64,000 bases of DNA from contig NZ_AP022609.1 in the NCBI RefSeq assembly GCF_010729485.1, forward strand, positions 62,001 through 126,000, read 5' to 3'. Under the pieces are notes generated by a model. It saw only the letters and a program-made list of their open reading frames with translations, was not told the origin of the DNA and did not search any database. Both the position numbers and the translations under genes were made by a program. This document shows, one piece after another, positions 1 through 64,000 of this stretch. How positions within the stretch are numbered: the stretch's first letter is position 1; each line of letters starts with the position of its first letter. The stretch is from Mycolicibacter hiberniae (GTDB taxonomy: Bacteria > Actinomycetota > Actinomycetes > Mycobacteriales > Mycobacteriaceae).

Positions 1-408
1 CGCGGTGGGGACGTCGAGTCCAGCATCTCCTCGGCCAAGGACATGTTCCACGGGTTTGCCGCCCGGCGTGCGGAATTCGTCACCTCCCTCGACCAGGTGT
101 CGGTGGTGGGGCAACGTCTGGCCAACGTGATCGGCGATATCCAGCCCGACCTGCGCGAGTTCGTGCAACGCGAGCCCGGGTTCGCCAAGCACTTCATGGA
201 CAACAAACAGGGATTCGCCTACATGGGCTTCAACATTCCGCTGATGCTCAAGGGTCTGGCCCGGATGAGCCAAGAGGGGTCTTATCTCGACATCTACGCC
301 TGCAACATCACGGTCAGCGAGTTCCCCCGCATCGACGCCCTGATCGACGCCATTCTGCGCAACGGGACACCAAGCGGGGCAAAACAATTCAGTGCGAAAT
401 GCAGGTGA
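1..408 (+). CDS. mceB: MceB family protein, C-terminal part (5' truncated by window edge)
   Basis: This frame is open from the first base and ends at a TGA at 406-408, so only about 135 C-terminal residues are visible. The tail has the features of MceB proteins: a YACNI segment with a conserved Cys and a terminal Lys-Cys-Arg. In the Mce/YrbE lipid importers, MceB is one of six subunits that form the periplasmic tunnel. The next gene starts within or just after this stop, so the two are translationally linked. The MCE domain itself lies outside the window. The subunit letter rests on position before MceC and on the C-terminal Cys pattern. Confidence 0.85.
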   Translation, partial: RGGDVESSISSAKDMFHGFAARRAEFVTSLDQVSVVGQRLANVIGDIQPDLREFVQREPGFAKHFMDNKQGFAYMGFNIPLMLKGLARMSQEGSYLDIYACNITVSEFPRIDALIDAILRNGTPSGAKQFSAKCR

Positions 409-412
409 GGAC

Positions 413-1450
413 GTGAACAGGATCAGCGCCGTGCTGCGGCGCCCCATCGAGAGCCACGGCAACCTGCGGCTCGGGCTAGTCACGGTGGCGGTGATCGCGC
501 TGCTCTGCGGCGGCGTGCTGGGCATGGGAAAGATGGGCGTGGGCCGCCTCACCTACACCGCTGACTTCGCTCAGGCCGCCGGCCTGAGTGCCGGCGACCA
601 GATCACGGTGGCCGGCGTCCGGGTCGGTGCGGTCAAGGGCCTTCGGCTCGAAGACGACCACGTGGCCGTGGCGATGGAGATCGACAAAGGCCTGCACCTG
701 GGAGCGGACACTCGAGCGTCGATCAAGCTCACCACGTTGCTCGGCGCGCGCTATGTGGACCTACGGCCGGCCGGCTCCGGAGGGCTGGCCCAGCGGCGCA
801 TCCCGTTGGCCAACACCGAAGTGCCCTACGACCTGCAATCCGCGCTGCAGGATGCGACCACGACGTTCGACGCCGTCGACGCCGAGAAGATCGCCCACTC
901 GATGACCACATTGTCCCGGCAGCTGCAAGGCGGCCCGGAGATCCTGCCCCAGGCACTCGACAACATTGCGCACCTGTCCGCGGTCATCGGGGCCCGGCGC
1001 GACGAGATCGGCAGTCTGCTGCGCAGCACGCAGCAGGTGTCCGAACTGTTGGGCAGGCAGCAGAGCAGCCTGGGGGTGCTGATGCTGCAGGGCCGCGATG
1101 TGCTCGCCGACCTGGCGGCCCGGCGGGAGGTCATCGTGCGACTCATCAACGCGACCACCAAGCTCATCGCGCAGCTGCAACCGGTGCTCGTTGGGGATCG
1201 CCGCCAGACCCGCGAACTGCTGGCCAACCTCGACGGAATGCTGTCCTCGGTCGGCCGCAACGATGAGCTGTTCCGGAATATGTTGCAGATCATGCCCGTT
1301 CCGATCAGGAACTTCTCCAACGCGACGGGCAACGGCAACGAGTTCGACTTCAGTTCGACGGGCGGCACGCTCATCGACTCGTTCATGTGCGCGATCAGCG
1401 GCCGTGCCAAGCAGTTCAACCTGCCGCACTACTTCGAGGACTGCGGATGA
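413..1450 (+). CDS. mceC: MceC family protein
   Basis: 345 residues from the GTG at 413, which follows AGGTGAGG; an in-frame GTG at 392 is possible but would overlap mceB more. The protein has a cytoplasmic N-terminus, one membrane anchor at about residues 20-39, an MCE domain at about 44-120 (beginning TYTADFAQAAGLSAGDQITV), and then a long helical region typical of the Mce tunnel. It ends in FMCAISGR...DCG. It is the third tunnel subunit of the operon. mceD begins inside its stop codon (ATGA overlap). Confidence 0.9.
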   Translation: MNRISAVLRRPIESHGNLRLGLVTVAVIALLCGGVLGMGKMGVGRLTYTADFAQAAGLSAGDQITVAGVRVGAVKGLRLEDDHVAVAMEIDKGLHLGADTRASIKLTTLLGARYVDLRPAGSGGLAQRRIPLANTEVPYDLQSALQDATTTFDAVDAEKIAHSMTTLSRQLQGGPEILPQALDNIAHLSAVIGARRDEIGSLLRSTQQVSELLGRQQSSLGVLMLQGRDVLADLAARREVIVRLINATTKLIAQLQPVLVGDRRQTRELLANLDGMLSSVGRNDELFRNMLQIMPVPIRNFSNATGNGNEFDFSSTGGTLIDSFMCAISGRAKQFNLPHYFEDCG

Positions 1451-2553
1451 GCGGGCGGCTGATCGCCAAGGCGCTCGGGGTCGTCGCGATGGCCCTGGCC
1501 GCGTTCGGCTGTTCCCACGACTCACCGGGGCCGCTGGCCCGCGGCATGACCGTCACGGCCCAGTTCGACAACGCCAGCGGACTCTATGAGGGCAACGCCG
1601 TCTCCGTGCTGGGCATGCGCGTGGGCAAGATCGTCAAGATCGAGGCCAGGGGCGACTACGTGCAGGTCACCATGTACATCGACGGCGGAGTCAAGATCCC
1701 GGCGGACGCCCAGGCCGTCACGGTCTCGACCTCGATCCTCACCGACCGGCACATCGAGTTCACCCCGGTGTACCGGGGCGGACCGCTGCTGGCCGACAAC
1801 GACTCGCTCAGCCTCGCCCGCACCCGCACACCGGTGGAGTTCGACCGGGTGCTGGCGATGATCGACAAGCTGTCGCTGCAATTGGCCGGCGACGGTGCAG
1901 GTTCGGGGCCGGTCGCCGATCTGCTCAGCATCAGCGCATCGATGACCGGCGGAAACGGCACCAAGATCCGGTCGGCGCTGAGCCAGCTGTCGGAGGCGCT
2001 GAAGATGAGCCAGGACCGCGGGGCCCCCACCCGCGAGGCGATCACCACGATCATCACCAACCTCGACCGGCTGACCAAAGCCGCCGCCGACAACGATGCG
2101 ACCATCCGGGAATTCGGCACCGCGGTGCGGCAGTTGAGCAGCGTCCTGGAAGGCCAGCGCCTGGGCCGTGGATCCACCGGCGCACAGCTCAATCAGATCC
2201 TCACGGAGATAACCGACCTGCTGGAAAGCAACCGCGACGTCCTCAAATCCACCACAGCAAACGCCGAGACCGTCACCCGGGCGATAGCCGACTACCGCCG
2301 CGAGATGGCTGAGACGCTCGACCTCATCCCGATGCTGGCGGACAACGTCTACAACATGATCGACCCCATCAAGGCAGCCATTCGCGCGCATCCGCTGCTG
2401 GACCAGGTCGAGCTGAACACGCAGGCCACCAAAGAGATGTGCAACCTGCTGGGCATGCGTCAGTTGGGCTGCGCCACCGGAACAATCCAGGACTTCGGTC
2501 CCGATTTCGGCATCACCAGCATGATCGAGGGACTGGCGGGTCTGGGTTCATGA
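1447..2553 (+). CDS. mceD: MceD family protein with a lipoprotein-type signal
   Basis: 368 residues from the ATG at 1447, which overlaps the mceC stop by 4 nt. The N-terminus is a short signal with hydrophobic stretch ending LAAFGC, so Cys22 is a plausible lipidation site. The MCE domain follows at about residues 33-110 (VTAQFDNASGLYEGNAVSV), then a long helical domain. In the best-studied operons, MceE is the lipoprotein of the set; here both this protein and MceE carry a Cys after the hydrophobic segment. The -2 Phe makes the lipobox imperfect. Assigned to MceD by position between mceC and mceE. Confidence 0.85.
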   Translation: MSGRLIAKALGVVAMALAAFGCSHDSPGPLARGMTVTAQFDNASGLYEGNAVSVLGMRVGKIVKIEARGDYVQVTMYIDGGVKIPADAQAVTVSTSILTDRHIEFTPVYRGGPLLADNDSLSLARTRTPVEFDRVLAMIDKLSLQLAGDGAGSGPVADLLSISASMTGGNGTKIRSALSQLSEALKMSQDRGAPTREAITTIITNLDRLTKAAADNDATIREFGTAVRQLSSVLEGQRLGRGSTGAQLNQILTEITDLLESNRDVLKSTTANAETVTRAIADYRREMAETLDLIPMLADNVYNMIDPIKAAIRAHPLLDQVELNTQATKEMCNLLGMRQLGCATGTIQDFGPDFGITSMIEGLAGLGS

Positions 2554-3773
2554 CGTCACGCATCAGCTCTGTGACCGCGGCGGTGGTGCTGGCCGGCGCC
2601 CTCAGCTCCTGTTCGGTCGGCCTGGACCGGCTGCCGCTGCCCGCACCGTCCGCGGGAGCCCGGACCTACCCCATCACCGCCACATTCGCCAACGCCCTCA
2701 ACCTTCCCACCAAGGCCAAGGTTCGGCTCTCCGGAGCAGATGTGGGCGAAGTGGAGTCGATGTCGGCGCGGGACTACACCGCCGTGGTCACCATGCGGAT
2801 ATCCGCGGACACCCAGATCCCGGTCGGCACCACCGCCGAGCTGCGGTCGGCGACGCCGCTGGGTGACATCTTCGTTTCGCTCAAGCCGCCCGCGGACGCC
2901 CACCCGGGTGTCGTGCTGATGGCACCGGGCGATGCGATTCCCGCGCACGCGACCGCCACGGCCGCCTCCGTCGAGCAGGTGCTCACCACGGCGTCTCTGC
3001 TCAGCAACGGCGGCGCCATCCGCAATGTGATCAATGTCGTCAACGGCATGGGGCATGCGGTCGGCGGCAAGGGCGAGGATCTCAAGCAGTTCCTCGACGA
3101 GTCCACCCGGATCGTGCAGAACCTCTCAGACCGATCGACGGCCATCAAAACGGTGCTCGCGCAGAGCGGCGAGCTGTCCACGACGCTGTCGGATCGGCAG
3201 CAGAGCATCGACGAGGCCATCGAGGCAAGCGCGCCGGCACTGGGAACCCTGGCCGGCAACACCGATCACGTCGTGGACCTGGCCGCAAACATCAACCGCA
3301 TCACGTTGCAACTGGCCAAGTTTCCGTCGGTCAGGGGTGAGATATCGCGCAGTATGATCGCCGATCTCAACCGGCTGTCGGCCGGCCTGGACGCGGCGAC
3401 CAACGCCCCGGACGCCTCCCTGGAGAATTTCAGCAGAGTTTTCGGGCCGATGCTGAAGCTGACGAACTCCACCTCCTCGCACGTCGATATCGACTTGGCC
3501 GATATGGCGGTCGGCGCATTCGCCGACCTCCACCACCCCGGTGACCCCGGCAGCCACGGGCCCACCCGGGAGGACTTCCGCAATATGGTCGGCAGCATCA
3601 GCTATGCGCTGATCAAGGTCCGTGACAAGTTCTGGGGCGCCCCCACCATGCCGCCCGGGCTGGTACCCCCGCCCGATCTGATCGGCCCGCGGCCCGGCGA
3701 ACTGACACCGGCACCGCCCCGGCCCAATCTGCTGGCACCGGGCGTCTCGACTCCTCCGGCGGGGTTGCCATGA
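2550..3773 (+). CDS. mceE: MceE family lipoprotein
   Basis: 407 residues from the ATG at 2550, overlapping the mceD stop. The signal peptide ends LAGALSSC, a good lipobox with Cys21 as acylation site, as expected for the MceE/LprK/LprN class. The MCE domain lies at about residues 45-125 (TATFANALNLPTKAKVRL), followed by the helical tunnel segment and a Pro-rich C-terminal tail of about 40 residues. It would be anchored to the outer leaflet of the plasma membrane and join the hexameric Mce tunnel. mceF starts in its stop codon. Confidence 0.9.
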   Translation: MTSRISSVTAAVVLAGALSSCSVGLDRLPLPAPSAGARTYPITATFANALNLPTKAKVRLSGADVGEVESMSARDYTAVVTMRISADTQIPVGTTAELRSATPLGDIFVSLKPPADAHPGVVLMAPGDAIPAHATATAASVEQVLTTASLLSNGGAIRNVINVVNGMGHAVGGKGEDLKQFLDESTRIVQNLSDRSTAIKTVLAQSGELSTTLSDRQQSIDEAIEASAPALGTLAGNTDHVVDLAANINRITLQLAKFPSVRGEISRSMIADLNRLSAGLDAATNAPDASLENFSRVFGPMLKLTNSTSSHVDIDLADMAVGAFADLHHPGDPGSHGPTREDFRNMVGSISYALIKVRDKFWGAPTMPPGLVPPPDLIGPRPGELTPAPPRPNLLAPGVSTPPAGLP

Positions 3774-5032
3774 CCGCGATGCTCGGGTGGAGTCTGGATG
3801 CGCTGCGCTACCTGCGGGCGCGACGGCTGGGGCTGTCGGCGGCGGCGCTGGCGGTGATGCTGGTGGTCGGGGTGCTCTACCTGCTGTTCGGCACGCTGCG
3901 GATCGATCCGGCGCGATCGGACATCAAGGTGCGGGTGCACCTGGCCGAGACCGGTGGGCTGCTGCCCGGCCAGGACGTGACGCTGCGGGGCGTGCCCATC
4001 GGCCGCGTGCACTCGATCGACATGTCCGGCGACGGGGTCGTGGCGATCGCCGCTCTGGACCCGGGTGCCGCCGTGCCGGCGGGCAGCGTTGCGCACGTAT
4101 CGGCACTGTCGCCGGCGGGAGAGCAGTACCTGGACTTCCGGGCCGATACCAACGCCGGACCGTATCTGAGCGACGGGGCCGAAATCGACACCGCCCGGAC
4201 ACGCACACCGGTCGCACTGTCGACACTGCTGGCGGATATGGACGGCACGCTGGCCCAGCTCGATCCGGCGACACTGGCCGCCGTCTTCGACGAGCTCCGG
4301 GTCGGTCGGCAGGGGCCGCAGAAGCTGGCGGCCATCCTCGACGGCGGCGCGTTCCTGGCGTCGACGCTGGACTCGGTGTTGCCGCAGACGGTGAGTCTGC
4401 TCAACACCAGCAAGGTCGTGCTCTCCACCGTCGGCGATGTCAGTCCGGGGCTGGCGGCGACCTCGGCGAACCTGTCGTCGGTGCTGCGCGGGGTGCAGCA
4501 GATGGACGGTGGGTATCGGCGGCTTCTCGACAGCGGACCGGCGGCCATGGCGGGTATCGACGCCCTGATCGCGGACAACTCACCCACCATGGTGCAGCTG
4601 CTGGGCAATCTGACGACGGTCTCGCAACTGATGTACGTGCGAGTCCCGGCGTTGCAGGAGCTGTTCTTCCCGCAGTACCGCGACGGATCGGCACTGGACG
4701 CGGCCGCCAGTACCTTCCGGGACGGTGGCGTGTGGGGAGCCGTCAGTCTCTACCAACGGTATTCGTGCGACTTCAACCTGCCCAAGGCCCCGCCGACGGT
4801 GGCCGACCATCCGGAACCGTACCTGTACACCTATTGCCCCAACCCCGACCCGAAGTATCTGGTTCGGGGCGCACGCAACGCGCCCAGACCGCCGGGGGAC
4901 GACACCGCGGGACCGCCGCCCGGCGTCAACCCGTTGCAGCGCGCCGACCCGACCCCGCAGGGGCCGTACACCATTGACCTGCCCTATGCCGGACCGACGC
5001 TGCCCCTACCCCCGCCGCCGAGTGGGCCATGA
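3770..5032 (+). CDS. mceF: MceF family protein
   Basis: 420 residues, ATG overlapping the mceE stop. There is one N-terminal membrane segment (about residues 22-41), an MCE domain at about 46-120 (VRVHLAETGGLLPGQDVTLRGV) and a helical region. The C-terminal tail of about 70 residues is rich in proline, which is typical of the last Mce subunit. The sixth-position gene of the operon, it completes the periplasmic tunnel fed by the YrbE permeases, which lie upstream outside this window. The substrate of this paralogous Mce system cannot be read from the sequence; the adjacent catabolic island suggests a hydrophobic carbon source. Confidence 0.9.
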   Translation: MTAMLGWSLDALRYLRARRLGLSAAALAVMLVVGVLYLLFGTLRIDPARSDIKVRVHLAETGGLLPGQDVTLRGVPIGRVHSIDMSGDGVVAIAALDPGAAVPAGSVAHVSALSPAGEQYLDFRADTNAGPYLSDGAEIDTARTRTPVALSTLLADMDGTLAQLDPATLAAVFDELRVGRQGPQKLAAILDGGAFLASTLDSVLPQTVSLLNTSKVVLSTVGDVSPGLAATSANLSSVLRGVQQMDGGYRRLLDSGPAAMAGIDALIADNSPTMVQLLGNLTTVSQLMYVRVPALQELFFPQYRDGSALDAAASTFRDGGVWGAVSLYQRYSCDFNLPKAPPTVADHPEPYLYTYCPNPDPKYLVRGARNAPRPPGDDTAGPPPGVNPLQRADPTPQGPYTIDLPYAGPTLPLPPPPSGP

Positions 5033-5055
5033 GTGCAGTCGAAAGGAGCGCACCC

Positions 5056-5796
5056 ATGTCGGAATCCGGACCACGCCCGCTGTGGCGCCGCACGCTGCCG
5101 GTCCTGCTGGCGGCGGTCCTGGCGCTGTTGTCGCCGGCACCGGCCCCGGCCGACCCGGCATCAGGTGGTGTCGGCTACGCCGTGATTGCGGCGAGGCTGA
5201 CCGGGACCAGTCCCAACGAGCTGGGGACCTGGACGGTGGACTACGAGAGGGTCGCCGGGGGCGACCCGGCGATCACCGATCCGATCAACCAGATCCTCGA
5301 CGACGAGGCCGCCGGGCAGATCGCCACCTACGTGGCCAGCTCCAGCCACACGACGCCATGGACCTTTCACACTCAGGGGCGGTTGTTGTTCCGGCCGGTC
5401 ACCGTATCGGCGTTGTTCGACGGTGAGTACAACGCCGTCGAGCTGCCGAACATGCCGTACAAGACGGTGGCGACCCGGGTTTTCGATGCGCGCAGCGGGA
5501 TTCAGATCGTCTGGGAGAACCTCTTCGTCGACAGACAGGCCGGTCTGCGCAGGCTTTCGGAGCTCACCAAGAAGATCCTGCCGACGGTCTATCCGGCTCC
5601 GCTGGGCGGCTGGGCGGAATACGGCCCCGGAATGGCCCCGCTGGAACGCAACTTCAGAGCGTGGATTCCCACCGCGCAGGGGCTAGAACTGCATTTCCCC
5701 GAGTACCAGGTCGGCCGCGGCGTACACGTCATCACGATTCCCTGGCCAGCCGTGATCGACCTCATCGCACCGGAATTCGTGCCGATCACCAGTTGA
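5056..5796 (+). CDS. Secreted DUF3298 (RsiV-like) family protein, Mce-associated
   Basis: 246 residues from the ATG at 5056, preceded by AAAGGAG at 8-nt spacing; another in-frame ATG at 5029 overlaps the mceF stop but has no comparable ribosome site. A signal peptide (Arg-rich start, hydrophobic core, cleavage near PAPAPADP) predicts export. The C-terminal part, with FPEYQVGRGVHVITIPW and a preceding region of extended strands, resembles the DUF3298 fold found in RsiV-type and mannan-binding mycobacterial proteins. It has no TM anchor after the signal. It is probably co-transcribed with mceF and may be an envelope accessory of this transporter, which is inference. Its 3' end overlaps the convergent DUF2599 gene by 11 nt. 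Confidence 0.7.
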   Translation: MSESGPRPLWRRTLPVLLAAVLALLSPAPAPADPASGGVGYAVIAARLTGTSPNELGTWTVDYERVAGGDPAITDPINQILDDEAAGQIATYVASSSHTTPWTFHTQGRLLFRPVTVSALFDGEYNAVELPNMPYKTVATRVFDARSGIQIVWENLFVDRQAGLRRLSELTKKILPTVYPAPLGGWAEYGPGMAPLERNFRAWIPTAQGLELHFPEYQVGRGVHVITIPWPAVIDLIAPEFVPITS

Positions 5797-6223
5797 GGAC
5801 GTCGTCGGGGCCGCCCGGGTTACACCCCGAGTTGAGCATGATCGTGTCGGCCACCACCGGCCGCCACGGCTCCAGGTTCCAGGTGCCGACCTTGCCCGGA
5901 TTGGTGAACGAGGACAGCTGCCAGAAACAGAAGAACTGCTTCTGCATGGTCAGGGTGTTGGCATCCGGTGCGTTCTGCAGGAGCTCAGCCCAGGCGTCAT
6001 AGCTTTGGGCGCCATTGGTGAACACCCCGGATGCGGCCCACCCCCACGCGGTGGGGAACACCCGCAGGGTCGCCCGGTCGCCGTTGTCGACCCACTCCAC
6101 ATGGTCGATGTACTGCGGTGAACCCGGCGGGCGCGGGGGCACCGGATCGGCGTTCGCCGAACTGCCGGCGAACAGCACCGCCAGCACCCCGGCGGCGGTG
6201 GCGGCCACGCGTTCCCCGCTCAT
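5786..6223 (-). CDS. Secreted DUF2599 domain protein
   Basis: 145 residues. The start at 6223 is preceded by AAGGA at 5-nt spacing; the longer open frame upstream belongs to the ferredoxin region and is not used. A signal peptide (about residues 1-27, ending ANADP) is followed by YIDHVEWVDNGDRATLRVFPT, the hallmark of DUF2599, a small actinobacterial secreted family of unknown function. Two or three Cys residues near the C-terminus could form a disulfide. It lies 10 nt downstream of the ferredoxin and is likely the last gene of the aldehyde dehydrogenase-ferredoxin operon. Confidence 0.75.
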   Translation of the reverse strand: MSGERVAATAAGVLAVLFAGSSANADPVPPRPPGSPQYIDHVEWVDNGDRATLRVFPTAWGWAASGVFTNGAQSYDAWAELLQNAPDANTLTMQKQFFCFWQLSSFTNPGKVGTWNLEPWRPVVADTIMLNSGCNPGGPDDVLNW

Positions 6224-6233
6224 CACATCCTTC

Positions 6234-6425
6234 TCAGTCCACCAGTCGGATGGCCGCGCGGGGGCACGACGACGCGGCCTCGCGTGCGTCGTCGTGCCGG
6301 CCTTCGGGCACCGTGATCTCGTCGACCACGCTGTATCCGTCGTCATCGAGGTCGAAGAGATCGGGTGCCACGGCAAAGCACCGGCCGTGCCCCTCACAGC
6401 GGTCGTGGTCGACGATCGCGCGCAC
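6234..6425 (-). CDS. Small ferredoxin of the CxxHxxC type, probable P450 redox partner
   Basis: 63 residues from the GTG at 6425; an in-frame GTG at 6449 would add eight residues and overlap the upstream gene. Cluster ligands are Cys10, Cys16 and Cys54-Pro55. His13 replaces the second Cys of the usual motif, giving the C-x2-H-x2-C pattern known in mycobacterial ferredoxins that serve cytochromes P450. The acidic segment APDLFDLDDDGY is typical of the family. It probably carries electrons to the P450 encoded at 19.9 kb (same regulon, inference). It follows the aldehyde dehydrogenase gene by 8 nt. Confidence 0.85.
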   Translation of the reverse strand: MRAIVDHDRCEGHGRCFAVAPDLFDLDDDGYSVVDEITVPEGRHDDAREAASSCPRAAIRLVD

Positions 6426-6433
6426 CGCCGTGC

Positions 6434-7906
6434 CTACCCGACCGGCCACTGCAAGGCTTTGTGCTGCAGGTATTCCGACAGCCCGTACTCGCCGAACTCG
6501 CGGCCGATGCCACTCTGCTTGTAGCCGCCGAACGGGGAAGCCGGGTTGAGTCCCCCACCGCCGCCGTTGATCACGACCATCCCGGTCCGCAGCCTTCGGG
6601 CGACCGCGTCGGCGCGCAACGGATCCGCCGACCACACCCCGCCGGCCAGACCGTAGCGGCTGTCGTTGGCGATCCGCACCGCGTCGTCGTCATCGGTGAA
6701 CGGAATCACCACCGCGACAGGGCCGAAGATCTCCTCCTGCGCGATGCGCATGCTGTTGTCGACACCCACGAACAGCGTCGGCTCGACGTAATAGCCGCGG
6801 TCCAGGTGTGCCGGGCGCTTGCCGCCGAAGGCGATCTGCGCGCCCTCTTCGACACCGCTGGCGATCAGCGACTCCACCCGCTCGCGCTGCACCTCGCGGA
6901 TCAGCGGTCCCATCATGGTCGCGGGGTCGGACGGATCACCGACGCTGATGAATCCCAGGACACCGACGATCCGGGCCACCAGATCGTCGTGCAGCGACTC
7001 GTGCACCAGAATCCTGGTCTGCAGGGCACAGCCCTGACCGGCGTGGGTGATGAAGCCGGCCAGCACGCCCTGCAGCGCCTTGTCCAGGTCGGCATCGGCG
7101 AGCAGGATGTTCGCCGACTTACCGCCGAGCTCGAGCACCACCTTCTTGATGCTCTCAGCGCCCTGGGTGTAGACCTTGCGGCCGACGGCGTCGGATCCGG
7201 TGAAACTGATGATGTCCACGCCCGGATGGCGGGTCAGGCGCTCACCCGCGGCGATATCGCCGGTGACGACGTTCAGCACGCCCGGCGGCAGCCCGGCAGC
7301 CTCGGCGATCTCACCGAGAACCATGGCCTCCAACGGGGTGTAGGGCGAGGACTTGAGCACCGCCGTACAACCCGCGGCCAGCGCCGGACCCACCTTGGCC
7401 AGGTTCAGCAGGATAGGAAAGTTGAACGCGGTGATCAGCGCGGCGACACCGTAGGGTTCGCGCACCGCGACCCCGTGCCCGATGCCCTGGCCGTAGATGG
7501 GCGGCACCGGCGCCTCGAACGAGAATTGGGGCAGCACGCGGTGCACCAGGTCGTTGAAGTGGTCGATGGGGGTGCCCACCTGGAGCATGTCGGCCAGCAT
7601 CCGGGTGGAGCCGGCCTCGGCGATGTTCAGTTCGACGAGTTCGGCTCTCCGGCGGGTCAGCTCATCGGCCATCGCTGCCAGGATGCGTCCGCGTTCGGCG
7701 GGACGCATTGTGGGCCAAGGGCCTTCGTCGAAAGCGGTGCGCGCCGCTGCGACGGCGGTGTCGATATCCGCGGTGGTCGCCTGCGGCACCTCGGCAATGA
7801 TCTCCTCATTCGCCGGGTTGACGACCTCGAGGACTTCGCTGCCCGAGCCTTCGACCCACGAGCCGTTGATGAACAGGCCGCGGGCCGGTAGTCGTGTCGT
7901 GGTCAC
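6434..7906 (-). CDS. NAD(P)-dependent aldehyde dehydrogenase
   Basis: 490 residues from the GTG at 7906, which has an AGGAGGA ribosome site 5 nt upstream. Family motifs are all present: AFNFPILLNLAKVGPALAAG (substrate/cofactor entry), FTGSDAVG near residue 236, the general base Glu259 in LELGGK and the nucleophile Cys293 in GQGCALQTR. It would oxidise an aldehyde intermediate to the acid before CoA activation. It is the first gene of a three-gene operon (dehydrogenase, ferredoxin, DUF2599 protein) and is divergent from a GntR/FCD regulator, with the shared operator element between them. Confidence 0.93.
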   Translation of the reverse strand: MTTTRLPARGLFINGSWVEGSGSEVLEVVNPANEEIIAEVPQATTADIDTAVAAARTAFDEGPWPTMRPAERGRILAAMADELTRRRAELVELNIAEAGSTRMLADMLQVGTPIDHFNDLVHRVLPQFSFEAPVPPIYGQGIGHGVAVREPYGVAALITAFNFPILLNLAKVGPALAAGCTAVLKSSPYTPLEAMVLGEIAEAAGLPPGVLNVVTGDIAAGERLTRHPGVDIISFTGSDAVGRKVYTQGAESIKKVVLELGGKSANILLADADLDKALQGVLAGFITHAGQGCALQTRILVHESLHDDLVARIVGVLGFISVGDPSDPATMMGPLIREVQRERVESLIASGVEEGAQIAFGGKRPAHLDRGYYVEPTLFVGVDNSMRIAQEEIFGPVAVVIPFTDDDDAVRIANDSRYGLAGGVWSADPLRADAVARRLRTGMVVINGGGGGLNPASPFGGYKQSGIGREFGEYGLSEYLQHKALQWPVG

Positions 7907-7929
7907 GGAATCCTCCTGGTAGATGGGCG

Positions 7930-7943
7930 ATGAGTATGCTGAA
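7930..7943 (+). promoter_or_regulatory. Operator-like element A of the island regulon
   Basis: ATGAGTATGCTGAA lies between the divergent aldehyde dehydrogenase (start 7906) and GntR/FCD regulator (start 8002). It matches five other elements in the window at the invariant AGT and CT positions. TATGCT within it fits a TANNNT -10 for the plus-strand gene. It is the weakest match of the six (GCT instead of ACT in the right half). Confidence 0.6.
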
Positions 7944-8001
7944 TTAGATATTCGGGTTCGGGGCGGGCGTGGTGCGCCGCGGACGGCCAAGGAGTGCTGA
8001 T

Positions 8002-8799
8002 ATGGCTACGGTGAATCCGGGCGCTGGTTCGACAAAGCTGGTGCGGGCGCCCAAGACGGCCGAGATCATCGCCGATCATCTGCGCAGCAGCATTGTCCGG
8101 GGTGTCCTGAAGGACGGTGACGCGCTGCCCACCGAGGTGGAACTGGTCAAGCAGTTCGGCGTCTCGCGGCCCACCCTGCGGGAGGCGTTTCGCATTCTGG
8201 AGAGCGAATCGCTCATCGTCGTCCGGCGCGGGTCGCGGGGCGGGGTTCTGGTGTCCGCACCGGAAACCTCCGTGGCGGCCCGCAACTTCGGCTTGCTCCT
8301 GCAGATGTCGGGAACCACGCTGGCCGACCTCTACGAGGCCCGCAAGGTCTTCGAGCCCGCCGCAGCGCAGATGCTGGCGCAACGTGCCACACCGCACGAC
8401 GTCGAGGACCTCAAGGCTGCGGCCGCGGCGCTGGCGGCGCTGGTCGCCCGGGGAACCGACGCCGCCGACTTCGGAGAGTGGTCGGCTGCCACCTTCAGGT
8501 TCCACGACCTGATCCTGGAACGGGCCGGCAACAACACGATCGCTCTGGTCGGCGCCGTGCTGCGCGAAGTCGTCACCCGCCATATGGCCCGGGTGATGGC
8601 GGTGGCCGGGGGCAATCACGACGAGATCGAGAAGCAGTTCAAGCGCACCATCCGGACCTTCAACAAGTTCACCGCGCTGATCGAAGCGGGCAAAGGCGTT
8701 GAGGCAAAAGAGCTCTGGAGCGCGCACATGGAACGGGCCGGCCGCAACATGCTGTGGGGCGGACTCGCCAGGGAAACCGTGCTCGACCTCTACGTCTGA
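8002..8799 (+). CDS. GntR family (FadR/FCD subfamily) transcriptional regulator
   Basis: 265 residues; the ATG at 8002 is chosen because AAGGAG lies 7 nt upstream, while the upstream in-frame GTG has none. The N-terminal winged helix-turn-helix spans about residues 14-80 (ADHLRSSIVRGVLKDGDALP, then GVSRPTLREAFRILESESL). The C-terminal all-helical FCD ligand domain covers about 95-245. FCD regulators commonly bind acyl-CoA or carboxylic acids and repress catabolic genes. Divergent from the aldehyde dehydrogenase operon; candidate regulator of the AGT-NN-NCT elements. Confidence 0.9.
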   Translation: MATVNPGAGSTKLVRAPKTAEIIADHLRSSIVRGVLKDGDALPTEVELVKQFGVSRPTLREAFRILESESLIVVRRGSRGGVLVSAPETSVAARNFGLLLQMSGTTLADLYEARKVFEPAAAQMLAQRATPHDVEDLKAAAAALAALVARGTDAADFGEWSAATFRFHDLILERAGNNTIALVGAVLREVVTRHMARVMAVAGGNHDEIEKQFKRTIRTFNKFTALIEAGKGVEAKELWSAHMERAGRNMLWGGLARETVLDLYV

Positions 8800-8806
8800 C
8801 ATCGCA

Positions 8807-10015
8807 TCAGCCCAGGGCGCCGTCGTCGCGCAGGGAGTTGATCGCATCCCAGTCCAGCCCGAACTCCAGTAGGATCTCCTCGGTGTGCTGTCCGAGTTCG
8901 GGCGCGGGACCGACCGGAACGTTGGGGGTCTCGTCGAATTGGTAGGGCGGGGCGACCAGTCGGAAGGGGCGGTCGTCTGCTCCGGTGACCGTGGGCAGGT
9001 AGCCGTTGTCGGCCACCTGCGGGCTTTCGCACACCTCGTCGAAGGTGGCCGCGGCCGACCATACTCCGGAGAACCCCGCGAGCAGCTGCTTCCACTCCGC
9101 CAGGGTCCGCGAGCCGAAGACCTTGTCGAGTTCGGCGACGCAGGCCGAGCGGTTGGCGAAGCGCTGCGCGGTATTGCCGAATCGCTCGTCGGCGGCCAAG
9201 TCGGTGCGCCCGACGATTTCGCACAATTCGGGCCAGAACCGATCGGATTGCAGGCACACCAGATTCAGCCACCGATCATCGGCCGTGCGGTAGCTGTTGA
9301 CGATCGGATTCGGCGCTTCCCGGCGGTCGGTGCGGGGGATCTCGCTGACGCCGACCGCGCTGGCGGCCAGATCCGGACCCATTGTCCACATGCCGGTGTT
9401 CAGCAGTGACACATCGACCACCCCGCCCTGGCCGGTCCGCTCGCGGCGGAACAGGGCCATGGCGATCGCACCGGCGATCGCGCTGGAGCCCTGCAGGTCG
9501 AAGAACGCGGCCGGCTGCGCGGCCGGCGCGTCGGCGCCGGGTGCGGTGAGCTTGTGCTGGACGCCGGCCGCCGACCATGCCGCGGCGGCATCGAATCCGC
9601 CGGCGTCCGCCTGGGACCCGCGGCTGCCCCATCCGGAACCGCGGGCGTAGATGAGGCGCTCGTGGCCGGCGCGCAGGTCTTCCGCCTCGATGCCGAGCTT
9701 GGCGCGCACCTTGGGCAGGTAACTGGTCAAGAACACGTCAGCGGTGGCGGTCAACTGGCGAAGTGTCGCGATGCCACTGGGGCGGGACAGGTCCAGGGTG
9801 ATGCTGCGCTTGCCGCGGTTGGGCACCTGCAGGAAGGGATTGGGCAGCGACGTGTCGCCGTTGAGCGAATTCAGCAGGCCCCGTTGGGGGTCACCGGTCG
9901 GCGGCTCGACCTTGATCACGTCGGCACCGAGGTCGGCCAGAATGGCGCCGGCGCCCGGGACGAATGTCCACGCGGCCACCTCGATGACGCGTACGCCCTC
10001 GAACGGTCGGATCAC
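8807..10015 (-). CDS. CaiB/BaiF (family III) CoA-transferase
   Basis: 402 residues from the GTG at 10015, with AGGAGA 7 nt upstream. The start PFEGVRVIEVAAWTFVPGAGAILADLGADVIKVE is diagnostic of the family. The conserved Asp expected to carry the acyl anhydride sits in FFDLQGSSAIAGA. The protein would move CoA between an acyl-CoA donor and a carboxylic acid, or could act as a racemase (Amacr-like members share the fold). It is downstream of the DUF7064/7065-like gene and probably co-transcribed with it from element B. It converges with the GntR gene with only 7 nt between stops. Confidence 0.88.
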   Translation of the reverse strand: MIRPFEGVRVIEVAAWTFVPGAGAILADLGADVIKVEPPTGDPQRGLLNSLNGDTSLPNPFLQVPNRGKRSITLDLSRPSGIATLRQLTATADVFLTSYLPKVRAKLGIEAEDLRAGHERLIYARGSGWGSRGSQADAGGFDAAAAWSAAGVQHKLTAPGADAPAAQPAAFFDLQGSSAIAGAIAMALFRRERTGQGGVVDVSLLNTGMWTMGPDLAASAVGVSEIPRTDRREAPNPIVNSYRTADDRWLNLVCLQSDRFWPELCEIVGRTDLAADERFGNTAQRFANRSACVAELDKVFGSRTLAEWKQLLAGFSGVWSAAATFDEVCESPQVADNGYLPTVTGADDRPFRLVAPPYQFDETPNVPVGPAPELGQHTEEILLEFGLDWDAINSLRDDGALG

Positions 10016-10042
10016 TTGGTTTCTCCTGGTCTAGGTTTCGCG

Positions 10043-11137
10043 TCAGTGCGTGGCGTGCAGGGCTTCGAGCATGCGAGCGAAATGTTGTGGATGCCAGATG
10101 TCTTGGTCTTCACCCCAGCCGATCTCACCGTCGAGGTCCCACCGCATGAGCGCGGTGCTGCCGCCGCCGCGCTCGCAGATGTGGCTGACCGTGAACCCCT
10201 CGGCGTCCATCACCCGGCCGGTGACGTCCACCAGATGCACGTGCATGTGCGAACTCCAGCCGGTGACCGGGTCGCGGTAGTTCTTCATCCGGCTGGCCGA
10301 TTTGTCCAACCGCTCGAAACGGCCGTCCCGCAACAGCCAGCCGTGGTTCAGCGGAGACCAACCCTCGGCGTCGCCCTCGGCGACCCGTGCGAAGGCCAGA
10401 AAGCCGGTGCGCGGTCCGCAATGGCCGAAGATGTACTGGATCCGGCCGCGGCCGCGTTCTCGCTCGATCTCCCGCCAGCGTGCACCGCCGGGGTGCAGGA
10501 CCCGGTCGCCCTGGGCCGCCGGGGCGGTTCGCGGGGGCCGGGGACCGCCCCGCGGGGCCCAGGTCCGGTCCCGGATCGAGTAGCAGTCGATCGGAATCCG
10601 CTCCCCGTTCAGCACCAGCTCGCCGGTGACGTGGCCGAGCTGATCGAAGTGGGTGTGCGTCATGAACGGCGGTTCGCCGGGGGTGAATCGGCGCGGGTCG
10701 TGGGTGCCCTCGAAGGTGAGCCGCACCGCGAAGTCGGACTCCGGGTCCTGGTACTCGATGCGGTATTCGCGCATGGGGCGCACCATCTGCACACTGAACC
10801 CGCCGCCGGGCAGCACGATGTCGCGCAGATCCAGGCTGGTGTCGGCGAGGGGGACATCGCTGCGCATCCGGAAATACCGCAGATGCTCCGGGGTCGCACC
10901 GGCTGGATCCCACACGTAGACCCGCCATGTCGCGGTGCCGCGGCTGGTGTGGAACTCCGCGTGCAGCCACCCGCCGATCTTGCGTTCGGGGATGTTGAAC
11001 GACCACCAGGTGGTCTCGGTCCAGAACGGGTCGGCCGGGCACGGGTGGAAGTCGTCGTCGGCCGGGGTGAACGGGCAATCCGCGCTAACGGCTTGCGGTG
11101 TGGCTCCCAACGTGTCCGCTGACGGCCTGGTCGACAT
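10043..11137 (-). CDS. Lipocalin-like DUF7064/DUF7065-type protein of unknown function
   Basis: 364 residues, start ATG at 11137. No signal peptide or membrane segment. Rich in Trp, Arg and beta-prone stretches (WWSFNIPERKIGGWLHAEF, FEGTHDPRRF, and a central RDRTWAPR motif). The pattern recalls the two-half beta-barrel family that includes AttH and CrtC-like hydratases, annotated in mycobacteria as DUF7065/DUF7064; this placement is from memory of the family and is tentative. An enzymatic role is not established. It has its own operator element B just upstream and is followed at 27 nt by the CoA-transferase. Confidence 0.6.
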   Translation of the reverse strand: MSTRPSADTLGATPQAVSADCPFTPADDDFHPCPADPFWTETTWWSFNIPERKIGGWLHAEFHTSRGTATWRVYVWDPAGATPEHLRYFRMRSDVPLADTSLDLRDIVLPGGGFSVQMVRPMREYRIEYQDPESDFAVRLTFEGTHDPRRFTPGEPPFMTHTHFDQLGHVTGELVLNGERIPIDCYSIRDRTWAPRGGPRPPRTAPAAQGDRVLHPGGARWREIERERGRGRIQYIFGHCGPRTGFLAFARVAEGDAEGWSPLNHGWLLRDGRFERLDKSASRMKNYRDPVTGWSSHMHVHLVDVTGRVMDAEGFTVSHICERGGGSTALMRWDLDGEIGWGEDQDIWHPQHFARMLEALHATH

Positions 11138-11154
11138 AGCCGTGATCCTAACTG

Positions 11155-11168
11155 AAAAGGATACTGAT
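11155..11168 (-). promoter_or_regulatory. Operator-like element B of the island regulon
   Basis: On the minus strand this reads ATCAGTATCCTTTT, lying 18-31 nt upstream of the start at 11137. TATCCT within it is a plausible -10, which would give a leader of about 15 nt containing GGAT near the start. It separates the thioesterase gene from the DUF7064/7065-like gene and suggests that the latter starts a new transcription unit. Confidence 0.68.
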
Positions 11169-11222
11169 TTAGTAGTTAATTGCTGCGATCAGCCAGCCGG
11201 ACGACCCGCGCCGGACGCCTGC

Positions 11223-12062
11223 CTACGGTGCCCCGCCGGTGGCGTCGAACAGCGACTCCTGGGTCAGGCTGGCCACCAGAGCGCCGCGTTGGTCGTAGAT
11301 CTGACCGGCGTAGACGCCGCGGCCGCCCGAGGCGGCCAGCGGATGCAGATCGAGCAGGAGCCAGTCGTTGGGATCGCCGCGCCGGTGCAGCCACACCGCA
11401 TGATCGATGCTCGGCAGCAGCCCCACCCGTTCGATCTCCGGTGCCCGGGACAGCCCGGTGCACAGATCCGAGACGAACACCACCCCGCAGGCCCGGGCAT
11501 TCGGATCGTCGTCCAGCGGCTCGCGGATGCGGACCCAGAACTGCGCCGGCCACCGGTACCAGGGTTGGCCGCCGTCGGGCACCCGCGCTTCCAGGTCGAA
11601 GGTGCGCGAGGCATTGAGTTCGTAGGTGACCAGCTCGGCCGGAGGCGGCACGGCGGGGATCTCGACGGCCTGGTACTCGGTGGCGTCATCTTTGGGACGC
11701 GAGAAGGAGCATCCCATCGAGAAGATCGCGGTGGTGCCCTGATACGCGGTGACGCGCCGGCCCGAGTAGCGCCCGCCATCGCGATCGCGGTCCACGCGCA
11801 GCTCCACCGGCCTGCCGGCATCGCCGGCCGCCAAGAAGTACCCGTGCAGCGAGTGCGCCACCCGGTCGCCGGGCACCGTGAGGCTGGCGGCGCGCAGCGC
11901 CTGGGCGGCGATCTGGCCGCCGTAGATGGCGCGCCGACCGGTCACCGCCACCGGGTCGGCAAGGAAGCGGTCGTGCGGAAGCCGCCGCAGCGTCAACAGC
12001 TCGGCCACCGCTGTGGGAGTGACCTGCTCCCCGTCGAACACCTCACGCGAGGTGAGGTTCAC
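11223..12062 (-). CDS. tesB: Acyl-CoA thioesterase II (TesB-like double hotdog)
   Basis: 279 residues from the GTG at 12062, which overlaps the thiolase stop (GTGA). Contains the TesB N-terminal hotdog (GRRAIYGGQIAAQALRAASLTV, SLHGYFLAAGD) and C-terminal hotdog with PSIDHAVWLH (Asp) and SLTQESLF (Gln), which match members of the TesB catalytic Asp-Thr/Ser-Gln set. It would hydrolyse acyl-CoA esters, perhaps to release CoA from dead-end intermediates of the pathway. Last gene of the operon that starts with the acyl-CoA synthetase at 16506. Confidence 0.88.
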   Translation of the reverse strand: MNLTSREVFDGEQVTPTAVAELLTLRRLPHDRFLADPVAVTGRRAIYGGQIAAQALRAASLTVPGDRVAHSLHGYFLAAGDAGRPVELRVDRDRDGGRYSGRRVTAYQGTTAIFSMGCSFSRPKDDATEYQAVEIPAVPPPAELVTYELNASRTFDLEARVPDGGQPWYRWPAQFWVRIREPLDDDPNARACGVVFVSDLCTGLSRAPEIERVGLLPSIDHAVWLHRRGDPNDWLLLDLHPLAASGGRGVYAGQIYDQRGALVASLTQESLFDATGGAP

Positions 12063-13231
12063 AGCAACTCGATGATCGTCGCATTCGCCATCCCGCCGCC
12101 CTCGCACATCGTCTGCAGGCCGAAACGTATTCCTTCGCGCCGCATGCGATGCACCATCGTGGTCATCAGGCGTGCGCCGGAGGCGCCCAGCGGGTGGCCC
12201 AGCGCAATCGCCCCGCCGCTCGGGTTGGTCGCCGGCTCGACGGCCCCGGTCTCCTTCAGCCAGGCCAGCACCACGGGGGCGAACGCCTCGTTGACCTCGA
12301 ACGTGCCGATATCCGATATGGCCAGGCCGGCCCGGTCGAGGGCCTTGGCGGTGGCGGGTATCGGCGCGGTCAGCATCATCACCGGGTCGGAACCGGCGAG
12401 CACTGCGGTATGGATGCGGGCCCACGACGCGAGCCCCAGTGCGCGGGCCCGCTCGGAGGTGGTGATGAGCAGTGCCGCGGACCCGTCGCTGATCTGCGAC
12501 GAGCTGCCCGCGGTGATCACGCCGTCGGCGGCGAAGGCGGGCTTCAACCCGGCGAGTTTCTCGGCCGTGGTGTCCGGCCGGACCCCGCCGTCGGTGTCCA
12601 CAGTCGTTCCGTCGGGCAGGGCCACCGGAACGATCTCCTCGGCGAACTCGCCGGCTTGGATGGCCCGCGCCGCGCGGTGGTGCGAACCGGCGCTGAACTC
12701 GTCGATCTGCGAACGCGACAGCGACCAGCGCTCAGCGATCATTTCGGCGCCGAGGCCCTGGTGGAAGTGCTTGACGCCGTAGCGTTCCCGCTCGGATTCG
12801 GTCATCGGATCGCCCACGTCGACGCCGCGCGAGGCGCCCATAGGCACCCGGCTCATCATCTCCACCCCGCCGGCCACGGCGACGTCGTACTGGCCGGAGA
12901 TGACCCCCGCCGCCGCGAAGTGCAGCGCCTGCTGGCTGGATCCGCACTGCCGGTCCACCGTGGTGCCGGGCACGTCCTCGGGCCAGCCGGCACTGAGCAC
13001 CGCGTGCCGGGCGATGTTGCCGGTCTGCTCGCCGACCTGGCTCACACAGCCCCAGATGACGTCGTCGACGACCGCGGGATCGATTCCGGTGCGATCGGCC
13101 AGGGCCCGCAGCACCTGCGCGGACACTTCGCCGGCGGCGATGCCCGACAGCGCGCCGTTGCGGCGCCCGACCGGCGTGCGCACCGCGCCGACGATCACCG
13201 CGTCGCGGCCGGGTGTCTGGTGTGTGGTCAC
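12059..13231 (-). CDS. Acetyl-CoA C-acyltransferase (thiolase, FadA-like)
   Basis: 390 residues from the GTG at 13231, preceded by GAGGAG at 5 nt. It is a complete catalytic thiolase: nucleophile Cys96 in DRQCGSSQQA, NEAFA, His346 in GGAIALGHPLGASGAR, and Cys376 in CEGGGMANA. It would carry out the final thiolytic step of beta-oxidation. The full set of catalytic residues distinguishes it from the thiolase-like protein at 27242. The gene overlaps tesB downstream and follows the lipid-transfer/thiolase-like gene by about 50 nt. Confidence 0.93.
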   Translation of the reverse strand: MTTHQTPGRDAVIVGAVRTPVGRRNGALSGIAAGEVSAQVLRALADRTGIDPAVVDDVIWGCVSQVGEQTGNIARHAVLSAGWPEDVPGTTVDRQCGSSQQALHFAAAGVISGQYDVAVAGGVEMMSRVPMGASRGVDVGDPMTESERERYGVKHFHQGLGAEMIAERWSLSRSQIDEFSAGSHHRAARAIQAGEFAEEIVPVALPDGTTVDTDGGVRPDTTAEKLAGLKPAFAADGVITAGSSSQISDGSAALLITTSERARALGLASWARIHTAVLAGSDPVMMLTAPIPATAKALDRAGLAISDIGTFEVNEAFAPVVLAWLKETGAVEPATNPSGGAIALGHPLGASGARLMTTMVHRMRREGIRFGLQTMCEGGGMANATIIELL

Positions 13232-13282
13232 GGGGACTCCTCTGCCCTGGGGGATGCTGTCTGGGTCGATGGGTGCGGGGAG

Positions 13283-14488
13283 TCAGCCGGCCTTTTCCAG
13301 AATGTGGATGCCGCAGGTGGAACCCAGGCCGATGACATGCGCCAAACCGACACGGGCGCCGTCGATCTGGCGCGGTCCGGCCTCGCCGCGCAGGTGCTGG
13401 CAGATCTCCCACACGTTGGCGATGCCGGTGGCCGCAATCGGGTGGCCCTTGGATTGCAGGCCGCCGGAGACGTTGACGGGAAGCTTGCCGTCGCGCCAGG
13501 GTGCGCCGCTTTCGAAGAAGTCGACCGCGCCGCCGGGCGGGCACAGGCCCAGGTTGTCGTAGTGCACCAGTTCGGCGGTGGCGAAGCAGTCGTGCAGCTC
13601 CACGAGGTCCAGATCGGCGGGTCCGATCCCGGCCTGCTCGTAGGCCTGGGTTGCGGCGTTACGGGTGACGGTGTTGACGTTGGGAAGTACCTGGCATGCC
13701 GGTTCCCAGGGATCGGTGGTCAGCACCGAGGCGCTGACCTTGACTGCCCGCCGGCGCTGCTCGGCCGAAAGTGATTGGAGCCGTTCGTCGCTGACCACTA
13801 CGGCCGCGGCCGCGCCGTCGCAGTTGGCCGAACACATCGGGCGGGTGTTCGGATAGGCGATCATGACATCGTTCATGATCTCCTGCGCGGACATGGCTTT
13901 GGTGTGGGCCGCCAGCGGGTTCAGCGTGGAATGGGAGTGGTTCTTCTCGCTGATCCGGGCGAACAGTTCCAGCGGTGTTCCGGCGTAGTCGTGGCGATGC
14001 AGGTACTGCATGCCGATCTGGGCGAACACCCCGGGCATCAGGTCGGTCCCGACGCGGCCCTCCAGTCCGGTGACCGCATCCAGCCGGCCCTGTGGCTGCC
14101 AGGTCTTGGGTCCGGTGCCGGCCTTGCCGGAGGCGCCGAGCATCCCGGCGCCGGCGAGCTTCTCGGCGCCCACCGCCAGCCCGAGGTGGGCTTCACCGGC
14201 CTTGATCGCCAGCATGGCGGTGCGCAGCGCTGTGGCACCGGTGGCGCAGGCGTTGGCCACGTTGAACACCGGGATGCCGGTCTGGCCGAGCTGCTTCTGG
14301 ACGGCCTGCCCGTAGCCGGGTGGGCCGAACAGGTTGCCGGCGGCCAGCACGTCGATGTCGGCGACGGTGACCCCGGCGTCGGCCAGGGCAGCGCGGGCGG
14401 CTTCGACGCCGAGCCCCACCCCGTCGCGATCCGGCCGCTTGCCGAACTTGGTCATCGAGATGCCCAGAATCCAGAGGTCACCGTTCAC
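13283..14488 (-). CDS. Thiolase-superfamily lipid-transfer protein (SCP-x/Ltp type), partner of DUF35
   Basis: 401 residues from the GTG at 14488, overlapping the DUF35 gene stop by 4 nt. It resembles SCP2/SCP-x thiolases and steroid-pathway Ltp proteins: NVANACATGATALR with Cys81 in the nucleophile position, HDCFATAEL, SGGLQSKGHPIAATG with the His, and GLGSTCGIHIL with the second Cys. Retention of the thiolase residues suggests a thiolytic or condensing reaction rather than the repurposed aldolase chemistry of Ltp2. Coupling to a DUF35 protein suggests a heteromeric complex, as in steroid side-chain degradation. Confidence 0.88.
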   Translation of the reverse strand: MNGDLWILGISMTKFGKRPDRDGVGLGVEAARAALADAGVTVADIDVLAAGNLFGPPGYGQAVQKQLGQTGIPVFNVANACATGATALRTAMLAIKAGEAHLGLAVGAEKLAGAGMLGASGKAGTGPKTWQPQGRLDAVTGLEGRVGTDLMPGVFAQIGMQYLHRHDYAGTPLELFARISEKNHSHSTLNPLAAHTKAMSAQEIMNDVMIAYPNTRPMCSANCDGAAAAVVVSDERLQSLSAEQRRRAVKVSASVLTTDPWEPACQVLPNVNTVTRNAATQAYEQAGIGPADLDLVELHDCFATAELVHYDNLGLCPPGGAVDFFESGAPWRDGKLPVNVSGGLQSKGHPIAATGIANVWEICQHLRGEAGPRQIDGARVGLAHVIGLGSTCGIHILEKAG

Positions 14489-14913
14489 CGCAGGTCCTCG
14501 CTTTCGTTCGCCGGCTCGAATCCGAACCCGATCGCGGTACGGCCCTCGTCGTCGGTACCGATCGGAAAGGTGGTCAGGCGCAGGGGCATGCCCAGGCGGA
14601 CCGCATCCACCGTGGGATCGACGTTGACGACGTTGGCCCGCACCGAGATGCCGGCGCAGTCCACCACGCCGGCCACGTAGGGCACGGGCACGCCGGGGGC
14701 GGCCACTTCGACCACGGTGAAGGTCTCCAGGGTTCCGGTGGGCGAAACCGGCTCGGTGGTGAAGTCAGCGCCGAAACACGACGCGCAGGCGTCGCGCCGG
14801 TCGAAGTAGTACGCGCCGCAGGTGACGCATACCGTCGCGACCAGCTTCGGGGGGTCCTCCAGGCTCAGATACCCGACTATCGGGATGGGTTTCCCAGCAG
14901 CGGTCTCGCTCAT
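14485..14913 (-). CDS. DUF35 OB-fold / zinc-ribbon acyl-CoA-binding protein
   Basis: 142 residues, ATG at 14913. A four-Cys rubredoxin-like zinc ribbon (CVTC at about residues 29-32, CASC at 43-46) precedes an OB-fold domain (VSPTGTLETFTVVEV, PYVAGVVDCAG). DUF35 proteins bind thiolase-superfamily partners, as ChsH2 binds Ltp2. Direct overlap with the following thiolase-like gene supports a one-to-one complex. Sits 30 nt downstream of the acyl-CoA synthetase gene. Confidence 0.88.
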   Translation of the reverse strand: MSETAAGKPIPIVGYLSLEDPPKLVATVCVTCGAYYFDRRDACASCFGADFTTEPVSPTGTLETFTVVEVAAPGVPVPYVAGVVDCAGISVRANVVNVDPTVDAVRLGMPLRLTTFPIGTDDEGRTAIGFGFEPANESEDLR

Positions 14914-14943
14914 GGCGTCGCGGTCCTTTCGATCGGGTTCGGT

Positions 14944-16506
14944 TCAGACCTGTCGTCCCGCGCCCGCCCAGTAGGCGTCGCGGAGCGTACGTTTGACCAG
15001 CTTTCCGGTTTCGGTGCGGGGCAGCGCGGTGACGAAATCCACCGAGCGCGGGCATTTGAATCCGGCCAGCCGGTCGCGGCAGTACGTGATCAGTTCGTCG
15101 GCCAGCTGGTCGCTGGGCTCGGCCCCGTCGAGCAGCTCGACCACCGCTTTGACCTGTTCGCCCCATTCCGGGTCGGGTACGCCGATGACGGCGGCGTCGG
15201 CGACGGCGGGGTGAGTGCTCAAGGCGCCTTCGACCTCGGCCGGGTAGATGTTGACGCCACCGCTGATGATCATGTCCTTGGCGCGGTCGCAGATGAACAG
15301 GTAGCCGTCGTCGTCGAGGTAGCCGACGTCACCGATGGTGAAGGCGGACCCGCGATGCACCGAGGCCGTCAGTTCGGCGTCATTGCGGTATTCGAAGCGT
15401 TCCCCGTCCAGGCGCTCGATATAGACGTTGCCGATGGCGTTGGCAGGCAGGTCATGGCCGTCGTCGTCGATGATTCTGACCCGGACTCCGCGGATCGGCC
15501 GGCCCACGGTTCCGGGTTTCTGCAGCCAGCGGTACGGCTTGGCGATGGTTGCGGCGCCCTCGGTGCCGCCGTAGGTCTCCCAGATCGCCGGGCCCCACCA
15601 GGCCAGCATCTCTTTTTTGACCTCAAGGGGGCACGGGGCGGCCGAGTGCACCACCGACCGCAGGCTGGACAGGTCATACTTCGCGCGTACCTCGGGGGCG
15701 AGCTTGAGCATCCGGACGAACTGAGTCGGCACCATGTAGGCGGTTGTCACCCGGTGGCGTTCGATCGCGGCGAGCGTCTGCTCGGCGTCGAAGCGGCCCA
15801 GGATCGCCAGTGGCTGACCGACGTTGAGGGCTCCCAGGTAGAAACTTTGGCAACCGGCGTGGTGCATGCCGGTGGAGACCAGGTGAGCACCGTCGAAGGG
15901 ACGGAAGTCGAACGCGCGGCCGAAGACGGCCATCGCGTTCGCCGCCTCCGAAGGGTCCCGGCCGTCGAGTTGGCGCACGATCCCCTTCGGCTTGCCGGTG
16001 GTGCCCGAGGAATACCGGATGGAATCGCCCTGCGTGCGGTCGGCGGGCGGGGTGGTCGGCTGCCCGGCCAGGAAGTCCGATTCGGCCACAAACCCGTCGG
16101 CGTTCGTATCGCCGACGACGATCCGGACGCGGGTCTCCTCGGGTAGGGCGGTGAAGCGGTCCAGATAGTCGCTGTGGGTGACCAGCACCCCGGCGCCGGA
16201 ATGGTCGAGGATCGAGGTGAACTCGTCGGCCGACAGGGCCGTGTTCAACGTCAGGTAGCGCAGCCCGATCTCGTTGGTGGCAAGTTGCCAGATGACCGCG
16301 TCCACGTCGTTGGGCAGGGCGTAGGCCACCACCGATCCGGGGGGGAGGCCGTGTGCGCGCAGGGCGTGGGAAACCCGGTGCGCGGCCGCGGTCAGTTCAC
16401 CGAAGCTGAGGGTGCGGCCGCTGGGAGATTCGACGATGGCCGGTGCGTCGGGTTGGTCTTCGGCGATCCACCACACGCCCAGACGCTGGTCCCACGGATG
16501 TTGCAT
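14944..16506 (-). CDS. Acyl-CoA synthetase (AMP-forming, FadD-like)
   Basis: 520 residues, ATG at 16506 with GGAGGG at 4 nt. Adenylation motifs are complete: YSSGTTGKPKG (P-loop), ETYGGTEG, GDVGYLDDDGYLFICDR and the C-terminal catalytic Lys motif PRTETGKLVKR. It would activate a carboxylic acid to its CoA thioester. It is the first gene of a five-gene operon (synthetase, DUF35, Ltp-like, thiolase, thioesterase) and has operator element C upstream. It is clearly related to the synthetase at 35214 (same GGVNIYP and HSAAPCP/HAAAPCP blocks), so the two may be duplicates with different substrates. Confidence 0.93.
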   Translation of the reverse strand: MQHPWDQRLGVWWIAEDQPDAPAIVESPSGRTLSFGELTAAAHRVSHALRAHGLPPGSVVAYALPNDVDAVIWQLATNEIGLRYLTLNTALSADEFTSILDHSGAGVLVTHSDYLDRFTALPEETRVRIVVGDTNADGFVAESDFLAGQPTTPPADRTQGDSIRYSSGTTGKPKGIVRQLDGRDPSEAANAMAVFGRAFDFRPFDGAHLVSTGMHHAGCQSFYLGALNVGQPLAILGRFDAEQTLAAIERHRVTTAYMVPTQFVRMLKLAPEVRAKYDLSSLRSVVHSAAPCPLEVKKEMLAWWGPAIWETYGGTEGAATIAKPYRWLQKPGTVGRPIRGVRVRIIDDDGHDLPANAIGNVYIERLDGERFEYRNDAELTASVHRGSAFTIGDVGYLDDDGYLFICDRAKDMIISGGVNIYPAEVEGALSTHPAVADAAVIGVPDPEWGEQVKAVVELLDGAEPSDQLADELITYCRDRLAGFKCPRSVDFVTALPRTETGKLVKRTLRDAYWAGAGRQV

Positions 16507-16532
16507 CGACCCTCCACGCTCGAAATAGCTAG

Positions 16533-16546
16533 AACAGTATCCTCAA
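16533..16546 (-). promoter_or_regulatory. Operator-like element C of the island regulon
   Basis: The plus strand reads AACAGTATCCTCAA, so the element is inverted relative to the synthetase gene it precedes (start 16506). On the minus strand TACTGT about 30 nt before the start fits a -10. It lies in the 82-nt gap between the duplicated regulator's stop and the synthetase start, in AT-rich sequence that stands out locally. Confidence 0.66.
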
Positions 16547-16588
16547 TTAAGGGCCAGGGGAAGGCCCGGGTGCAGCCCGGGGGCCGGG

Positions 16589-18022
16589 TCAGTCGTCCGG
16601 CGCCGAGGTCGCGGTCATGTGCGCGCGCATCCGCATCACGGCCAATTCGGCGTCACCGGCGGTGAGCGCATCGAGGATGCCGCGGTGGGCGGGCTCGATC
16701 TTCGCCCGTTGCGAGATCGCGCCGATACGCGGGTCGGCGTCGGCGAGCTGGGCGAAGAAGTGCCAGCCCAGTCGCATGGTGACGCCGTGGACCAGCCGCA
16801 GCGCGTTGTTGTCGGTGAGCGAGGCCAAGGTCGAGTGGAAGTCCTCGCCGTGCGAAAACGCCGGCCCCAGGCCCTTGTTGCACTCGTGGTGCAACGCCTG
16901 TTCGAGGGCATCGGCCCGCTCGGGTGCCGCACGCAGCGCCGCGGCCGCCTGCTCGACCACCGCCAGCTCGAGTCCGGCCCGCAGGTCCATGATGTCGCGC
17001 AGCCGGACCCCGCGCCGGCGCAGGTAGATGGTGATGATTTCGACCAGTGCGGAGATGTCAGGCTCGGCGACGAACAGCCCGCCGCCGGGCCCGCGCCGGG
17101 TCAGCGCGATCTGGTGATACTCCAGAATCCGGATCGCTTCGCGCACCACGGCGCGGCTGGCGTGGTGGGTGCTCATCAAGGTCGACTCGGATCCGATGAA
17201 GGCGCCCGGGGCAGCGCCCGACGTCAGGATCTCGGCGAACAGCCGGCGGGCCAGCGCCTCACCCCGCTTGTCGCCCAGGGTTCCGGCCAGGGCGACCGCC
17301 GGGTCGAGCCGCTGACGGGTGGCCGGCTGGGCGCGGATGAAATCGGCCTCGGCCTGCAGATGGCGCCGCATCCGGTCGCGGGCCTGTCCGGGGTTGTTGG
17401 TCAGGATCGCCCTGGCGATGCTGTCGTGCGCTCGCGCGGTCTGGCGATCGGTGTCGGGCGGCAGCGCCGCGCTGTCGTTGAAATAGAAGTTGGTGAGCCG
17501 TCCGAACGCCTCGACGAACAGCTCGAGGACCGGGTTGGCGGTCAGGGTCGCCAGCTGAGAGTGCAGCAGCCGGTAATTGGAGAACGTTCCCGCGGATTCC
17601 TGCTCCAGGGTGTGGCGGATCGCGGCGATGTCGGATTCGGTGATCCGTTGCGAGGCGATCTCGGCCGCCAACTCCTCGAGCAGAATGCGGGTGGCGAACA
17701 CTTCGTCGAGGGTGGCGTCGACGCGCAGCAGGTGGATGATGCCCGGGCCGATCACGGCGTCGACCTCAGGTTCGTCGATCACCAGCCCGCCGCCGGTTCC
17801 GCGCCGCATCCGCGCCACATGCTGGTGCTCGACCAGCCGAATCGCCTCCCGGAAGACGGCGCGGCTCACCCCGTAGCGGGCCAGCAGTTCGGCTTCCGAA
17901 CCCAGAACCTGGCCGACCGGCCAGCCCAGCTCGATGACGTCGGCGATGATCTGCTCGGCGGCACGTCCGGCCAGCTTGGCGCGACGCGAGTCGACGCGGG
18001 GGACGATCAGCTCTGGGTTCAC
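16589..18022 (-). CDS. Tandemly duplicated GntR/FCD regulator in one polypeptide
   Basis: 477 residues, about twice a normal FadR/FCD protein. Two complete units follow one another: winged HTH at about residues 18-80 (LLARYGVSRAVFREAIRLVEH, then RRGTGGGLVI) with an FCD domain at about 95-225, then a second HTH at about 250-320 (ASRAVVREAIRILEYHQIA, then RRGPGGGLFV) with a second FCD domain to the end. The GTG start at 18022 is 4 nt from the stop of the enoyl-CoA hydratase gene. Such a chain could bind an operator as an intramolecular pseudo-dimer. It is in the operon driven from element D, so autoregulation is likely. Confidence 0.88.
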   Translation of the reverse strand: MNPELIVPRVDSRRAKLAGRAAEQIIADVIELGWPVGQVLGSEAELLARYGVSRAVFREAIRLVEHQHVARMRRGTGGGLVIDEPEVDAVIGPGIIHLLRVDATLDEVFATRILLEELAAEIASQRITESDIAAIRHTLEQESAGTFSNYRLLHSQLATLTANPVLELFVEAFGRLTNFYFNDSAALPPDTDRQTARAHDSIARAILTNNPGQARDRMRRHLQAEADFIRAQPATRQRLDPAVALAGTLGDKRGEALARRLFAEILTSGAAPGAFIGSESTLMSTHHASRAVVREAIRILEYHQIALTRRGPGGGLFVAEPDISALVEIITIYLRRRGVRLRDIMDLRAGLELAVVEQAAAALRAAPERADALEQALHHECNKGLGPAFSHGEDFHSTLASLTDNNALRLVHGVTMRLGWHFFAQLADADPRIGAISQRAKIEPAHRGILDALTAGDAELAVMRMRAHMTATSAPDD

Positions 18023-18026
18023 ATGC

Positions 18027-18860
18027 TCACCGGTACAGGGCCGGTCCGTTGCGCCGCGGGCTGGCGCGGCGTTCGGCCAGGGGCGGGTTACCGATATGGG
18101 TGTAGGCCATGCCGTTCTGCAGAGCGGTTGACCGGGTCATGTCTAAAGATTCCCATATCGCGCGGATAGTGCCCTGGATTGCCTGGGGGCTGCGTTCTGC
18201 GATCGACGCCGCGATGTCGCGGGCGCGGGAGTGCAGCTGCTCGCGAGGCACCACCTCGGACACCAGACCGATCCGCAGCGCCGTGGCCGCTGAGATGCGT
18301 TCCTCGGTTCCCATCAGCGCCCAGCGCAGCACCTCACCGAGCGGTACGCCCCGGTGCAGCATGCCGATCGGCTCGAGCGCCGACACGATCGAGGCGTTGG
18401 CGTGCGGATCGAAGAACGCGGCTTCCTCGGAGCAGATGATGATGTCGGATTCGTTGAGCAGATATTGAGCGCCGCCGGCGGCCATGCCGTGTACCGCGGT
18501 GACCACTGGTTTCCAGCAGCGGTGATGGATCTTCGGTGAGATCACCATGCCCGGGTCGAAGGTGTTCCAGATGTTGCTGCGGAAGAACCAGCTGGAGTCG
18601 CCCTTGACGTCCACTCCGGTGCAGAACGCGCGATCGCCGGCGGCCTGCAGCACGACGACGTGAATGTCGTCGGTGTCGCGCACCGTGCGCCAGGCCCAGG
18701 TCAGTTCGCTCGCCATCCGGGCGGAGATTGCGTTCATGGCGTCCGGGCGGTTCAGGGTGATGGTGGCGATGTGGTCGGCGACGTCGAACGCGATGTGCTC
18801 GAGCGGGATCGGTTCGCCTGCGCTGCCATCGGTAGCACCCTGAGGGGTAGCGGAAATCAT
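18027..18860 (-). CDS. Enoyl-CoA hydratase/isomerase family protein (crotonase fold)
   Basis: 277 residues from the ATG at 18860; a longer open frame upstream overlaps the SDR gene and is not used. Crotonase features are ITLNRPDAMNA, the oxyanion-hole segments around AFCTGVDVKGD and HGMAAGGAQYLL, and the C-terminal helices. It differs from classical hydratases around the usual Glu positions, so hydratase versus isomerase cannot be decided. No Shine-Dalgarno is visible; TACACT ends 7 nt before the ATG, which fits a leaderless transcript. Followed at 4 nt by the duplicated regulator. Confidence 0.87.
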   Translation of the reverse strand: MISATPQGATDGSAGEPIPLEHIAFDVADHIATITLNRPDAMNAISARMASELTWAWRTVRDTDDIHVVVLQAAGDRAFCTGVDVKGDSSWFFRSNIWNTFDPGMVISPKIHHRCWKPVVTAVHGMAAGGAQYLLNESDIIICSEEAAFFDPHANASIVSALEPIGMLHRGVPLGEVLRWALMGTEERISAATALRIGLVSEVVPREQLHSRARDIAASIAERSPQAIQGTIRAIWESLDMTRSTALQNGMAYTHIGNPPLAERRASPRRNGPALYR

Positions 18861-18864
18861 AGAA

Positions 18865-18878
18865 ATCAGTGTACTAAT
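18865..18878 (+). promoter_or_regulatory. Operator-like element D (best palindrome), divergent promoters
   Basis: ATCAGTGTACTAAT is close to a perfect ATNAGTNNACTNAT palindrome. It lies in the 55-nt gap between the divergent crotonase gene (start 18860) and the SDR gene (start 18916). On the minus strand its TACACT acts as a likely -10 placed 7 nt from the ATG. A regulator bound here would cover both promoters. Confidence 0.75.
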
Positions 18879-18915
18879 AATTTCCAACGGGACAGCGGGA
18901 TACAGGGAAGTAGAG

Positions 18916-19821
18916 ATGGGGACTCTGGACGGACGCGTCGCGGTGGTCACAGGTGCCGGGCGTGGCATCGGCCGCGAGCATGCGTTGCTCTTTGCCGCCG
19001 AAGGAGCCAAGGTCGTGGTGAATGACCTCGGCGGCGCCAGCGACGGAACCGGAGGCGACCGCACTCCGGCCCAGGACGTGGTTGCCGAGATCCGCGACAG
19101 CGGCGGCGACGCGCTGGCCAATCATGACGACGTCGCGACCTGGTCGGGAGCGCATTCGTTGATCCGCACCGCGATCGAGCAGTTCGGCGATCTGCACGTC
19201 CTGGTCAACAACGCCGGCATTCTGCGCGACCGCACGGTGGTCAACATGACCGAGGCGGAGTTCGACGACGTCATCCGGGTGCACCTCAAAGGGCACTTCG
19301 CCCCGCTGCGCCATGCGGCGGCGTACTGGCGGGACCAGGCGAAGAGCGGTGTCGTCACCGACCGGTCGGTGATCAACACCTCGTCGACCTCCGGCCTGTT
19401 CGGTCAGCCCGGCCAAACCAACTATGGCGCAGCCAAATCCGGCATCGCGATGATGACCATGATCGCCGCGGAGGAACTGGCCCGATACGGGGTTCGGGTG
19501 AATGCCATCGCGCCGGCGGCGCTGACCCGGCTCACCGCGGGCCTGCCCGGGGTGCCCGATCCCGGCAGCAGCGACGCCGTAGGGGCCATGGACCCCGCCA
19601 ACGTGGCGCCGTTCGTGGCCTACCTGGCAACCGCGGACAGTCCGATCACCGGTCGGGTGTTCTTCGTCATGGGCGGTTCGGTGCAGCTGTTCCAGCCGTG
19701 GTCGATCATCGACCGGATCGATGCACCCAGCGGAGAACGCTGGACGGTGACGGACCTGCAGACCAAGGCGGCCCACTTCGCAGAGGTGCCTTTCGAACTC
19801 AATCATCCGATGAGGGGCTGA
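18916..19821 (+). CDS. SDR family oxidoreductase, 3-hydroxyacyl-CoA dehydrogenase (MFE-2-like)
   Basis: 301 residues. Rossmann motif TGAGRGIG (about residues 12-19), NNAG, and the catalytic Ser...Tyr-x-x-x-Lys in NTSSTSG...TNYGAAK. The combination GRGIGREHALLFAAEGAKVVVNDLGG is typical of the dehydrogenase part of peroxisomal-type multifunctional enzymes (MFE-2). It would oxidise a 3-hydroxyacyl-CoA. It is the first gene of a six-gene operon (SDR, P450, double-hotdog hydratase, crotonase, APH-like, acyl-CoA dehydrogenase). A GGGAAG motif precedes the ATG. Confidence 0.9.
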   Translation: MGTLDGRVAVVTGAGRGIGREHALLFAAEGAKVVVNDLGGASDGTGGDRTPAQDVVAEIRDSGGDALANHDDVATWSGAHSLIRTAIEQFGDLHVLVNNAGILRDRTVVNMTEAEFDDVIRVHLKGHFAPLRHAAAYWRDQAKSGVVTDRSVINTSSTSGLFGQPGQTNYGAAKSGIAMMTMIAAEELARYGVRVNAIAPAALTRLTAGLPGVPDPGSSDAVGAMDPANVAPFVAYLATADSPITGRVFFVMGGSVQLFQPWSIIDRIDAPSGERWTVTDLQTKAAHFAEVPFELNHPMRG

Positions 19822-19881
19822 GGTGGGCGGCATCCGTTTCCGAGCGGCGATCCGACGAGTAGCGCATCGATGGGAGTAGCA

Positions 19882-21102
19882 ATGGCCAAGGCTGCCAACC
19901 TGGAGCAGACCGCGCTGGGAAGCCGGGAGATGCTCGATGACCCCTACGAGCGCTTTGCCTACCTGCGCTCGCACGCCCCGGTGTCCTGGGCCACCGCGCC
20001 GCAGCTGCTGCGCGGCAGGGGCGGCTACCTGCTCACCCGGTTCGACGACGTCATGGCGCTGCACAGCGAGGACCGGTATTCCACCGATGTGCTCAAGTAC
20101 ACCCCGGTGGGCAAATTCGCCTGGGTGCTGCCGCCGACCATCCGGATGCTGACCCAGACCATGGTGTTCAAAGACGACCCGGACCACAAGCGGTTGCGGG
20201 CGCTTGTGCACAAGGCGTTCACCCCGAAGCTGGTGGCCACCATGGAATCGGACATCGTCAAGATCGCCGATCAGCTGGCCGACGAGGTGGCGGCCAAACG
20301 CGATGTCGACCTGGCGCACGAATACGCGGTCCGGCTACCGCTGGCCGTCATCGCCAAAATGCTCGGGGTGGCCGACAAGGACCGCGACGAGTTCCACCAC
20401 CTGGTGGAGAAGGTGGGCGACGGTGGCCGCAAACTGGGCATGTTCTCGGCGGCGCGACGGCTTGTCCAGCTGTTTGAGGAGCTGATCGAAGAACGCCGGG
20501 TCCGTCCGGACGACGGCCTGATCTCGGACCTGGTGCGGGCCAATGCCGACGGCGACCGGCTCACGCACAAGGAGACGGTGGCCATGGTCTTCCTGTTGCT
20601 GCTGGCCGGGCACGACACCACCGCCAGCCTGATCGGCAGCAGCGTCCTGGCGCTCATCGAGCATCCCGACCAGCTTGCCCTGCTGCGCCAGCAGCCCGAG
20701 TTGCTGGCGGGAACCGGCATCGAGGAACTGCTGCGCTTCACCTCACCGGTGGCCTCGGGCGCGGCGCGGCTGGCCAAAGAAGATGTCGAAATCCACGGTG
20801 TCGCCATCCCGCGCGGGTCGCAGATTCTCGGCATGATCGCCTCGGCCAACCGGGACGAGACGGTGTTCGACAACCCCGACTCCCTGGATCTGACCCGAAA
20901 GCCCAACCGCCACCTGGCTTTCAACTTCGGCATGCACTACTGCCTGGGCCACCAGCTGGCCCGCCTCGAGGGCCGCATCGCCCTGACGGCACTGCTGGAT
21001 CGCTTCTCGCACTGGGAACTGACAGTTCCCAAGGAAAAACTGCATTACAAGCCCACGGTGTCGCTGCGCGGGCTGACCAAACTACCGATACGGATGTACT
21101 GA
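19882..21102 (+). CDS. Cytochrome P450 monooxygenase
   Basis: 406 residues from the ATG at 19882, preceded by GGGAG; an ATG at 19870 would add four residues. I-helix AGHDTT at residues 242-247 with the acid-alcohol pair, ExxR in EELLR, and heme motif FNFGMHYCLG with the ligand Cys354. It is a soluble bacterial class I P450 that needs a ferredoxin, likely the one at 6234. The substrate is unknown; the sequence does not show me the features of the cholesterol CYP125/CYP142 enzymes. It probably performs the first hydroxylation of the imported compound or of a later intermediate. Confidence 0.95.
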   Translation: MAKAANLEQTALGSREMLDDPYERFAYLRSHAPVSWATAPQLLRGRGGYLLTRFDDVMALHSEDRYSTDVLKYTPVGKFAWVLPPTIRMLTQTMVFKDDPDHKRLRALVHKAFTPKLVATMESDIVKIADQLADEVAAKRDVDLAHEYAVRLPLAVIAKMLGVADKDRDEFHHLVEKVGDGGRKLGMFSAARRLVQLFEELIEERRVRPDDGLISDLVRANADGDRLTHKETVAMVFLLLLAGHDTTASLIGSSVLALIEHPDQLALLRQQPELLAGTGIEELLRFTSPVASGAARLAKEDVEIHGVAIPRGSQILGMIASANRDETVFDNPDSLDLTRKPNRHLAFNFGMHYCLGHQLARLEGRIALTALLDRFSHWELTVPKEKLHYKPTVSLRGLTKLPIRMY

Positions 21103-21103
21103 C

Positions 21104-22375
21104 ATGACGCAGACGGAGCAGGCCCAAGAATTCGATTACGCCATCAAGGACGAGGACATCGAGCGCGCCAAGCTGCTGCTCGGCGTGGATACCCCGACGA
21201 GCATCGATGAGTACTACCGCGAGCTCAGCGCCGACGGGATCCGCAACTTCGCCCGTGCCTACGGCGACGACAACCCGCTGTTCGCCGATCCGCAGTACGC
21301 GGCCGGCACCCGCTGGGGGGCGCCGATCGCGCCACCGATGATCCATATCGCGATGGCCCGCAAGATGTTGGGCGACCCGATCCCCGAGGACATTCGCAAA
21401 GCCACCAGGGGCCTGTTCTCCGGCGTGCACATGTTCGTCTCGGGGCAGGACACCGAGTGGTACGCGCCGGTGTACCCGGGCGACACGCTCTACGGCTTCG
21501 GTGGCTTGGAGTCCATCGAGGAAAAGGCCAGCGAGTACGCCGGCCGTTCGGTCATCCGGCGCATCAGGTCGGTCCGCATCAACCAGCGCGGCGAAGTGGT
21601 AGCGGTGACCCGCATGATCCTGATCGCCACCGAACGCAAGAAGTCGCGGGAACGCGGCAAGTACATGGGCCTGACGGCCGCGACCTACACCGACGACGAG
21701 ATCGCCGAGATCGACGAGATTTACGCCGCCGAAGGTCCCCGCGGTGCCGAGCCCCGCTACTACGAGGACGTCAACGTCGGCGATGTCTTGCCGAAGATGG
21801 CCAAGGGGCCGTTCACTCTGACGGACATGATCTGCTTCCATGCCGGTGGTTACGGCCTGGCGCCGTACGGCATCGGACCGGGCCGGGTGGGCTACAAGAA
21901 CCGGCAGCGCGCGCCCAAGTTCTACATCAAGAACGCGGCGGGAATTCCCGATGTGGCGCAGCGGCTGCACTGGGAGAACGAATGGTCGCAGTCGATCGGT
22001 AACCCGATGGCCTATGACTACGGCGTCATGCGGGAGTGTTGGCTGACCCACTACGTCACCGACTGGATGGGTGACGACGGCTGGCTGGTCCGCCAGTACG
22101 ACGAGATGCGCAAGTTCAACTTCATCGGTGACACCCAGATCATCACCGGGGAGGTGGTGGGCAAGCGCATCGAGAACGGCAATGCCCTCGTCGACCTGGA
22201 GTTCCGGGCCACCAGCCAGCGGGGCGAGGTCACCGCACCGGCGACGGCCACCGTTGCCCTGCCGAGCCGGGAACTCGGCCCGGTGATCCTGCCGCAGCCC
22301 GATGAGGAACTGCGGCGCAAGGCAGCTTCGATGCTGCGGCGCCACAACGAGCTCCGGCACGGAAACACACGGTGA
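21104..22375 (+). CDS. Double-hotdog acyl-CoA dehydratase (FAS1-like dehydratase + MaoC)
   Basis: 423 residues. The N-terminal half (about 20-170) is a FAS1-like dehydratase hotdog (FARAYGDDNPLFADPQYA, GAPIAPPM, WYAPVYPGDTLYG). The C-terminal half (about 225-390) is a second hotdog with RYYEDVNVGDVLPKMAKGPFTLTDMICFHAG. Such fusions hydrate enoyl-CoAs with bulky acyl groups, as in steroid side-chain pathways, where the activity is often split over two subunits. It starts 2 nt after the P450 stop, with GGAT upstream, and overlaps the next gene by GTGA. Confidence 0.85.
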   Translation: MTQTEQAQEFDYAIKDEDIERAKLLLGVDTPTSIDEYYRELSADGIRNFARAYGDDNPLFADPQYAAGTRWGAPIAPPMIHIAMARKMLGDPIPEDIRKATRGLFSGVHMFVSGQDTEWYAPVYPGDTLYGFGGLESIEEKASEYAGRSVIRRIRSVRINQRGEVVAVTRMILIATERKKSRERGKYMGLTAATYTDDEIAEIDEIYAAEGPRGAEPRYYEDVNVGDVLPKMAKGPFTLTDMICFHAGGYGLAPYGIGPGRVGYKNRQRAPKFYIKNAAGIPDVAQRLHWENEWSQSIGNPMAYDYGVMRECWLTHYVTDWMGDDGWLVRQYDEMRKFNFIGDTQIITGEVVGKRIENGNALVDLEFRATSQRGEVTAPATATVALPSRELGPVILPQPDEELRRKAASMLRRHNELRHGNTR

Positions 22376-23193
22376 TCGAGACCGGCACCGAGACGGTGCT
22401 GGCCCAGGTCGTCGAGGGAGTCGGAGTCATCTCCTTCAACCGGCCGCATCGGCGCAACGCACTGCACAGCGAGATGTATGTGGCGATTCCCGCGCTGCTG
22501 GAGCGCTTCGCCGCCGACGACGACATCGGTTGCGTGGTCATCACCGGCACCGGCAGCGCGTTCTGCGCCGGCGGCGACGTCCGCGACGGCGGCTCGGCCC
22601 GGGAAGTCACCGCGCCGGATCCCGAGGCCCAGGTCCTGGAACGCAGCGCAGTGCTCGCCGACAACGCGCGGATGGTGACGCTGCTGCACGAGATGCCGAA
22701 GATCACCATCGCCGCGCTGCCCGGCGCGGCAGTCGGCGCCGGGATGAGTATCGCGCTGTCCACCGATCTGCGGATCGCAGCGCGCTCGGCCAAGCTGGTT
22801 CCGGGCTGGTCGAAGCTGGCCTTCTCCGGTGATTTCGGTGGTGCGTGGTTCCTGACCCACCTGCTCGGGCCGTCCCGGGCGCTGGAACTGCTGATTGCGG
22901 ATCAGCCCATCGACAGCGACACCGGTTTGGCGTTGGGGCTGTTCAATCGCGTGGTCGATGATGCGGAGCTGTCCGCGGCTGCGCTGGCCTGGGCAGCCGA
23001 GATCGCCGCGGGACCGACCGCGGCGTTCGCCGGTACCAAGGCCAATGTCCTTGATGCGCAGCGCCTACCGCTGCACGAGGCAGTAAAGGCGGAGAGTGAG
23101 CGCATGGTGCGCAGCGCGCTCACCGCCGAACATCGGGACGCGGTCAAGGCGTGGCTTGCCACGGCGGCGAAGAAGACGCAGGCGCGCCGATGA
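22372..23193 (+). CDS. Enoyl-CoA hydratase/isomerase (PaaG/ECI-like crotonase)
   Basis: 273 residues from the GTG at 22372 overlapping the previous stop. Crotonase fold with ISFNRPHRRNALHSEMY, the oxyanion segment SAFCAGGDVRDGG and PGAAVGAGMSIALSTD. Where hydratases have the second Glu (PGxGGT), it reads FSGDFGGAWFL, like PaaG/enoyl-CoA isomerases with an Asp in SGxSGGSW. A double-bond isomerase or hydratase acting on ring or branched enoyl-CoAs is more likely than classic short-chain hydratase. Fourth gene of the operon. Confidence 0.87.
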   Translation: MIETGTETVLAQVVEGVGVISFNRPHRRNALHSEMYVAIPALLERFAADDDIGCVVITGTGSAFCAGGDVRDGGSAREVTAPDPEAQVLERSAVLADNARMVTLLHEMPKITIAALPGAAVGAGMSIALSTDLRIAARSAKLVPGWSKLAFSGDFGGAWFLTHLLGPSRALELLIADQPIDSDTGLALGLFNRVVDDAELSAAALAWAAEIAAGPTAAFAGTKANVLDAQRLPLHEAVKAESERMVRSALTAEHRDAVKAWLATAAKKTQARR

Positions 23194-24569
23194 GCAGTCC
23201 CAAGCCCGGGATCGGGGAGGAGATCCGGCAGTGGATCGCCGAGGTCACCGGTGCCGATCGGGTCGAAAGCCGGCAGGTATCCGGGGGCGCCAGCCGACAG
23301 GCCTGGTTCGTCGACGTCACCATCGGGTCGCAGACTCAGGAGCTGTTCCTGCGGTATGACCCGAAGCCCGCCGATCCCGGCGGCGCGTTTCATCCCCTGC
23401 AGGTAGAGGCCGAGATCATGGCCGAGCTGCATCGTCACGGGGTCACTGTGCCCCGCGTCATCGCCGCGCATCCGGTGCAGCAGGCCGTGCTGCTGGAACG
23501 AGTGGGCGGGCAGACCTGGTTCCGGTTGATCAAAGATCCCGATGAGCAGGTGCGCACCGCGCGCGACTTCATCGCCAAACTTGCTGCCCTGCACCGGATC
23601 GACGCATGCGATCTCAAGATCGACAGTCTGGGCCCGGCCGGTCCGGTGGCCGAGCACGTGCGCGCCGAGATCGCGGCGATGCGGGCGCGGGTGGCGCGGT
23701 ACGGCAAACCCGCACCGCTGGTGACGTTCTGCATCGACTGGCTGGATCGCAATGTGCCCGACTACGACGGGCCGACGGTGTTGGTCCAGGGCGACACCGG
23801 ACCGGGAAACTTCATGTACGCCGACGGTGCCGTCACGGCCGTAGTCGACTGGGAGTTGGCCCATTTCGGCGACCCGATGGACGACATCGCCTGGTTGTCG
23901 CTGCGGGCGGTCCAGGACACCTTCACCGTGTTCCCGGATCGGCTGGCCGAGTACGAACAACTGTCCGGACATCGCATCGACGAAGGACGGGTCTGGTACT
24001 ACCGGTTGTTCGCCGAAACCCGTCTGGCGTCGATCAACCCGGGCACCGTGGACATCAGGGCCTCGGCACCGGCCGGGTCACCGGACGCCGGGAACAGCCT
24101 GATCTACGGCATGCTGCACCGGCGGATGCTGGTGGAGGCGCTGGCGCAGGTGGTCGGCATTCCCGAGGTAGACGTCGACCTGCCCGAGGACGGCGGCGAC
24201 GGGGAGTTCTCGGCGGTCTATGAGGCGGCGGCCTCTTCGCTGTCCGGCGCGGCGGAACGCATCACCGATGCCCTGGCGATGCGCTACGTGAAAGGCGCGG
24301 CGCGACTGGTCAAGTACCTCGCCGAAGTCAACCGGGTCGGTGCGCAGGTCGATGCGGCCGAAACCGCCGAACTGGCCGCGCTGCTGGGCGGTGTCCCGGC
24401 GTCGGTGTCGGCGGGCCGGGCCGCGCTGGCCGAGGCGGTGGGCCGCGGCGCGATCAGCGAATACGACTACGTCGCCCAGTTGTGGCGCGGCATCAAACGT
24501 GACGACTACCTGACTCGAACGGCCTCGGGGGCGCTGGCGCGCCGTACCTGGCCGCCGCTGAGTCATTGA
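23190..24569 (+). CDS. APH-family phosphotransferase-like protein with DUF6285-like C-terminal extension
   Basis: 459 residues, ATG overlapping the preceding stop. Residues 1-330 form the aminoglycoside-phosphotransferase fold (ACAD10/11-like): VSGGASRQAWFVDV, LVQGDTGPGNFMYADG and VVDWELAHFGDPMDDIAW. The catalytic loop has Gln where most kinases have His (HGD). The C-terminal 100 residues (AERITDALAMRYVKGAARLVKYL and a terminal YDYVAQLWRGIKRDDYL) resemble DUF6285 proteins that are separate genes beside such kinases elsewhere; this comparison is from memory. It may phosphorylate a hydroxyacyl-CoA, as proposed for ACAD10/11. Confidence 0.8.
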   Translation: MSSPKPGIGEEIRQWIAEVTGADRVESRQVSGGASRQAWFVDVTIGSQTQELFLRYDPKPADPGGAFHPLQVEAEIMAELHRHGVTVPRVIAAHPVQQAVLLERVGGQTWFRLIKDPDEQVRTARDFIAKLAALHRIDACDLKIDSLGPAGPVAEHVRAEIAAMRARVARYGKPAPLVTFCIDWLDRNVPDYDGPTVLVQGDTGPGNFMYADGAVTAVVDWELAHFGDPMDDIAWLSLRAVQDTFTVFPDRLAEYEQLSGHRIDEGRVWYYRLFAETRLASINPGTVDIRASAPAGSPDAGNSLIYGMLHRRMLVEALAQVVGIPEVDVDLPEDGGDGEFSAVYEAAASSLSGAAERITDALAMRYVKGAARLVKYLAEVNRVGAQVDAAETAELAALLGGVPASVSAGRAALAEAVGRGAISEYDYVAQLWRGIKRDDYLTRTASGALARRTWPPLSH

Positions 24570-24603
24570 AGAAGAATCCCGATAAGCAAGGAGCGCTGGA
24601 CCG

Positions 24604-26766
24604 TTGGGTATCGCAATCACCGAAGAACACCGGGAGCTGGCCGGGGTAGCCCGGTCCTTCCTGGAAGCGCGTAAGGCTCGCGAGGCGGCCCGGACGCTGC
24701 TGGATGCCCACGACGAGCCGCAGGTCTCGTTCTGGGACGAGTTGGCCGGCCTGGGCTGGCTGGGCCTGCACATCGATGAGCAGTACGGCGGTGCGGGCTG
24801 CGGCCTGCTGGAACTGGTCACCGTGGTCGAGGAGTTCGGCCGCGTCAACGCCCCGGGTTCCTTCGTCCCGACGGTGACGGCCTCCGCGGTGATTGCGGCG
24901 GCCGGCAACGAAGCCCAGCGAGCACGCTGGCTTCCCGGGCTGGTCGACGGTTCGGTGACCGGCGCCGTCGACGTCGACTCGTCGGTGACGGCACACGGCG
25001 ACGAATTCTCCGGCGATGCCCTGGTGATCGGGGCCGGGCTGGCCGATGTCCTGGTGCTGTCGGTGGGGGAGGACGTCATCGTGGTCGGCAGCGATGCCGC
25101 CGGCGTGCGTGTCGAGGTTCCGGCCAACCTCGATCCGACTCGACGGTCGGGACGGGTCGCGCTGGCCGGTGTCGCGGCGGCCGGGGTCGACATCCTGCCC
25201 GGCGCGGCAGCGCTGGCGAAGTCACTGGCCCGCACCATCTTTGCCGCAGAGGCCATCGGCGGAGCCCAGGACTGCGTGGAGCATGCGGTGGCCTACGCCA
25301 AGGTTCGCGAGCAGTTCGGCCGCACCATCGGAACCTTCCAGGCCGTCAAGCATCATGCCGCCAACATGCTGGTGGCGGCCGAGTCGGCCACAGCCACGGT
25401 ATGGGATGCCGCTCGGGCGGCTGCCGACGGCGACGAGCAGCTCGCGCTGATGGCCGCATGCGCTGCCACCCTGGCCTTCTCGGCCTACGTGCACAATGCC
25501 GAGCTCAATATCCAGCTGCACGGCGGTATCGGATTCACCTGGGAGCATGACGCGCACCTGCACCTGCGGCGGGCTCTGGTGCTGCGCGGCCTGTTCGGCG
25601 GCCGGGACGCCCCGGCGCAGGCGTACGAACTGACAGCCAAGGGCGTGGTGCGGGAGAACTCGATCGAACTCCCGGCGCAGGCCGAGACGCTGCGCGCCGA
25701 GGTCCGCGCCGAGGTCGCCTCCTGGTCCGGGCTGGACGAGGCCGCGTTGCGCGAGCGGATGATCGAAACCGGTTATGTGATGCCGCACTGGCCCAAGCCG
25801 TGGGGCCGGGCCGCAGACGCGGTCGAGCAGCTGGTGATCGAACAGGAACTGGCCGACGCGGCGGTCAAGCGGCCGGATTACGGCATCACCGCGTGGGTGA
25901 TCCTGACTCTGATCCAGCACGGCAGTGCCGAGCAGATCGAGCGGTACGTCGCTCCGGCGCTGCGTAAGGAAGAAGTCTGGTGCCAGCTGTTCTCCGAGCC
26001 GGGTGCCGGATCGGACGCCGCGGCGGTGGCCACCAAGGCGGTCCGTGTCGACGGCGGCTGGGTCATCAACGGGCAGAAGGTATGGACCAGCGGAGCCCAG
26101 CACTGCCAGCGGGGTCTGGCGACGGTGCGCACCGATCCCGATGCGCCCAAGCACAGTGGCATCACCACGGTGATCATCGATATGGCCGCCGAGGGCGTCG
26201 AGGTTCGGCCGCTGCGCCAGATCACCGGGGGAGCTGAGTTCAACGAGGTGTTCTTCACCGACGTGTTCATCCCCGACGAGAACGTGGTCGGGCAGCCCAA
26301 CGCCGGCTGGACGGTGGCCCGCGCGACGCTGGGCAATGAGCGGGTCAGCATCGGCGGCGGGGCGGCCAGCGCCGACGGTGCGACGCGGGTGATCGTGGAC
26401 CTGACCCAGCGCTACGGCGACGACATCGCCGGCGGGCCCGAACGAGCCGGCAGGTTCATCGCCGAAGACCACGCTCTGCGGCTGCTGAACCTACGGCGGG
26501 TGGTGCGCAGTGTGAGCGGCGCAGAACCCGGCCCGGAGGGCAACGTGACCAAGCTGCTGATCGCCGAGCACGTGGTCAAGCGGGCCGGACTGTCGGCGGA
26601 GTTGTTCGGTCGCGACGTCGCGGTGCTGACGGCGCCGGCGAAGGTGACGGGCCTGCTGGTGCTGGGATCCCGCGGGATGACGATCGCCGGCGGAACATCA
26701 GAGGTGACCCGTAATCAGATCGCCGAGCGCATCCTCGGTCTGCCGCGCGACCCGTTGATCAAATGA
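24604..26766 (+). CDS. Fused two-domain acyl-CoA dehydrogenase (FadE-like)
   Basis: 720 residues from the TTG at 24604, with AAGGAG upstream. It contains two acyl-CoA dehydrogenase modules in one chain. The N-terminal one (about 1-350) has EQYGGAGCGLLELVTVVEEFG, YAKVREQFGRTIGTFQAVKH and QLHGGIGFTWEHDAHLHLRRA. The C-terminal one (about 365-720) has LFSEPGAGSDAAAVATKA, NGQKVWTSGAQ and AGGTSEVTRNQIAERILGLPRDP. The fusion mirrors the heteromeric alpha2beta2 enzymes used on steroid side chains, so a bulky acyl-CoA substrate is likely. Last gene of the operon from element D; it converges with a DUF35 gene. Confidence 0.92.
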   Translation: MGIAITEEHRELAGVARSFLEARKAREAARTLLDAHDEPQVSFWDELAGLGWLGLHIDEQYGGAGCGLLELVTVVEEFGRVNAPGSFVPTVTASAVIAAAGNEAQRARWLPGLVDGSVTGAVDVDSSVTAHGDEFSGDALVIGAGLADVLVLSVGEDVIVVGSDAAGVRVEVPANLDPTRRSGRVALAGVAAAGVDILPGAAALAKSLARTIFAAEAIGGAQDCVEHAVAYAKVREQFGRTIGTFQAVKHHAANMLVAAESATATVWDAARAAADGDEQLALMAACAATLAFSAYVHNAELNIQLHGGIGFTWEHDAHLHLRRALVLRGLFGGRDAPAQAYELTAKGVVRENSIELPAQAETLRAEVRAEVASWSGLDEAALRERMIETGYVMPHWPKPWGRAADAVEQLVIEQELADAAVKRPDYGITAWVILTLIQHGSAEQIERYVAPALRKEEVWCQLFSEPGAGSDAAAVATKAVRVDGGWVINGQKVWTSGAQHCQRGLATVRTDPDAPKHSGITTVIIDMAAEGVEVRPLRQITGGAEFNEVFFTDVFIPDENVVGQPNAGWTVARATLGNERVSIGGGAASADGATRVIVDLTQRYGDDIAGGPERAGRFIAEDHALRLLNLRRVVRSVSGAEPGPEGNVTKLLIAEHVVKRAGLSAELFGRDVAVLTAPAKVTGLLVLGSRGMTIAGGTSEVTRNQIAERILGLPRDPLIK

Positions 26767-26783
26767 GGGGGACGGCGGGGTGT

Positions 26784-27197
26784 TCAGGCCGGGGCGAACA
26801 CCGGCACGAACGCCTCGCCGTGCTCCTCGAAGCGGACCCGCAGGGCCATCCCGCAGGTCAGCGAATCCACGTCGCAGTCGACGAGGTTGGTGACCAGCCG
26901 CAGACCGGGCTGTTCGGCGATCTCGACCAGCGCGATGACGAACGGCGTTGGCACATCGGGATGAAACTGCTGATGCGCCACGGTGTAGCTGTACAGCGTG
27001 GCGTCCCCGGAGACCGCGGCGAAGGCCAGCGGCTCACCGCAGTCCGAGCAGTTGCTCCGGGGCGGATGGACGTAGCGCCGGCAGGGTTCGCACCGGGCGA
27101 GATGCAACTTCCCGTCGGCCCCGCCGGTCCAGAAGCCGCGGTTGTGATCGTCGATCCCGGGCAGAATCCGGGGGGCGAAAGCGGGCACAGGCGCCAT
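26784..27197 (-). CDS. DUF35 OB-fold / zinc-ribbon protein
   Basis: 137 residues, ATG at 27197. Zinc ribbon with CEPC (about 36-39) and CSDC (about 50-53), then OB-fold segments DATLYSYTVAHQQFHPDVPTP and ALVEIAEQPGLRLV. It is divergent from a thiolase-like gene, the probable partner, rather than being in the same operon. No ribosome site is visible; TACTAT lies 6 nt before the ATG, consistent with a leaderless mRNA. Together with the thiolase-like protein it is a candidate for a ChsH2DUF35/Ltp2-type aldolase complex. Confidence 0.87.
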   Translation of the reverse strand: MAPVPAFAPRILPGIDDHNRGFWTGGADGKLHLARCEPCRRYVHPPRSNCSDCGEPLAFAAVSGDATLYSYTVAHQQFHPDVPTPFVIALVEIAEQPGLRLVTNLVDCDVDSLTCGMALRVRFEEHGEAFVPVFAPA

Positions 27198-27202
27198 TGT
27201 TT

Positions 27203-27216
27203 AATAGTACACTCAT
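27203..27216 (+). promoter_or_regulatory. Operator-like element E, divergent promoters
   Basis: AATAGTACACTCAT on the plus strand (ATGAGTGTACTATT on the minus) has both palindromic halves intact. It lies in the 44-nt gap between the divergent DUF35 (start 27197) and thiolase-like (start 27242) genes. It contains TACACT as a plus-strand -10 and TACTAT as a minus-strand -10. Confidence 0.74.
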
Positions 27217-27241
27217 TTATGACATTGGCGACGGAGGTTTC

Positions 27242-28387
27242 ATGATCGAAGCGGCGCGGCCCGCTCCGGTGATCTCGGGGACCGGGATCTCGGGCATCGG
27301 GAGGCGGACCGGCATCCCCGCCGCGGACATGACGGTGCAGGCCTGCACGGCGGCCATCGCCGACGCCGGCCTCAAGCCCGCCGACATCGACGGGATCATC
27401 ACCCTCGGTGACACCCCGGCCGCCGAGGCCGCCGCCCTGTTGGGGATCGCCGATCCCGGTGATTTCGGCACGGCCTTCGGGTCCGCGGGACTGCTCACCC
27501 CGGTGGTGCAGGCCGCCGAGGCGGTCGCCTCGGGCCGGCTCCGGCATGTCCTGGTCTACCGCACGGTGCAGATGATCGGTGGCACCGCGCAAGCGCCGAA
27601 GAAGGGCGCCAAGCTCCCCGACGCACTGTCGGACGTCGGTTACCTGCTTGCCGCCCACGCCTATTCGGCAGCCAACTGGCTGGCGCTGCATTGCCGGCGG
27701 CACATGGATCTCTACGGCACCACCAAGGAGCAGCTCGGCTGGGTGGCGATCAACGCGCGCCGCAACGCCGCCCGCAACCCGCTGGCGGTGTACCGCGAGC
27801 CGATCACCATGGACGACTACCTCAACGCCAGGCCGGTCTCCACTCCGCTGGGCCTGCTGGACTGTGACGTCCCGGTCGACGGATCCATCGCGCTGGTGAT
27901 CTCGGTGGCCGACCACCGCCGCAACGCCCCCCACGGGGCGGTGGCCATCGAGGCATCCGGGGGGTCCTCCGGGGCGGGCGGATGGTTCAGCCGTGCCGAC
28001 TATCCGCAGATGGCCGCTACCGACGCGGCAGCCCAGATGTGGTCGAAGACCTCGCTCAAGCCCGCAGATGTCGACCTCGCCGAACTCTACGACGGGTTCA
28101 GTTTCCTCACCCTGGCCTGGCTGGAAGCGCTCGGCTTCTGCGCGCGCGGCGAGTCCGGACCGTTCGTCGACGGCGGCCAGCGCATCGCGCTCGACGGCGA
28201 GCTGCCGCTGAACACCTACGGCGGGCAACTGTCCGCCGGACGTATGCACGGCTACTGGGTGCTGCATGAGGCATGTCAGCAGCTGCGCGGGTGCGCCGGC
28301 CCGACGTCTCTGGCCACCCGGCCGGAGGTGGCCGTGGTCTCCGCCGGCGGCGGACCGATCGCAGGATGTGTGCTGCTGTCATGCTGA
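27242..28387 (+). CDS. Thiolase-superfamily protein lacking the nucleophilic Cys (Ltp2-like aldolase candidate)
   Basis: 381 residues from the ATG at 27242, with GGAGG 5 nt upstream; the long frame upstream of this ATG is not coding. Thiolase fold, but the nucleophile region reads FGTAFGSAGLLTPVVQ, with Ser81 or a neighbour in place of Cys. The C-terminal half has Tyr283 in AELYDGF and Tyr326 in NTYGGQLSAGRMHG where thiolases have Asn/Glu and His motifs. Loss of the Cys with active-site tyrosines is how the steroid side-chain aldolase Ltp2 is described, so a retro-aldol role with the divergent DUF35 partner is likely. First gene of a five-gene operon. Confidence 0.85.
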   Translation: MIEAARPAPVISGTGISGIGRRTGIPAADMTVQACTAAIADAGLKPADIDGIITLGDTPAAEAAALLGIADPGDFGTAFGSAGLLTPVVQAAEAVASGRLRHVLVYRTVQMIGGTAQAPKKGAKLPDALSDVGYLLAAHAYSAANWLALHCRRHMDLYGTTKEQLGWVAINARRNAARNPLAVYREPITMDDYLNARPVSTPLGLLDCDVPVDGSIALVISVADHRRNAPHGAVAIEASGGSSGAGGWFSRADYPQMAATDAAAQMWSKTSLKPADVDLAELYDGFSFLTLAWLEALGFCARGESGPFVDGGQRIALDGELPLNTYGGQLSAGRMHGYWVLHEACQQLRGCAGPTSLATRPEVAVVSAGGGPIAGCVLLSC

Positions 28388-29937
28388 CCCCGGCCACCGA
28401 GACGTTGGCGGACATACCCGGCGAGATGGTCCGCGCCGCAGCGCAGCACGGCGCCACCGCAGTGCAGGTGCACAGCGACGTCAACCCCTACTCGGGTTCG
28501 CTCGGTGAGATCTTCGGGGAAAGCTGCCGGGTGGCCGCGTCCCTGGCGGCGCTCGGTATCGGGCCCGGTGACGTGGTGGCCCTGCAGTTGCCCAACTGGC
28601 GGGAGTGCTTCACCGCGCATGCCGGGATCTGGCTGGCGGGGGCGGTCGCGCTGCCCATCGTGCCGATCTACGGTCCCGCCGAAGTCGCCTTCATCGCCCG
28701 GCAATCCGGGGCCCGGGCGTTGATCCTGGCCCGCGAGAACCGCAACCGCGACGCCGCCGCGACCCTGGCCGCGCTCGCCGACGTGCCGAGCCTGCAGCAC
28801 CGCATCCTGGTCGGCGCTGCGCTGCCGGGAACACTGTCCTATGTCGAGCTCGCCGCTGCCGCCGCACCCGGCTTCACCCCGGTCGTCGACGACGACCCGC
28901 ACCGGCGCTGCCTGCTGGTGTACACCTCCGGCACCACCGCCGAGCCCAAGGGTGTGCAGCACACTCATGCCAGCCTGCTCGGCGAGGTGGCATCGCTGGA
29001 CCAGATGCGTTCCTCCGGGCCAGATCTGACCACCCTGTCGGTCTTCCCCTCCGGACATATCGCCGGCACACTCGGCATCCTGCGGATGCTGTGCCGGGGC
29101 AGCAGCACCATCGCGATGGATGCCTGGAACCCCGAGAAAGCCGCGACCCTCATCGATCGTTACGCGGTGGGCTCCTCCGGCGGTGCGCCCATTCACCTCA
29201 GCGGGATACTCGACATCGCGGAGCGCGACCGGCTGGACCTGTCCAGTCTGCGGGAATACACCACCGGCGCCGCCGGGGTGGCCGGCGCCCTGATCCGCCG
29301 AGCCGACGGGTTCGGCATCGGGGCGTTCCGGTGCTATGGCTCCTCAGAGCATCCGACGATCAGCTCGGGACGCCCGGAGGATCCGCTGCACAAGCGGGCC
29401 GACACCGACGGCCGGATCTGTCCGGGCACCGAGGTCAGAATCGTCGATGACGACGGCCGCGACCTGGCCATCGGCGAGGCCGGCGAGATTTTGACCCGCG
29501 GCCCCGAAGTGTTCAGCGGGTACACCGATTCGGAGTTCACCCGCGCCGGCATGGTCGACGGATGGTTCCGTACCGGAGATGTCGGGCGCCTCGATGCCGA
29601 CGGATACCTCACCATCACCGACCGCAAGAAGGACATCATCGTCCGAGGCGGAGAGAACATCTCCTCCAAGGAAGTCGAGGACGTGCTGAGCGCGCATCCG
29701 GCGATCGCCGAGGCCGCCGCGGTCGGTGCACCTGATGAGACTTACGGCGAGCGGGTCTGCGCCTTCGTGGTCGTCAACCCCGGCCGCAGATTCGACCTCG
29801 CCGACGCCGCAGCATATTTCGCCGACTGCGGCTTGGCGCGGCAGAAGACCCCGGAGCGCATCGTGGTGGTTTCCGAACTGCCGCGCACGGCGAGCGGAAA
29901 GATTCAAAAGCACGTTCTCCGAGAACAACTCAGATAG
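28381..29937 (+). CDS. Acyl-CoA synthetase (AMP-forming, FadD-like)
   Basis: 518 residues from the ATG at 28381, overlapping the thiolase-like stop by 7 nt. Motifs: YTSGTTAEPKGVQHTH (a Thr-Ala-Glu variant of the P-loop), CYGSSEHPT, GDVGRLDADGYLTITDRKKDII and PRTASGKIQKHVLRE with the catalytic Lys. It belongs to a different branch from the other two synthetases of the island (cyclohexanecarboxylate/feruloyl-like DRKKD...GGENIS). It would activate a distinct acid intermediate, perhaps after cleavage by the aldolase encoded just upstream. Confidence 0.92.
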   Translation: MLTPATETLADIPGEMVRAAAQHGATAVQVHSDVNPYSGSLGEIFGESCRVAASLAALGIGPGDVVALQLPNWRECFTAHAGIWLAGAVALPIVPIYGPAEVAFIARQSGARALILARENRNRDAAATLAALADVPSLQHRILVGAALPGTLSYVELAAAAAPGFTPVVDDDPHRRCLLVYTSGTTAEPKGVQHTHASLLGEVASLDQMRSSGPDLTTLSVFPSGHIAGTLGILRMLCRGSSTIAMDAWNPEKAATLIDRYAVGSSGGAPIHLSGILDIAERDRLDLSSLREYTTGAAGVAGALIRRADGFGIGAFRCYGSSEHPTISSGRPEDPLHKRADTDGRICPGTEVRIVDDDGRDLAIGEAGEILTRGPEVFSGYTDSEFTRAGMVDGWFRTGDVGRLDADGYLTITDRKKDIIVRGGENISSKEVEDVLSAHPAIAEAAAVGAPDETYGERVCAFVVVNPGRRFDLADAAAYFADCGLARQKTPERIVVVSELPRTASGKIQKHVLREQLR

Positions 29938-29953
29938 GCGGAAGGGAACCGAG

Positions 29954-30808
29954 ATGGGCAGAGTAGACGGAAAAGTCGTCCTGGTCACCGGCGGGGCGCG
30001 CGGTCAGGGCCGCCGGCACGCCGTGCGGCTGGCCGAGGAAGGCGCCGACATCATCTTGTTCGATGTCTGTGCCGATATCGAACACAACGAGTACGCGCTG
30101 GCCCGCCCTGAGGACCTGGACGAGGCCTGCCGAGAGGTCGAGAAGTCCGGCCACCGGGTGACTGCGGCCGCCGTGGACGTCCGCGACCGCGCCGCCGTCG
30201 AGGCCGCGCTGGCCGCAGCGGTCGCCGAGATGGGCAAGCTCGATGTGGTGGTCGCCAATGCCGGCATCTGCCCGCTGGGGCTCAACCAGCCGATCGGCGC
30301 CTTCGCGAACGCCTTCGACGTCGACTTCGTCGGGGTCGTCAACACCGTGCACGCGGCACTGCAGTACCTGACGGCCGGAGCGTCGATCGTGACCGTCGGT
30401 TCGGTGGCGGGGCTCTTGGCGGAGAAGGCGGGGCCCGGTGCGGCGATGGGCCCGCAGGGATCCGGCGGTGCCGGCTACAACCTGGCCAAGCAGTTCATCG
30501 ACAAGTACACCCTGGCGCTGGCCGCGCAACTGTCACCGCTGTCCATCCGTGCCAACGTGGTGCATCCGACCAATGTCAACACCCCCATGCTGCACAACGA
30601 GGGGATGTACAAGATGTTCCGCCCGGATCTGGAGCACCCCGGCGTGGACGACGCCCTGCTCACCTTCCCGATGATGCAAGGCATGCCCATTCCGTACGTG
30701 GAGCCCGAAGACGTCTCGCACGCGGTGTGCTACCTGGCCTCTGACGAGTCCCGATATGTCACCGGGGTGCAACTCAAGGTGGATGCCGGCGCCAGCCTGA
30801 AGTTCTAA
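29954..30808 (+). CDS. Mycofactocin-coupled SDR family oxidoreductase
   Basis: 284 residues. The N-terminus GKVVLVTGGARGQGRRHAVRLAEEGADIILFDVC is the signature of mycofactocin-dependent SDRs (GARGQGR with HAVRLAEEGADI). Further motifs are ANAGIC, a catalytic-site insertion rich in Gly (GPGAAMGPQGSGGAGYNLAK) holding the Tyr-x-x-x-Lys, and TPMLHNEGMYKMFRPD. It would oxidise an alcohol with a tightly bound nicotinamide that is recycled by mycofactocin. Preceded by GGAAGGGAA; third gene of the operon from element E. Confidence 0.92.
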   Translation: MGRVDGKVVLVTGGARGQGRRHAVRLAEEGADIILFDVCADIEHNEYALARPEDLDEACREVEKSGHRVTAAAVDVRDRAAVEAALAAAVAEMGKLDVVVANAGICPLGLNQPIGAFANAFDVDFVGVVNTVHAALQYLTAGASIVTVGSVAGLLAEKAGPGAAMGPQGSGGAGYNLAKQFIDKYTLALAAQLSPLSIRANVVHPTNVNTPMLHNEGMYKMFRPDLEHPGVDDALLTFPMMQGMPIPYVEPEDVSHAVCYLASDESRYVTGVQLKVDAGASLKF

Positions 30809-30818
30809 AGAAGCCGGC

Positions 30819-31826
30819 ATGAGGTGGGGAATGCCCTGGCCCGGGGCTGATCTCGCGCAGCGTTGCGAGCAGGCGGGCGCTGTCGCCTTCTGTGCCGGCG
30901 AGTTCGCCGACACCAGTGCGTATGTGACGGCTGCCGAAATGGCGCGATCCACCACCACGGCCAGGACGGGGCCGGGCATCGCCTATGCGTTTGCCCGGTC
31001 ACCGTTCGTGCACGCCTCTTCGGTGCGCCACCTCAACCGGATTGCGCCCGGCCGGGTCTTTTTGGGGCTGGGGGCGGGAACGGCACGGATGAACCGCGAC
31101 TGGTTCGGCGTCGACTCCAGCCACCCCGCTCGCCGGATGGCCGAACTCGTCAGCTGCATCCGCGGTTTCCTGCAGGCCGAGAATGACCAGAAGATCGTGT
31201 TCGACGGCGACTTCTACTCGTTGAACACCCACATCCGGGCACCGGTCATGGGCCCCATCGACGTACCGATCCTGCTGGGAGCCTTCAACGTCCATATGAT
31301 CCGCTCCGCCGGGAGCGTGGCGGACGGGGTACTGGGCCACCCGCTGTTCACCGACAGGTGGTGGACCGACGTGGTCGATCCGCAACTGGCGATCGGCGCT
31401 GCACGGCAGGGCCGGGATCCAGCCGAGCTGAAGCGCTGGGGCTGGATCACCACCGTGATCGACAACGAAGACCCGCAGCGCGCGGTTCAGGACGCCAAGC
31501 GCCAGATCGCGTTCGAGCTCACCGTCCGGACCTACGACTCGCTGGTGGACCTGCACGGCTGGCAGGACGAAGTCGCGGCGATCCGAGCCGAGTTCGCCAA
31601 GGGCAACGCCCGCGAGCTGGGCAAGCACGTCAGCGATGACATGTTGTGGGCGATGGCGGTGTGCGGCGACACCGCCCAGGCCCGCGAGATGCTGGCAGCC
31701 CGGCGGCGGCTGCCCGACATCGGCTTCTTCTCGCCGCCAGGCTTTCTCGTCAGTCCGCGGCGCCGACAGCGCTACGGAGAACAGGTGATCCAGGCGTTTG
31801 CCGAGAATGGAGAAGTTCTGACATGA
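30819..31826 (+). CDS. LLM class F420-dependent oxidoreductase
   Basis: 335 residues, ATG at 30819. TIM-barrel luciferase-like fold: FCAGEFADTSAYVTAAEMA, TARTGPGIAYAFARSPFVHASSVRHLNRIAPGRVFLGLGAGT and VPILLGAFNVHMIRSAGSVADGVLGHPLF. The pattern fits F420-using LLM enzymes such as dehydrogenases and reductases rather than flavin monooxygenases. The substrate is unknown. It is located between the mycofactocin SDR and the AveC-like gene and overlaps the latter (ATGA). Confidence 0.88.
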   Translation: MRWGMPWPGADLAQRCEQAGAVAFCAGEFADTSAYVTAAEMARSTTTARTGPGIAYAFARSPFVHASSVRHLNRIAPGRVFLGLGAGTARMNRDWFGVDSSHPARRMAELVSCIRGFLQAENDQKIVFDGDFYSLNTHIRAPVMGPIDVPILLGAFNVHMIRSAGSVADGVLGHPLFTDRWWTDVVDPQLAIGAARQGRDPAELKRWGWITTVIDNEDPQRAVQDAKRQIAFELTVRTYDSLVDLHGWQDEVAAIRAEFAKGNARELGKHVSDDMLWAMAVCGDTAQAREMLAARRRLPDIGFFSPPGFLVSPRRRQRYGEQVIQAFAENGEVLT

Positions 31827-32845
31827 CCACAAGTTCTGTCACCACCGATGGCGACACGATGAAACAGCTTTGGGTGGGTGCCAAGGAGTCGCCGCCCATC
31901 GTCTGGCTGGCGCGGCTCGGTGCGGTGTTCGTGGTGTTTCAGCTCTACGTGTATCTGCGCTGGATCTTCTCGGACAGCTTCGCGCCCACACCGGCTGGAC
32001 CCGACCCGATCCCGGGATCCTCGATGTTCTGGATCCGGTTCTGGGAGATCGGCTGTGTGCTGCTCGGTATCGGGCTCATCTGGTGGATCGTGCGCAAAAT
32101 GCGGGCCGAGCGGGAGATTCCGCCGATCGGGATCTTCGTGGTGGCCTGGCTGCTGGCAGCCTGGCAGGACCCCGGCGTCAACGCGACCCGTCCGGTCTTC
32201 GCATACAACAGTGGCTTCTTCAACAGGGGAACCTGGGGCGAGTTCATTCCCGGGTGGGTGAGCAAGGGCGCGGAGAATCCCCAGCCCCTGATCTACTTCC
32301 TGGCCAGCTACATCGTGTTGACCCCGCTGGCGATCATGGGCATCGACAAACTGATCGGCCGGCTGCGCACCGCGGCGCCCCGGCTGAACAGGGCGGGCGT
32401 GCTGGCGACGATGGTGCTGCTGTTCACCGTGCTGGACATCGTGCTGGAGCAGTACTTCCATCGCGTCGGCCTGTGGACCTACCTCCGCGTGGACGGTTCA
32501 TGGTCGATCTTCTCCGGCCACCTGTATCAGTTCCCCCTGTACGAAGGCGTTTTCTTCGGCGGCATCGTGAGCACGTTGTCCATCGCCATCTACTGCTTCC
32601 GGGACAAGGACGGCCGGATGATCACCGACGCCGGGATCGAGAAGCTGCGCAACAAGCGCATGGTCCCGCTGGTACGCATCCTGGCTCTGACCGGCGTGTT
32701 CAACGTGATCATGATGGTCTTCATGCTCGGCTTCAACCTGGTGAATCAGCACGCCGACACCCAACCGGCGCAAGACATCCCGAGTTACCTGCACCACGAT
32801 ATGTGCGGCCTGGGCCCGAATCCGCCGTGCCCGCCGCTACCGTGA
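31823..32845 (+). CDS. AveC-like (spirocyclase family) integral membrane protein
   Basis: 340 residues from the ATG at 31823. About seven hydrophobic segments are visible, for example IVWLARLGAVFVVFQLYVYL, FWEIGCVLLGIGLIWWIV and LVRILALTGVFNVIMMVFML. Conserved polar blocks lie between them (AWQDPGVNATRPVFAYNSGFF, EQYFHRVGLWTYLRVDGSWS). These match the AveC/spirocyclase family, whose founding member does spiroketal formation and dehydration in avermectin biosynthesis. A role in catabolism is not established; a membrane-embedded isomerase, hydratase or cyclase for a lipid intermediate is possible. Last gene of the operon from element E. Confidence 0.8.
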   Translation: MTTSSVTTDGDTMKQLWVGAKESPPIVWLARLGAVFVVFQLYVYLRWIFSDSFAPTPAGPDPIPGSSMFWIRFWEIGCVLLGIGLIWWIVRKMRAEREIPPIGIFVVAWLLAAWQDPGVNATRPVFAYNSGFFNRGTWGEFIPGWVSKGAENPQPLIYFLASYIVLTPLAIMGIDKLIGRLRTAAPRLNRAGVLATMVLLFTVLDIVLEQYFHRVGLWTYLRVDGSWSIFSGHLYQFPLYEGVFFGGIVSTLSIAIYCFRDKDGRMITDAGIEKLRNKRMVPLVRILALTGVFNVIMMVFMLGFNLVNQHADTQPAQDIPSYLHHDMCGLGPNPPCPPLP

Positions 32846-32852
32846 CCGGCTG

Positions 32853-32885
32853 AGCTGGCAGGGCGGTCGGCTCCTGCCCGTCAGC
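32853..32885. terminator. Hairpin between convergent genes, possible bidirectional terminator
   Basis: GGCAGG (32857-32862) pairs with CCTGCC (32873-32878) across a 10-nt loop, with an outer GCTG/CAGC pairing interrupted by bulges. It sits between the AveC-like stop and the SDR stop. There is no U tract, as is common in mycobacteria, so activity is uncertain. Confidence 0.4.
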
Positions 32886-33771
32886 TTTCGCTCGTCGACT
32901 GACCCACGCCGATCTCGTGGAACATCAGGTTCTGCAACCGGTGCAGGGTGCGCGGTGCCACCGATTCGGCGGCCAAGTACATCGAACCCAGGGGGTTGTT
33001 GACCGCCCGGGGACGGCGCCTGATGGCGTCGATCAACATGTCGGCCGCCTGGTCGACGGTCAGCGAGGCGAAGCCGCTCCAATCGGTGGGGGCGATCATC
33101 TCGGTGTCGACGAGCGGCAGATGCACGTTGGTGAAGTGGACGCCGTCGCGCAGACTCTCGATCGCGGCGACGCCGAAGAAGGCGTCCAACGCCGCCTTGG
33201 AGCCGATGTACGCCGAGAACGTGGGCAGGTTCGACAACACCCCGATCGAGGAACTGTGCACGACGTGGCCGCTTCGGCGCCTGCGCATCTCGGGCAGCAG
33301 GCGCAGCGTCAGGCCCACGCCGGCCAGGTAATTGAGCCGCATCGTGCGCTCGTAGTCGTGCAGTCGGTGTTCGGATTCGGCGACCGAGCGCATGATGGAT
33401 CTGCCCGCGTTGCTCACGAAGACGTCCGGCGCACCGAAACGGTCGAGTACGGCCTGGGCGACCTCGTTGATGCCCTCCTCGGTGGACAGATCGCCGACCA
33501 CCGCGTGCGCCTTCCCGCCAGTGGCCTCGATCGACTGCACCAGACGGTCGAGTTCGTCGGCGCGCCGGGCCGTGACGACGGCTGTGGCCCCCGCGCCCGC
33601 GACCCGCTCGGCCAGCCGTTTGCCGATGCCGCTCGACGCGCCCGTGATGAGAACGACGCGACCGGAGACGCGCTCGGCCAGCGACGGGGTGCCCAACCGG
33701 GGAATAGGTACGGGCTTGGTCAGCACGTTGATCGACTGGCGCATGGCACGGCGTAGCGGATTCGGTGTCAT
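32881..33771 (-). CDS. SDR family oxidoreductase with extended C-terminus
   Basis: 296 residues from the ATG at 33771, with AAAGGA upstream; the longer open frame runs into the hydrolase gene and is not used. After about 35 residues of basic leader comes ITGASSGIG (Rossmann), SNAG and the catalytic SSSIGVLS...SAYIGSKAA. The C-terminal part (DMLIDAIRRRPRAVNNPLGSMY) resembles the SDR domain of mycobacterial fatty-acyl reductase-like proteins. It could reduce or oxidise a long-chain or cyclic substrate. Follows the hydrolase gene by about 20 nt, so both form the leftward operon from the 34.9-kb promoter region. Confidence 0.85.
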   Translation of the reverse strand: MTPNPLRRAMRQSINVLTKPVPIPRLGTPSLAERVSGRVVLITGASSGIGKRLAERVAGAGATAVVTARRADELDRLVQSIEATGGKAHAVVGDLSTEEGINEVAQAVLDRFGAPDVFVSNAGRSIMRSVAESEHRLHDYERTMRLNYLAGVGLTLRLLPEMRRRRSGHVVHSSSIGVLSNLPTFSAYIGSKAALDAFFGVAAIESLRDGVHFTNVHLPLVDTEMIAPTDWSGFASLTVDQAADMLIDAIRRRPRAVNNPLGSMYLAAESVAPRTLHRLQNLMFHEIGVGQSTSES

Positions 33772-33790
33772 ATCAGGGCAGATCCTTTGG

Positions 33791-34780
33791 TCAGGCAGCT
33801 GGTTGGGTGCCGGGTGTTGCCGCATGGAGTTCGTTGAGGTAGACGGCCGCGCGGCGCAGAGCGGCCATGCCCTCCGGCAGGATGTCGGCCAGGACCGGGA
33901 AGACGTGGATCTGACGGTCCCACAGTTCGAGGGTGGTTCGCACACCGTTGTCGGCCAGGTGCCGGGCGAAATCCACGGCGTCGGGCGCGACGAATTCCTG
34001 CGAGCCGACCTGGATGAGGGTGGCGGGCAGGCCGGTGACATCGGCGCACAGCAGGCTGGTGGTGGCTCCGATACCGTCGGCGCCACCGGCCCGCGACTCG
34101 ACCTTCGCCAGACTCCGGCACAGGGCGTTGTAGGCGCGGCGGCCGATCAACGCGTCCCGGTACCGCCCGCGACGGTGCGGTATGGGGGTGAAGTCCAGGC
34201 CCGGCGACCAGCACACCAGCCCGGCCGGTTTGCCGAGACTGCGCTGTCGCACGGTGATGGCGGTGGCGACGGACAGGAAGCCCCCCGCCGAGTCGCCGAC
34301 GATGCTGATGTCGCCGGCCTGGTAGCCCCGGCCGATCAGCCACTCGAAGGCTTCCGCACAGTCGCGTACCGAACTGCTGACCGGGTGGCGGGGGCTCTGA
34401 CGGTAATCCACCACCAGTGCGGTCTGACCGGTTTCGCGGACCAGGTGCGAGACCGCCCGGCGGTGGGTGTTGGGCCCCCCGACGTAGAAGGCCCCGCCGT
34501 GCAGGTACAGCAGGACATGGGGCGACCGGGGGCCGGCGGCCGGCCGGATGATCTCGGCGTACATCTCGCCGACACGCACCGGCTCGACGGTGACCCCGGA
34601 CAGTTTGGGCAGGCATTTGGCGGCGAGTTCGGCAACGGCGAACGGCCACGGGAGATCCAGGAGATGACCGCCGACGTACACCGCCGGCTTCACCAGTAGC
34701 TTGGCGGCTTTGCATACCGCACGGGCGCGGAGGCTTCTCCCGGCGACGAAGGAGATAGCCAACTCCTGGCCAGTCGTCAC
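33791..34780 (-). CDS. Alpha/beta hydrolase, hormone-sensitive lipase (Lip) family
   Basis: 329 residues from the GTG at 34780. HGGAF oxyanion motif, nucleophile Ser in GDSAGG, acid Asp in EFVAPDAVDFA and His in IHVFPVLADI: the complete HSL-family (LipN/LipR-like) triad. It probably hydrolyses an ester, which would fit as an entry step freeing the substrate or its acyl group. It has no signal peptide, so it is cytosolic. It is divergent from the small protein/synthetase operon, sharing the intergenic region with element F. Confidence 0.9.
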   Translation of the reverse strand: MTTGQELAISFVAGRSLRARAVCKAAKLLVKPAVYVGGHLLDLPWPFAVAELAAKCLPKLSGVTVEPVRVGEMYAEIIRPAAGPRSPHVLLYLHGGAFYVGGPNTHRRAVSHLVRETGQTALVVDYRQSPRHPVSSSVRDCAEAFEWLIGRGYQAGDISIVGDSAGGFLSVATAITVRQRSLGKPAGLVCWSPGLDFTPIPHRRGRYRDALIGRRAYNALCRSLAKVESRAGGADGIGATTSLLCADVTGLPATLIQVGSQEFVAPDAVDFARHLADNGVRTTLELWDRQIHVFPVLADILPEGMAALRRAAVYLNELHAATPGTQPAA

Positions 34781-34904
34781 GACGTGCTCCTTAACGCTGG
34801 GTTCCGCGTGGCGTCCGGGACCCCTTGCGCGAGAACGATCGAGCTGAAGTTATCAGACCTCTTCGGCCCGGGATCCGGCAGAATCACCCGAGACGCGTGT
34901 TGCC

Positions 34905-34918
34905 GGACCGGATACTAT
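34905..34918 (-). promoter_or_regulatory. Second, imperfect copy of the operator next to element F
   Basis: On the minus strand GATAGTATCC matches the left part of the consensus, but the right half is lost. Together with element F it forms an inverted repeat GGATACT (34910-34916) / AGTATCC (34929-34935), with centres 19 bp apart. That could allow cooperative binding at this divergent promoter pair. Confidence 0.4.
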
Positions 34919-34925
34919 CGAATAG

Positions 34926-34939
34926 ATCAGTATCCTATT
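34926..34939 (+). promoter_or_regulatory. Operator-like element F of the island regulon
   Basis: ATCAGTATCCTATT upstream of the 86-residue gene (start 34951). TATCCT (34931-34936) is a good -10, and an AGGAGG ribosome site at 34940-34945 follows directly, so the leader would be short. It lies in the 170-nt gap with the divergent hydrolase gene. Confidence 0.7.
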
Positions 34940-34950
34940 AGGAGGTGCGC

Positions 34951-35211
34951 ATGACACTCAAGTCCGGAACCCGGCTGACGTTGCCCGGGTCCACCTGCGA
35001 GGTCATGGTCGTCCGCCCGCCGTCCACCGACGGTGAGCTCTCCGCGCACGAGGGTCAGGACGGCCAGGAGCCGATCTTGGTCGGCAAGCGGTACGCCGAT
35101 GAGGAATCCGGGCTGGAAGTGCTGTGCGTCAAGGCCGGCGCCGGGCCGCTGCGGTTCGCCGGGCGCGCGCTGGTCCTGCGGGCGGCCAAGCCGCTGCCGG
35201 CGTCGGACTGA
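34951..35211 (+). CDS. Small uncharacterised protein (86 residues)
   Basis: The ATG at 34951 has a perfect AGGAGG at 5-nt spacing; an in-frame GTG at 34945 overlaps that site. The protein is soluble, with two Cys residues (STCEVMVV and EVLCVKAG) and a C-terminal GRALVLRAAKPLP. It looks like a compact beta-rich domain. I do not recognise the family. It is separated by 2 nt from the synthetase gene, so the two are expressed together from element F. It could be an accessory or carrier for the synthetase, but no carrier-protein Ser motif is seen. Confidence 0.75.
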   Translation: MTLKSGTRLTLPGSTCEVMVVRPPSTDGELSAHEGQDGQEPILVGKRYADEESGLEVLCVKAGAGPLRFAGRALVLRAAKPLPASD

Positions 35212-35213
35212 TC

Positions 35214-36740
35214 ATGCAGATCCGGCAGTGGGCGGATTCCGGGCGAACCGCGTTGATCCTGCATCCGAGCGGCATCCAGATCACCTTCGCCGAGCTCGAG
35301 GCGCGAGCGAACCGGTTGGCGCACCATTTCCGGGCGGCGGGACTGCGTGAGGGCCACACGGTCGCCGTGCTGATGGAGAACAACGAACACATGCACGCGG
35401 TGATGTGGGCCGCCCGTCGCTGCGGGCTGTACTACGCGACCATCAGCACGCATCTCACCGCTGCCGAAGCCGCCTACATCCTCGAGAACAGCGGCGCCAC
35501 AGCCATAGTCGGGTCGGTTGCCACCCGGGACGTCTGCGCTGCGCTCGGTTCGCATCTGGGCGGCGGGTTGCCGGAGCTGCGGATCCTGGCCGGCGGGCAG
35601 CTCGACGGCTGGCAGCAGTACCCGGACTGCGTGGCGCACCGGCCGGACGGGCCGATCGCCGACGAACGCGAGGGCGATCTGCTGCAGTACTCCTCGGGCA
35701 CCACCGGGCTGCCCAAGGGAATCCGCCGCGAGCTGCCGCACCAGTCACCGCAGGACGCCGGGTTGCTGCTGGCGCCGCTGCTCACCGCCGCCGGCATCGA
35801 CTCGGGCTCGGTGTATCTGAGCCCGGCGCCGCTCTACCACACCGCGCCGTCGTTCTGGTCGATGTCCGCGCAGGCCCTTGGCGCGACGGTGGTGATGCTG
35901 GAGAAGTTCGACCCCCGCGGTGCGCTCGAGGCGATCGAGCGCTACCGCGTCACCCACGGACAGTTCGTGCCGACGATGTTCGTCCGGATGCTCAAGCTGC
36001 CCGAAGCGGTACGCGCCGGCTACGACGTGTCCAGCCTGTGCCGGGTGGTGCATGCCGCGGCGCCCTGCCCGCCGGAGATCAAGCGGCAGATGCTCCAGTG
36101 GTGGGGGCCGATCATCGATGAGTTCTACGGATCCTCCGAAGGCGCCGGAGCCTCCTACATCCGGGCGCAGGACTGGCTGTCGCATCCGGGCTCGGTGGGC
36201 CGGCCGATGGGCGGTGCGGTGCACATCGTCGGCGAGGACGGTGCCGAGCTACCCGCCGGCGAGCACGGGGAGATCTACTTCGAAGGGGGGCTGTCTTTCT
36301 CCTACCTCAACGACGCGGCCAAGACCGCCGCGACCCGCAACGACCGGGGCTGGGTCACCGTCGGCGACATCGGCTACCTCGACGACGACGGCTACCTGTA
36401 CCTGACCGACCGGCGGCACCATGTGATCATCTCCGGCGGGGTCAACATCTACCCGCAGGAAGCCGAGAACCTGCTGATCAGCCACCCCCGGGTGCTCGAC
36501 GCCGCGGTCTTCGGCATCCCGGACCCGGCCATGGGTCAGTCGGTCACAGCGGTGGTGCAGTGCGTGGAACCCGCGGACGCCGGCGAGGACTTCGCCCAGG
36601 AGCTGATCGCCTGGTTGCGCGACCGGCTGGCCGCCTACAAATGTCCGCGGTCGATCGCCTTCGAGGACGTGCTGCCGCGCACCGAGGCAGGGAAGTTGCG
36701 CAAGCAGGAGCTGGCATCGCGCTATTCGCCGCGCCCCTGA
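35214..36740 (+). CDS. Acyl-CoA synthetase (AMP-forming, FadD-like)
   Basis: 508 residues from the ATG at 35214. Adenylation motifs YSSGTTGLPKGI, EFYGSSEGAG, GDIGYLDDDGYLYLTDRRHHVIISGG and PRTEAGKLRKQEL with the catalytic Lys. Closely similar in motif wording to the synthetase at 14944 (HAAAPCPPEIKRQMLQWWGP against HSAAPCPLEVKKEML), which points to a duplication within the island. Substrate unknown. Second gene of the operon from element F and the last island gene on this side. Confidence 0.92.
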   Translation: MQIRQWADSGRTALILHPSGIQITFAELEARANRLAHHFRAAGLREGHTVAVLMENNEHMHAVMWAARRCGLYYATISTHLTAAEAAYILENSGATAIVGSVATRDVCAALGSHLGGGLPELRILAGGQLDGWQQYPDCVAHRPDGPIADEREGDLLQYSSGTTGLPKGIRRELPHQSPQDAGLLLAPLLTAAGIDSGSVYLSPAPLYHTAPSFWSMSAQALGATVVMLEKFDPRGALEAIERYRVTHGQFVPTMFVRMLKLPEAVRAGYDVSSLCRVVHAAAPCPPEIKRQMLQWWGPIIDEFYGSSEGAGASYIRAQDWLSHPGSVGRPMGGAVHIVGEDGAELPAGEHGEIYFEGGLSFSYLNDAAKTAATRNDRGWVTVGDIGYLDDDGYLYLTDRRHHVIISGGVNIYPQEAENLLISHPRVLDAAVFGIPDPAMGQSVTAVVQCVEPADAGEDFAQELIAWLRDRLAAYKCPRSIAFEDVLPRTEAGKLRKQELASRYSPRP

Positions 36741-36782
36741 CCCGGGCCGGCCGCCCCGCCCCGACGCGGTGCGCCGGCGGCG

Positions 36783-37214
36783 TCAGAGATCCCCGGAGAA
36801 GTCCGCGGTCAACCAGCGGTCCGGGCGGATGGTGAACAACACGCCGGGCGCGTCGTCGAGGGCGGCGGCGAAAGCCCGGCCGGCCTCTTCGCCCAGGTAG
36901 CGAATCGCAATGGCCTCGCGTGGGGGCCGCGGGGCCGGCGTGACGGTATCGGTCACGGTGCCCTCGACGATCACATATTGATAGGGCAGCTCTTCGCGCT
37001 GCACCACCAGCGTCACCGCGCCGGCCTGCTCGATGAGCTTGGCCTTACGCGAGCCGGCGCCGGTGTTGACCAGGATGTCGCCGCCGGGGGTGTAGTCGTA
37101 CCAAATCGGGACACTGGCCGGAGGGCGGCCATCGGTGGCGGCGACGGACAGCACGGCGACGTGCTTGTCGGCGAGGAACTGCTGACGTTCGGTTTCAGTG
37201 AAGGCTCTGGGCAT
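36783..37214 (-). CDS. PPOX-class F420-dependent oxidoreductase
   Basis: 143 residues, ATG at 37214. Split beta-barrel flavin/F420-binding fold: VAVLSVAATDGRPPASVPIWYDYTPGGDILVNTGAGSRKAKLIEQAGAVTLVVQ, then YVIVEGTVTD. Typical length for this family. Members bind F420 and reduce varied substrates such as biliverdin or xenobiotics. It stands alone, divergent from the amidohydrolase gene, and has no copy of the island operator. Confidence 0.87.
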   Translation of the reverse strand: MPRAFTETERQQFLADKHVAVLSVAATDGRPPASVPIWYDYTPGGDILVNTGAGSRKAKLIEQAGAVTLVVQREELPYQYVIVEGTVTDTVTPAPRPPREAIAIRYLGEEAGRAFAAALDDAPGVLFTIRPDRWLTADFSGDL

Positions 37215-37330
37215 ACCGGCTCGAACAGCGGTTGACCCCGGGCTATTCCACCGGGCATCGGAGAGGTTCTCCGGCCAGGGCGCTCCCAGCGCCTTACACT
37301 CCGGCGAAGCCTGCCGATAAGGAGCCCACG

Positions 37331-38929
37331 ATGCCCGCAGCCGATCTCGTCGTCACCGGCACCATACTGACGGTCAACGACGCGCAACCGACTGCCGAGG
37401 CGCTGGCCGTCACCGACGGGCGCATCGTCGCCGTCGGCGGCCGCAAGGACATCGAGGCACTGATCGGTCCGAACACCCGGGTGTACGACACCGGCGAGGG
37501 CTGCGTGCTGCCCGGCTTCGTCGAGGCCCACGGGCATCCGCTGATGGAGTCGGTTGTGCTGTCCGGCCGGATGGTCGACATCCGGCCGGTCACCCTGACC
37601 GACGCCGACGCTGTGGTGGATCTGGTCCGCAAAGAGGTGGCCGCTCGCGGCGCCGAGGGGGCGTACGCGGTCGGCTGGGACCAGTTGCTGCAGCCGGGCC
37701 TGCCCGAGCCCACCTTGGCCTGGCTGGACAGCGTCTCCCCGGACGCCCCGCTGGTGATCGTGCACAACTCGGGCCACAAGGCGTACTTCAACAGCGCGGC
37801 CGGCCGAGCGGCCGGTCTCAGCCGCGACACCCCCGACCCGATCGGGGCGAAGTACGGCCGTGACGCCGCCGGCGAACTGGACGGCACCGCGGAGGAGACC
37901 GCCGCGCTCATTCCGCTGCTGGGCGAGGCGATGCTGCCCGGCGACGCCCCGGCGATGCTGCGGGCCGAATGCGCGCGGCTCAACCGGGCAGGGCTGACGA
38001 CAATCTCGGAGATGGCGTTCTCGCCGCAGTTCCGGCCGTTGGTGCAAGCACTGCATGACGAGTTGACGGTGCGACTGCGCACCTATGAGATCTCCAACGC
38101 GGCGCTGCACACCGATGCCTCGCCGGGCGACGGTGACGACATGCTGCGCCAGGTGGGTATCAAGATCTGGGTGGACGGCTCGCCGTGGATCGGCAACATC
38201 GACCTGTCCTTCCCGTACTTGGACACCGAGGCCACCCGGATCATCGGCGTCGAACCCGGATCGTGCGGGCATGCCAACTACACCGGCGAACAATTGAGGC
38301 GAATCGTTGAGGCGTACTTCCCGCACGGCTGGCAGATGGCCTGCCACGTCCACGGCGACAACGGAGTCGACACCATCCTCGACGTCTACGAAGATGCGCT
38401 GCGCCGGCACCCGCGCGCCGATCATCGGTTGCGCCTCGAACACGTCGGCGCCATCCGCCCCGAGCAGTTGCGCCGTGCCGCTGAGTTGGGTGTCACCTGC
38501 AGCCTGTTCGTCGACCACCTCCACTACTGGGGTGACGTTCTGGTCGACGGCCTGTTCGGGGAGGAACACGGCTCACGCTGGATGCCGGCGGCCTCCGCCG
38601 TGGCGGCGGGCATGCGTATCTCGCTGCACAACGACGCACCGGTCACCCCCGAAGAGCCGTTGCGCAACATCAGCGTCGCCGCCACTCGCCGGGCGCCCAG
38701 CGGGCGAGTGCTGGCGCCCGAGGAGAGGCTGACCGTCGAGCAGGCGATCCGGGCGCAGACCCTCGATGCGGCCTGGCAGTTGTTCGCCGACGATGTGACC
38801 GGCTCCCTGGAGGTGGGAAAGTATGCCGACCTGGTGGTGCTGTCGGCCGACCCACGCGCCGTCGGCCCGGAGGCGATCGCCGATCTTGAGGTGCGCGCCA
38901 CCTTCCTGGCCGGCCGCCAGGTGGTCTGA
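37331..38929 (+). CDS. Amidohydrolase (YtcJ-like metal-dependent hydrolase)
   Basis: 532 residues from the ATG at 37331, preceded by AAGGAG. N-terminal beta-sandwich segment DLVVTGTILTVNDAQPTAEALAV and the metal-binding PGFVEAHGHPL. Further likely ligands are CHVHGD, RLEHVG and the Asp of LHNDAPVTPEEP. The C-terminal EVGKYADLVVLSADP closes the family signature. It would hydrolyse an amide or cyclic C-N bond in an unknown small molecule. No operator element precedes it, so it probably lies outside the island regulon. Confidence 0.9.
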   Translation: MPAADLVVTGTILTVNDAQPTAEALAVTDGRIVAVGGRKDIEALIGPNTRVYDTGEGCVLPGFVEAHGHPLMESVVLSGRMVDIRPVTLTDADAVVDLVRKEVAARGAEGAYAVGWDQLLQPGLPEPTLAWLDSVSPDAPLVIVHNSGHKAYFNSAAGRAAGLSRDTPDPIGAKYGRDAAGELDGTAEETAALIPLLGEAMLPGDAPAMLRAECARLNRAGLTTISEMAFSPQFRPLVQALHDELTVRLRTYEISNAALHTDASPGDGDDMLRQVGIKIWVDGSPWIGNIDLSFPYLDTEATRIIGVEPGSCGHANYTGEQLRRIVEAYFPHGWQMACHVHGDNGVDTILDVYEDALRRHPRADHRLRLEHVGAIRPEQLRRAAELGVTCSLFVDHLHYWGDVLVDGLFGEEHGSRWMPAASAVAAGMRISLHNDAPVTPEEPLRNISVAATRRAPSGRVLAPEERLTVEQAIRAQTLDAAWQLFADDVTGSLEVGKYADLVVLSADPRAVGPEAIADLEVRATFLAGRQVV

Positions 38930-38992
38930 TCCGGAGAGCCGGAACCGTATTTAGAGCAAACATCGGGGTCCAAAGTCCTCTGGCCAGTGAAG

Positions 38993-39011
38993 GCTGGTAA
39001 GGCTAACCTCC
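38993..39011 (+). promoter_or_regulatory. IdeR/DtxR-like iron box upstream of the methyltransferase
   Basis: The 19-mer at these positions contains GGTAAGGCTAACCT and agrees at about 13 of 19 positions with the classical IdeR consensus (TTAGGTTAGSCTAACCTAA); the right half GGCTAACCT is exact. It ends 5 nt before the ATG at 39017, where binding would block transcription or translation. TATTTA at about 38949 could be a -10. Confidence 0.4.
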
Positions 39012-39016
39012 GTTGC

Positions 39017-39802
39017 ATGAGTCTGCCGATGCCCGACCGCAAGACCGCTGACCTGCCCGGCCACTGGCTCTTTGCCCGCCTGGGCAAACGCGTGCTGCGG
39101 CCCGGTGGCGTCGGCCTGACCCACCGCATGCTGGCCGACGCGCAGCTGGCCGGCGCCGATGTCGTCGAACTCGCACCCGGCATGGGCCGCACCGCGACGG
39201 AGATCCTCAAACGCCGGCCCGGCACCTACACCGGCGTCGAGGCCGACGACCATGCCGCCGGTGTCGTTCGCTCGGTGGTGGGCGACAAGGGACGGGTTGT
39301 CACCGGCCAGGCCTCGGAGACCGGGCTGGCCGCCGACAGCGCCGACGTCGTCATCGGCGAGGCGATGCTGACCATGCAGACCAACACCCACAAGTCCGAG
39401 ATCATGCGGGAGGCCTTCCGGGTGCTGCGGCCGGGCGGCCGCTATGCCATCCACGAAATGATGCTGCAGCCCGCCGATGTGCCCGAGGCCGTCAAGGATG
39501 AGGTCCGCACCGCGCTGGCCCGCTCCATCAAGGTCAATGCCCGGCCGCTGACCGCCGGGGAGTGGACGGATCTGCTCACCGAGGCCGGCTTCACCGTCGA
39601 GACGGTTTCCTACGCCCCCATGGCGCTGCTGGAGCCGCACCGGCTGATCGCCGACGAGGGCGTGTTGGGTGCGCTGAGATTCGTGTTCAACGTGCTGCGC
39701 GATTCCGACGCGCGGGCCCGGGTGCTCAACATGCGCGCGACGTTCCGCCGCCATCGCAGCAATATGGGCGCCATCGAGGTGATTGCCGCCAAACCCGCCT
39801 GA
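39017..39802 (+). CDS. Class I SAM-dependent methyltransferase
   Basis: 261 residues from the ATG at 39017. Motif I is DVVELAPGMGRTATEIL, followed by YTGVEAD, ADSADVVIGEAML and REAFRVLRPGGRYAIHEM (motif III/post-III). The C-terminus has a small mixed domain. The substrate is unknown; the early DLPGHWLFARLGKRVLRPGGVGLT block resembles demethylmenaquinone/ubiquinone-type or lipid methyltransferases only in general. An IdeR-like box just upstream suggests iron-responsive expression. Followed by the DUF309 gene after 21 nt. Confidence 0.85.
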   Translation: MSLPMPDRKTADLPGHWLFARLGKRVLRPGGVGLTHRMLADAQLAGADVVELAPGMGRTATEILKRRPGTYTGVEADDHAAGVVRSVVGDKGRVVTGQASETGLAADSADVVIGEAMLTMQTNTHKSEIMREAFRVLRPGGRYAIHEMMLQPADVPEAVKDEVRTALARSIKVNARPLTAGEWTDLLTEAGFTVETVSYAPMALLEPHRLIADEGVLGALRFVFNVLRDSDARARVLNMRATFRRHRSNMGAIEVIAAKPA

Positions 39803-39823
39803 TCGGCTTGCCATGATGGACGG

Positions 39824-40300
39824 GTGACAACCCGCGACCGCGACGCCTCGGGCCGCCCGCGCAACGCCCGCCCGCGTGATCGGCTGGGCCGGCCCCTGCC
39901 GCGCGGCAGCCAGGGTGGGGTCGAGGGGGTCCCCGACGACCTGGACTTGCCGCCGGCCCAGATGCTGGCCTACGCCCAGTTGCTGCTGGACGACGGCCTG
40001 GCGTTCAACGCCCACGAGGTGCTCGAAGCCGCCTGGAAGCATCGGCCGCCCGCCGAACGCGAACTCTGGCAGGGGCTGGCCCAGCTCGCAGTCGGCATCA
40101 CCCACGTCCAGCGCGGCAACGTCACCGGCGCGGTCAGTCTGCTGCGTCGCGGCGCGGAACATCTGGCCGGCGTGCGGCCCCCGGCGCCGTACGGTGTCGA
40201 TCTCGACGGATTGCGGGGCTTCGCCACGCAGCTGGCCGATGACGTGGCGGCCGGGATCGAGATCGGCCCGCAGCGACTGCATCCGCGGCTGGTCGCGTGA
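39824..40300 (+). CDS. DUF309 domain protein
   Basis: 158 residues from the GTG at 39824. The DUF309 helical motif is clear: LLDDGLAFNAHEVLEAAWKHRPPAERELWQGLAQLAVGITHVQRGNVTGAVSLL. It has an unstructured basic N-terminus of about 35 residues. Function unknown; the His-Glu pair (AHEVLE) is conserved in the family and could bind metal. Overlaps galT by GTGA, so it is translationally coupled to it. Confidence 0.85.
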   Translation: MTTRDRDASGRPRNARPRDRLGRPLPRGSQGGVEGVPDDLDLPPAQMLAYAQLLLDDGLAFNAHEVLEAAWKHRPPAERELWQGLAQLAVGITHVQRGNVTGAVSLLRRGAEHLAGVRPPAPYGVDLDGLRGFATQLADDVAAGIEIGPQRLHPRLVA

Positions 40301-41379
40301 GCACACCGCTGCGCTGGACGCTTGCCGACGGCCGCGACCTGCTGTTGTTCGCCCTTCCGGGCCGCACTGCCGCCCCGGTGTTGGATCGCCGGCCGTTGTC
40401 GGCCCGCGATCCCGAGCCGTCGCAGTTGCGCTTCGACCGCACCACCGGTCAGTGGGTGATCATCGCCGCGCAGCGACAGGACCGCACCTACCACCCGCCC
40501 GCCGAGGACTGCCCGCTGTGCCCGGGGCCCAGCGGGCTGACCAGCGAGGTACCGGCGACCGACTATGACGTCGCGGTCTTCGAGAACCGGTTCCCCAGCC
40601 TGGCCGGGGCCGGTGCTCTGGACACCGTCCCGCCCGACGGTGCCGCGTTCGTCGGGGCACCCGGCTACGGCCGGTGTGAAGTCATCTGTTTCTCGGCCGA
40701 TCACACCGGGTCGTTCGCCGAACTGCCGGCCGCGCATGCCCTGCTGGTGGTGCAGGCGTGGCGACACCGCACGGCTGATCTGTTGGCTCGCCCCGGTGTC
40801 GAGCAGGTGTTCTGCTTCGAAAACCGCGGGCGGGAGATCGGGGTGACACTGGCGCACCCCCACGGCCAGATCTACGGCTACCCCTACCTGACCCCGCGCA
40901 CCGCCGCGATGCTGACCCAGGCGCGGGAGCATCGAATCAGGCACGGCACCAATCTGTTCGCCGATCTGCTGGAGGCCGAGCGCGCCGCGGGGACGCGGAT
41001 CGTGAGGCAGACCGAACACTTCACCGCGTTCGTGCCGTTCGCCGCGAGGTGGCCGGTAGAGCTGCACCTGTACCCGAACCGGCGGGTACACAATCTGACC
41101 GAGCTGACCGATGCCGAACTCGAGGACTTCGCGTCTGTCTACCACGACGTGCTGGGCCGCTTCGACCGCATGTACGACGCCCCGCTGCCCTACATGGCCG
41201 CACTGCACCAGTACCGCGCCCAGGGCGCTCAGGCGGACGGATATTTCCATGTCGAGTTCATGTCGATCAAGCGCAGCGCCACCAAGCTGAAGTATCTGGC
41301 CGCTTCGGAATCGGCGATGGACGCGTTCATCGCCGACGTCACCCCGGAGGCAGTGGCGGCTAGGCTGCGTGAGCTGTGA
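40297..41379 (+). CDS. galT: Galactose-1-phosphate uridylyltransferase
   Basis: 360 residues from the GTG at 40297. Contains the zinc-type segment EDCPLCPG, the nucleophilic His motif [12 protein letters not shown], and the C-terminal GalT region [21 protein letters not shown]. It transfers UMP from UDP-glucose to galactose-1-phosphate in the Leloir pathway. It is coupled to galK, whose GTG overlaps its stop. Confidence 0.95.
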
Positions 41380-42455
41380 TCACCTATTCCGCGCCCGGCC
41401 GGGTCAATCTGATCGGCGAACACACCGACTACAACGGCGGATTCGCGCTGCCCATCGCGCTGCCCCAACGCACCAGCGTCAGCTTCACACCCGCCGAGAC
41501 GGACACCCTCACGGTGGTCAGCGACCGAGCCGACGCGCCGGTGAACATTCCGCTGAGCACCGCACCCGGACAGATCGCCGGCTGGGGCGCCTATGCCGCG
41601 GGAGTGGTCTGGGCGCTGCGCGACAGCGGGTTCGCGGTCCCCGGCGGAACCATGACCGTTCGCAGCGACGTACCGATCGGCTCCGGTCTGTCCTCCTCGG
41701 CAGCCCTGGAATGTGCCGTACTGGGCGCCCTGGCTTCGGCGGCCGGTCTGGACATCGACCGCATTGAGCAGGCCCGGATCGGCCAGCGCGCCGAGAACGA
41801 GTATGTCGGAGCGCCAACGGGTTTGCTGGATCAGCTGGCCTCACTGTTCGGCGAGGTGTCGCACGCGCTGCTGATCGACTTCCGCGATGTCGCCGTGCAC
41901 CCGGTGCCTTTCGACCCCGACGAGTCCGGGGTGACCCTGCTGCTGATCGACTCCGGGCAACGGCACACACACGCCGACGGCGAGTACGGCGCTCGGCGCG
42001 CATCGTGTGAGCGGGCCGCCGCCGAGTTGGGGGTGCCGTCGCTGCGCGAGGTCGCGCACCGGGGTGTCGAGGCGCTGGCGGCGCTCAGCGACCCGGTCGA
42101 TGCCCGCCGGGCACGGCATGTGCTGACCGAGAACGAGCGGGTGCTGGATTTTGTCGCGGCATGCGCAGAGCGCGACTTCGCCGCTGCCGGAGCGCTGTTC
42201 ACCGCGTCGCACGCTTCGATGCGCGACGACTTCGAGATCACCACCGAACACATCGACCTGATCGCCGACAGCGCGGTGGCCGCCGGAGCGCACGGTGCCC
42301 GGATGACCGGCGGCGGGTTCGGTGGTTGTGTGATCGCCCTGGTGCCCGCCGAGCTCACGATGAAGGTCGGTGACGCGGTGCGCGCCGCGGTCACCGCGGC
42401 CGGCTACCCGGAACCGGAGGTGAGTCGGGTGTACGCGGCGGCCGGGGCGGGTTAG
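41376..42455 (+). CDS. galK: Galactokinase
   Basis: 359 residues, GTG overlapping the galT stop. GHMP kinase family with all three motifs: [25 protein letters not shown] (galactokinase signature), [13 protein letters not shown] (ATP loop) and [14 protein letters not shown]. It phosphorylates galactose at C1 in the cytosol. No galE is nearby. Confidence 0.96.
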
Positions 42456-42477
42456 CGCCGACAGTCACGGTGTTGTG

Positions 42478-44844
42478 TCAGATCATCTCGTTCTCGGTCA
42501 GCCAGCGCATCACCGGCCAGCCCACGAACACCGGCAGCCAGCAGGTCAGCACCCGGTAGAGCAGTACCGAGGGGACCGCCAGTGCAGGCGGGACACCGAA
42601 GGCAGCCAGCCCACCGATGAGGGCGGCCTCCACCGCTCCCACCCCGCCGGGTGTCGGCGCGGCGGAGGCCAGGGTGCCGCCGACCATGGTCACCACCGTC
42701 ACGGTGACAAACGAGGTGTTGCCGCCGAAAGCTTCCACACTGGCCCACAGTGCCAGCGCCGCCCCGAGTGTGGTGCCGGCCGCGCCCAGCACGATCAACG
42801 CCAGCCGGCTGGGCTCACGGGCCAACTCCACCAGGTCCCCGGTGACTTCCTTGAGCCGCGGCCGCAGTGCGGTCGTCAGCCAGCGGCGCAGATTCGGGAC
42901 CAGCAACACGATGCCGGCCAACCCGAGCGCCACCCCGGCGAGCAGGTAGAGCATGGTCGCGCCGGGAACGAAGTGCGACAGGTCCGTTGAGGCACCGGCG
43001 GCGGTGGTGAAGATGACCAGCAGGATCACGTGCACGATCACCTGGACCGACTGCTGCAGGGCTACCGCGGCGGTGGCGCGCAGGGTGCTCAGACCGCCCT
43101 TCTGCAGAAATCTGGTGCTCAGCGCCAGGCCGCCCACGCCGGCCGGGGTGGTGGTGGCCGCAAAAGTGTTGGCCACCTGCATGATCGCCAGGTGCCGAAA
43201 CCTGACCGAGCCGTTGGCGCAGGCCCACAGCGCGCCCGCCGCGCCGACATAGGTCAGCGATGAGACGGTCAGCCCGACCAGGGCCCACCACCAATTCGCG
43301 TGGCGCAGTTGGGAGAAGAACGTAGGAACCTGGCTGATGAACGGATAGGCCACGTAGACCAGGGCGACCAGCAGGACCAGCTGGATGAGCTGGCTGCGGG
43401 TGAAGCGGGTGATGGTTTTGGTCTGGATCTGATCCGTGCCGGTCTGGCGCTTGACCTCCTCGCGGGCGGCGGCGATCACCCCGGCGACCTCGGGAACGGT
43501 CTTGCGCAGACGCGCGGGCACCGCCGATTTGGTGAGCCGGCGTGACGCGGCCAGCACCGTGCTGCGGCCGAAGTGCTCGATCGCCGCGTCCACCGCGTCG
43601 GCCGGGCCGTACAGCGACGACGTGGTCACCAACAACTGGGCGATATCGGACTGCAGCTGGGTGTCGGTGGCACCGTATTCGGCGTTGCCGAAGCCGCCGA
43701 ACAGCACGTTGCCCCCGTCGACGGTCATCTCCTTGCACCGCAGATCGCCATGCGAGATCTGCTGATCGTGCAGCCGGCGCAAGGACTCCCACGGCTTGGC
43801 CACCGGCGTCGTGGCGGTGGATTCGGCCAGCGGGGCACCCCGGGACGGGGTATGTGCATAAAGCGTCCAGCCCCGGTCCAGGGAGGCGACGGCCACCGTG
43901 GCGGTGTTGGCTATCCCGCTGTCGCCGATGGCGATCGCCATCAGCGCGCGGTGCTCGACGGCCCGGTGCAGCGAGGCGTGCAGCGGTGCGGTCTCGGTGT
44001 TGCGCAACCGCAGTTTGCGCCAGAGCTGGCGCAGCGCGCCCCCGCTGCGCTGGTTGGGGCCGTAGAGCTCGATGATGGTCGGGTATGCCCCGACGGTGGA
44101 CAGCACCAGTGGGCCGGGGCCCGCCGGCCGGATGACGGCGAGCTCGGAGACGGTGTGACCGCGACGGGCCAGGGCGCGGACGGTACCGTCCAGCGGCACT
44201 TCCAGCGCGGGCGTGCCGACGATCAGGATCACCAGGGCTCCGACGAACCACCCGACCGCCAGGCCGAGCAGCGAACGGGCCGGCACGATGGCGCTGACCA
44301 CCAGGTGAATCGGCACGAAAGCGAGCAGCAGGGTCCACCACCAGCGCCGCCACCGGGCCGGCAGCCAGGGACCGGACACGGTGAGCACCGCGGCGAGCAT
44401 TGCGATCCAGCGCGGGTCGTCGAGGAACTGCGCCAGTGTGGTGGCGAGCCGATCCGAGAGGTCGAAATGCCAATTCGGTGCGGCCAGGCCGTTGCTGCGG
44501 ATCGACAGCGATACCACCGCCAGCAGCCCGGCCACCGCGTACGCCCCGAGCAGTTTCCACTGCCGGGAGGCCACCAGCCCGATCAGGATGGCGAACGGCA
44601 ACACCAGGATCGCGATGCCGTAGGCGAGGTAGACCAGGTTGGCGTGGGTGGGCGAGAGCACCCCGACGATCTCGGATACCGATCGCTCCAGGGTCACCCA
44701 TTCGTAGCGGGTGACCAGCGAGCTGGTGATGACGGTCGCGAGGAAGAGGCTGGCCAGCACCAGACGCAGAATGTCGTTGGTGCGTCGGGTCAGCGGCTGT
44801 AGGAGGTTGCCGGTGACCGCGACATCGCGCCCCTCAACTCGCAT
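42478..44844 (-). CDS. Large membrane protein: kinase-like middle domain fused to YbhN/LPG-synthase-type flippase region
   Basis: 788 residues, ATG at 44844. The N-terminal 280 residues contain about six membrane segments. The middle section (about 285-510) resembles a lipopolysaccharide/ABC1-type kinase fold, with HDQQISHGDLRCKEMTVDGGNVLFGGFGNAEYG in place of the catalytic loop and DFG region; here DFG reads GFG, so activity is doubtful. The C-terminal 260 residues are a multispan region with TTTPAGVGGLALSTRFLQKGG, as in lysylphosphatidylglycerol-synthase TM/YbhN proteins. It may sense or move an envelope lipid or polyprenyl intermediate. Confidence 0.8.
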   Translation of the reverse strand: MRVEGRDVAVTGNLLQPLTRRTNDILRLVLASLFLATVITSSLVTRYEWVTLERSVSEIVGVLSPTHANLVYLAYGIAILVLPFAILIGLVASRQWKLLGAYAVAGLLAVVSLSIRSNGLAAPNWHFDLSDRLATTLAQFLDDPRWIAMLAAVLTVSGPWLPARWRRWWWTLLLAFVPIHLVVSAIVPARSLLGLAVGWFVGALVILIVGTPALEVPLDGTVRALARRGHTVSELAVIRPAGPGPLVLSTVGAYPTIIELYGPNQRSGGALRQLWRKLRLRNTETAPLHASLHRAVEHRALMAIAIGDSGIANTATVAVASLDRGWTLYAHTPSRGAPLAESTATTPVAKPWESLRRLHDQQISHGDLRCKEMTVDGGNVLFGGFGNAEYGATDTQLQSDIAQLLVTTSSLYGPADAVDAAIEHFGRSTVLAASRRLTKSAVPARLRKTVPEVAGVIAAAREEVKRQTGTDQIQTKTITRFTRSQLIQLVLLVALVYVAYPFISQVPTFFSQLRHANWWWALVGLTVSSLTYVGAAGALWACANGSVRFRHLAIMQVANTFAATTTPAGVGGLALSTRFLQKGGLSTLRATAAVALQQSVQVIVHVILLVIFTTAAGASTDLSHFVPGATMLYLLAGVALGLAGIVLLVPNLRRWLTTALRPRLKEVTGDLVELAREPSRLALIVLGAAGTTLGAALALWASVEAFGGNTSFVTVTVVTMVGGTLASAAPTPGGVGAVEAALIGGLAAFGVPPALAVPSVLLYRVLTCWLPVFVGWPVMRWLTENEMI

Positions 44845-45065
44845 GATCTCTTTCGGTCCGTCTCAGGCCGCATCGCGTGGCGGCTCGCCACAACTTAACC
44901 GGTGAGTAGCGGTACCACCGTGGTTTGTCGGTGAGATGCGGCCGCGTCGCCCCCGGCAAATCCCATGCGTCACACCCGTCACGGCTGGGAGCGGGGGATC
45001 GCAGCGGTGGGCGTCGGCCCGTCATCGGGCAGGCGCCGCACCCGGCAACGCCTGTGCGTGTCAGG

Positions 45066-45941
45066 TCAGAGCGGGTAGTGGACTCCGGTCATCTTCTCCG
45101 ACTCCTCCCACAACCGGAGCCACAGCCGTAGGTCCTTCGACAGCTTGTTCGAGGGGCAGGGTCCCACCGGGCCGCGGGACTGGTTCAGCTTGGTCGGACC
45201 CCAGTAGATGTTCGGGTCGGCATCGGGGACGGTGGCGGCGAACAGGATGGATTCGGCGCCCCGCTCCGGCGGCTGGCCGACCAGTGGCGCGCCGAACCTG
45301 GCGACCAGGCCCACGATGGTCTTGTCGTTGGAGAACAGGTCGGTGCTCGAGACGCCCGGATGTACCGCGTAGGAACGCAGGGGCGAGCCGGCTGCGACCA
45401 GCCGCCGCTGCAGCTCTCGTGCGAACATCAGATTGGCCAGCTTCGACTGGGCGTAGGCCAGGTTGCGCTGATAGGGCCGGTTCTCGTAGTTGAGATCGTC
45501 GATCCAGAACTTCGGGGTCTGCTTGTGCGCGATGCTCGACACCGTCACCACCCGGTCGGTGATCCGATCCAGTAGCAGGCCGGTCAGCGCGAAGTGGCCC
45601 AGGTGGTTGACACCGAACTGCACCTCGAAGCCGTCCACGGTGCGCCGTTTGGGGATGTTCATGATCCCGGCGTTGTTGACCAGTACATCCACCTGGCCCT
45701 GCTGGGCGGCGAAATCGCGCACCGACGCCAGGCTGCCCAGATCCAGTGCCGCCACCGTGACGTCGCCGTCGATCCCGTCGGCGATCTGCTGGGCCTTGGC
45801 GGTGTTGCGGCAGGCCATGACCACCGTGGCGCCCTTGGCGGCGAGGGTCTTGGTGACGACCTCGCCCAAACCGCCGTTGGCGCCGGTCACCACGAAGGTG
45901 CGGCCGGACTGGTCCGTAGTGTCCGCGATTGAGAAAGACAT
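45066..45941 (-). CDS. SDR family oxidoreductase (retinol-dehydrogenase/POR-like)
   Basis: 291 residues from the ATG at 45941; the frame continues upstream, but the Rossmann motif and typical length favour this start (a GTG three codons upstream is possible). Motifs VTGANGGLG, NNAGIMNIPKRRTVDGFEVQFGVNHLGHF and SSIAHKQ...YAQSKLAN with the catalytic Tyr-x-x-x-Lys. This subgroup reduces or oxidises lipophilic carbonyls and alcohols. The ankyrin protein gene ends 5 nt upstream, so they probably form an operon. Confidence 0.88.
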   Translation of the reverse strand: MSFSIADTTDQSGRTFVVTGANGGLGEVVTKTLAAKGATVVMACRNTAKAQQIADGIDGDVTVAALDLGSLASVRDFAAQQGQVDVLVNNAGIMNIPKRRTVDGFEVQFGVNHLGHFALTGLLLDRITDRVVTVSSIAHKQTPKFWIDDLNYENRPYQRNLAYAQSKLANLMFARELQRRLVAAGSPLRSYAVHPGVSSTDLFSNDKTIVGLVARFGAPLVGQPPERGAESILFAATVPDADPNIYWGPTKLNQSRGPVGPCPSNKLSKDLRLWLRLWEESEKMTGVHYPL

Positions 45942-45946
45942 GCCGG

Positions 45947-46639
45947 TCACGCTACCTGCCCGGCCTGCTCGCCGGAGGCCGCCGTGTGGTCGGTGACCAG
46001 CACCGCGCCGCGGTGGGTGATCACCTGCACCCGGCCGGCGCTCTCGGTTTCCAGGTAGCCGCGGCGCAACCGCGCGCGGATACCGCTGGCTATCCCGGGA
46101 ATTGCGACGTGCACCGACCGCCGGGGCGCTTCGTGCAGCACCGCGACCGGCGGGTAGCGCAGGGTGCGGCGCAGTTGGCGGTCGGTGAGAGCGGAAAAGA
46201 TCTGGGTGGTGCGAATGGTGCCGTCGATGGCCCACTCCAGGTTGGCGTCCAGTGCGCGGACCCGCTCAGCGGAATGCGGCGACGGAGGCGGGGTCAGCAA
46301 CCTGATCAACGGCAGCGGGTGCCGCTGATCGAGCGCGGTGTCCCGTGCCGTCCAGCCCCGGGCGTCGCGCAGCGAACGCAGCGCTCCCCGTTCGACCAGT
46401 TCGGCAACGACATCCGCCGCTCCGTGCCGGGCGGCCTGATGCAGCGGCGTGATCCACTCGGGACTGCCGGGGCGCCACTGATTGACGTTGAGCGCCGGAA
46501 CGGCGTCGAGCAGATCGAACAGGGCCGGCCAGTCGCCGGCGTCGGCGGCATCGGCCATCTTGTGCCCGGCTGCGCTGACCTCCTCCGGCAGCAGAGAAGG
46601 GTCCAACACGCCGGGCCAATCTAAAGGGGGTTCGTCCAT
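45947..46639 (-). CDS. Ankyrin-repeat protein
   Basis: 230 residues from the ATG at 46639, which begins MDEPPLDWPG. Ankyrin repeats occupy about residues 25-115: AADAGDWPALFDLLDAVP, then TPLHQAARHGAADVVAELVERGALRSLRDARGWTARDTAL. The C-terminal 110 residues do not match a family I know (RPPVAVLHEAP, GYLETESAGRVQV) and may be a separate beta-rich module. Likely mediates protein-protein contacts. Divergent from the recombinase-like gene at 46827. Confidence 0.75.
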   Translation of the reverse strand: MDEPPLDWPGVLDPSLLPEEVSAAGHKMADAADAGDWPALFDLLDAVPALNVNQWRPGSPEWITPLHQAARHGAADVVAELVERGALRSLRDARGWTARDTALDQRHPLPLIRLLTPPPSPHSAERVRALDANLEWAIDGTIRTTQIFSALTDRQLRRTLRYPPVAVLHEAPRRSVHVAIPGIASGIRARLRRGYLETESAGRVQVITHRGAVLVTDHTAASGEQAGQVA

Positions 46640-46826
46640 GCGCCCAACCGTATCGAGGGGGTCTGACAAGTTCGGTTGGACGCGGTTGTGCGCCAAGTCT
46701 TGTCGGGCGTGCGAGGCACTGCGCGCCGTCGTTGCGGGTGTTCGGCGAAACGACTTGTCGGTGGTCGGGCGTACGGTCGTCTGGCAGGCAATTTCCTACG
46801 TGCTCTTGGACAATCGAAAGGAATCG

Positions 46827-47615
46827 ATGTCGGAATCCGGTGAGGATCCATCTGCGGTCACTCGAATCATCCTGCTCGGGGATCGAGCGACCGTTGAGCT
46901 TCATGCCGAGCTGGCCGCCGATGCGGCCACGAAGAACTGCACGATCGTCGAGGCTTTCTGTTTCGAGGTGGGGGAGGCCGGTGGCACCGACGACCTGACC
47001 GACGTCGACGCGGTGATCGCAGCGGTGGGCCGCGCTATCGCGGGCCGCATGGATGTCTGGGTGCCGTTCCCCGGCCCGGACTTCACCCGGGAACAGCATC
47101 TGCGGAGAATCAGCATGGTGCTGCAGCGTCATGGTCTGAACCTGCGCCTGACGCGGGACCTCTTTTCCGCACCCATCGACGGTGGGATGAATGAGATCGA
47201 CTTCGCGCTGCGCCGTGAGGTGCGCGCCGTCGACGACCTCGACCACGCGGCATTGGCTGCCGAAGGCGCGAAGAGCTTGAGCAGGGAGATCGCGCTGGCC
47301 CTGGGTGGGTCCCGCGGTCCGCAGACGGTGCGGCGGATCCGGGCCGACGACACCGGGCGCCCGCTACCGCCGGCCCTGCCGTCGCCCAAGGTGCCGTGGC
47401 CGCAGCGCAAGTGGCCGCTGGAGGACTACGTGCGCTGGCTGGTGCACGAATGCGGTGTCACCCAGGCGGCCACCGCACGGGTGCTCAACTCGGTCGGGCA
47501 GCGCACGCCGACCGGCCGGCTGTGGCAGGCGAGCACGGTGTCCAAGCTGCTCAACGGCAGGTACGACGGACCGCGGCGTCGCGGTGACTTCACGCCGGAT
47601 GCAAGAGCAGGGTGA
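46827..47615 (+). CDS. Protein with a recombinase-type DNA-binding C-terminus, catalytic domain absent or degenerate
   Basis: 262 residues from the ATG at 46827, with AAAGGA 5 nt upstream; the frame is open far upstream but lacks coding character. The C-terminal 60 residues (WLVHECGVTQAATARVLNSVGQRTPTGRLWQASTVSKLLNGRYDG) read like the helical Recombinase domain of large serine integrases. The N-terminal part has no resolvase active-site Ser or Arg triplet that I can find. It could be a DNA-binding regulator or a relic of an integrase. Its 3' end overlaps the convergent small membrane protein gene by 26 nt. Confidence 0.7.
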   Translation: MSESGEDPSAVTRIILLGDRATVELHAELAADAATKNCTIVEAFCFEVGEAGGTDDLTDVDAVIAAVGRAIAGRMDVWVPFPGPDFTREQHLRRISMVLQRHGLNLRLTRDLFSAPIDGGMNEIDFALRREVRAVDDLDHAALAAEGAKSLSREIALALGGSRGPQTVRRIRADDTGRPLPPALPSPKVPWPQRKWPLEDYVRWLVHECGVTQAATARVLNSVGQRTPTGRLWQASTVSKLLNGRYDGPRRRGDFTPDARAG

Positions 47616-47892
47616 ACACCAGCGGTGGGATGACGACCAGCGCAACGGTCAGTGGCGTCGCCAGGTAGCCGATGAGCATGCCCAAGCCCACCTGAGCGGT
47701 TTTGACGCCGCCGGTCTGCCACATGAAGAAGCCGGTCGGCACCACGATCAGGGTCGCGATACCCAACAGGTACAGCTGAACGATCCAATAGGGAGCCGTC
47801 AGCCACGTCGCGGTCTCGACGATCGCGATGGTCGCCAGCGCGGCGTGGAAACCGTGCCGACTGTAGCGGTCTTCGGCGGGCGGGGCGCTCAT
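47590..47892 (-). CDS. Small membrane protein (100 residues)
   Basis: Three hydrophobic segments (HAALATIAIVETATWL, PYWIVQLYLLGIATLIVVP and VGLGMLIGYLATPLTVALVVIPPLVFTLLL). Overlaps the upstream gene by 4 nt (ATGA), so the two are probably co-translated and may form a complex. No family recognised. Confidence 0.65.
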   Translation of the reverse strand: MSAPPAEDRYSRHGFHAALATIAIVETATWLTAPYWIVQLYLLGIATLIVVPTGFFMWQTGGVKTAQVGLGMLIGYLATPLTVALVVIPPLVFTLLLHPA

Positions 47893-48236
47893 GAGGCGTT
47901 CAACAGCAGCAGGTAGGACAAGGCGTATGACCAGCCGACGGCGGTGGCTGCCAGACCGGCTCCCCCGAGGGCCAATCCCTGGCCGCGCCGGCGCGGTGAA
48001 TCAGCGCCCTCCAGCTTCACGCCGATCAGCAGCGATGCGACAGTCGCGACAGTGGTAGAGATCGCGATCACGAGGGAGTACCCGGCATCACTGTTGATCG
48101 GAAAGTGGATCAACAGCCAGCCGAGGCCCACCGCCACTGCGAACACACCTTGGAAGACCAGCGGTGCCGCCCATGTGGCGGTCCGCCAGAGGTCCGGACT
48201 CCTGTCGTGCCGACGTTTCCGTAGTGCGCCAGCCAT
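47889..48236 (-). CDS. Small membrane protein (115 residues)
   Basis: ATG at 48236. A basic N-terminus (GALRKRRHDR) is followed by three hydrophobic segments (PLVFQGVFAVAVGLGWLLI, YSLVIAISTTVATVASLLIG and a C-terminal GGAGLAATAVGWSYALSYLLLLN). Forms a pair with the following membrane gene. It begins 20 nt downstream of the DUF4226-like gene, so one three-gene leftward unit is possible. No family recognised. Confidence 0.65.
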   Translation of the reverse strand: MAGALRKRRHDRSPDLWRTATWAAPLVFQGVFAVAVGLGWLLIHFPINSDAGYSLVIAISTTVATVASLLIGVKLEGADSPRRRGQGLALGGAGLAATAVGWSYALSYLLLLNAS

Positions 48237-48256
48237 TTACCAGCTCCTCTCGATGC

Positions 48257-49534
48257 TCACGCGGGGACACCGCCCGGCCGACCCGGAGCCGACGACGCCG
48301 ACGGCGGCGCGGTGGTCGGCCCGAAGTCGGTGGCGGGGATCGGGGTTCGGACATCGAAGCGCGGATTCCACGAACCGCCGTGATCGAACGGCGCGAACGC
48401 CTTGCCGCCGACGCCGATGTCATGGTGGAACGGCAGATTCAACATCGGCGCATGGCTGCGGCCGGACTGGGCGGGGTCGATCAACACGGTCCGGGCGCCG
48501 CCGGGCAGGTCCTGGTAGATCTCCAGTGAGGGGTAGTCGGATCGCGTGCCGTCGACGTGGACACCGCCCGGGCCGGGGGTGAACACCAGGTCGCCGTTGA
48601 CGCTGAGGCGGTGATCGCCGAGCAATCCGCGCGGGTCGGTGAGGGTCCCAGGTGCGAGGGGGTTGCCGGCGTCGTATTTGATCCGCACCGATCCGTCCGC
48701 GGCCTGCGCCACGCTGCCTTGGGGGACGCCGACTTTCACCTGACGTACCGAGCCGTCGGGATTGAGCTCGACGGAGGGATTCTGGCGCATCACCACGATG
48801 CCGTTGTCGTAGTCGATGTAGGTGGTGACCTTGGTGTCTTCGGGGTCGAAGTCCTTCGTTGCGCTTCTGCCGTTGCCCGCATCGCGTGCCAGCAGGCGCT
48901 GCACCCATGGCTGCTCGATCCACTGTGACGCGCGCACCACGCCCTGCCCCGGTACGGGCTCGATCCGGGCCACCCGAACCTCGGAATTCGCACCCCGGAA
49001 GTCGGGGTTGTAGGTATGTGCATCCAGAGCGGCCGCGGTGGTCCAATCTGACCTGGAGATCGGGTCGCGCCCGAACACCTCCCGGAAGGCGGCGGCCTGA
49101 TTTCGGCGCCGTTCGTCATCGGTGGCGGGGGCTTGTTTGAAGGAGTGGTCGACGGCCTGGATGCTCGGCCGCTGCCGGTCCTCGGTGGCGTAGCCGCCGC
49201 CCACCGATCGCACCGCCTGCGCGCGGGCGTGGCTGTCGGCGGCGGTGTCGGCGATCACCTGGTGGATGTCGTGGCTCTTGGCGGCCAGGAACCGCTGGAA
49301 CTGCCGGGCGCCGGCGGGGGTGTCCAACGCCAGCGCCCGCGGGTGGGCCAGGACGGCGCGCAGTTCGGCCTCGATACTGTCGAGCCGTTTGCGGCTCTGC
49401 AGCGCTACCTGCGTGGCGCCGTGCACCGTCGCCGCGAAAGCCCGGTCGGCCTGGGCGGACGTCTGCAGCCGCCGCGCCAGGACGTCCTCGCGTCCGCGCG
49501 CGGCATCGGCGTGAGCGCCGAGTTCCTCGGGCAT
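48257..49534 (-). CDS. DUF4226-like protein, candidate type VII secretion substrate
   Basis: 425 residues, start 49534. The first 110 residues are two long, charged-amphipathic helices (ESX-substrate-like helical hairpin) resembling DUF4226. They are followed by GGGYATEDRQ: Tyr115-x-x-x-Asp119 fits the YxxxD/E signal of type VII secretion. The remaining 300 residues (HTYNPDFRGANSEVRVARIEPVPGQGVVRASQWIEQPW, DPRGLLGDHRLSVNGDLVF) look like a globular, beta-rich domain of unknown function. The C-terminus is Pro/Ala-rich. No Sec signal. Secretion is inferred, not shown. Confidence 0.65.
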   Translation of the reverse strand: MPEELGAHADAARGREDVLARRLQTSAQADRAFAATVHGATQVALQSRKRLDSIEAELRAVLAHPRALALDTPAGARQFQRFLAAKSHDIHQVIADTAADSHARAQAVRSVGGGYATEDRQRPSIQAVDHSFKQAPATDDERRRNQAAAFREVFGRDPISRSDWTTAAALDAHTYNPDFRGANSEVRVARIEPVPGQGVVRASQWIEQPWVQRLLARDAGNGRSATKDFDPEDTKVTTYIDYDNGIVVMRQNPSVELNPDGSVRQVKVGVPQGSVAQAADGSVRIKYDAGNPLAPGTLTDPRGLLGDHRLSVNGDLVFTPGPGGVHVDGTRSDYPSLEIYQDLPGGARTVLIDPAQSGRSHAPMLNLPFHHDIGVGGKAFAPFDHGGSWNPRFDVRTPIPATDFGPTTAPPSASSAPGRPGGVPA

Positions 49535-49594
49535 GGTGGCGACGTTAGTTCAGCTGCGACGATCGCGGTATTCACCCGAGGGCCGGTGGCGATG

Positions 49595-50437
49595 TCAGTC
49601 CTTGAAATACACCAGCTGATGGGTGCTGGCCAGCAGCTGGCCGGCGCGTGACCACAGGTGCGCGCTCTGATCGAAGTAGCCGCGCGAGAACCGGTTGGCG
49701 TGCGCGCTGGCCAGCAGGAAATCGCCGCCGAGAGCGTCGATTTCACGTTGGTCGGCGTGAAAATAGGTGGTCAGCGAGATGGTGCCGGCCGGCAGGAACC
49801 TGCCGCGGCGCAGGAAGGCCCGCGGGAAAAAGACATCCGACAGACAGGCCAGCGCGGTGAAGTCGAGCGCTCGGCCTTGGGCGTCGCGTACCCACAGCGT
49901 CGTGGTGGACGAAGTACTGGGCTCCACGGCCCTCAGCGGTACCGGGCCCTCGGCGAACCGCATGTCGTAGCGCTTGGCCCAGACGATCGCGTCGACGAAG
50001 GCCCCGCGGGTGAGGTCCTCGGGTGCGGGGACGCTCGGCGGGCGGGTTTCGTCGTCGGCCCAGGTGTCGCGGTGCAGGCCGAACAGCGCGGTCGCCGTGG
50101 TCTTGACCTCGTCGCCTTGGCGAAGTTCGAGCACCCAGTGCTGGTTGCTGCGATTGGTGCGAGCGGCCCGCAGACCGATGTCGAATTCGCCGTCGGCGAT
50201 GGGCGCGGCGAAGTTGACGGTCAGCGCCAGCGGATCGCCGATGCGGTCGGGATGGGACTCCACGGCGCGCAACAGCACCGCCGCGGTGATCCCCCCGAAC
50301 GGCCCGACCATGTTGGCCCACTCCGGGTCGGTGGCCCCGCGGAACGTCTCGGCGTCGACGGCGTCGAGGCGCACGGCGCGGTCGAAGGGGTGTTCGGTCA
50401 CAGCGGCCCTCCCGGCAAGCGGAACGATATCGGTCAC
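49595..50437 (-). CDS. Acyl-CoA thioesterase (double hotdog, thioesterase-like superfamily)
   Basis: 280 residues from the GTG at 50437 (a GTG at 50401 is an alternative). The pattern FRGATDPEWANMVGPFGGITAAVLLRAVESHPDRIGDPLALTVNFAAP and a C-terminal TISLTTYFHADQREIDALGGDFLLASAHANRFSRGYFDQSAHLW fits the TesB-like 4HBT_3 family. It would hydrolyse acyl-CoAs. It follows the methyltransferase gene by 14 nt and is likely co-transcribed with it. Confidence 0.86.
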   Translation of the reverse strand: MTDIVPLAGRAAVTEHPFDRAVRLDAVDAETFRGATDPEWANMVGPFGGITAAVLLRAVESHPDRIGDPLALTVNFAAPIADGEFDIGLRAARTNRSNQHWVLELRQGDEVKTTATALFGLHRDTWADDETRPPSVPAPEDLTRGAFVDAIVWAKRYDMRFAEGPVPLRAVEPSTSSTTTLWVRDAQGRALDFTALACLSDVFFPRAFLRRGRFLPAGTISLTTYFHADQREIDALGGDFLLASAHANRFSRGYFDQSAHLWSRAGQLLASTHQLVYFKD

Positions 50438-50451
50438 GCTATCGCGGGCGG

Positions 50452-51297
50452 TCAGCCCGGATTGACCGCCGTCACCACCCAGGTGTGCCCGGGGAACTTC
50501 AGGACTCCGTCGACGCGGTGCCGGCGCAGCTCGCCGCGCAGGTCCTCGACCACAGCGGCCCAGCCGTCCTCGCCGAGCCGGGAAGGCAACTCGGCGCGGG
50601 CCTGCTGGCCGGTGCGGTTGGACAGGATCATCGTCAGGCGTTCCTCGACGCCGTCGCTGCCGTCGATGCTGAAGTTGCAGACCCCGTCGAACGCCGCTAC
50701 ACCCACCTGGGCCCAGCCGGCGTCAGTCAGGACAGCGCTTACCCGGTCGGCGTTGCCGAAGGCCAGCGGACCCGGCGCGGTGGGATCCACCGCGGCAGGT
50801 GGCGATTCCAGCTGCGCGGCCAGCAGGTCGACGCCCACGGAGAACATCGGGTTGTCGCCTTCGCGCCAGCACACGAACGCCAAGCCGGCACCCGGCGCTG
50901 CGGCGCTGCGGATGTTGATGAATGCGGCCACCGGGTCGTCGAAGAACATCACCCCGAACCGCGAGACGACCCGGTCAAACGGCGCCCCGCCGGCCCGCAG
51001 ATCGAGGGTCTGGGCGTCCCCGAGCGTCACGGTGGCCTGCGGAACCCGCCGGCGGGCCGCGGTCACCATGGGCTCGGAGATATCGACGCCGAACGGGACG
51101 GCGCGCAGTGCCGCCACCCGTTTCAACAGCGTCCCGGAACCGCAACCGATGTCGAGCACCCTTGCGCCGGCTCGGATGTCGGCGGCCCGCATCACGGCGT
51201 CGGCGAACGGGGCAAGCGCCGCCTCGAAGATTGCCGCATTGTCGACCCAATCCACCCCTTGGGTCGCCCAAGACTGCTGCTGATCCTCGTTGGCCAT
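50452..51297 (-). CDS. Class I SAM-dependent methyltransferase (UbiE/COQ5-like)
   Basis: 281 residues, ATG at 51297. Motif I VLDIGCGSGTLLKRVAAL, acidic-loop VDISEP, PFDRVVSRFGVMFFDDPVAAF and LAFVCWREGDN. The N-terminus (QQQSWATQGVDWVDNAAIFEAALAPFADAVM) and the C-terminus fit mycobacterial methyltransferases annotated with UbiE. Substrate unknown. Confidence 0.88.
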   Translation of the reverse strand: MANEDQQQSWATQGVDWVDNAAIFEAALAPFADAVMRAADIRAGARVLDIGCGSGTLLKRVAALRAVPFGVDISEPMVTAARRRVPQATVTLGDAQTLDLRAGGAPFDRVVSRFGVMFFDDPVAAFINIRSAAAPGAGLAFVCWREGDNPMFSVGVDLLAAQLESPPAAVDPTAPGPLAFGNADRVSAVLTDAGWAQVGVAAFDGVCNFSIDGSDGVEERLTMILSNRTGQQARAELPSRLGEDGWAAVVEDLRGELRRHRVDGVLKFPGHTWVVTAVNPG

Positions 51298-51337
51298 GGC
51301 CCCAGCGTAAGGTGCGGCGCGGTCTAGCCTGTCAGCC

Positions 51338-51436
51338 GTGGATGGCCAGACGTTCTACACCCAGACCGGTCCCGGGCAGGGTGCGATGACGCAGACGGTG
51401 GGGGTGTGCGGAGCCGCGTGCGCCGGACCCGGGTGA
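51338..51436 (+). CDS. Possible leaderless small ORF (32 residues)
   Basis: A GTG at 51338 opens a 32-codon frame ending at TGA (51434-51436), with two Cys (VCGAACAG). TAGCCT (51325-51330) is followed by exactly 7 nt and then the GTG, the geometry of a mycobacterial leaderless transcript. No homology recognised. It lies in the 267-nt gap upstream of the carboxyltransferase gene and may be a regulatory upstream ORF. Low confidence. Confidence 0.25.
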   Translation: MDGQTFYTQTGPGQGAMTQTVGVCGAACAGPG

Positions 51437-51564
51437 CCAGACTTTTGCCCGCCTCTGAGCGACAGTGGCCGTTATGTCAGCCTCGGGGGATCCGCCGGGT
51501 GCCGCGCTCGGCTGCGACGGGTGGCCCATGATGGTGTTCACGTTCGACAGTGAAGGAACCTCGC

Positions 51565-53133
51565 ATGCCTGACGCTCCGCTGCGCGACGACCACCTCGAA
51601 CTGCTGCGCCGCCGCGCACTGACCGAGGACGCGGCGCGCCCGCAGGCTGTGCAACGCCGCCACGACGCCGGCGGCCGTACCGCACGGGAGAACATCGCCG
51701 ACCTGGTCGACCCCGGGACGTTCGTGGAGTACGGGCGGTTCGCGATCGCCGCCCAACGTGCCCGCCGCGACGTCGACGACCTGATCGCCAACACCCCCGG
51801 CGACGGCCTGCTTGGTGGCACCGCCACCATCAACAGCGCCCTGTTCGGCCGCGAGCGCAGCGCGTGCGCGGTGCTGGCCTACGACTACACCGTGCTGGCC
51901 GGCACCCAGGGGGCGATCGGCCACTTCAAGAAGGACCGGCTGTTCGAACTGATCGCCCGGATGCGCCTGCCCACGGTCTTCTTCGCCGAAGGCGGCGGCG
52001 GGCGCCCCGGGGATACCGACTACCCGACGGTGTCGTCTCTGGATGTCCCCGCGTTCGCGTTGTGGGCCAAACTGTCCGGTCTGGTGCCGCGCATCGCCGT
52101 GGTCAAGGGCCGTTGTTTTGCCGGCAACGCCGTCATCGCGGGTTGTTCGGATCTGATCATCGCCACCGCCGATACCTCGATCGGCATGGCGGGCCCGGCG
52201 ATGATCGCCGGCGGCGGCCTGGGCCAGGTCGCCCCCGACGACGTCGGGCCCCTCTCGGTACAGGCACCCAACGGCGTCGTCGATGTGGTGGTGGCCGACG
52301 AAGCCGAAGCCGTCGCGGTGACCAAGAAGGTGCTCGGCTATTTCCAGGGCGCGACCGCGGCCGGCCCGGCACCCGACCAAAACGCCTTGCGCACCATGAT
52401 TCCCGAGCGCGCCCGGCGCGCCTACCCGCTCAAGCCCATCATCGAGACCATCGCCGACGCCGACTCGGTGACCTTCCTGCGGGAGAAATTCGCCCCCGAG
52501 ATGGTCACCGCACTGGCCCGCATCGAAGGCCGCCCGGTCGGAATCATCGGCAACAACACCATGGTGATGGCCGGGGCCATCACCGCCGGCGCATCGGACA
52601 AGGCCGCCCGATTCCTGCAGCTCTGCGACGCCTTCGGGCTGCCGGTGGTGTCGCTCATCGACTGCCCGGGCTACATGGTGGGCCCGGCCGCCGAAGCAGA
52701 AGCCCTGGTGCGGCGAGCATCTCGGCTGTTGGTGGCCGGCGCCGCGCTGCGGGTGCCGCTGATCGCGGTGATCCTGCGCCGCGGCTACGGGCTGGGTGCT
52801 CAAGCCATGATGGGCGGCAGCCTGCACGAGCCGGTGCTGACCGTGGCCTGGCCCGGCGCGCACCTGGGCCCGATGGGGCTGGAGGGCGCGGTCCGGTTGG
52901 GTCTGCGCAAGGAACTCGAGGCCATCGCCGACGCCGACGAGCGCGAGGAACGGGTGCGCCAAGCCACCACCGCCGCCGAGGAGCACGCCAAAGCCCTCAA
53001 CGCCGCAGCGATTTTCGAGATCGACGACGTGATCGACCCCGCCGAGACCCGGGGTCTGATCGCGGCGACACTGGCGGCGTCGGAAGCGGTCGGCCGTGAC
53101 GTGCCGCCGCGGCGTTTCGTCGACACGTTCTGA
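51565..53133 (+). CDS. Acyl-CoA carboxylase beta subunit (carboxyltransferase, AccD-like)
   Basis: 522 residues from the ATG at 51565, with AAGGAA 7 nt upstream. Carboxyltransferase fold with two crotonase-like halves: GGTATINSALFGRERSACAVLAYDYTVLAGTQGAIGHFKKDRLF, GGGGGRPGD, AGCSDLIIATADTSIGMAGPAMIAGGGLG and the C-terminal GIIGNNTMVMAGAITAGASDKAARFLQLCDAFGLPVVSLIDCPGYMVG and RGYGLGAQAMMGGS. No biotin carboxyl carrier is attached, so it needs an AccA3-type partner. Family members carboxylate acetyl-, propionyl- or longer acyl-CoAs; the substrate cannot be told here. Confidence 0.9.
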   Translation: MPDAPLRDDHLELLRRRALTEDAARPQAVQRRHDAGGRTARENIADLVDPGTFVEYGRFAIAAQRARRDVDDLIANTPGDGLLGGTATINSALFGRERSACAVLAYDYTVLAGTQGAIGHFKKDRLFELIARMRLPTVFFAEGGGGRPGDTDYPTVSSLDVPAFALWAKLSGLVPRIAVVKGRCFAGNAVIAGCSDLIIATADTSIGMAGPAMIAGGGLGQVAPDDVGPLSVQAPNGVVDVVVADEAEAVAVTKKVLGYFQGATAAGPAPDQNALRTMIPERARRAYPLKPIIETIADADSVTFLREKFAPEMVTALARIEGRPVGIIGNNTMVMAGAITAGASDKAARFLQLCDAFGLPVVSLIDCPGYMVGPAAEAEALVRRASRLLVAGAALRVPLIAVILRRGYGLGAQAMMGGSLHEPVLTVAWPGAHLGPMGLEGAVRLGLRKELEAIADADEREERVRQATTAAEEHAKALNAAAIFEIDDVIDPAETRGLIAATLAASEAVGRDVPPRRFVDTF

Positions 53134-53255
53134 GGGCTTACGTCGAGCTGAGCCGCCGGCCCTCTGCTAGGACGGAAGGTGGCCGGTGAACGTGACCGTT
53201 CGCTGGTGTCACAGTTGCCCGCGCGGAATCGTCTACATGACATGAGCAGTAAGAC

Positions 53256-53471
53256 ATGGCCGGGACGTTGACCGCGTTCACCGGGCGACCCGTCGATGAC
53301 GAAACCGTGGGACTCGGCCTACGCGCGGCCGGGACCTTCGAGTGGATTCCCGGGCTCGGCTGTCCCGGCGTCGCAGCGGTGCGGGGGCACACGTACGGGG
53401 CGGGCCTGCAGCCGGCACTGGCCGACGACTTTCGCCACGCCGTCTCGAACCAGACGAGGGGATCGCCATGA
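53256..53471 (+). CDS. Possible small hypothetical gene (71 residues) in a 335-nt gap
   Basis: Open frame from ATG 53256 to TGA 53471 with mycobacterial codon use (G/C third positions) and an ATGA overlap with the next gene start at 53468, which suggests translational coupling. An in-frame TAA two codons upstream fixes the start, but no clear ribosome site precedes it. Apart from this ORF the stretch 53134-53467 holds only a weak inverted repeat (GAGGGC 53132-53137 / GCCCTC 53159-53164). Confidence 0.35.
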   Translation: MAGTLTAFTGRPVDDETVGLGLRAAGTFEWIPGLGCPGVAAVRGHTYGAGLQPALADDFRHAVSNQTRGSP

Positions 53472-53878
53472 CCATCGACCTGCCCTACATCGATGAACAC
53501 ACGCTACGGATCGACGCGCCGCGCGACCGGGTTTGGAGGGCCCTGCAGCGCTATGTCGAGGCCATGTTGCGCGCCAACGAACACAATCCGCTTCTCGCGC
53601 CGCTCGGCCTGCAGCCCCGCGCAGGCTTTGCAGTGGCCGAAAGTGTTGAGTTGCAACGTATCGTTCTCGTGGGCCGGCATCGATTCTCCCGGTATCGGTT
53701 GGTCTTCGAGCTCACCGACGCTTCGACGGGCGCTACGCGCGTACACGCACAGACCTATGCGGCTTTTCCAGGGCCGCACGGCCGCATCTACCGCACCCTG
53801 GTGATCGGGACCCGGCTGCACGTCGTCGCGACGAACTACCTGTTGCGGGAGATTCGCGCCGCGGCAGCAGTCGGCTAA
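53468..53878 (+). CDS. SRPBCC (START-like) family protein
   Basis: 136 residues from the ATG at 53468, with GAGGGGA upstream. The start DEHTLRIDAPRDRVWRALQRYVE is characteristic of the SRPBCC ligand-binding fold, and the central VLVGRHRFSRYRLVFELTD and C-terminal VIGTRLHVVATNYLLREI fit. Such proteins bind hydrophobic ligands. It converges with the next gene at 14 nt. Confidence 0.75.
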   Translation: MTIDLPYIDEHTLRIDAPRDRVWRALQRYVEAMLRANEHNPLLAPLGLQPRAGFAVAESVELQRIVLVGRHRFSRYRLVFELTDASTGATRVHAQTYAAFPGPHGRIYRTLVIGTRLHVVATNYLLREIRAAAAVG

Positions 53879-53891
53879 CCTCGCGGCCCGA

Positions 53892-54353
53892 TCACGCCGC
53901 CGAGCGCAGATCCCTATCCCCGCTGGCCGGCTTCGGCGCCGGCCGGTCTCGCGGCGGCACCCACCCTACGTAGGTCAGATACAACCCGATGAGCGCGAAC
54001 AGCACGTAGGCAGCGCGCGCCCAGCCCTCGGCGCGCATGACCAGGTTCGCACTCGCGATGCTGCTGTCGGGAAACACCACCAGCGCCAGCCCCTTGAGTG
54101 CGGTGAGCCAGCCCGTCACCGACACGCAGATCGCTGCTGCGCCCCGCCAATAGGGGTGAAAAGCCACCACGATCAAACCGGCCAACAGCGTGAACGCCCC
54201 AGTCGACCACAGCCACAGGGGATCGGCGGAGAAGTCGGAAGCCCAGATCTGCGGGGCCCGGAAGACCGCCGCCGCGGTGAGGACGACCAGGAACGGCCCG
54301 ATCACCCGGGCGAACATCTGCGTCCTGGCTTGAGGTTGTTCTGACACATTCAT
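53892..54353 (-). CDS. Small integral membrane protein
   Basis: 153 residues from the ATG at 54353 (a GTG just upstream, at 54356, is possible; both follow AGGAGG). Four hydrophobic segments (VIGPFLVVLTAAAVF, WLWSTGAFTLLAGLIVVAF, AAAICVSVTGWLTALKGLALVVF, AAYVLFALIGLYLTYVGWV). Resembles mycobacterial membrane proteins of unknown function; no domain recognised. Confidence 0.72.
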   Translation of the reverse strand: MNVSEQPQARTQMFARVIGPFLVVLTAAAVFRAPQIWASDFSADPLWLWSTGAFTLLAGLIVVAFHPYWRGAAAICVSVTGWLTALKGLALVVFPDSSIASANLVMRAEGWARAAYVLFALIGLYLTYVGWVPPRDRPAPKPASGDRDLRSAA

Positions 54354-54428
54354 CACGCCGACCTCCTGAACCGTGTTTCCCCAGCATACGAGCTGTTTAC
54401 GGCTGCGGCCACTGCGTTGTCGGCGGCG

Positions 54429-55223
54429 TCAAAGGCCCGTCGTGGTGTCCAGTGTCAGCTCCCAGGCCGACAGCCACGGCGTGATGGTCTGGGCGATCGA
54501 GAACGGGTGCGGGTCTTCACAACTGGGCTCTGAGTAGGTGCCGTCGGAGACCGCGACGTAGATGCCGACAGCCTCGGTGGTGCCGTCCTCGCGCAGCCGG
54601 TACACCGGTCCGCCGGAATCGCCGCAGATACCCCCGGCTTCGAACCGGACTTTATTCGCTTCGCTGGCCACCACTGGCCCGCACAGCGGTCCACCGGTTC
54701 GAATCCCGAAGTGGCACAAGACGTCGCCGACGGCCACGTCCTCAGCGACCCCGGTGACCGGATGCCCGTCGACGACTGAGGTCAGGGGGATCTTGCCCGG
54801 ATCGTCCAGGAGGATCAGCCCCATATCGTAGTCGTCCCAGTCGCTGCCGTCGTTGACGGTCTCGGTGAACGTGCCGATGGTGCGATAGGCGAATGCACCG
54901 CCGTGGCGAATCACCACCTGGCCCGGGCCCCCGCCCGGGTTGCAGTGGCCCGCCGCGAGCAAGCCGGGCTGGTTGTCGCGGGTGCGCACCAGGAATCCCG
55001 TAGTACAGGTGATGCCGGCGGCGTTTCCGCCGGCCGATACGTTGATGCCGATACCGGGCCCGATCACGTGCGCAAGCGGAATCGGGCTTTGCGGGCGGAT
55101 GGGGTGTGCGCGGTTCACCTGATACAGCCCAACGAAGATCGCGACGACCACGACGGCGATCCCCAACCGCCATGCCACCGTCTTCGCCCTGTCCAGGCGG
55201 TGCTGTGCCGTCACCGTGGCCAC
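54429..55223 (-). CDS. Membrane-anchored trypsin-like serine protease
   Basis: 264 residues from the GTG at 55223. An N-terminal membrane anchor (about residues 18-36) is followed by a chymotrypsin-fold domain with the triad His93 (AAGHC), Asp133 (DDYDMGLI) and Ser203 (CGDSGGP), and paired Cys residues that could form disulfides. It would act outside the plasma membrane. The substrate is not known. The convergent partner upstream has 70 nt between stops; the gene is divergent from selO. Confidence 0.9.
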   Translation of the reverse strand: MATVTAQHRLDRAKTVAWRLGIAVVVVAIFVGLYQVNRAHPIRPQSPIPLAHVIGPGIGINVSAGGNAAGITCTTGFLVRTRDNQPGLLAAGHCNPGGGPGQVVIRHGGAFAYRTIGTFTETVNDGSDWDDYDMGLILLDDPGKIPLTSVVDGHPVTGVAEDVAVGDVLCHFGIRTGGPLCGPVVASEANKVRFEAGGICGDSGGPVYRLREDGTTEAVGIYVAVSDGTYSEPSCEDPHPFSIAQTITPWLSAWELTLDTTTGL

Positions 55224-55375
55224 GGTAGCGGCCCGCCTTCCAGGGCGGTCCGAGTGAGGGCCATTTGCGCACCGCAGTGATCGCCCTCAAGGGCCGCAGG
55301 GAGCGTGAGTGCACCGGCGCGCCTGCGGGCAATCGGATCCTGGGTCAGGAACGCTGCCTTGCGTAGGCTGGCCAG

Positions 55376-56803
55376 ATGGCGTCCCCGACTCTGACCGCCG
55401 ACTTCGCCCGCGCGCTGCCGGAGCTCGCCCAGCCCTGGCAGGCCGCCGTTCCGCCGGAGCCGAAGCTGGTGGTCCTCAACGAAGCGCTGGCTGCCGACCT
55501 GGGTCTGGACTCCGCCTGGCTGCGCAGCTCCGACGGTCTGAAGTTCTTGACGGGAAACGCCGTTCCCGACGGCGCCACCCCGGTCGCGCAGGCCTATGCC
55601 GGTCATCAATTCGGCAACTACGTCCCGCTGCTCGGCGACGGACGCGCCCTGCTGCTCGGCGAACTCGACCACAGCACGCCCCGCGACATCCACCTCAAGG
55701 GTTCCGGGCGCACCCCGTTCGCTCGCGGTGGCGACGGGTTGGCTGTCGTCGGCCCGATGCTGCGTGAGTACGTGATCAGCGAAGCCATGCACGCCCTGGG
55801 CATTCCCACCACCCGGTCCCTGGCCGTGGTCGCCACCGGAGCACACGTGCAACGCGAAACGGCGCTGCCCGGTGCGGTGCTGACCCGCATCGCCGGCAGT
55901 CACCTGCGGGTGGGCAGCTTCCAGTTGGTTGCCCAGCAGGCCCGCGCCACCCGCGATCTGAGCCTGCTGCGCCGGCTGGCCGACTACGCGATCGCCCGCC
56001 ACTACCTGCAAGCCGCGCAAGCCGAGAACCCTTACCTGGCACTGTTTCAGGAGGTGCTCGAGGCCCAGGCCTCGCTGATCGCGAAGTGGATGCACGTCGG
56101 GTTCGTGCACGGGGTGATGAACACCGACAATATGACCATCTCCGGGGAGACCATCGACTACGGGCCGTGCGCCTTCATGGAGGCCTACGACCCGGCCACG
56201 GTGTACAGCTCCATCGATTACGCCGGGCGCTACGCCTACGGCAACCAGCCGCTGGTGGCCCAGTGGAACCTGGCCCGCTTCGCCGAAGCCATCCTGCCGC
56301 TGCTCGCCACCACCGAGGAGCTGGCGCTGTCGGTGGCGGTAGAAACCCTCGAAGGCTTCATGCCGCGCTATCACAGCTACTGGTCGGCTGGGATGCTGGC
56401 CAAGTTCGGGCTGACCGGCAGCGTGGAGTCCGCCGCCCTCATCGACCAGGCACTGGCGCTGCTCAAGGACAACCAGGTGGACTACACGTCGTTCTTCCGG
56501 CAACTCGCCCGCGCCGGGCGCGGTGACCCCGACGCGCTGCCGCCGGTGTTCGCCGACTGGCTGCACCGCTGGCGGGCCCTGGAACCCGACGCCGACGCCA
56601 TGGACCGGGTCAACCCGGTCTACATCCCCCGCAACCATCTGGTGGAGCAGGCGTTGACCGCCGCGATGCATGGCGAGCTGGCCCCCGTGCTCACGCTGCT
56701 GGAGGTGATCGGCGAGCCCTACCGCGAACGTGACGGTCTGCAGGACTACGCCGCACCCGCGCCGCCCGAATTCGGGGAGTACCGCACCTTCTGCGGAACG
56801 TGA
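55376..56803 (+). CDS. selO: SelO/YdiU protein adenylyltransferase (pseudokinase-type)
   Basis: 475 residues, ATG at 55376. Complete SelO family: [96 protein letters not shown] and the C-terminal TFCGT. SelO enzymes transfer AMP to Ser/Thr/Tyr of proteins in redox homeostasis. The C-terminal Cys replaces the selenocysteine found in some eukaryotic forms. Its stop lies in a hairpin shared with the convergent MmpL gene. Confidence 0.93.
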
Positions 56804-56823
56804 TCGCCCGCACCGGCGATCAC
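56800..56823. terminator. Perfect hairpin across both stop codons of convergent genes
   Basis: GTGATCGCC (56800-56808) and GGCGATCAC (56815-56823) form a 9-bp stem with a 6-nt loop. The stops of selO (56801-56803) and of the MmpL gene (56820-56822) lie inside the stem. A probable bidirectional intrinsic terminator without a U tract. Confidence 0.65.
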
Positions 56824-59156
56824 TCCGACGTTGACACCACGGCCTCGCTGTGCGCCCGCCCCGCCCGATGTGCACCGTGCTGGGCCGGGACATGCGGGCT
56901 TCGATGGCCCGGCGGTGCGGCATGCCGGCCCGCCGCGCCACTACCGTCCTCGCGGATCGTGAAGCGCTGCGCCACCCAGCGCAGCGGGCCCGGTGCCCAC
57001 CAGTTCCACCGGCCCATCAGGTGCATGAACGCCGGCACCAGCACCATCCGAATCAGCGTGGCATCGGCCAGGACCGCCAACGTCAGACCGAGCCCCAACA
57101 TGCGCATGAAGGACACCTGCGCGGCGATCAGCGCGGCGAACGAGATCGACATGATCAGTGCCGCAGCGGTGATCACCCGGGCGGTATGCGCCAGGCCCAG
57201 CGCCACACTCTCGTCGTTGTCGGCGCGGGTGCGCCCCGAGGCCAACCAGTACTCCCGGATCCGGGAGACCAGGAACACCTCGTAGTCCATCGACAGCCCG
57301 AACGAGATGCAGAACAGCAACACCGGCACGTTGGCCACCAGCATCCCGGTGGGTGTGGTGCCGAGCGCCCCGAGATTGCCGTCCTGGAAAATCCAGACCA
57401 GCGCACCGAACGCCGCGGACAGCGACAAGATGTTGAGGATCAGCGCTTTGATCGGCAACACCACGCTGCCGGTCAGCAGGAACAACAGTCCGAAGGTGAT
57501 GACGCCGATCAGTCCCAGCACCTGCGGCAGACGGTCGGTGATCGCGTTGACGCTGTCGCGGTTGATCTGGGCCAGCCCGCCCATCTGCACTGGCCGCTGG
57601 TCGGGTCCGGGGACCTGATGAAGCCGATCGAGCTGGGTCTCCGAACGCTGCGAAAACAGCGGGGCGGTGCTGGAGACGGTCAGCAACACGCTGTCGTCCT
57701 TGATCCCGGTGGCCGCTGAGGGATCACCCACCCGGTTGCCGGCAACAAAGGTCCCGGTCGGCGCCGACACCGACGACACGTCGGGCACCCGGGACAGTTC
57801 AGCGGCGTAGCGGTCCAACTCGGCGGGGCCGACCCCGCGTGCGTCGCGAACCACGATCGGCACCGCCTGAGCGGAGTCGTCGGCGAACTGCTCGCGCAGC
57901 GCGTCGCCGACCTGATGGGCCGTCGCTGTTCGCGGCAGCACCCGGTCATCGGGGTAGCCCCACCTCACCCCGAGAAACGGAACACCGACCGCCACCAGCA
58001 GTGTGACCACCGTCAGGCCGATCGGCACCGCGTGGCGGGCCACGAACGTGGTGGACCGATACCAGAAACCCTGTTCGATGGGCCGGGCCACCGGTGCGGG
58101 GCGCCGCAGCAGCCGGCGAAGCAGGCGGCGCAGGTCCAGCGCATCGAGCCGGGTCCCCAGCAGGGCGATCGCCGCCGGGGTGATCACGATGGCGGCGATC
58201 GCCACGAACGCCACGGTCGCCACCCCGGCGTAGGCGAACGACTTGAGGAAATACATCGGGAACAACACCATGGCGGCCATCGACAGCGCGACGGTGATCG
58301 CCGAGAACAGCACGGTGCGGCCGGCGGTGGTCATGGTGCGGATCAGCGCTCGGTCAGGCGCGGCGCCCTCGGCCAGTTCGTCGCGGTAGCGGCTGATGAT
58401 CAGCAGCGTGTAGTCGATCGCCAGCGCCAAACCCATCGCCGTGGTGAGGTTCATCGCGAAGATCGACACATCGGTGCCTAGCGAGATCAGCCGCAGCACC
58501 GCCATCGAGCCCACGATCGCCAGCCCGCCCAGCGCCACCGGCAACGCCGCCGTCAACAGGCCCCCGAAAACCCACACCAGCACCGCGAAGCTCAACGGGA
58601 TCGCGATCGATTCCATCAGCAGTAGGTCATGCTGATTCTGATGATTGATCTGCGCGTAGACCATCGCGCCGCCGCCGGCACGAACGCTGACGCCGTCCCG
58701 GTCGTGGGCGACCTGGTCGGCCAGGGTGCGGGCGTACTTCTGGGCGTCGTTCTCGCCGCCGCGCAGGTTGGCCACGATCATGCCGGCCGAACCGTCGGTG
58801 CTGATCAGCCGGGCGGCGGCCGTCGGTGCACCGGTCCAGGGCGAGGTGACGTTGAAGACGTGCGGCGAGTCCCGCAGCTCTGCGGCGATCTCGGTGCCCA
58901 CCGAGCGGACCTGCTCGCTGTGAACTCCCTGCGGGGAACTCACCAGGATCAGCAGTTGCTGGTCACTCTGGCCGAATTTGTCGGTCAGTAACGCGGTGGC
59001 CTGCGCAGATTCCGAACCCGGATCCTGGAAACCGCCTGCGGACAGGTTGTCGGCCACCGGGATTCCGAACACCGCGGCAGCGACCATCACCAGGCCGGCC
59101 AAGGCCAGAACACGACGTGGAGCGGCGAGGGCCAGCAGGGCTATTCGGTGCAGCAA
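56820..59156 (-). CDS. MmpL/RND family transporter
   Basis: 778 residues, ATG at 59156. Twelve membrane segments in two halves with two porter loops (about residues 40-170 and 410-560). The proton-relay Asp-Tyr pairs are present in ALAIDYTLLIISRYR and GLSMDYEVFLVSRIREYW. It has a cytoplasmic tail of about 60 residues. It is closest in pattern to the MmpL11/MmpL13-like and Gram-positive MMPL transporters that export lipids. It is divergent from the type III polyketide synthase operon, so transport of its product is a reasonable guess. Confidence 0.92.
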   Translation of the reverse strand: MLHRIALLALAAPRRVLALAGLVMVAAAVFGIPVADNLSAGGFQDPGSESAQATALLTDKFGQSDQQLLILVSSPQGVHSEQVRSVGTEIAAELRDSPHVFNVTSPWTGAPTAAARLISTDGSAGMIVANLRGGENDAQKYARTLADQVAHDRDGVSVRAGGGAMVYAQINHQNQHDLLLMESIAIPLSFAVLVWVFGGLLTAALPVALGGLAIVGSMAVLRLISLGTDVSIFAMNLTTAMGLALAIDYTLLIISRYRDELAEGAAPDRALIRTMTTAGRTVLFSAITVALSMAAMVLFPMYFLKSFAYAGVATVAFVAIAAIVITPAAIALLGTRLDALDLRRLLRRLLRRPAPVARPIEQGFWYRSTTFVARHAVPIGLTVVTLLVAVGVPFLGVRWGYPDDRVLPRTATAHQVGDALREQFADDSAQAVPIVVRDARGVGPAELDRYAAELSRVPDVSSVSAPTGTFVAGNRVGDPSAATGIKDDSVLLTVSSTAPLFSQRSETQLDRLHQVPGPDQRPVQMGGLAQINRDSVNAITDRLPQVLGLIGVITFGLLFLLTGSVVLPIKALILNILSLSAAFGALVWIFQDGNLGALGTTPTGMLVANVPVLLFCISFGLSMDYEVFLVSRIREYWLASGRTRADNDESVALGLAHTARVITAAALIMSISFAALIAAQVSFMRMLGLGLTLAVLADATLIRMVLVPAFMHLMGRWNWWAPGPLRWVAQRFTIREDGSGAAGRHAAPPGHRSPHVPAQHGAHRAGRAHSEAVVSTSE

Positions 59157-59322
59157 TCCCGTGACCTTTCGCCGGGCCGGTCAACCGGAGGTGCCGGCGC
59201 ACCCCCACCGACAACATACGTAGTGGACCGTCCGAGCGTTCAACATTTGCCGGCTATCGGTCAAGATCGGCCAGGTACTCCGAGCAGGTGAACCGGGGCG
59301 TCGGCGGTGCCGTGACTTCGGC

Positions 59323-60363
59323 ATGGACAACACACCGACCGTAGCCGCCGTCGCGGTGGAATTCCCTTCACACCAACACCGTCAGGGGGAGGTGATGGCC
59401 GCCCTGTCGGACTTCGCCAGCCCGGACTTTCAGCGGTTCGCCGCGCACAGTGGCGTCGCCACCCGGCAGCTGGCGCTGCCGCTGGGGCGCTATTCCAAGC
59501 TCAGCGGCTTCACCGAGGCCAACGACGAATACCTCGACATCGCGCTCGAGCTCAGTGAGCGGGCGCTGCTGGCGGCGCTCGATCGCGCCGGAATCGCACC
59601 CTCCGACGTCGATGTGGTGTTCTCGACGACGGTGACCGGACTGTCGGTTCCTTCTCTGGAGGGGCGTTTGGTCAACCGGATCGGTCTTCGCTCCGACGTC
59701 AAACGCGTCCCGCTGTTCGGGCTGGGCTGCGTCGCCGGTGCGGCCGGCCTGGCCCGGGTCCACGACTACCTCCGTGCCTTTCCCGACCAGGTGGCGGCCC
59801 TGGTCGCCGTCGAACTGTGCTCGCTGACGGTGCAGCGCCAAGACCATTCCGTGGCAAACTTGGTTGCCGCCAGCCTTTTCGGCGACGGTGCTGCGGCGGT
59901 CATCGCGACAGGAGCCAGACGTGCCGCCCGTGGACCGCGGCTGCTGGCGACCCAGTCTCAGACCTACCCCGACACCGACGACATCTTGGGATGGAAGATC
60001 GGCAGTGAGGGCTTCAGCATCGTCTTGGGTGTGGAGATCGTCGCGATCGTCGAGAAATACCTCGGTGAGAACGTCCGCGAATTCCTGGCGAACCACGGCC
60101 TGGTCAGCGACGATATCTCGACATGGATCGTGCATGCCGCCGGGCCCAAGGTGATCGATGCGGTCGAGAATCTGCTGCATCTGGGTCCGGACGCCTTGAC
60201 ACGCACCCGAAAGTCGCTGCACGACCACGGGAACCTGTCCTCGGTGTCCGTCCTGGACATCCTCGACGGCATCGAGTCCGATCCGCCGCCGCCGGGCTCC
60301 CGCGGACTGATGATCGCGATGGGGCCGGGCTTTTCGGCCGAACTCGTGCTGCTGGAGTGGTGA
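59323..60363 (+). CDS. Type III polyketide synthase
   Basis: 346 residues, ATG at 59323. Catalytic triad Cys136 (FGLGCVAGAAGLAR), His271 (WIVHAAGPKV) and Asn304 (DHGNLSSVSV). Similar to the mycobacterial Pks10/Pks11/Pks18 and Streptomyces SrsA group that condense fatty acyl-CoA starters with malonyl-CoA to alkylresorcinols or alkylpyrones. First of three genes with an srsABC-like layout. Confidence 0.93.
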   Translation: MDNTPTVAAVAVEFPSHQHRQGEVMAALSDFASPDFQRFAAHSGVATRQLALPLGRYSKLSGFTEANDEYLDIALELSERALLAALDRAGIAPSDVDVVFSTTVTGLSVPSLEGRLVNRIGLRSDVKRVPLFGLGCVAGAAGLARVHDYLRAFPDQVAALVAVELCSLTVQRQDHSVANLVAASLFGDGAAAVIATGARRAARGPRLLATQSQTYPDTDDILGWKIGSEGFSIVLGVEIVAIVEKYLGENVREFLANHGLVSDDISTWIVHAAGPKVIDAVENLLHLGPDALTRTRKSLHDHGNLSSVSVLDILDGIESDPPPPGSRGLMIAMGPGFSAELVLLEW

Positions 60364-60365
60364 GC

Positions 60366-60866
60366 ATGTACTACCTGTTGATTCTGGCGGTCGGGCTGGA
60401 GCGCCTGGTGGAACTGGCGGTGGCCAAGAACAACGCACGGTGGGCATTCGCCAACGGCGGCACCGAATTCGGACACCGGCACTATCCGGTGATGGTCGGC
60501 ATCCATGCGGCGCTGTTGCTCAGCTGCGTCGGCGAGGTGGCGCTGCTGCACCGGCCCTTCTTCCCCTGGCTGGGCTGGCCCATGTTCGCGGTGGCCGCCC
60601 TGAGCCAGGGGCTGCGCTGGTGGTGCGTGACCACGCTCGGCCGGCGCTGGAACACCCTGGTGATCGTCATGCCCGAAAGCCCGCTGGTGCACGGCGGCCC
60701 GTATCGCTGGATCCGTCACCCCAACTATGTGGCCGTGGTACTCGAAGGGCTGGCACTACCGTTGATCCATACCGCGTGGCTGACCGCGCTCTGGTTCGGC
60801 CTGGCAAACGCCGCGGTGCTGTTGGAGCGGATTCGGGTGGAGAACGTGGCATTGGGGTATCGATGA
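60366..60866 (+). CDS. Isoprenylcysteine-carboxyl-methyltransferase-like membrane methyltransferase (SrsB-like)
   Basis: 166 residues from the ATG at 60366, with GGAG upstream; GTG 60360 is an alternative. Multispan protein with LVHGGPYRWIRHPNYVAVVLEGLALPL, the ICMT signature (Pro-Tyr-Arg, Arg-His-Pro-Asn-Tyr). In srs/bps operons the equivalent enzyme O-methylates the alkylresorcinol made by the polyketide synthase. Overlaps the next gene (ATGA). Confidence 0.88.
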   Translation: MYYLLILAVGLERLVELAVAKNNARWAFANGGTEFGHRHYPVMVGIHAALLLSCVGEVALLHRPFFPWLGWPMFAVAALSQGLRWWCVTTLGRRWNTLVIVMPESPLVHGGPYRWIRHPNYVAVVLEGLALPLIHTAWLTALWFGLANAAVLLERIRVENVALGYR

Positions 60867-61879
60867 CCGGCTTCGACACCGACCTGCTGATCGTCGGCGG
60901 CGGACCGGGGGGACTTGCCACAGCGCTGTGCGCTCGTCAGCAGGGGCTTTCGGTGATCGTCGCCGATCCTCGGGCCAGCCCCATCGACAAGGCCTGCGGG
61001 GAGGGGCTGATGCCGGGCGGGCTGGAGGTGCTCACCTCGCTCGGGGTGGATCCAGAAGGTATGCCCCTGCGCGGCATCACCTACCTCGACGAGCAGCGAC
61101 GGGCGGAGGCCCCGTTCCGCAATGGGCCGGGGCGCGGCGTGCGCCGCACCACGCTGCACGCTGCGCTGACCGATCAGGCCAAGCGCAGCGACGTCGACTG
61201 GATCGCCGCCCGCATCGGCGACGTCGTTCAAGACGACAGGGGAGTCACCGCCGGCGGCGTCCGAGCCCGGTGGCTGATCGCCGCCGACGGACTGCACTCC
61301 ACCGTCCGCCGCGCCGTCGGGATCTCCTGTACCGCCGGCGTGCCCCGGCGCTACGGGCTGCGGTGGCACTACCGGGTTCCGGCGTGGTCGGAATCCGTCG
61401 AGGTGTACTGGTCGCGCTGGGGAGAGGCCTACGTGACGCCGGTCGACCCGGAGCTGGTGGGGGTGGCCGTATTGTCGGCGCACCGCCCCCAGCTGGACTG
61501 GTTTCCGCGCCTGGCAGCCCGCCTCGGTGACGCCCCACACGGCCCCGCCCGGGGCTGCGGGCCGATGCGGCAAGTGGTTTCGCGCCGTGTCGCCGGCCGG
61601 GTGCTGCTGGTCGGCGACGCGGCCGGCTACGAGGATGCGCTCACCGGCGAGGGCATCAGCCTGGCCGTCAAGCAGGCCGCCGCGGCTGTCGCCGCGATCA
61701 TCGACGACAACCCGGATGCTTACGAGCGCTCCTGGCGCTCGATCACCCGCCGGTATCGCCTGCTCACCCGGGGGTTGGTGCTGGCCGGTGCATGGCAGCC
61801 GGCCCGACGGGCGCTGGTTCCCGCATGCTGCGCACTGCCGAGCGTGTTCGACCGCGCGGTGCACCTGCTGGCCCACTGA
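60863..61879 (+). CDS. FAD-dependent monooxygenase/oxidoreductase (SrsC-like or geranylgeranyl reductase-like)
   Basis: 338 residues from the ATG at 60863. FAD-binding motifs IVGGGPGGLATALCARQQGLSVIVADPR, AADGLHSTVRRAVG (DG motif) and LLVGDAAGYEDALTGEGISLAVKQ. SrsC in Streptomyces is an FAD hydroxylase that turns methylated alkylresorcinol into a quinol/quinone; this gene takes the same place. Reductase chemistry is also possible. The 3' end overlaps the convergent aminotransferase gene by 116 nt. Confidence 0.88.
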   Translation: MTGFDTDLLIVGGGPGGLATALCARQQGLSVIVADPRASPIDKACGEGLMPGGLEVLTSLGVDPEGMPLRGITYLDEQRRAEAPFRNGPGRGVRRTTLHAALTDQAKRSDVDWIAARIGDVVQDDRGVTAGGVRARWLIAADGLHSTVRRAVGISCTAGVPRRYGLRWHYRVPAWSESVEVYWSRWGEAYVTPVDPELVGVAVLSAHRPQLDWFPRLAARLGDAPHGPARGCGPMRQVVSRRVAGRVLLVGDAAGYEDALTGEGISLAVKQAAAAVAAIIDDNPDAYERSWRSITRRYRLLTRGLVLAGAWQPARRALVPACCALPSVFDRAVHLLAH

Positions 61880-62915
61880 GGGCCCGCTCCACCGCCGCCA
61901 GCACCCGCAGCGTCGATGCCCGCGAACCCACCGTGATGCGCACCGCTCCGTCCGGATAGCCGCGGACCCGCAGACCGCTGCCGGTGAAAGCCTCGCTCCA
62001 GGACCGCTCCGCCGCCGTCAGGTACACGAAGTTGGCGTGCGAATCGGTGGTGCGGGCACCTGCTGCGTGCAACCGGGCCCGCAGATAGCTGCGCTCGGCG
62101 ACGATCCGGGCGATGCGCTGCTCCAACTGCGCTGCGGCCGCATACGACGCGGCCACCGCCTCGGTGCATCCGGCGCCGGTGCCGAACGGAAGCTGCGTCG
62201 ACCACAGCAGGCCGGCCAGCGCCGGCGCCGCCAGCGCATAGCCGATCCGCAGCCCGGCCAGACCGTAGGCCTTGGAGAAGGTCCGCAACACGATCACGTT
62301 CGGAAACCGCGCGATGAGGCGGGACACGTCGATGCGCCGGCCGGGGGAGACGAATTCGATGTAGGCCTCGTCGAGCACCACGATGGTGTCGGCGGGTACG
62401 TTCGCAACCAGCCGTTCGACCTCGGCGACGGGCTCCACGGTTCCGGTCGGATTGTGCGGCCGGCACACCACGACCATCCGCGCATGTTGGGCGGCGTGCG
62501 CCATGGCGGTCAGATCATGATGGCCGTCGCCGTCGAGTGGTATGTCGACCAGGTCCAGGCCGGCCATGCGCGCAAAAGCCGGAAACCCATCAAAAGTAGG
62601 TGTGCTCAATACGATTCGTTCTCCGGGAGTTGCGAACGTTTGGAACACCCGCAGTGCCAGCCCGGACGCCCCGGAACCGATGGCCACGTTCTCCTCGCCC
62701 ACCTGCGCGTGATCGGCTATCAGACGGCGCAACCGGAAGGGCAGAAAGTCCGGATAGCGGTTGGCCGCGCCCATGCGGTCGATCAGTGCCGCACGCACCG
62801 CCGGCAGCGGCGGCAGCGGGCTCTCGTTGAGCGCCAACGCGAAAGGATCGACCGCTGACGGGCCCGCGCCGCTACGGTGCGCGATCAAGGAATCCGCATA
62901 CGCCGCAGACGTCAT
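61764..62915 (-). CDS. PLP-dependent aminotransferase (HisC-like, class I/II)
   Basis: 383 residues, ATG at 62915. Fold type I: LALNESPLPPLPAVRAAL, IGSGASGLALRVFQTF, PHNPTGTVEPVAEVERL, VVLDEAYIEF and the PLP Lys in RTFSKAYGLAGLRIGYAL. Closest to histidinol-phosphate/aromatic aminotransferases (HisC2/Pat). It ends in a 35-residue Pro/Arg tail. Its start overlaps the stop of the KAS-III-like gene by 4 nt, suggesting a joint pathway, such as amination of a product made by that enzyme. Confidence 0.9.
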   Translation of the reverse strand: MTSAAYADSLIAHRSGAGPSAVDPFALALNESPLPPLPAVRAALIDRMGAANRYPDFLPFRLRRLIADHAQVGEENVAIGSGASGLALRVFQTFATPGERIVLSTPTFDGFPAFARMAGLDLVDIPLDGDGHHDLTAMAHAAQHARMVVVCRPHNPTGTVEPVAEVERLVANVPADTIVVLDEAYIEFVSPGRRIDVSRLIARFPNVIVLRTFSKAYGLAGLRIGYALAAPALAGLLWSTQLPFGTGAGCTEAVAASYAAAAQLEQRIARIVAERSYLRARLHAAGARTTDSHANFVYLTAAERSWSEAFTGSGLRVRGYPDGAVRITVGSRASTLRVLAAVERALSGPAGAPRGRTRSAVRSMREPAPVGPAAMHRPAPTPG

Positions 62916-63934
62916 CGCGGCGGTCCGCCCCAGCGGATCGCGGCCGCACCGGCGAAATCACCGGCGTGCGCGAAGCCGGCCATCACCACCACCTCGCCCG
63001 GTGACACCCGCCGTTGGGCAATCGCGCGATCGAGGTTGATCGGGATACCGGCGCCGAACAGGTTGCCATACTGATCGAAGGTGTCCATATGGCGCGATTC
63101 GGGCACTTCGAGGGCTTCGCGCCAATTGCGCAGAAACACCCGGTTGGGCTGATTGGTGACCAGCAGGCCGATATCGGCGGCGGACACTCCGATGCGGTGA
63201 CACACCGCCAGGGCGACCTCGGGAACCTGCCGGTTTCCGCGCGCGAGCACCTTGGTGATCTTGTCGTCGGTGAATCCGATGTAGCCGGCCCCCGGCCCGG
63301 GTTGCCACCACTTGCGGTACGGGTCGACGGCGTAGGTCATATCGCCGGCGTACTGCCCGTAGGTCCGGCATTCGACGTCGAGGATCGGCGAGTGATCCGA
63401 CCGGGTCACCAACCCGACAGCGGCGCCGTCGCCGGGCACCGAGGCCTGCGGCTTTCCGCGCACGGCAGGCTGATCGAACACCTGACCGGCGGCGTTCTGG
63501 GCGATGGCGATCAACGCCGTGCGCCCGGCGCCGGCCGCCAGCAGCTGGCGGGCGACGTTGAGGCCCAGGATGAAGGCAGCGCAGCCGCCGTTGTGCAGGT
63601 CCAGCACCGTGGTCGGGTGCATCCCCAATCGGTGGGCGATGCCGCCGCCGGCGCCGCAGAACGGGATGTCGGGCAACTGAGTGTGCGTGATCAAGATGTC
63701 GACGTTCTCGATGACCTCTCGGCCGTGGCGTTCGATGATTCCCTGTGCCGCCTGCTCGATCATGTCGGCCGCGGTCTCGTCGGTTCCCACGTGGTGGCGG
63801 AACTTGGGTGCGCGGAACATCAGGTTGTCGCGCAACGTATCGGACTCGGCGAACTGCATGTAGTAATCGGCGCCGACGGGTTCGCCCGGAACATAGCTGG
63901 AGACGTCGGTCAGGCTGACGACGGATCGGTTCAT
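62912..63934 (-). CDS. 3-oxoacyl-ACP synthase III-like (KAS III) protein with altered His
   Basis: 340 residues from the ATG at 63934, which begins MNRSVVSLTDVSSYVPGEPV. Nucleophile Cys118 in LHNGGCAAFILGLN, and GDGAAVGLV. The third catalytic Asn291 is in FDQYGNLFGAGIP. The usual His of the HQAN motif is Asn261 here (TNQPNRVF). The fold fits KAS III/acyl-transferring ketosynthase-like enzymes of secondary metabolism, where altered residues can mean esterification or amidation. Coupled to the aminotransferase gene. Confidence 0.87.
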   Translation of the reverse strand: MNRSVVSLTDVSSYVPGEPVGADYYMQFAESDTLRDNLMFRAPKFRHHVGTDETAADMIEQAAQGIIERHGREVIENVDILITHTQLPDIPFCGAGGGIAHRLGMHPTTVLDLHNGGCAAFILGLNVARQLLAAGAGRTALIAIAQNAAGQVFDQPAVRGKPQASVPGDGAAVGLVTRSDHSPILDVECRTYGQYAGDMTYAVDPYRKWWQPGPGAGYIGFTDDKITKVLARGNRQVPEVALAVCHRIGVSAADIGLLVTNQPNRVFLRNWREALEVPESRHMDTFDQYGNLFGAGIPINLDRAIAQRRVSPGEVVVMAGFAHAGDFAGAAAIRWGGPPR

Positions 63935-63941
63935 GATCGAC

Positions 63942-64000
63942 TCACCGCATCCAGAACGGGGTGATCGGCAGGCCATTGCGGTGCCGGTATTCGGCGATCG
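63942..64000 (-). CDS. C-terminal end of an unidentified protein (truncated by window edge)
   Basis: Reading leftward, a frame ends at TGA (63942-63944) with the 18 or 19 residues IAEYRHRNGLPITPFWMR. The stop is 7 nt upstream of the KAS-III-like start, so the gene is probably in the same operon. Too short to assign. Confidence 0.4.
   Translation of the reverse strand, partial: IAEYRHRNGLPITPFWMR

Follow-up and report, generated by a model that had tools for sequence, protein, structure and literature searches.

The KstR/Mce4 sterol regulon comprises many operons, mce genes included, under one repressor, and Mce3R, which represses an mce operon, is likewise of the TetR family, with two regulators fused in one protein. 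Operators of the FadR subfamily are A/T-rich inverted repeats around GT and AC, with a 2-nt GT-AC spacing in several groups and the consensus TKGT..ACMA, according to the part of PMC4494728 used here. Rv3060c-type regulators of mycobacteria are entered in an orthology table in one source (PMC2018728) and in family lists in another (PMC9927256), these being the parts drawn upon. In the open-access literature we found no published function for the family of tandem regulators described below, and no account of fused GntR-FCD regulators or of the motif.

A preliminary description of the window (the whole 64,000-nt stretch of DNA analysed, from an environmental mycobacterium) had presented six copies of a short element as one operator with invariant AGT and CT. 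Sequence lookup located all six strings in their reported places. Statistics on the core alone were dropped, since AGTNNNCT by itself shows no enrichment across the window (37 matches against 41.85 expected) and only the full element is informative. The full 22-bp element was scored with a matrix made only of sites from G012, G027 and G039, i.e. from other species. The copies at 11151, 16529, 18861, 27199 and 34922 reached 29.0 to 32.9, against a mean of 9.6 and a maximum of 17.4 for the best score per shuffle in 100 dinucleotide shuffles of the window. The operator element is real for these five of the six copies. Its consensus over 18 orthologous regions is approximately TWRATCAGTRTMCTnWTT, and the copy at 27203 (operator 5) is better read on the minus strand, as ATAAATGAGTGTACTATTAAAC. 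Besides these sites, scores of at least 9 occur at three more places in the window (10.0 to 10.8), none of them at the PPOX or amidohydrolase promoters, as had been noted before. The features are collected in Table 1; a plus-strand ORF at 26763-27245 was rejected as a gene, the conserved gene being the DUF35/ChsH2-type one on the opposite strand.

Table 1. Operators, genes and predicted operons of the cluster (window positions).
Feature	Position	Strand	Location or content	Score or basis
Mce genes (MlaD/Mce4_CUP1)	392..5032	+	window part of the presumed operon headed by G000:C1:55590-55611	Pfam; operator and gene order
Aldehyde dehydrogenase	6434..7906	-		Pfam; start analysis
Element 1	7926..7947	+	aldehyde dehydrogenase/GntR promoter	16.9; own conserved pattern
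Single GntR-FCD regulator	8002..8799	+		Pfam GntR and FCD
Operon under operator 2	8807..11137	-	DUF7064/7065 protein (10043-11137), CoA transferase III (8807-10015)	Pfam
Operator 2	11151..11172	-	head of DUF7065 - CoA transferase	32.9; site in 14/14 orthologs
Operon under operator 3	11223..16506	-	AMP-binding ligase (FadD), DUF35 (ChsH2-type OB), thiolase-like, thiolase, acyl-CoA thioesterase	Pfam
Operator 3	16529..16550	+	head of FadD - DUF35 - thiolase - thiolase - thioesterase (minus-strand genes)	29.0; site in 17/17 orthologs
Tandem regulator, 477 aa	16589..18022	-	two GntR and two FCD domains	Pfam, orthologs, motif co-occurrence
Crotonase	18027..18860	-	co-directional with tandem regulator; ATG abuts operator 4	Pfam, start
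Operator 4	18861..18882	+	between crotonase - tandem regulator (minus) and SDR - P450 - dehydratase - crotonase - APH - dual acyl-CoA dehydrogenase (plus)	31.9
Operon under operator 4	18916..26766	+	SDR, P450, FAS1-type dehydratase, crotonase, APH-family, dual acyl-CoA dehydrogenase	Pfam
DUF35/ChsH2-type protein	26784..27197	-	ATG adjoins operator 5	Pfam, start
Operator 5	27199..27220	-	between DUF35 protein (minus) and thiolase-like - FadD - SDR - LLM - AveC-like (plus)	29.9
Operon under operator 5	27242..32845	+	thiolase-like, ligase, SDR, luciferase-like oxidoreductase, AveC-like	Pfam
SDR and alpha/beta hydrolase	32881..34780	-	divergent from operator 6	Pfam
Operator 6	34922..34943	+	between alpha/beta hydrolase - SDR (minus) and small ORF - FadD (plus)	29.1
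Small ORF and AMP-binding ligase	34951..36740	+	under operator 6; small ORF without Pfam family	Pfam

The sites are conserved at the heads of the operons. All orthologs of the DUF7065 gene and of the FadD gene under operator 3 carry one (Table 1), as do 15/16 of the crotonase, 11/11 of the DUF35 and 12/12 of the thiolase-like gene; on the other side of operator 4 a site precedes P450 in 13/15 and SDR in 2/2. None of the internal genes tested in the orthologous regions has an operator upstream. At operator 6, neither of the two FadD_c orthologs in view has a site, and an identical copy of its 14-mer lies near the tandem regulator in G265, G213 and G189. The A preceding GT was found in 100% of 49 ortholog sites. 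In 18 whole genomes the exact pattern has 72 matches, 68 of which lie within 40 kb of the tandem regulator; such whole-genome counts rest on consensus patterns, and the matrix scans cover selected loci and stretches. A looser pattern, TNRAWNAGTRTNCT, proved unspecific: it matches 56 of 100 relatives, with 3-6 matches in cluster genomes and 0-4 in the others, so that the two are not told apart. As a control, no site of at least 14 was found in 12 stretches of the same genome and 14 of other genomes, 20 kb each (520 kb). Position-specific conservation, whole-genome specificity and controls support the assignment of the operons to one regulon.

The motif might be merely a strong -10 promoter element common to co-expressed genes. 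A TANNNT hexamer can be read on one or both strands of each of the six elements, and the crotonase appears to be leaderless, with TACACT seven bases ahead of the start codon. However, conservation spans both flanks of the element, the matches cluster around one regulator and the 520 kb of background, which hold many promoters, are devoid of sites, so that this explanation is very unlikely. The start codons of two genes abut operators. The overlap of operator and -10 region makes repression by blocking of RNA polymerase likely.

Beyond the window, two more copies were found. The first, at G000:C1:55590-55611, separates two divergently oriented acyl-CoA dehydrogenase genes and precedes the mce operon; strand and short gaps suggest that the operon it heads includes the Mce genes of the window. 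The second (G000:C1:3765138-3765159; score 33.7) precedes a 468-aa protein, P0003. The regulon is therefore larger than the roughly 30 genes over 30 kb first proposed, since copies also stand at a remote gene and at an operon that extends into the Mce transporter. Neither Pfam nor NCBIfam assigns P0003 to a family, and its PDB match to a rubber oxygenase is at chance level (E 0.074). Relatives of P0003 were compared at 17 more loci; at the corresponding place four of these have sites scoring 25.5, 16.4, 13.0 and 10.1 and the rest remain below 10. The 25.5 site belongs to G037, a genome in which no tandem regulator was found. Operator sites are also present in G048 (L180) and G098 (L181).

Element 1, the sixth copy, behaves differently. 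The string at 7930 scores 16.9 with the other-species matrix and 13.1 when omitted from its own matrix, inside the range of the shuffles. Its ortholog promoters conserve another pattern, approximately AGTANNNTNANTNAGNTNNT, in which the CT held to be invariant is not kept; an operator-type site occupies this position in 6/16 GntR1 and 3/8 AldDH orthologs. Since it is conserved as a different pattern without CT, element 1, at the aldehyde dehydrogenase/GntR promoter, is a distinct element and not a safe member of the operator set. It is probably another operator despite its similar look, and the single GntR-FCD regulator (8002-8799) probably reads it.

Both FCD proteins had been named as candidates for binding tests. 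It is most likely read by the 477-aa tandem protein, which has a GntR winged helix followed by FCD, twice in one chain and above the Pfam cut-offs. In this family, a single branch of the tree parts the first halves of the proteins from the second (support 79/31; recovered in 100% of 200 bootstrap trees). Its distant homologues, mostly from Actinomycetota, have a site of at least 16 in 42/61 loci, compared with a mean of 1.56 and a maximum of 7/61 for permuted matrices, although these loci are not independent, many being Streptomyces with the same arrangement; 19/61 have no such site. AGT-N2-ACT is absent from the 12 most enriched palindromic cores listed for the distant loci. Among same-genus, less similar tandem loci, 20/26 have the palindrome AGTGTACT, which is missing at L016, L036, L037, L038, L040 and L041; L113 has a tandem regulator and no site at all. 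It is unlikely that the single regulator reads the operator, alone or with the tandem one. It belongs to the same protein class, its gene is kept in 16 of the 18 regions (those with its upstream in view) and its own promoter carries element 1, which resembles the operator. Nevertheless, that element conserves its own pattern, homologues of the single regulator elsewhere have a site of at least 16 in 1/26 loci (1.5-kb flanks), and in 56/61 distant tandem loci no single-GntR homologue was detected apart from the tandem gene itself. A regulator outside the examined loci is still less probable as the reader: the tandem regulator is the only query gene present in 61/61 distant loci, which were chosen for it, and the next commonest reaches 38/61.

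Taken together, these comparisons make it probable that the operator is the site of the tandem GntR-FCD regulator. We infer binding, repression, pseudo-dimer, ligand and substrate as follows. The protein would be a fusion of two FadR-type units acting as a single-chain pseudo-dimer, in which each of two similar winged helices would read one half-site of an imperfect inverted repeat spaced GT-N2-AC. It would repress the operons headed by the operator, its own crotonase-regulator operon included, until an intermediate (an acyl-CoA or an organic acid) releases it; a substrate response of the regulon is plausible. A possible promoter upstream of the operator in the windows examined for the P0003 gene counts against this explanation. 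The regulon may couple lipid import by Mce to a P450/acyl-CoA pathway resembling sterol side-chain degradation. Clusters for such degradation are marked by a two-part acyl-CoA dehydrogenase, an Ltp-type aldolase paired with a DUF35 protein, and a P450. Tcur3481 and Tcur3483 are among the acyl-CoA dehydrogenases matched by the halves of the dual enzyme, and for the thiolase the matches are SCP2-type chains and a lipid-transfer protein; in the comparison of the cluster with NCBIfam, no listed row reached its cut-off. The enzyme searches lend the substrate a sterol-like flavour, short of an assignment.

More broadly, we lean towards the view that fused double GntR-FCD proteins are an old family of single-chain pseudo-dimers, mainly of Actinomycetota, whose common operator for acyl-CoA catabolism (core AGTRT[A/C]CT) is for the most part conserved and in many cases asymmetric. 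The asymmetry may reflect the unlike protein halves; in mycobacteria, one branch would command an Mce import and degradation regulon, and the Rv3060c-type branch a small dual-dehydrogenase/thiolase locus. A motif found by eye becomes a predicted pair of operator and regulator valid across many genera, and a family without stated function in open papers (Rv3060c) gains a testable site and targets. The predicted link of an unassigned Mce transporter to an enzyme set narrows the search for the substrate.

Among known systems, the Rv3060c-type regulators resemble ours as tandem GntR-FCD proteins less similar to the 477-aa one (34-39% identity over nearly full length in six matches and the same-genus list), with the AGTGTACT palindrome nearby. 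In the M. montefiorense locus of this kind, which from its gene order we take to be that of Rv3060c, sites likewise accompany genes for a dual acyl-CoA dehydrogenase and a thiolase-like protein. In contrast to the present cluster, the Rv3060c-type locus is small, no Mce operon was seen there and identity to the 477-aa protein is about 35-37%. KstR/Mce4 and Mce3R are alike in that one repressor serves many operons with mce genes, Mce3R being also a fused double protein, but they belong to the TetR family and use other operators. FadR-subfamily proteins have one unit per chain and form homodimers, whereas two complete GntR-FCD units are present here. The operators here have A before GT (AGT..ACT, against TKGT..ACMA in the part of PMC4494728 used), without the TKGT and ACMA boxes, and are often not palindromic (AGTATCCT). 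The inverted repeat typical of the subfamily, with GT and AC separated by 2-3 nt, is imperfect here: AGT-RT-ACT occurs in some sites and CC replaces AC in others, such as AGTATCCT. Still, the combination of GntR winged helix and FCD and the GT-N2-AC geometry fit the FadR subfamily as given in that part of PMC4494728, in line with the GntR/FCD-like half-sites of the preliminary description.

The six strings that the preliminary description had read as copies of one element were all found in the window. A matrix for a 22-bp operator, built from three other species (G012, G027 and G039), gave 29.0-32.9 for five of them (operators 2-6), but only 16.9 for the 7930 copy, which has a pattern of its own and is not a safe member of the set. 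Leave-one-out scores were 21.1-28.8 for the five and 13.1 for the 7930 element. In 100 dinucleotide shuffles of the window, the top score per shuffle averaged 9.6 with a maximum of 17.4, and in 20-kb background stretches, 12 from this genome and 14 from others, no site scored as high as 14. The invariant core alone is ordinary (37 matches in the window against 41.85 expected). The 22-bp element exceeds chance, while the bare core does not. The window contains two of the four copies of the exact 11-mer ATCAGTATCCT in this 4.40-Mb, single-contig genome; a third lies 6.4 kb ahead of the window and the fourth at 3.77 Mb.

Positions of sites, regulators and genes (counted from the window start unless a locus is named)
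Feature	Position	Strand	Remark
Element 1	7930		six-copy reading
Second conserved element, ~AGTANNNTNANTNAGNTNNT	7933-7952		aldehyde dehydrogenase/GntR promoter
GntR1, single GntR-FCD protein	8002-8799	plus
Operators 2, 3, 4, 5, 6	11151, 16529, 18861, 27199, 34922		22 bp each
Tandem regulator	16589-18022	minus	two GntR and two FCD stretches (Pfam)
Dual acyl-CoA dehydrogenase	24604-26766		matches of the halves include the partners Tcur3481 and Tcur3483 and many other acyl-CoA dehydrogenases
468-aa protein gene	L011 (G000:C1:3755001-3775000) 8735-10113	minus	without Pfam family

Pattern searches in this and related genomes bore out the specificity of the stricter pattern. TWRAWNAGTRTMCT was searched in 23 genomes, 18 with a close tandem regulator and five that have a homologue of the cluster dehydratase (54-57%) but no close tandem regulator. 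Of the 72 matches in the 18 genomes, 68 are no more than 40 kb away from the regulator; the other four are at G265:C40:22563, G000:C1:3765145, G219:C2:137708 and G143:C46:255195 (genome, contig, position). The pattern was absent from four comparison genomes (G156, G172, G183 and G226) and matched twice in the fifth, G263. A reversed-pattern control gave 3 matches across all 23 genomes. The looser TNRAWNAGTRTNCT, found in 56 of 100 relatives (0-4 per genome outside cluster genomes), counts against specificity. The G263 matches (G263:C1:1723367 and 1754734) lie about 25 kb or less from a second, partial tandem-regulator match. A strong operator copy also precedes the 468-aa protein gene, 3.7 Mb from the cluster, and operator-like sites occur outside any orthologous cluster in two genomes (L180:4668, score 21.8; L181:9860, score 19.3).

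Pfam was applied to 40 ORFs spanning 1387-46235, three of which had no family, and to six further proteins. The cluster contains acyl-CoA synthetases, crotonases, thiolases, DUF35 proteins, a P450, SDRs, a fused dual acyl-CoA dehydrogenase, a CoA transferase, an aldehyde dehydrogenase and two GntR-FCD regulators; Mce genes adjoin it. The comparison of conservation covered 18 regions, namely 15 named loci together with G012, G027 and G039; L102 was excluded because it is the G027 contig. Sites of at least 14 were counted if centred from 350 bp upstream to 60 bp downstream of a gene start. Sites were found at the operon heads DUF7065 (14/14), the ligase FadD_a (17/17), the crotonase ECHa (15/16), DUF35b (11/11) and thiolase-like (12/12), and at each of two divergent acyl-CoA dehydrogenases ahead of the mce operon (5/5). 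The P450 had one in 13 of 15 regions, both misses having an intervening SDR itself preceded by a site (2/2); the second thiolase had one in 2/3. No site was found at operon-internal genes: CoA transferase (0/15), thioesterase (0/12), ThiolC1 (0/7), DUF35a (0/7), tandem regulator (0/18), dehydratase (0/15), second crotonase (0/15), APH (0/14), dual dehydrogenase (0/13), FadD_b (0/5), SDRb (0/3), LLM (0/4), AveC (0/4) and yrbEA (0/3). Operator 6 may be lineage-specific: neither of two orthologs of its ligase FadD_c had a site, and G265, G213 and G189 carry its 14-mer again close to the regulator.

Element 1 is distinct from the 22-bp operator. A 17-sequence alignment of its promoter keeps approximately T.AGTA...T.A.T.AG.T..T and does not retain the operator CT, and its flanking genes have an operator-type site in only part of the regions (AldDH 3/8, GntR1 6/16). 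The window has one copy of the strict form, against 0.11 expected, and the form is present at 8 of 16 named orthologous loci and at none of 61 distant tandem loci; a shorter core was found at 0/26 single-GntR loci and in 1/26 background stretches. Judged from sequence, the single GntR-FCD protein probably uses element 1 as its operator.

The counterparts of the tandem regulator in Mycolicibacter engbaekii and M. nonchromogenicus share 96% and 92% identity with it, respectively. A homologue search of named genomes kept 77 loci from 286 relatives. Of these, 16 are close orthologs; the other 61 are distant and come from Streptomyces, Pseudonocardia, Nocardia, Frankia, Acidimicrobiia and further groups, with one carrying the label Acidobacteriota. 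Sites were present at 15 of the 16 close loci; L113 has a close ortholog with neither the cluster nor an operator in 21 kb. Sites of at least 16 occur at 42 of the 61 distant loci, which are not independent, many being Streptomyces sharing one arrangement; 100 column permutations of the matrix gave a mean of 1.56 and at most 7. No single-GntR homologue beyond the tandem gene was detected at 56 of the 61, and 26 single-GntR loci outside the cluster (1.5-kb flanks) held two sites of at least 14, one of them at least 16. Nearby homologues of cluster dehydrogenases, ligases and dehydratase accompany 24-38 of the 61 distant regulators. At 20 of 26 less similar same-genus or same-order tandem loci (L016-L041), AGTGTACT lies in a palindrome, e.g. 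CAATACAGTACACTCTATTG, with A/T flanks on both sides in 19 under a strict pattern; it was missing in L016, L036, L037, L038, L040 and L041. With the window matrix, 12 of these 20 reach 14 and 8 reach 16. In M. montefiorense (L170), sites precede a dual acyl-CoA dehydrogenase and a thiolase-like gene, the latter with the regulator gene behind it.

Fused double GntR-FCD regulators form a large family. Of 7,997 scored proteins, 1,507 reached E 1e-20, and the named rows among 120 matches listed are annotated as FadR/GntR-family, GntR-family or FCD-domain regulators. When 43 N halves and 43 C halves were placed in one tree, a single branch split the two sets (support 79/31; 100% of 200 bootstraps), consistent with one old duplication. 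Across 43 proteins, three histidines in each half (154, 199, 221; 396, 446, 468) show little or no variation; metal-binding FCD domains carry such conserved histidines. Nothing was found in the open-access literature on fused GntR-FCD regulators or the operator motif. FadR-type regulators are described in PMC4494728, PMC2018728 and PMC9927256; the relevant passages of the latter two name Rv3060c, there without fused architecture or function.

On one strand or both, every operator includes a TANNNT hexamer. The crotonase ATG (18860) adjoins operator 4, with TACACT seven bases ahead, a typical leaderless layout, and the DUF35 ATG (27197) is one base away from operator 5. Since a regulator on the operator would block RNA polymerase, we infer repression, which would extend to the crotonase-regulator operon; the ligand may be an acid or acyl-CoA from the pathway. 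Among 49 distinct ortholog sites, AGTATCCT occurs in 22 and AGTGTACT in 17; a 2-nt GT-AC spacing is described for several FadR-type groups (PMC4494728). The unlike halves of the fused protein could accommodate an asymmetric site, and because site orientation was set by the matrix, we offer asymmetry as a hypothesis.

The matches of the cluster thiolase include SCP2-type thiolases and a lipid-transfer protein, both DUF35 proteins have a ChsH2-type OB fold (Pfam), and the best P450 matches are PksS and vitamin D hydroxylase, with CYP125 lower in the list. None of the NCBIfam rows listed reached its cut-off. Our best guess for the substrate would be a steroid- or isoprenoid-like lipid. In its dual dehydrogenase, thiolase, DUF35 proteins, P450 and Mce genes, this cluster resembles sterol side-chain degradation.
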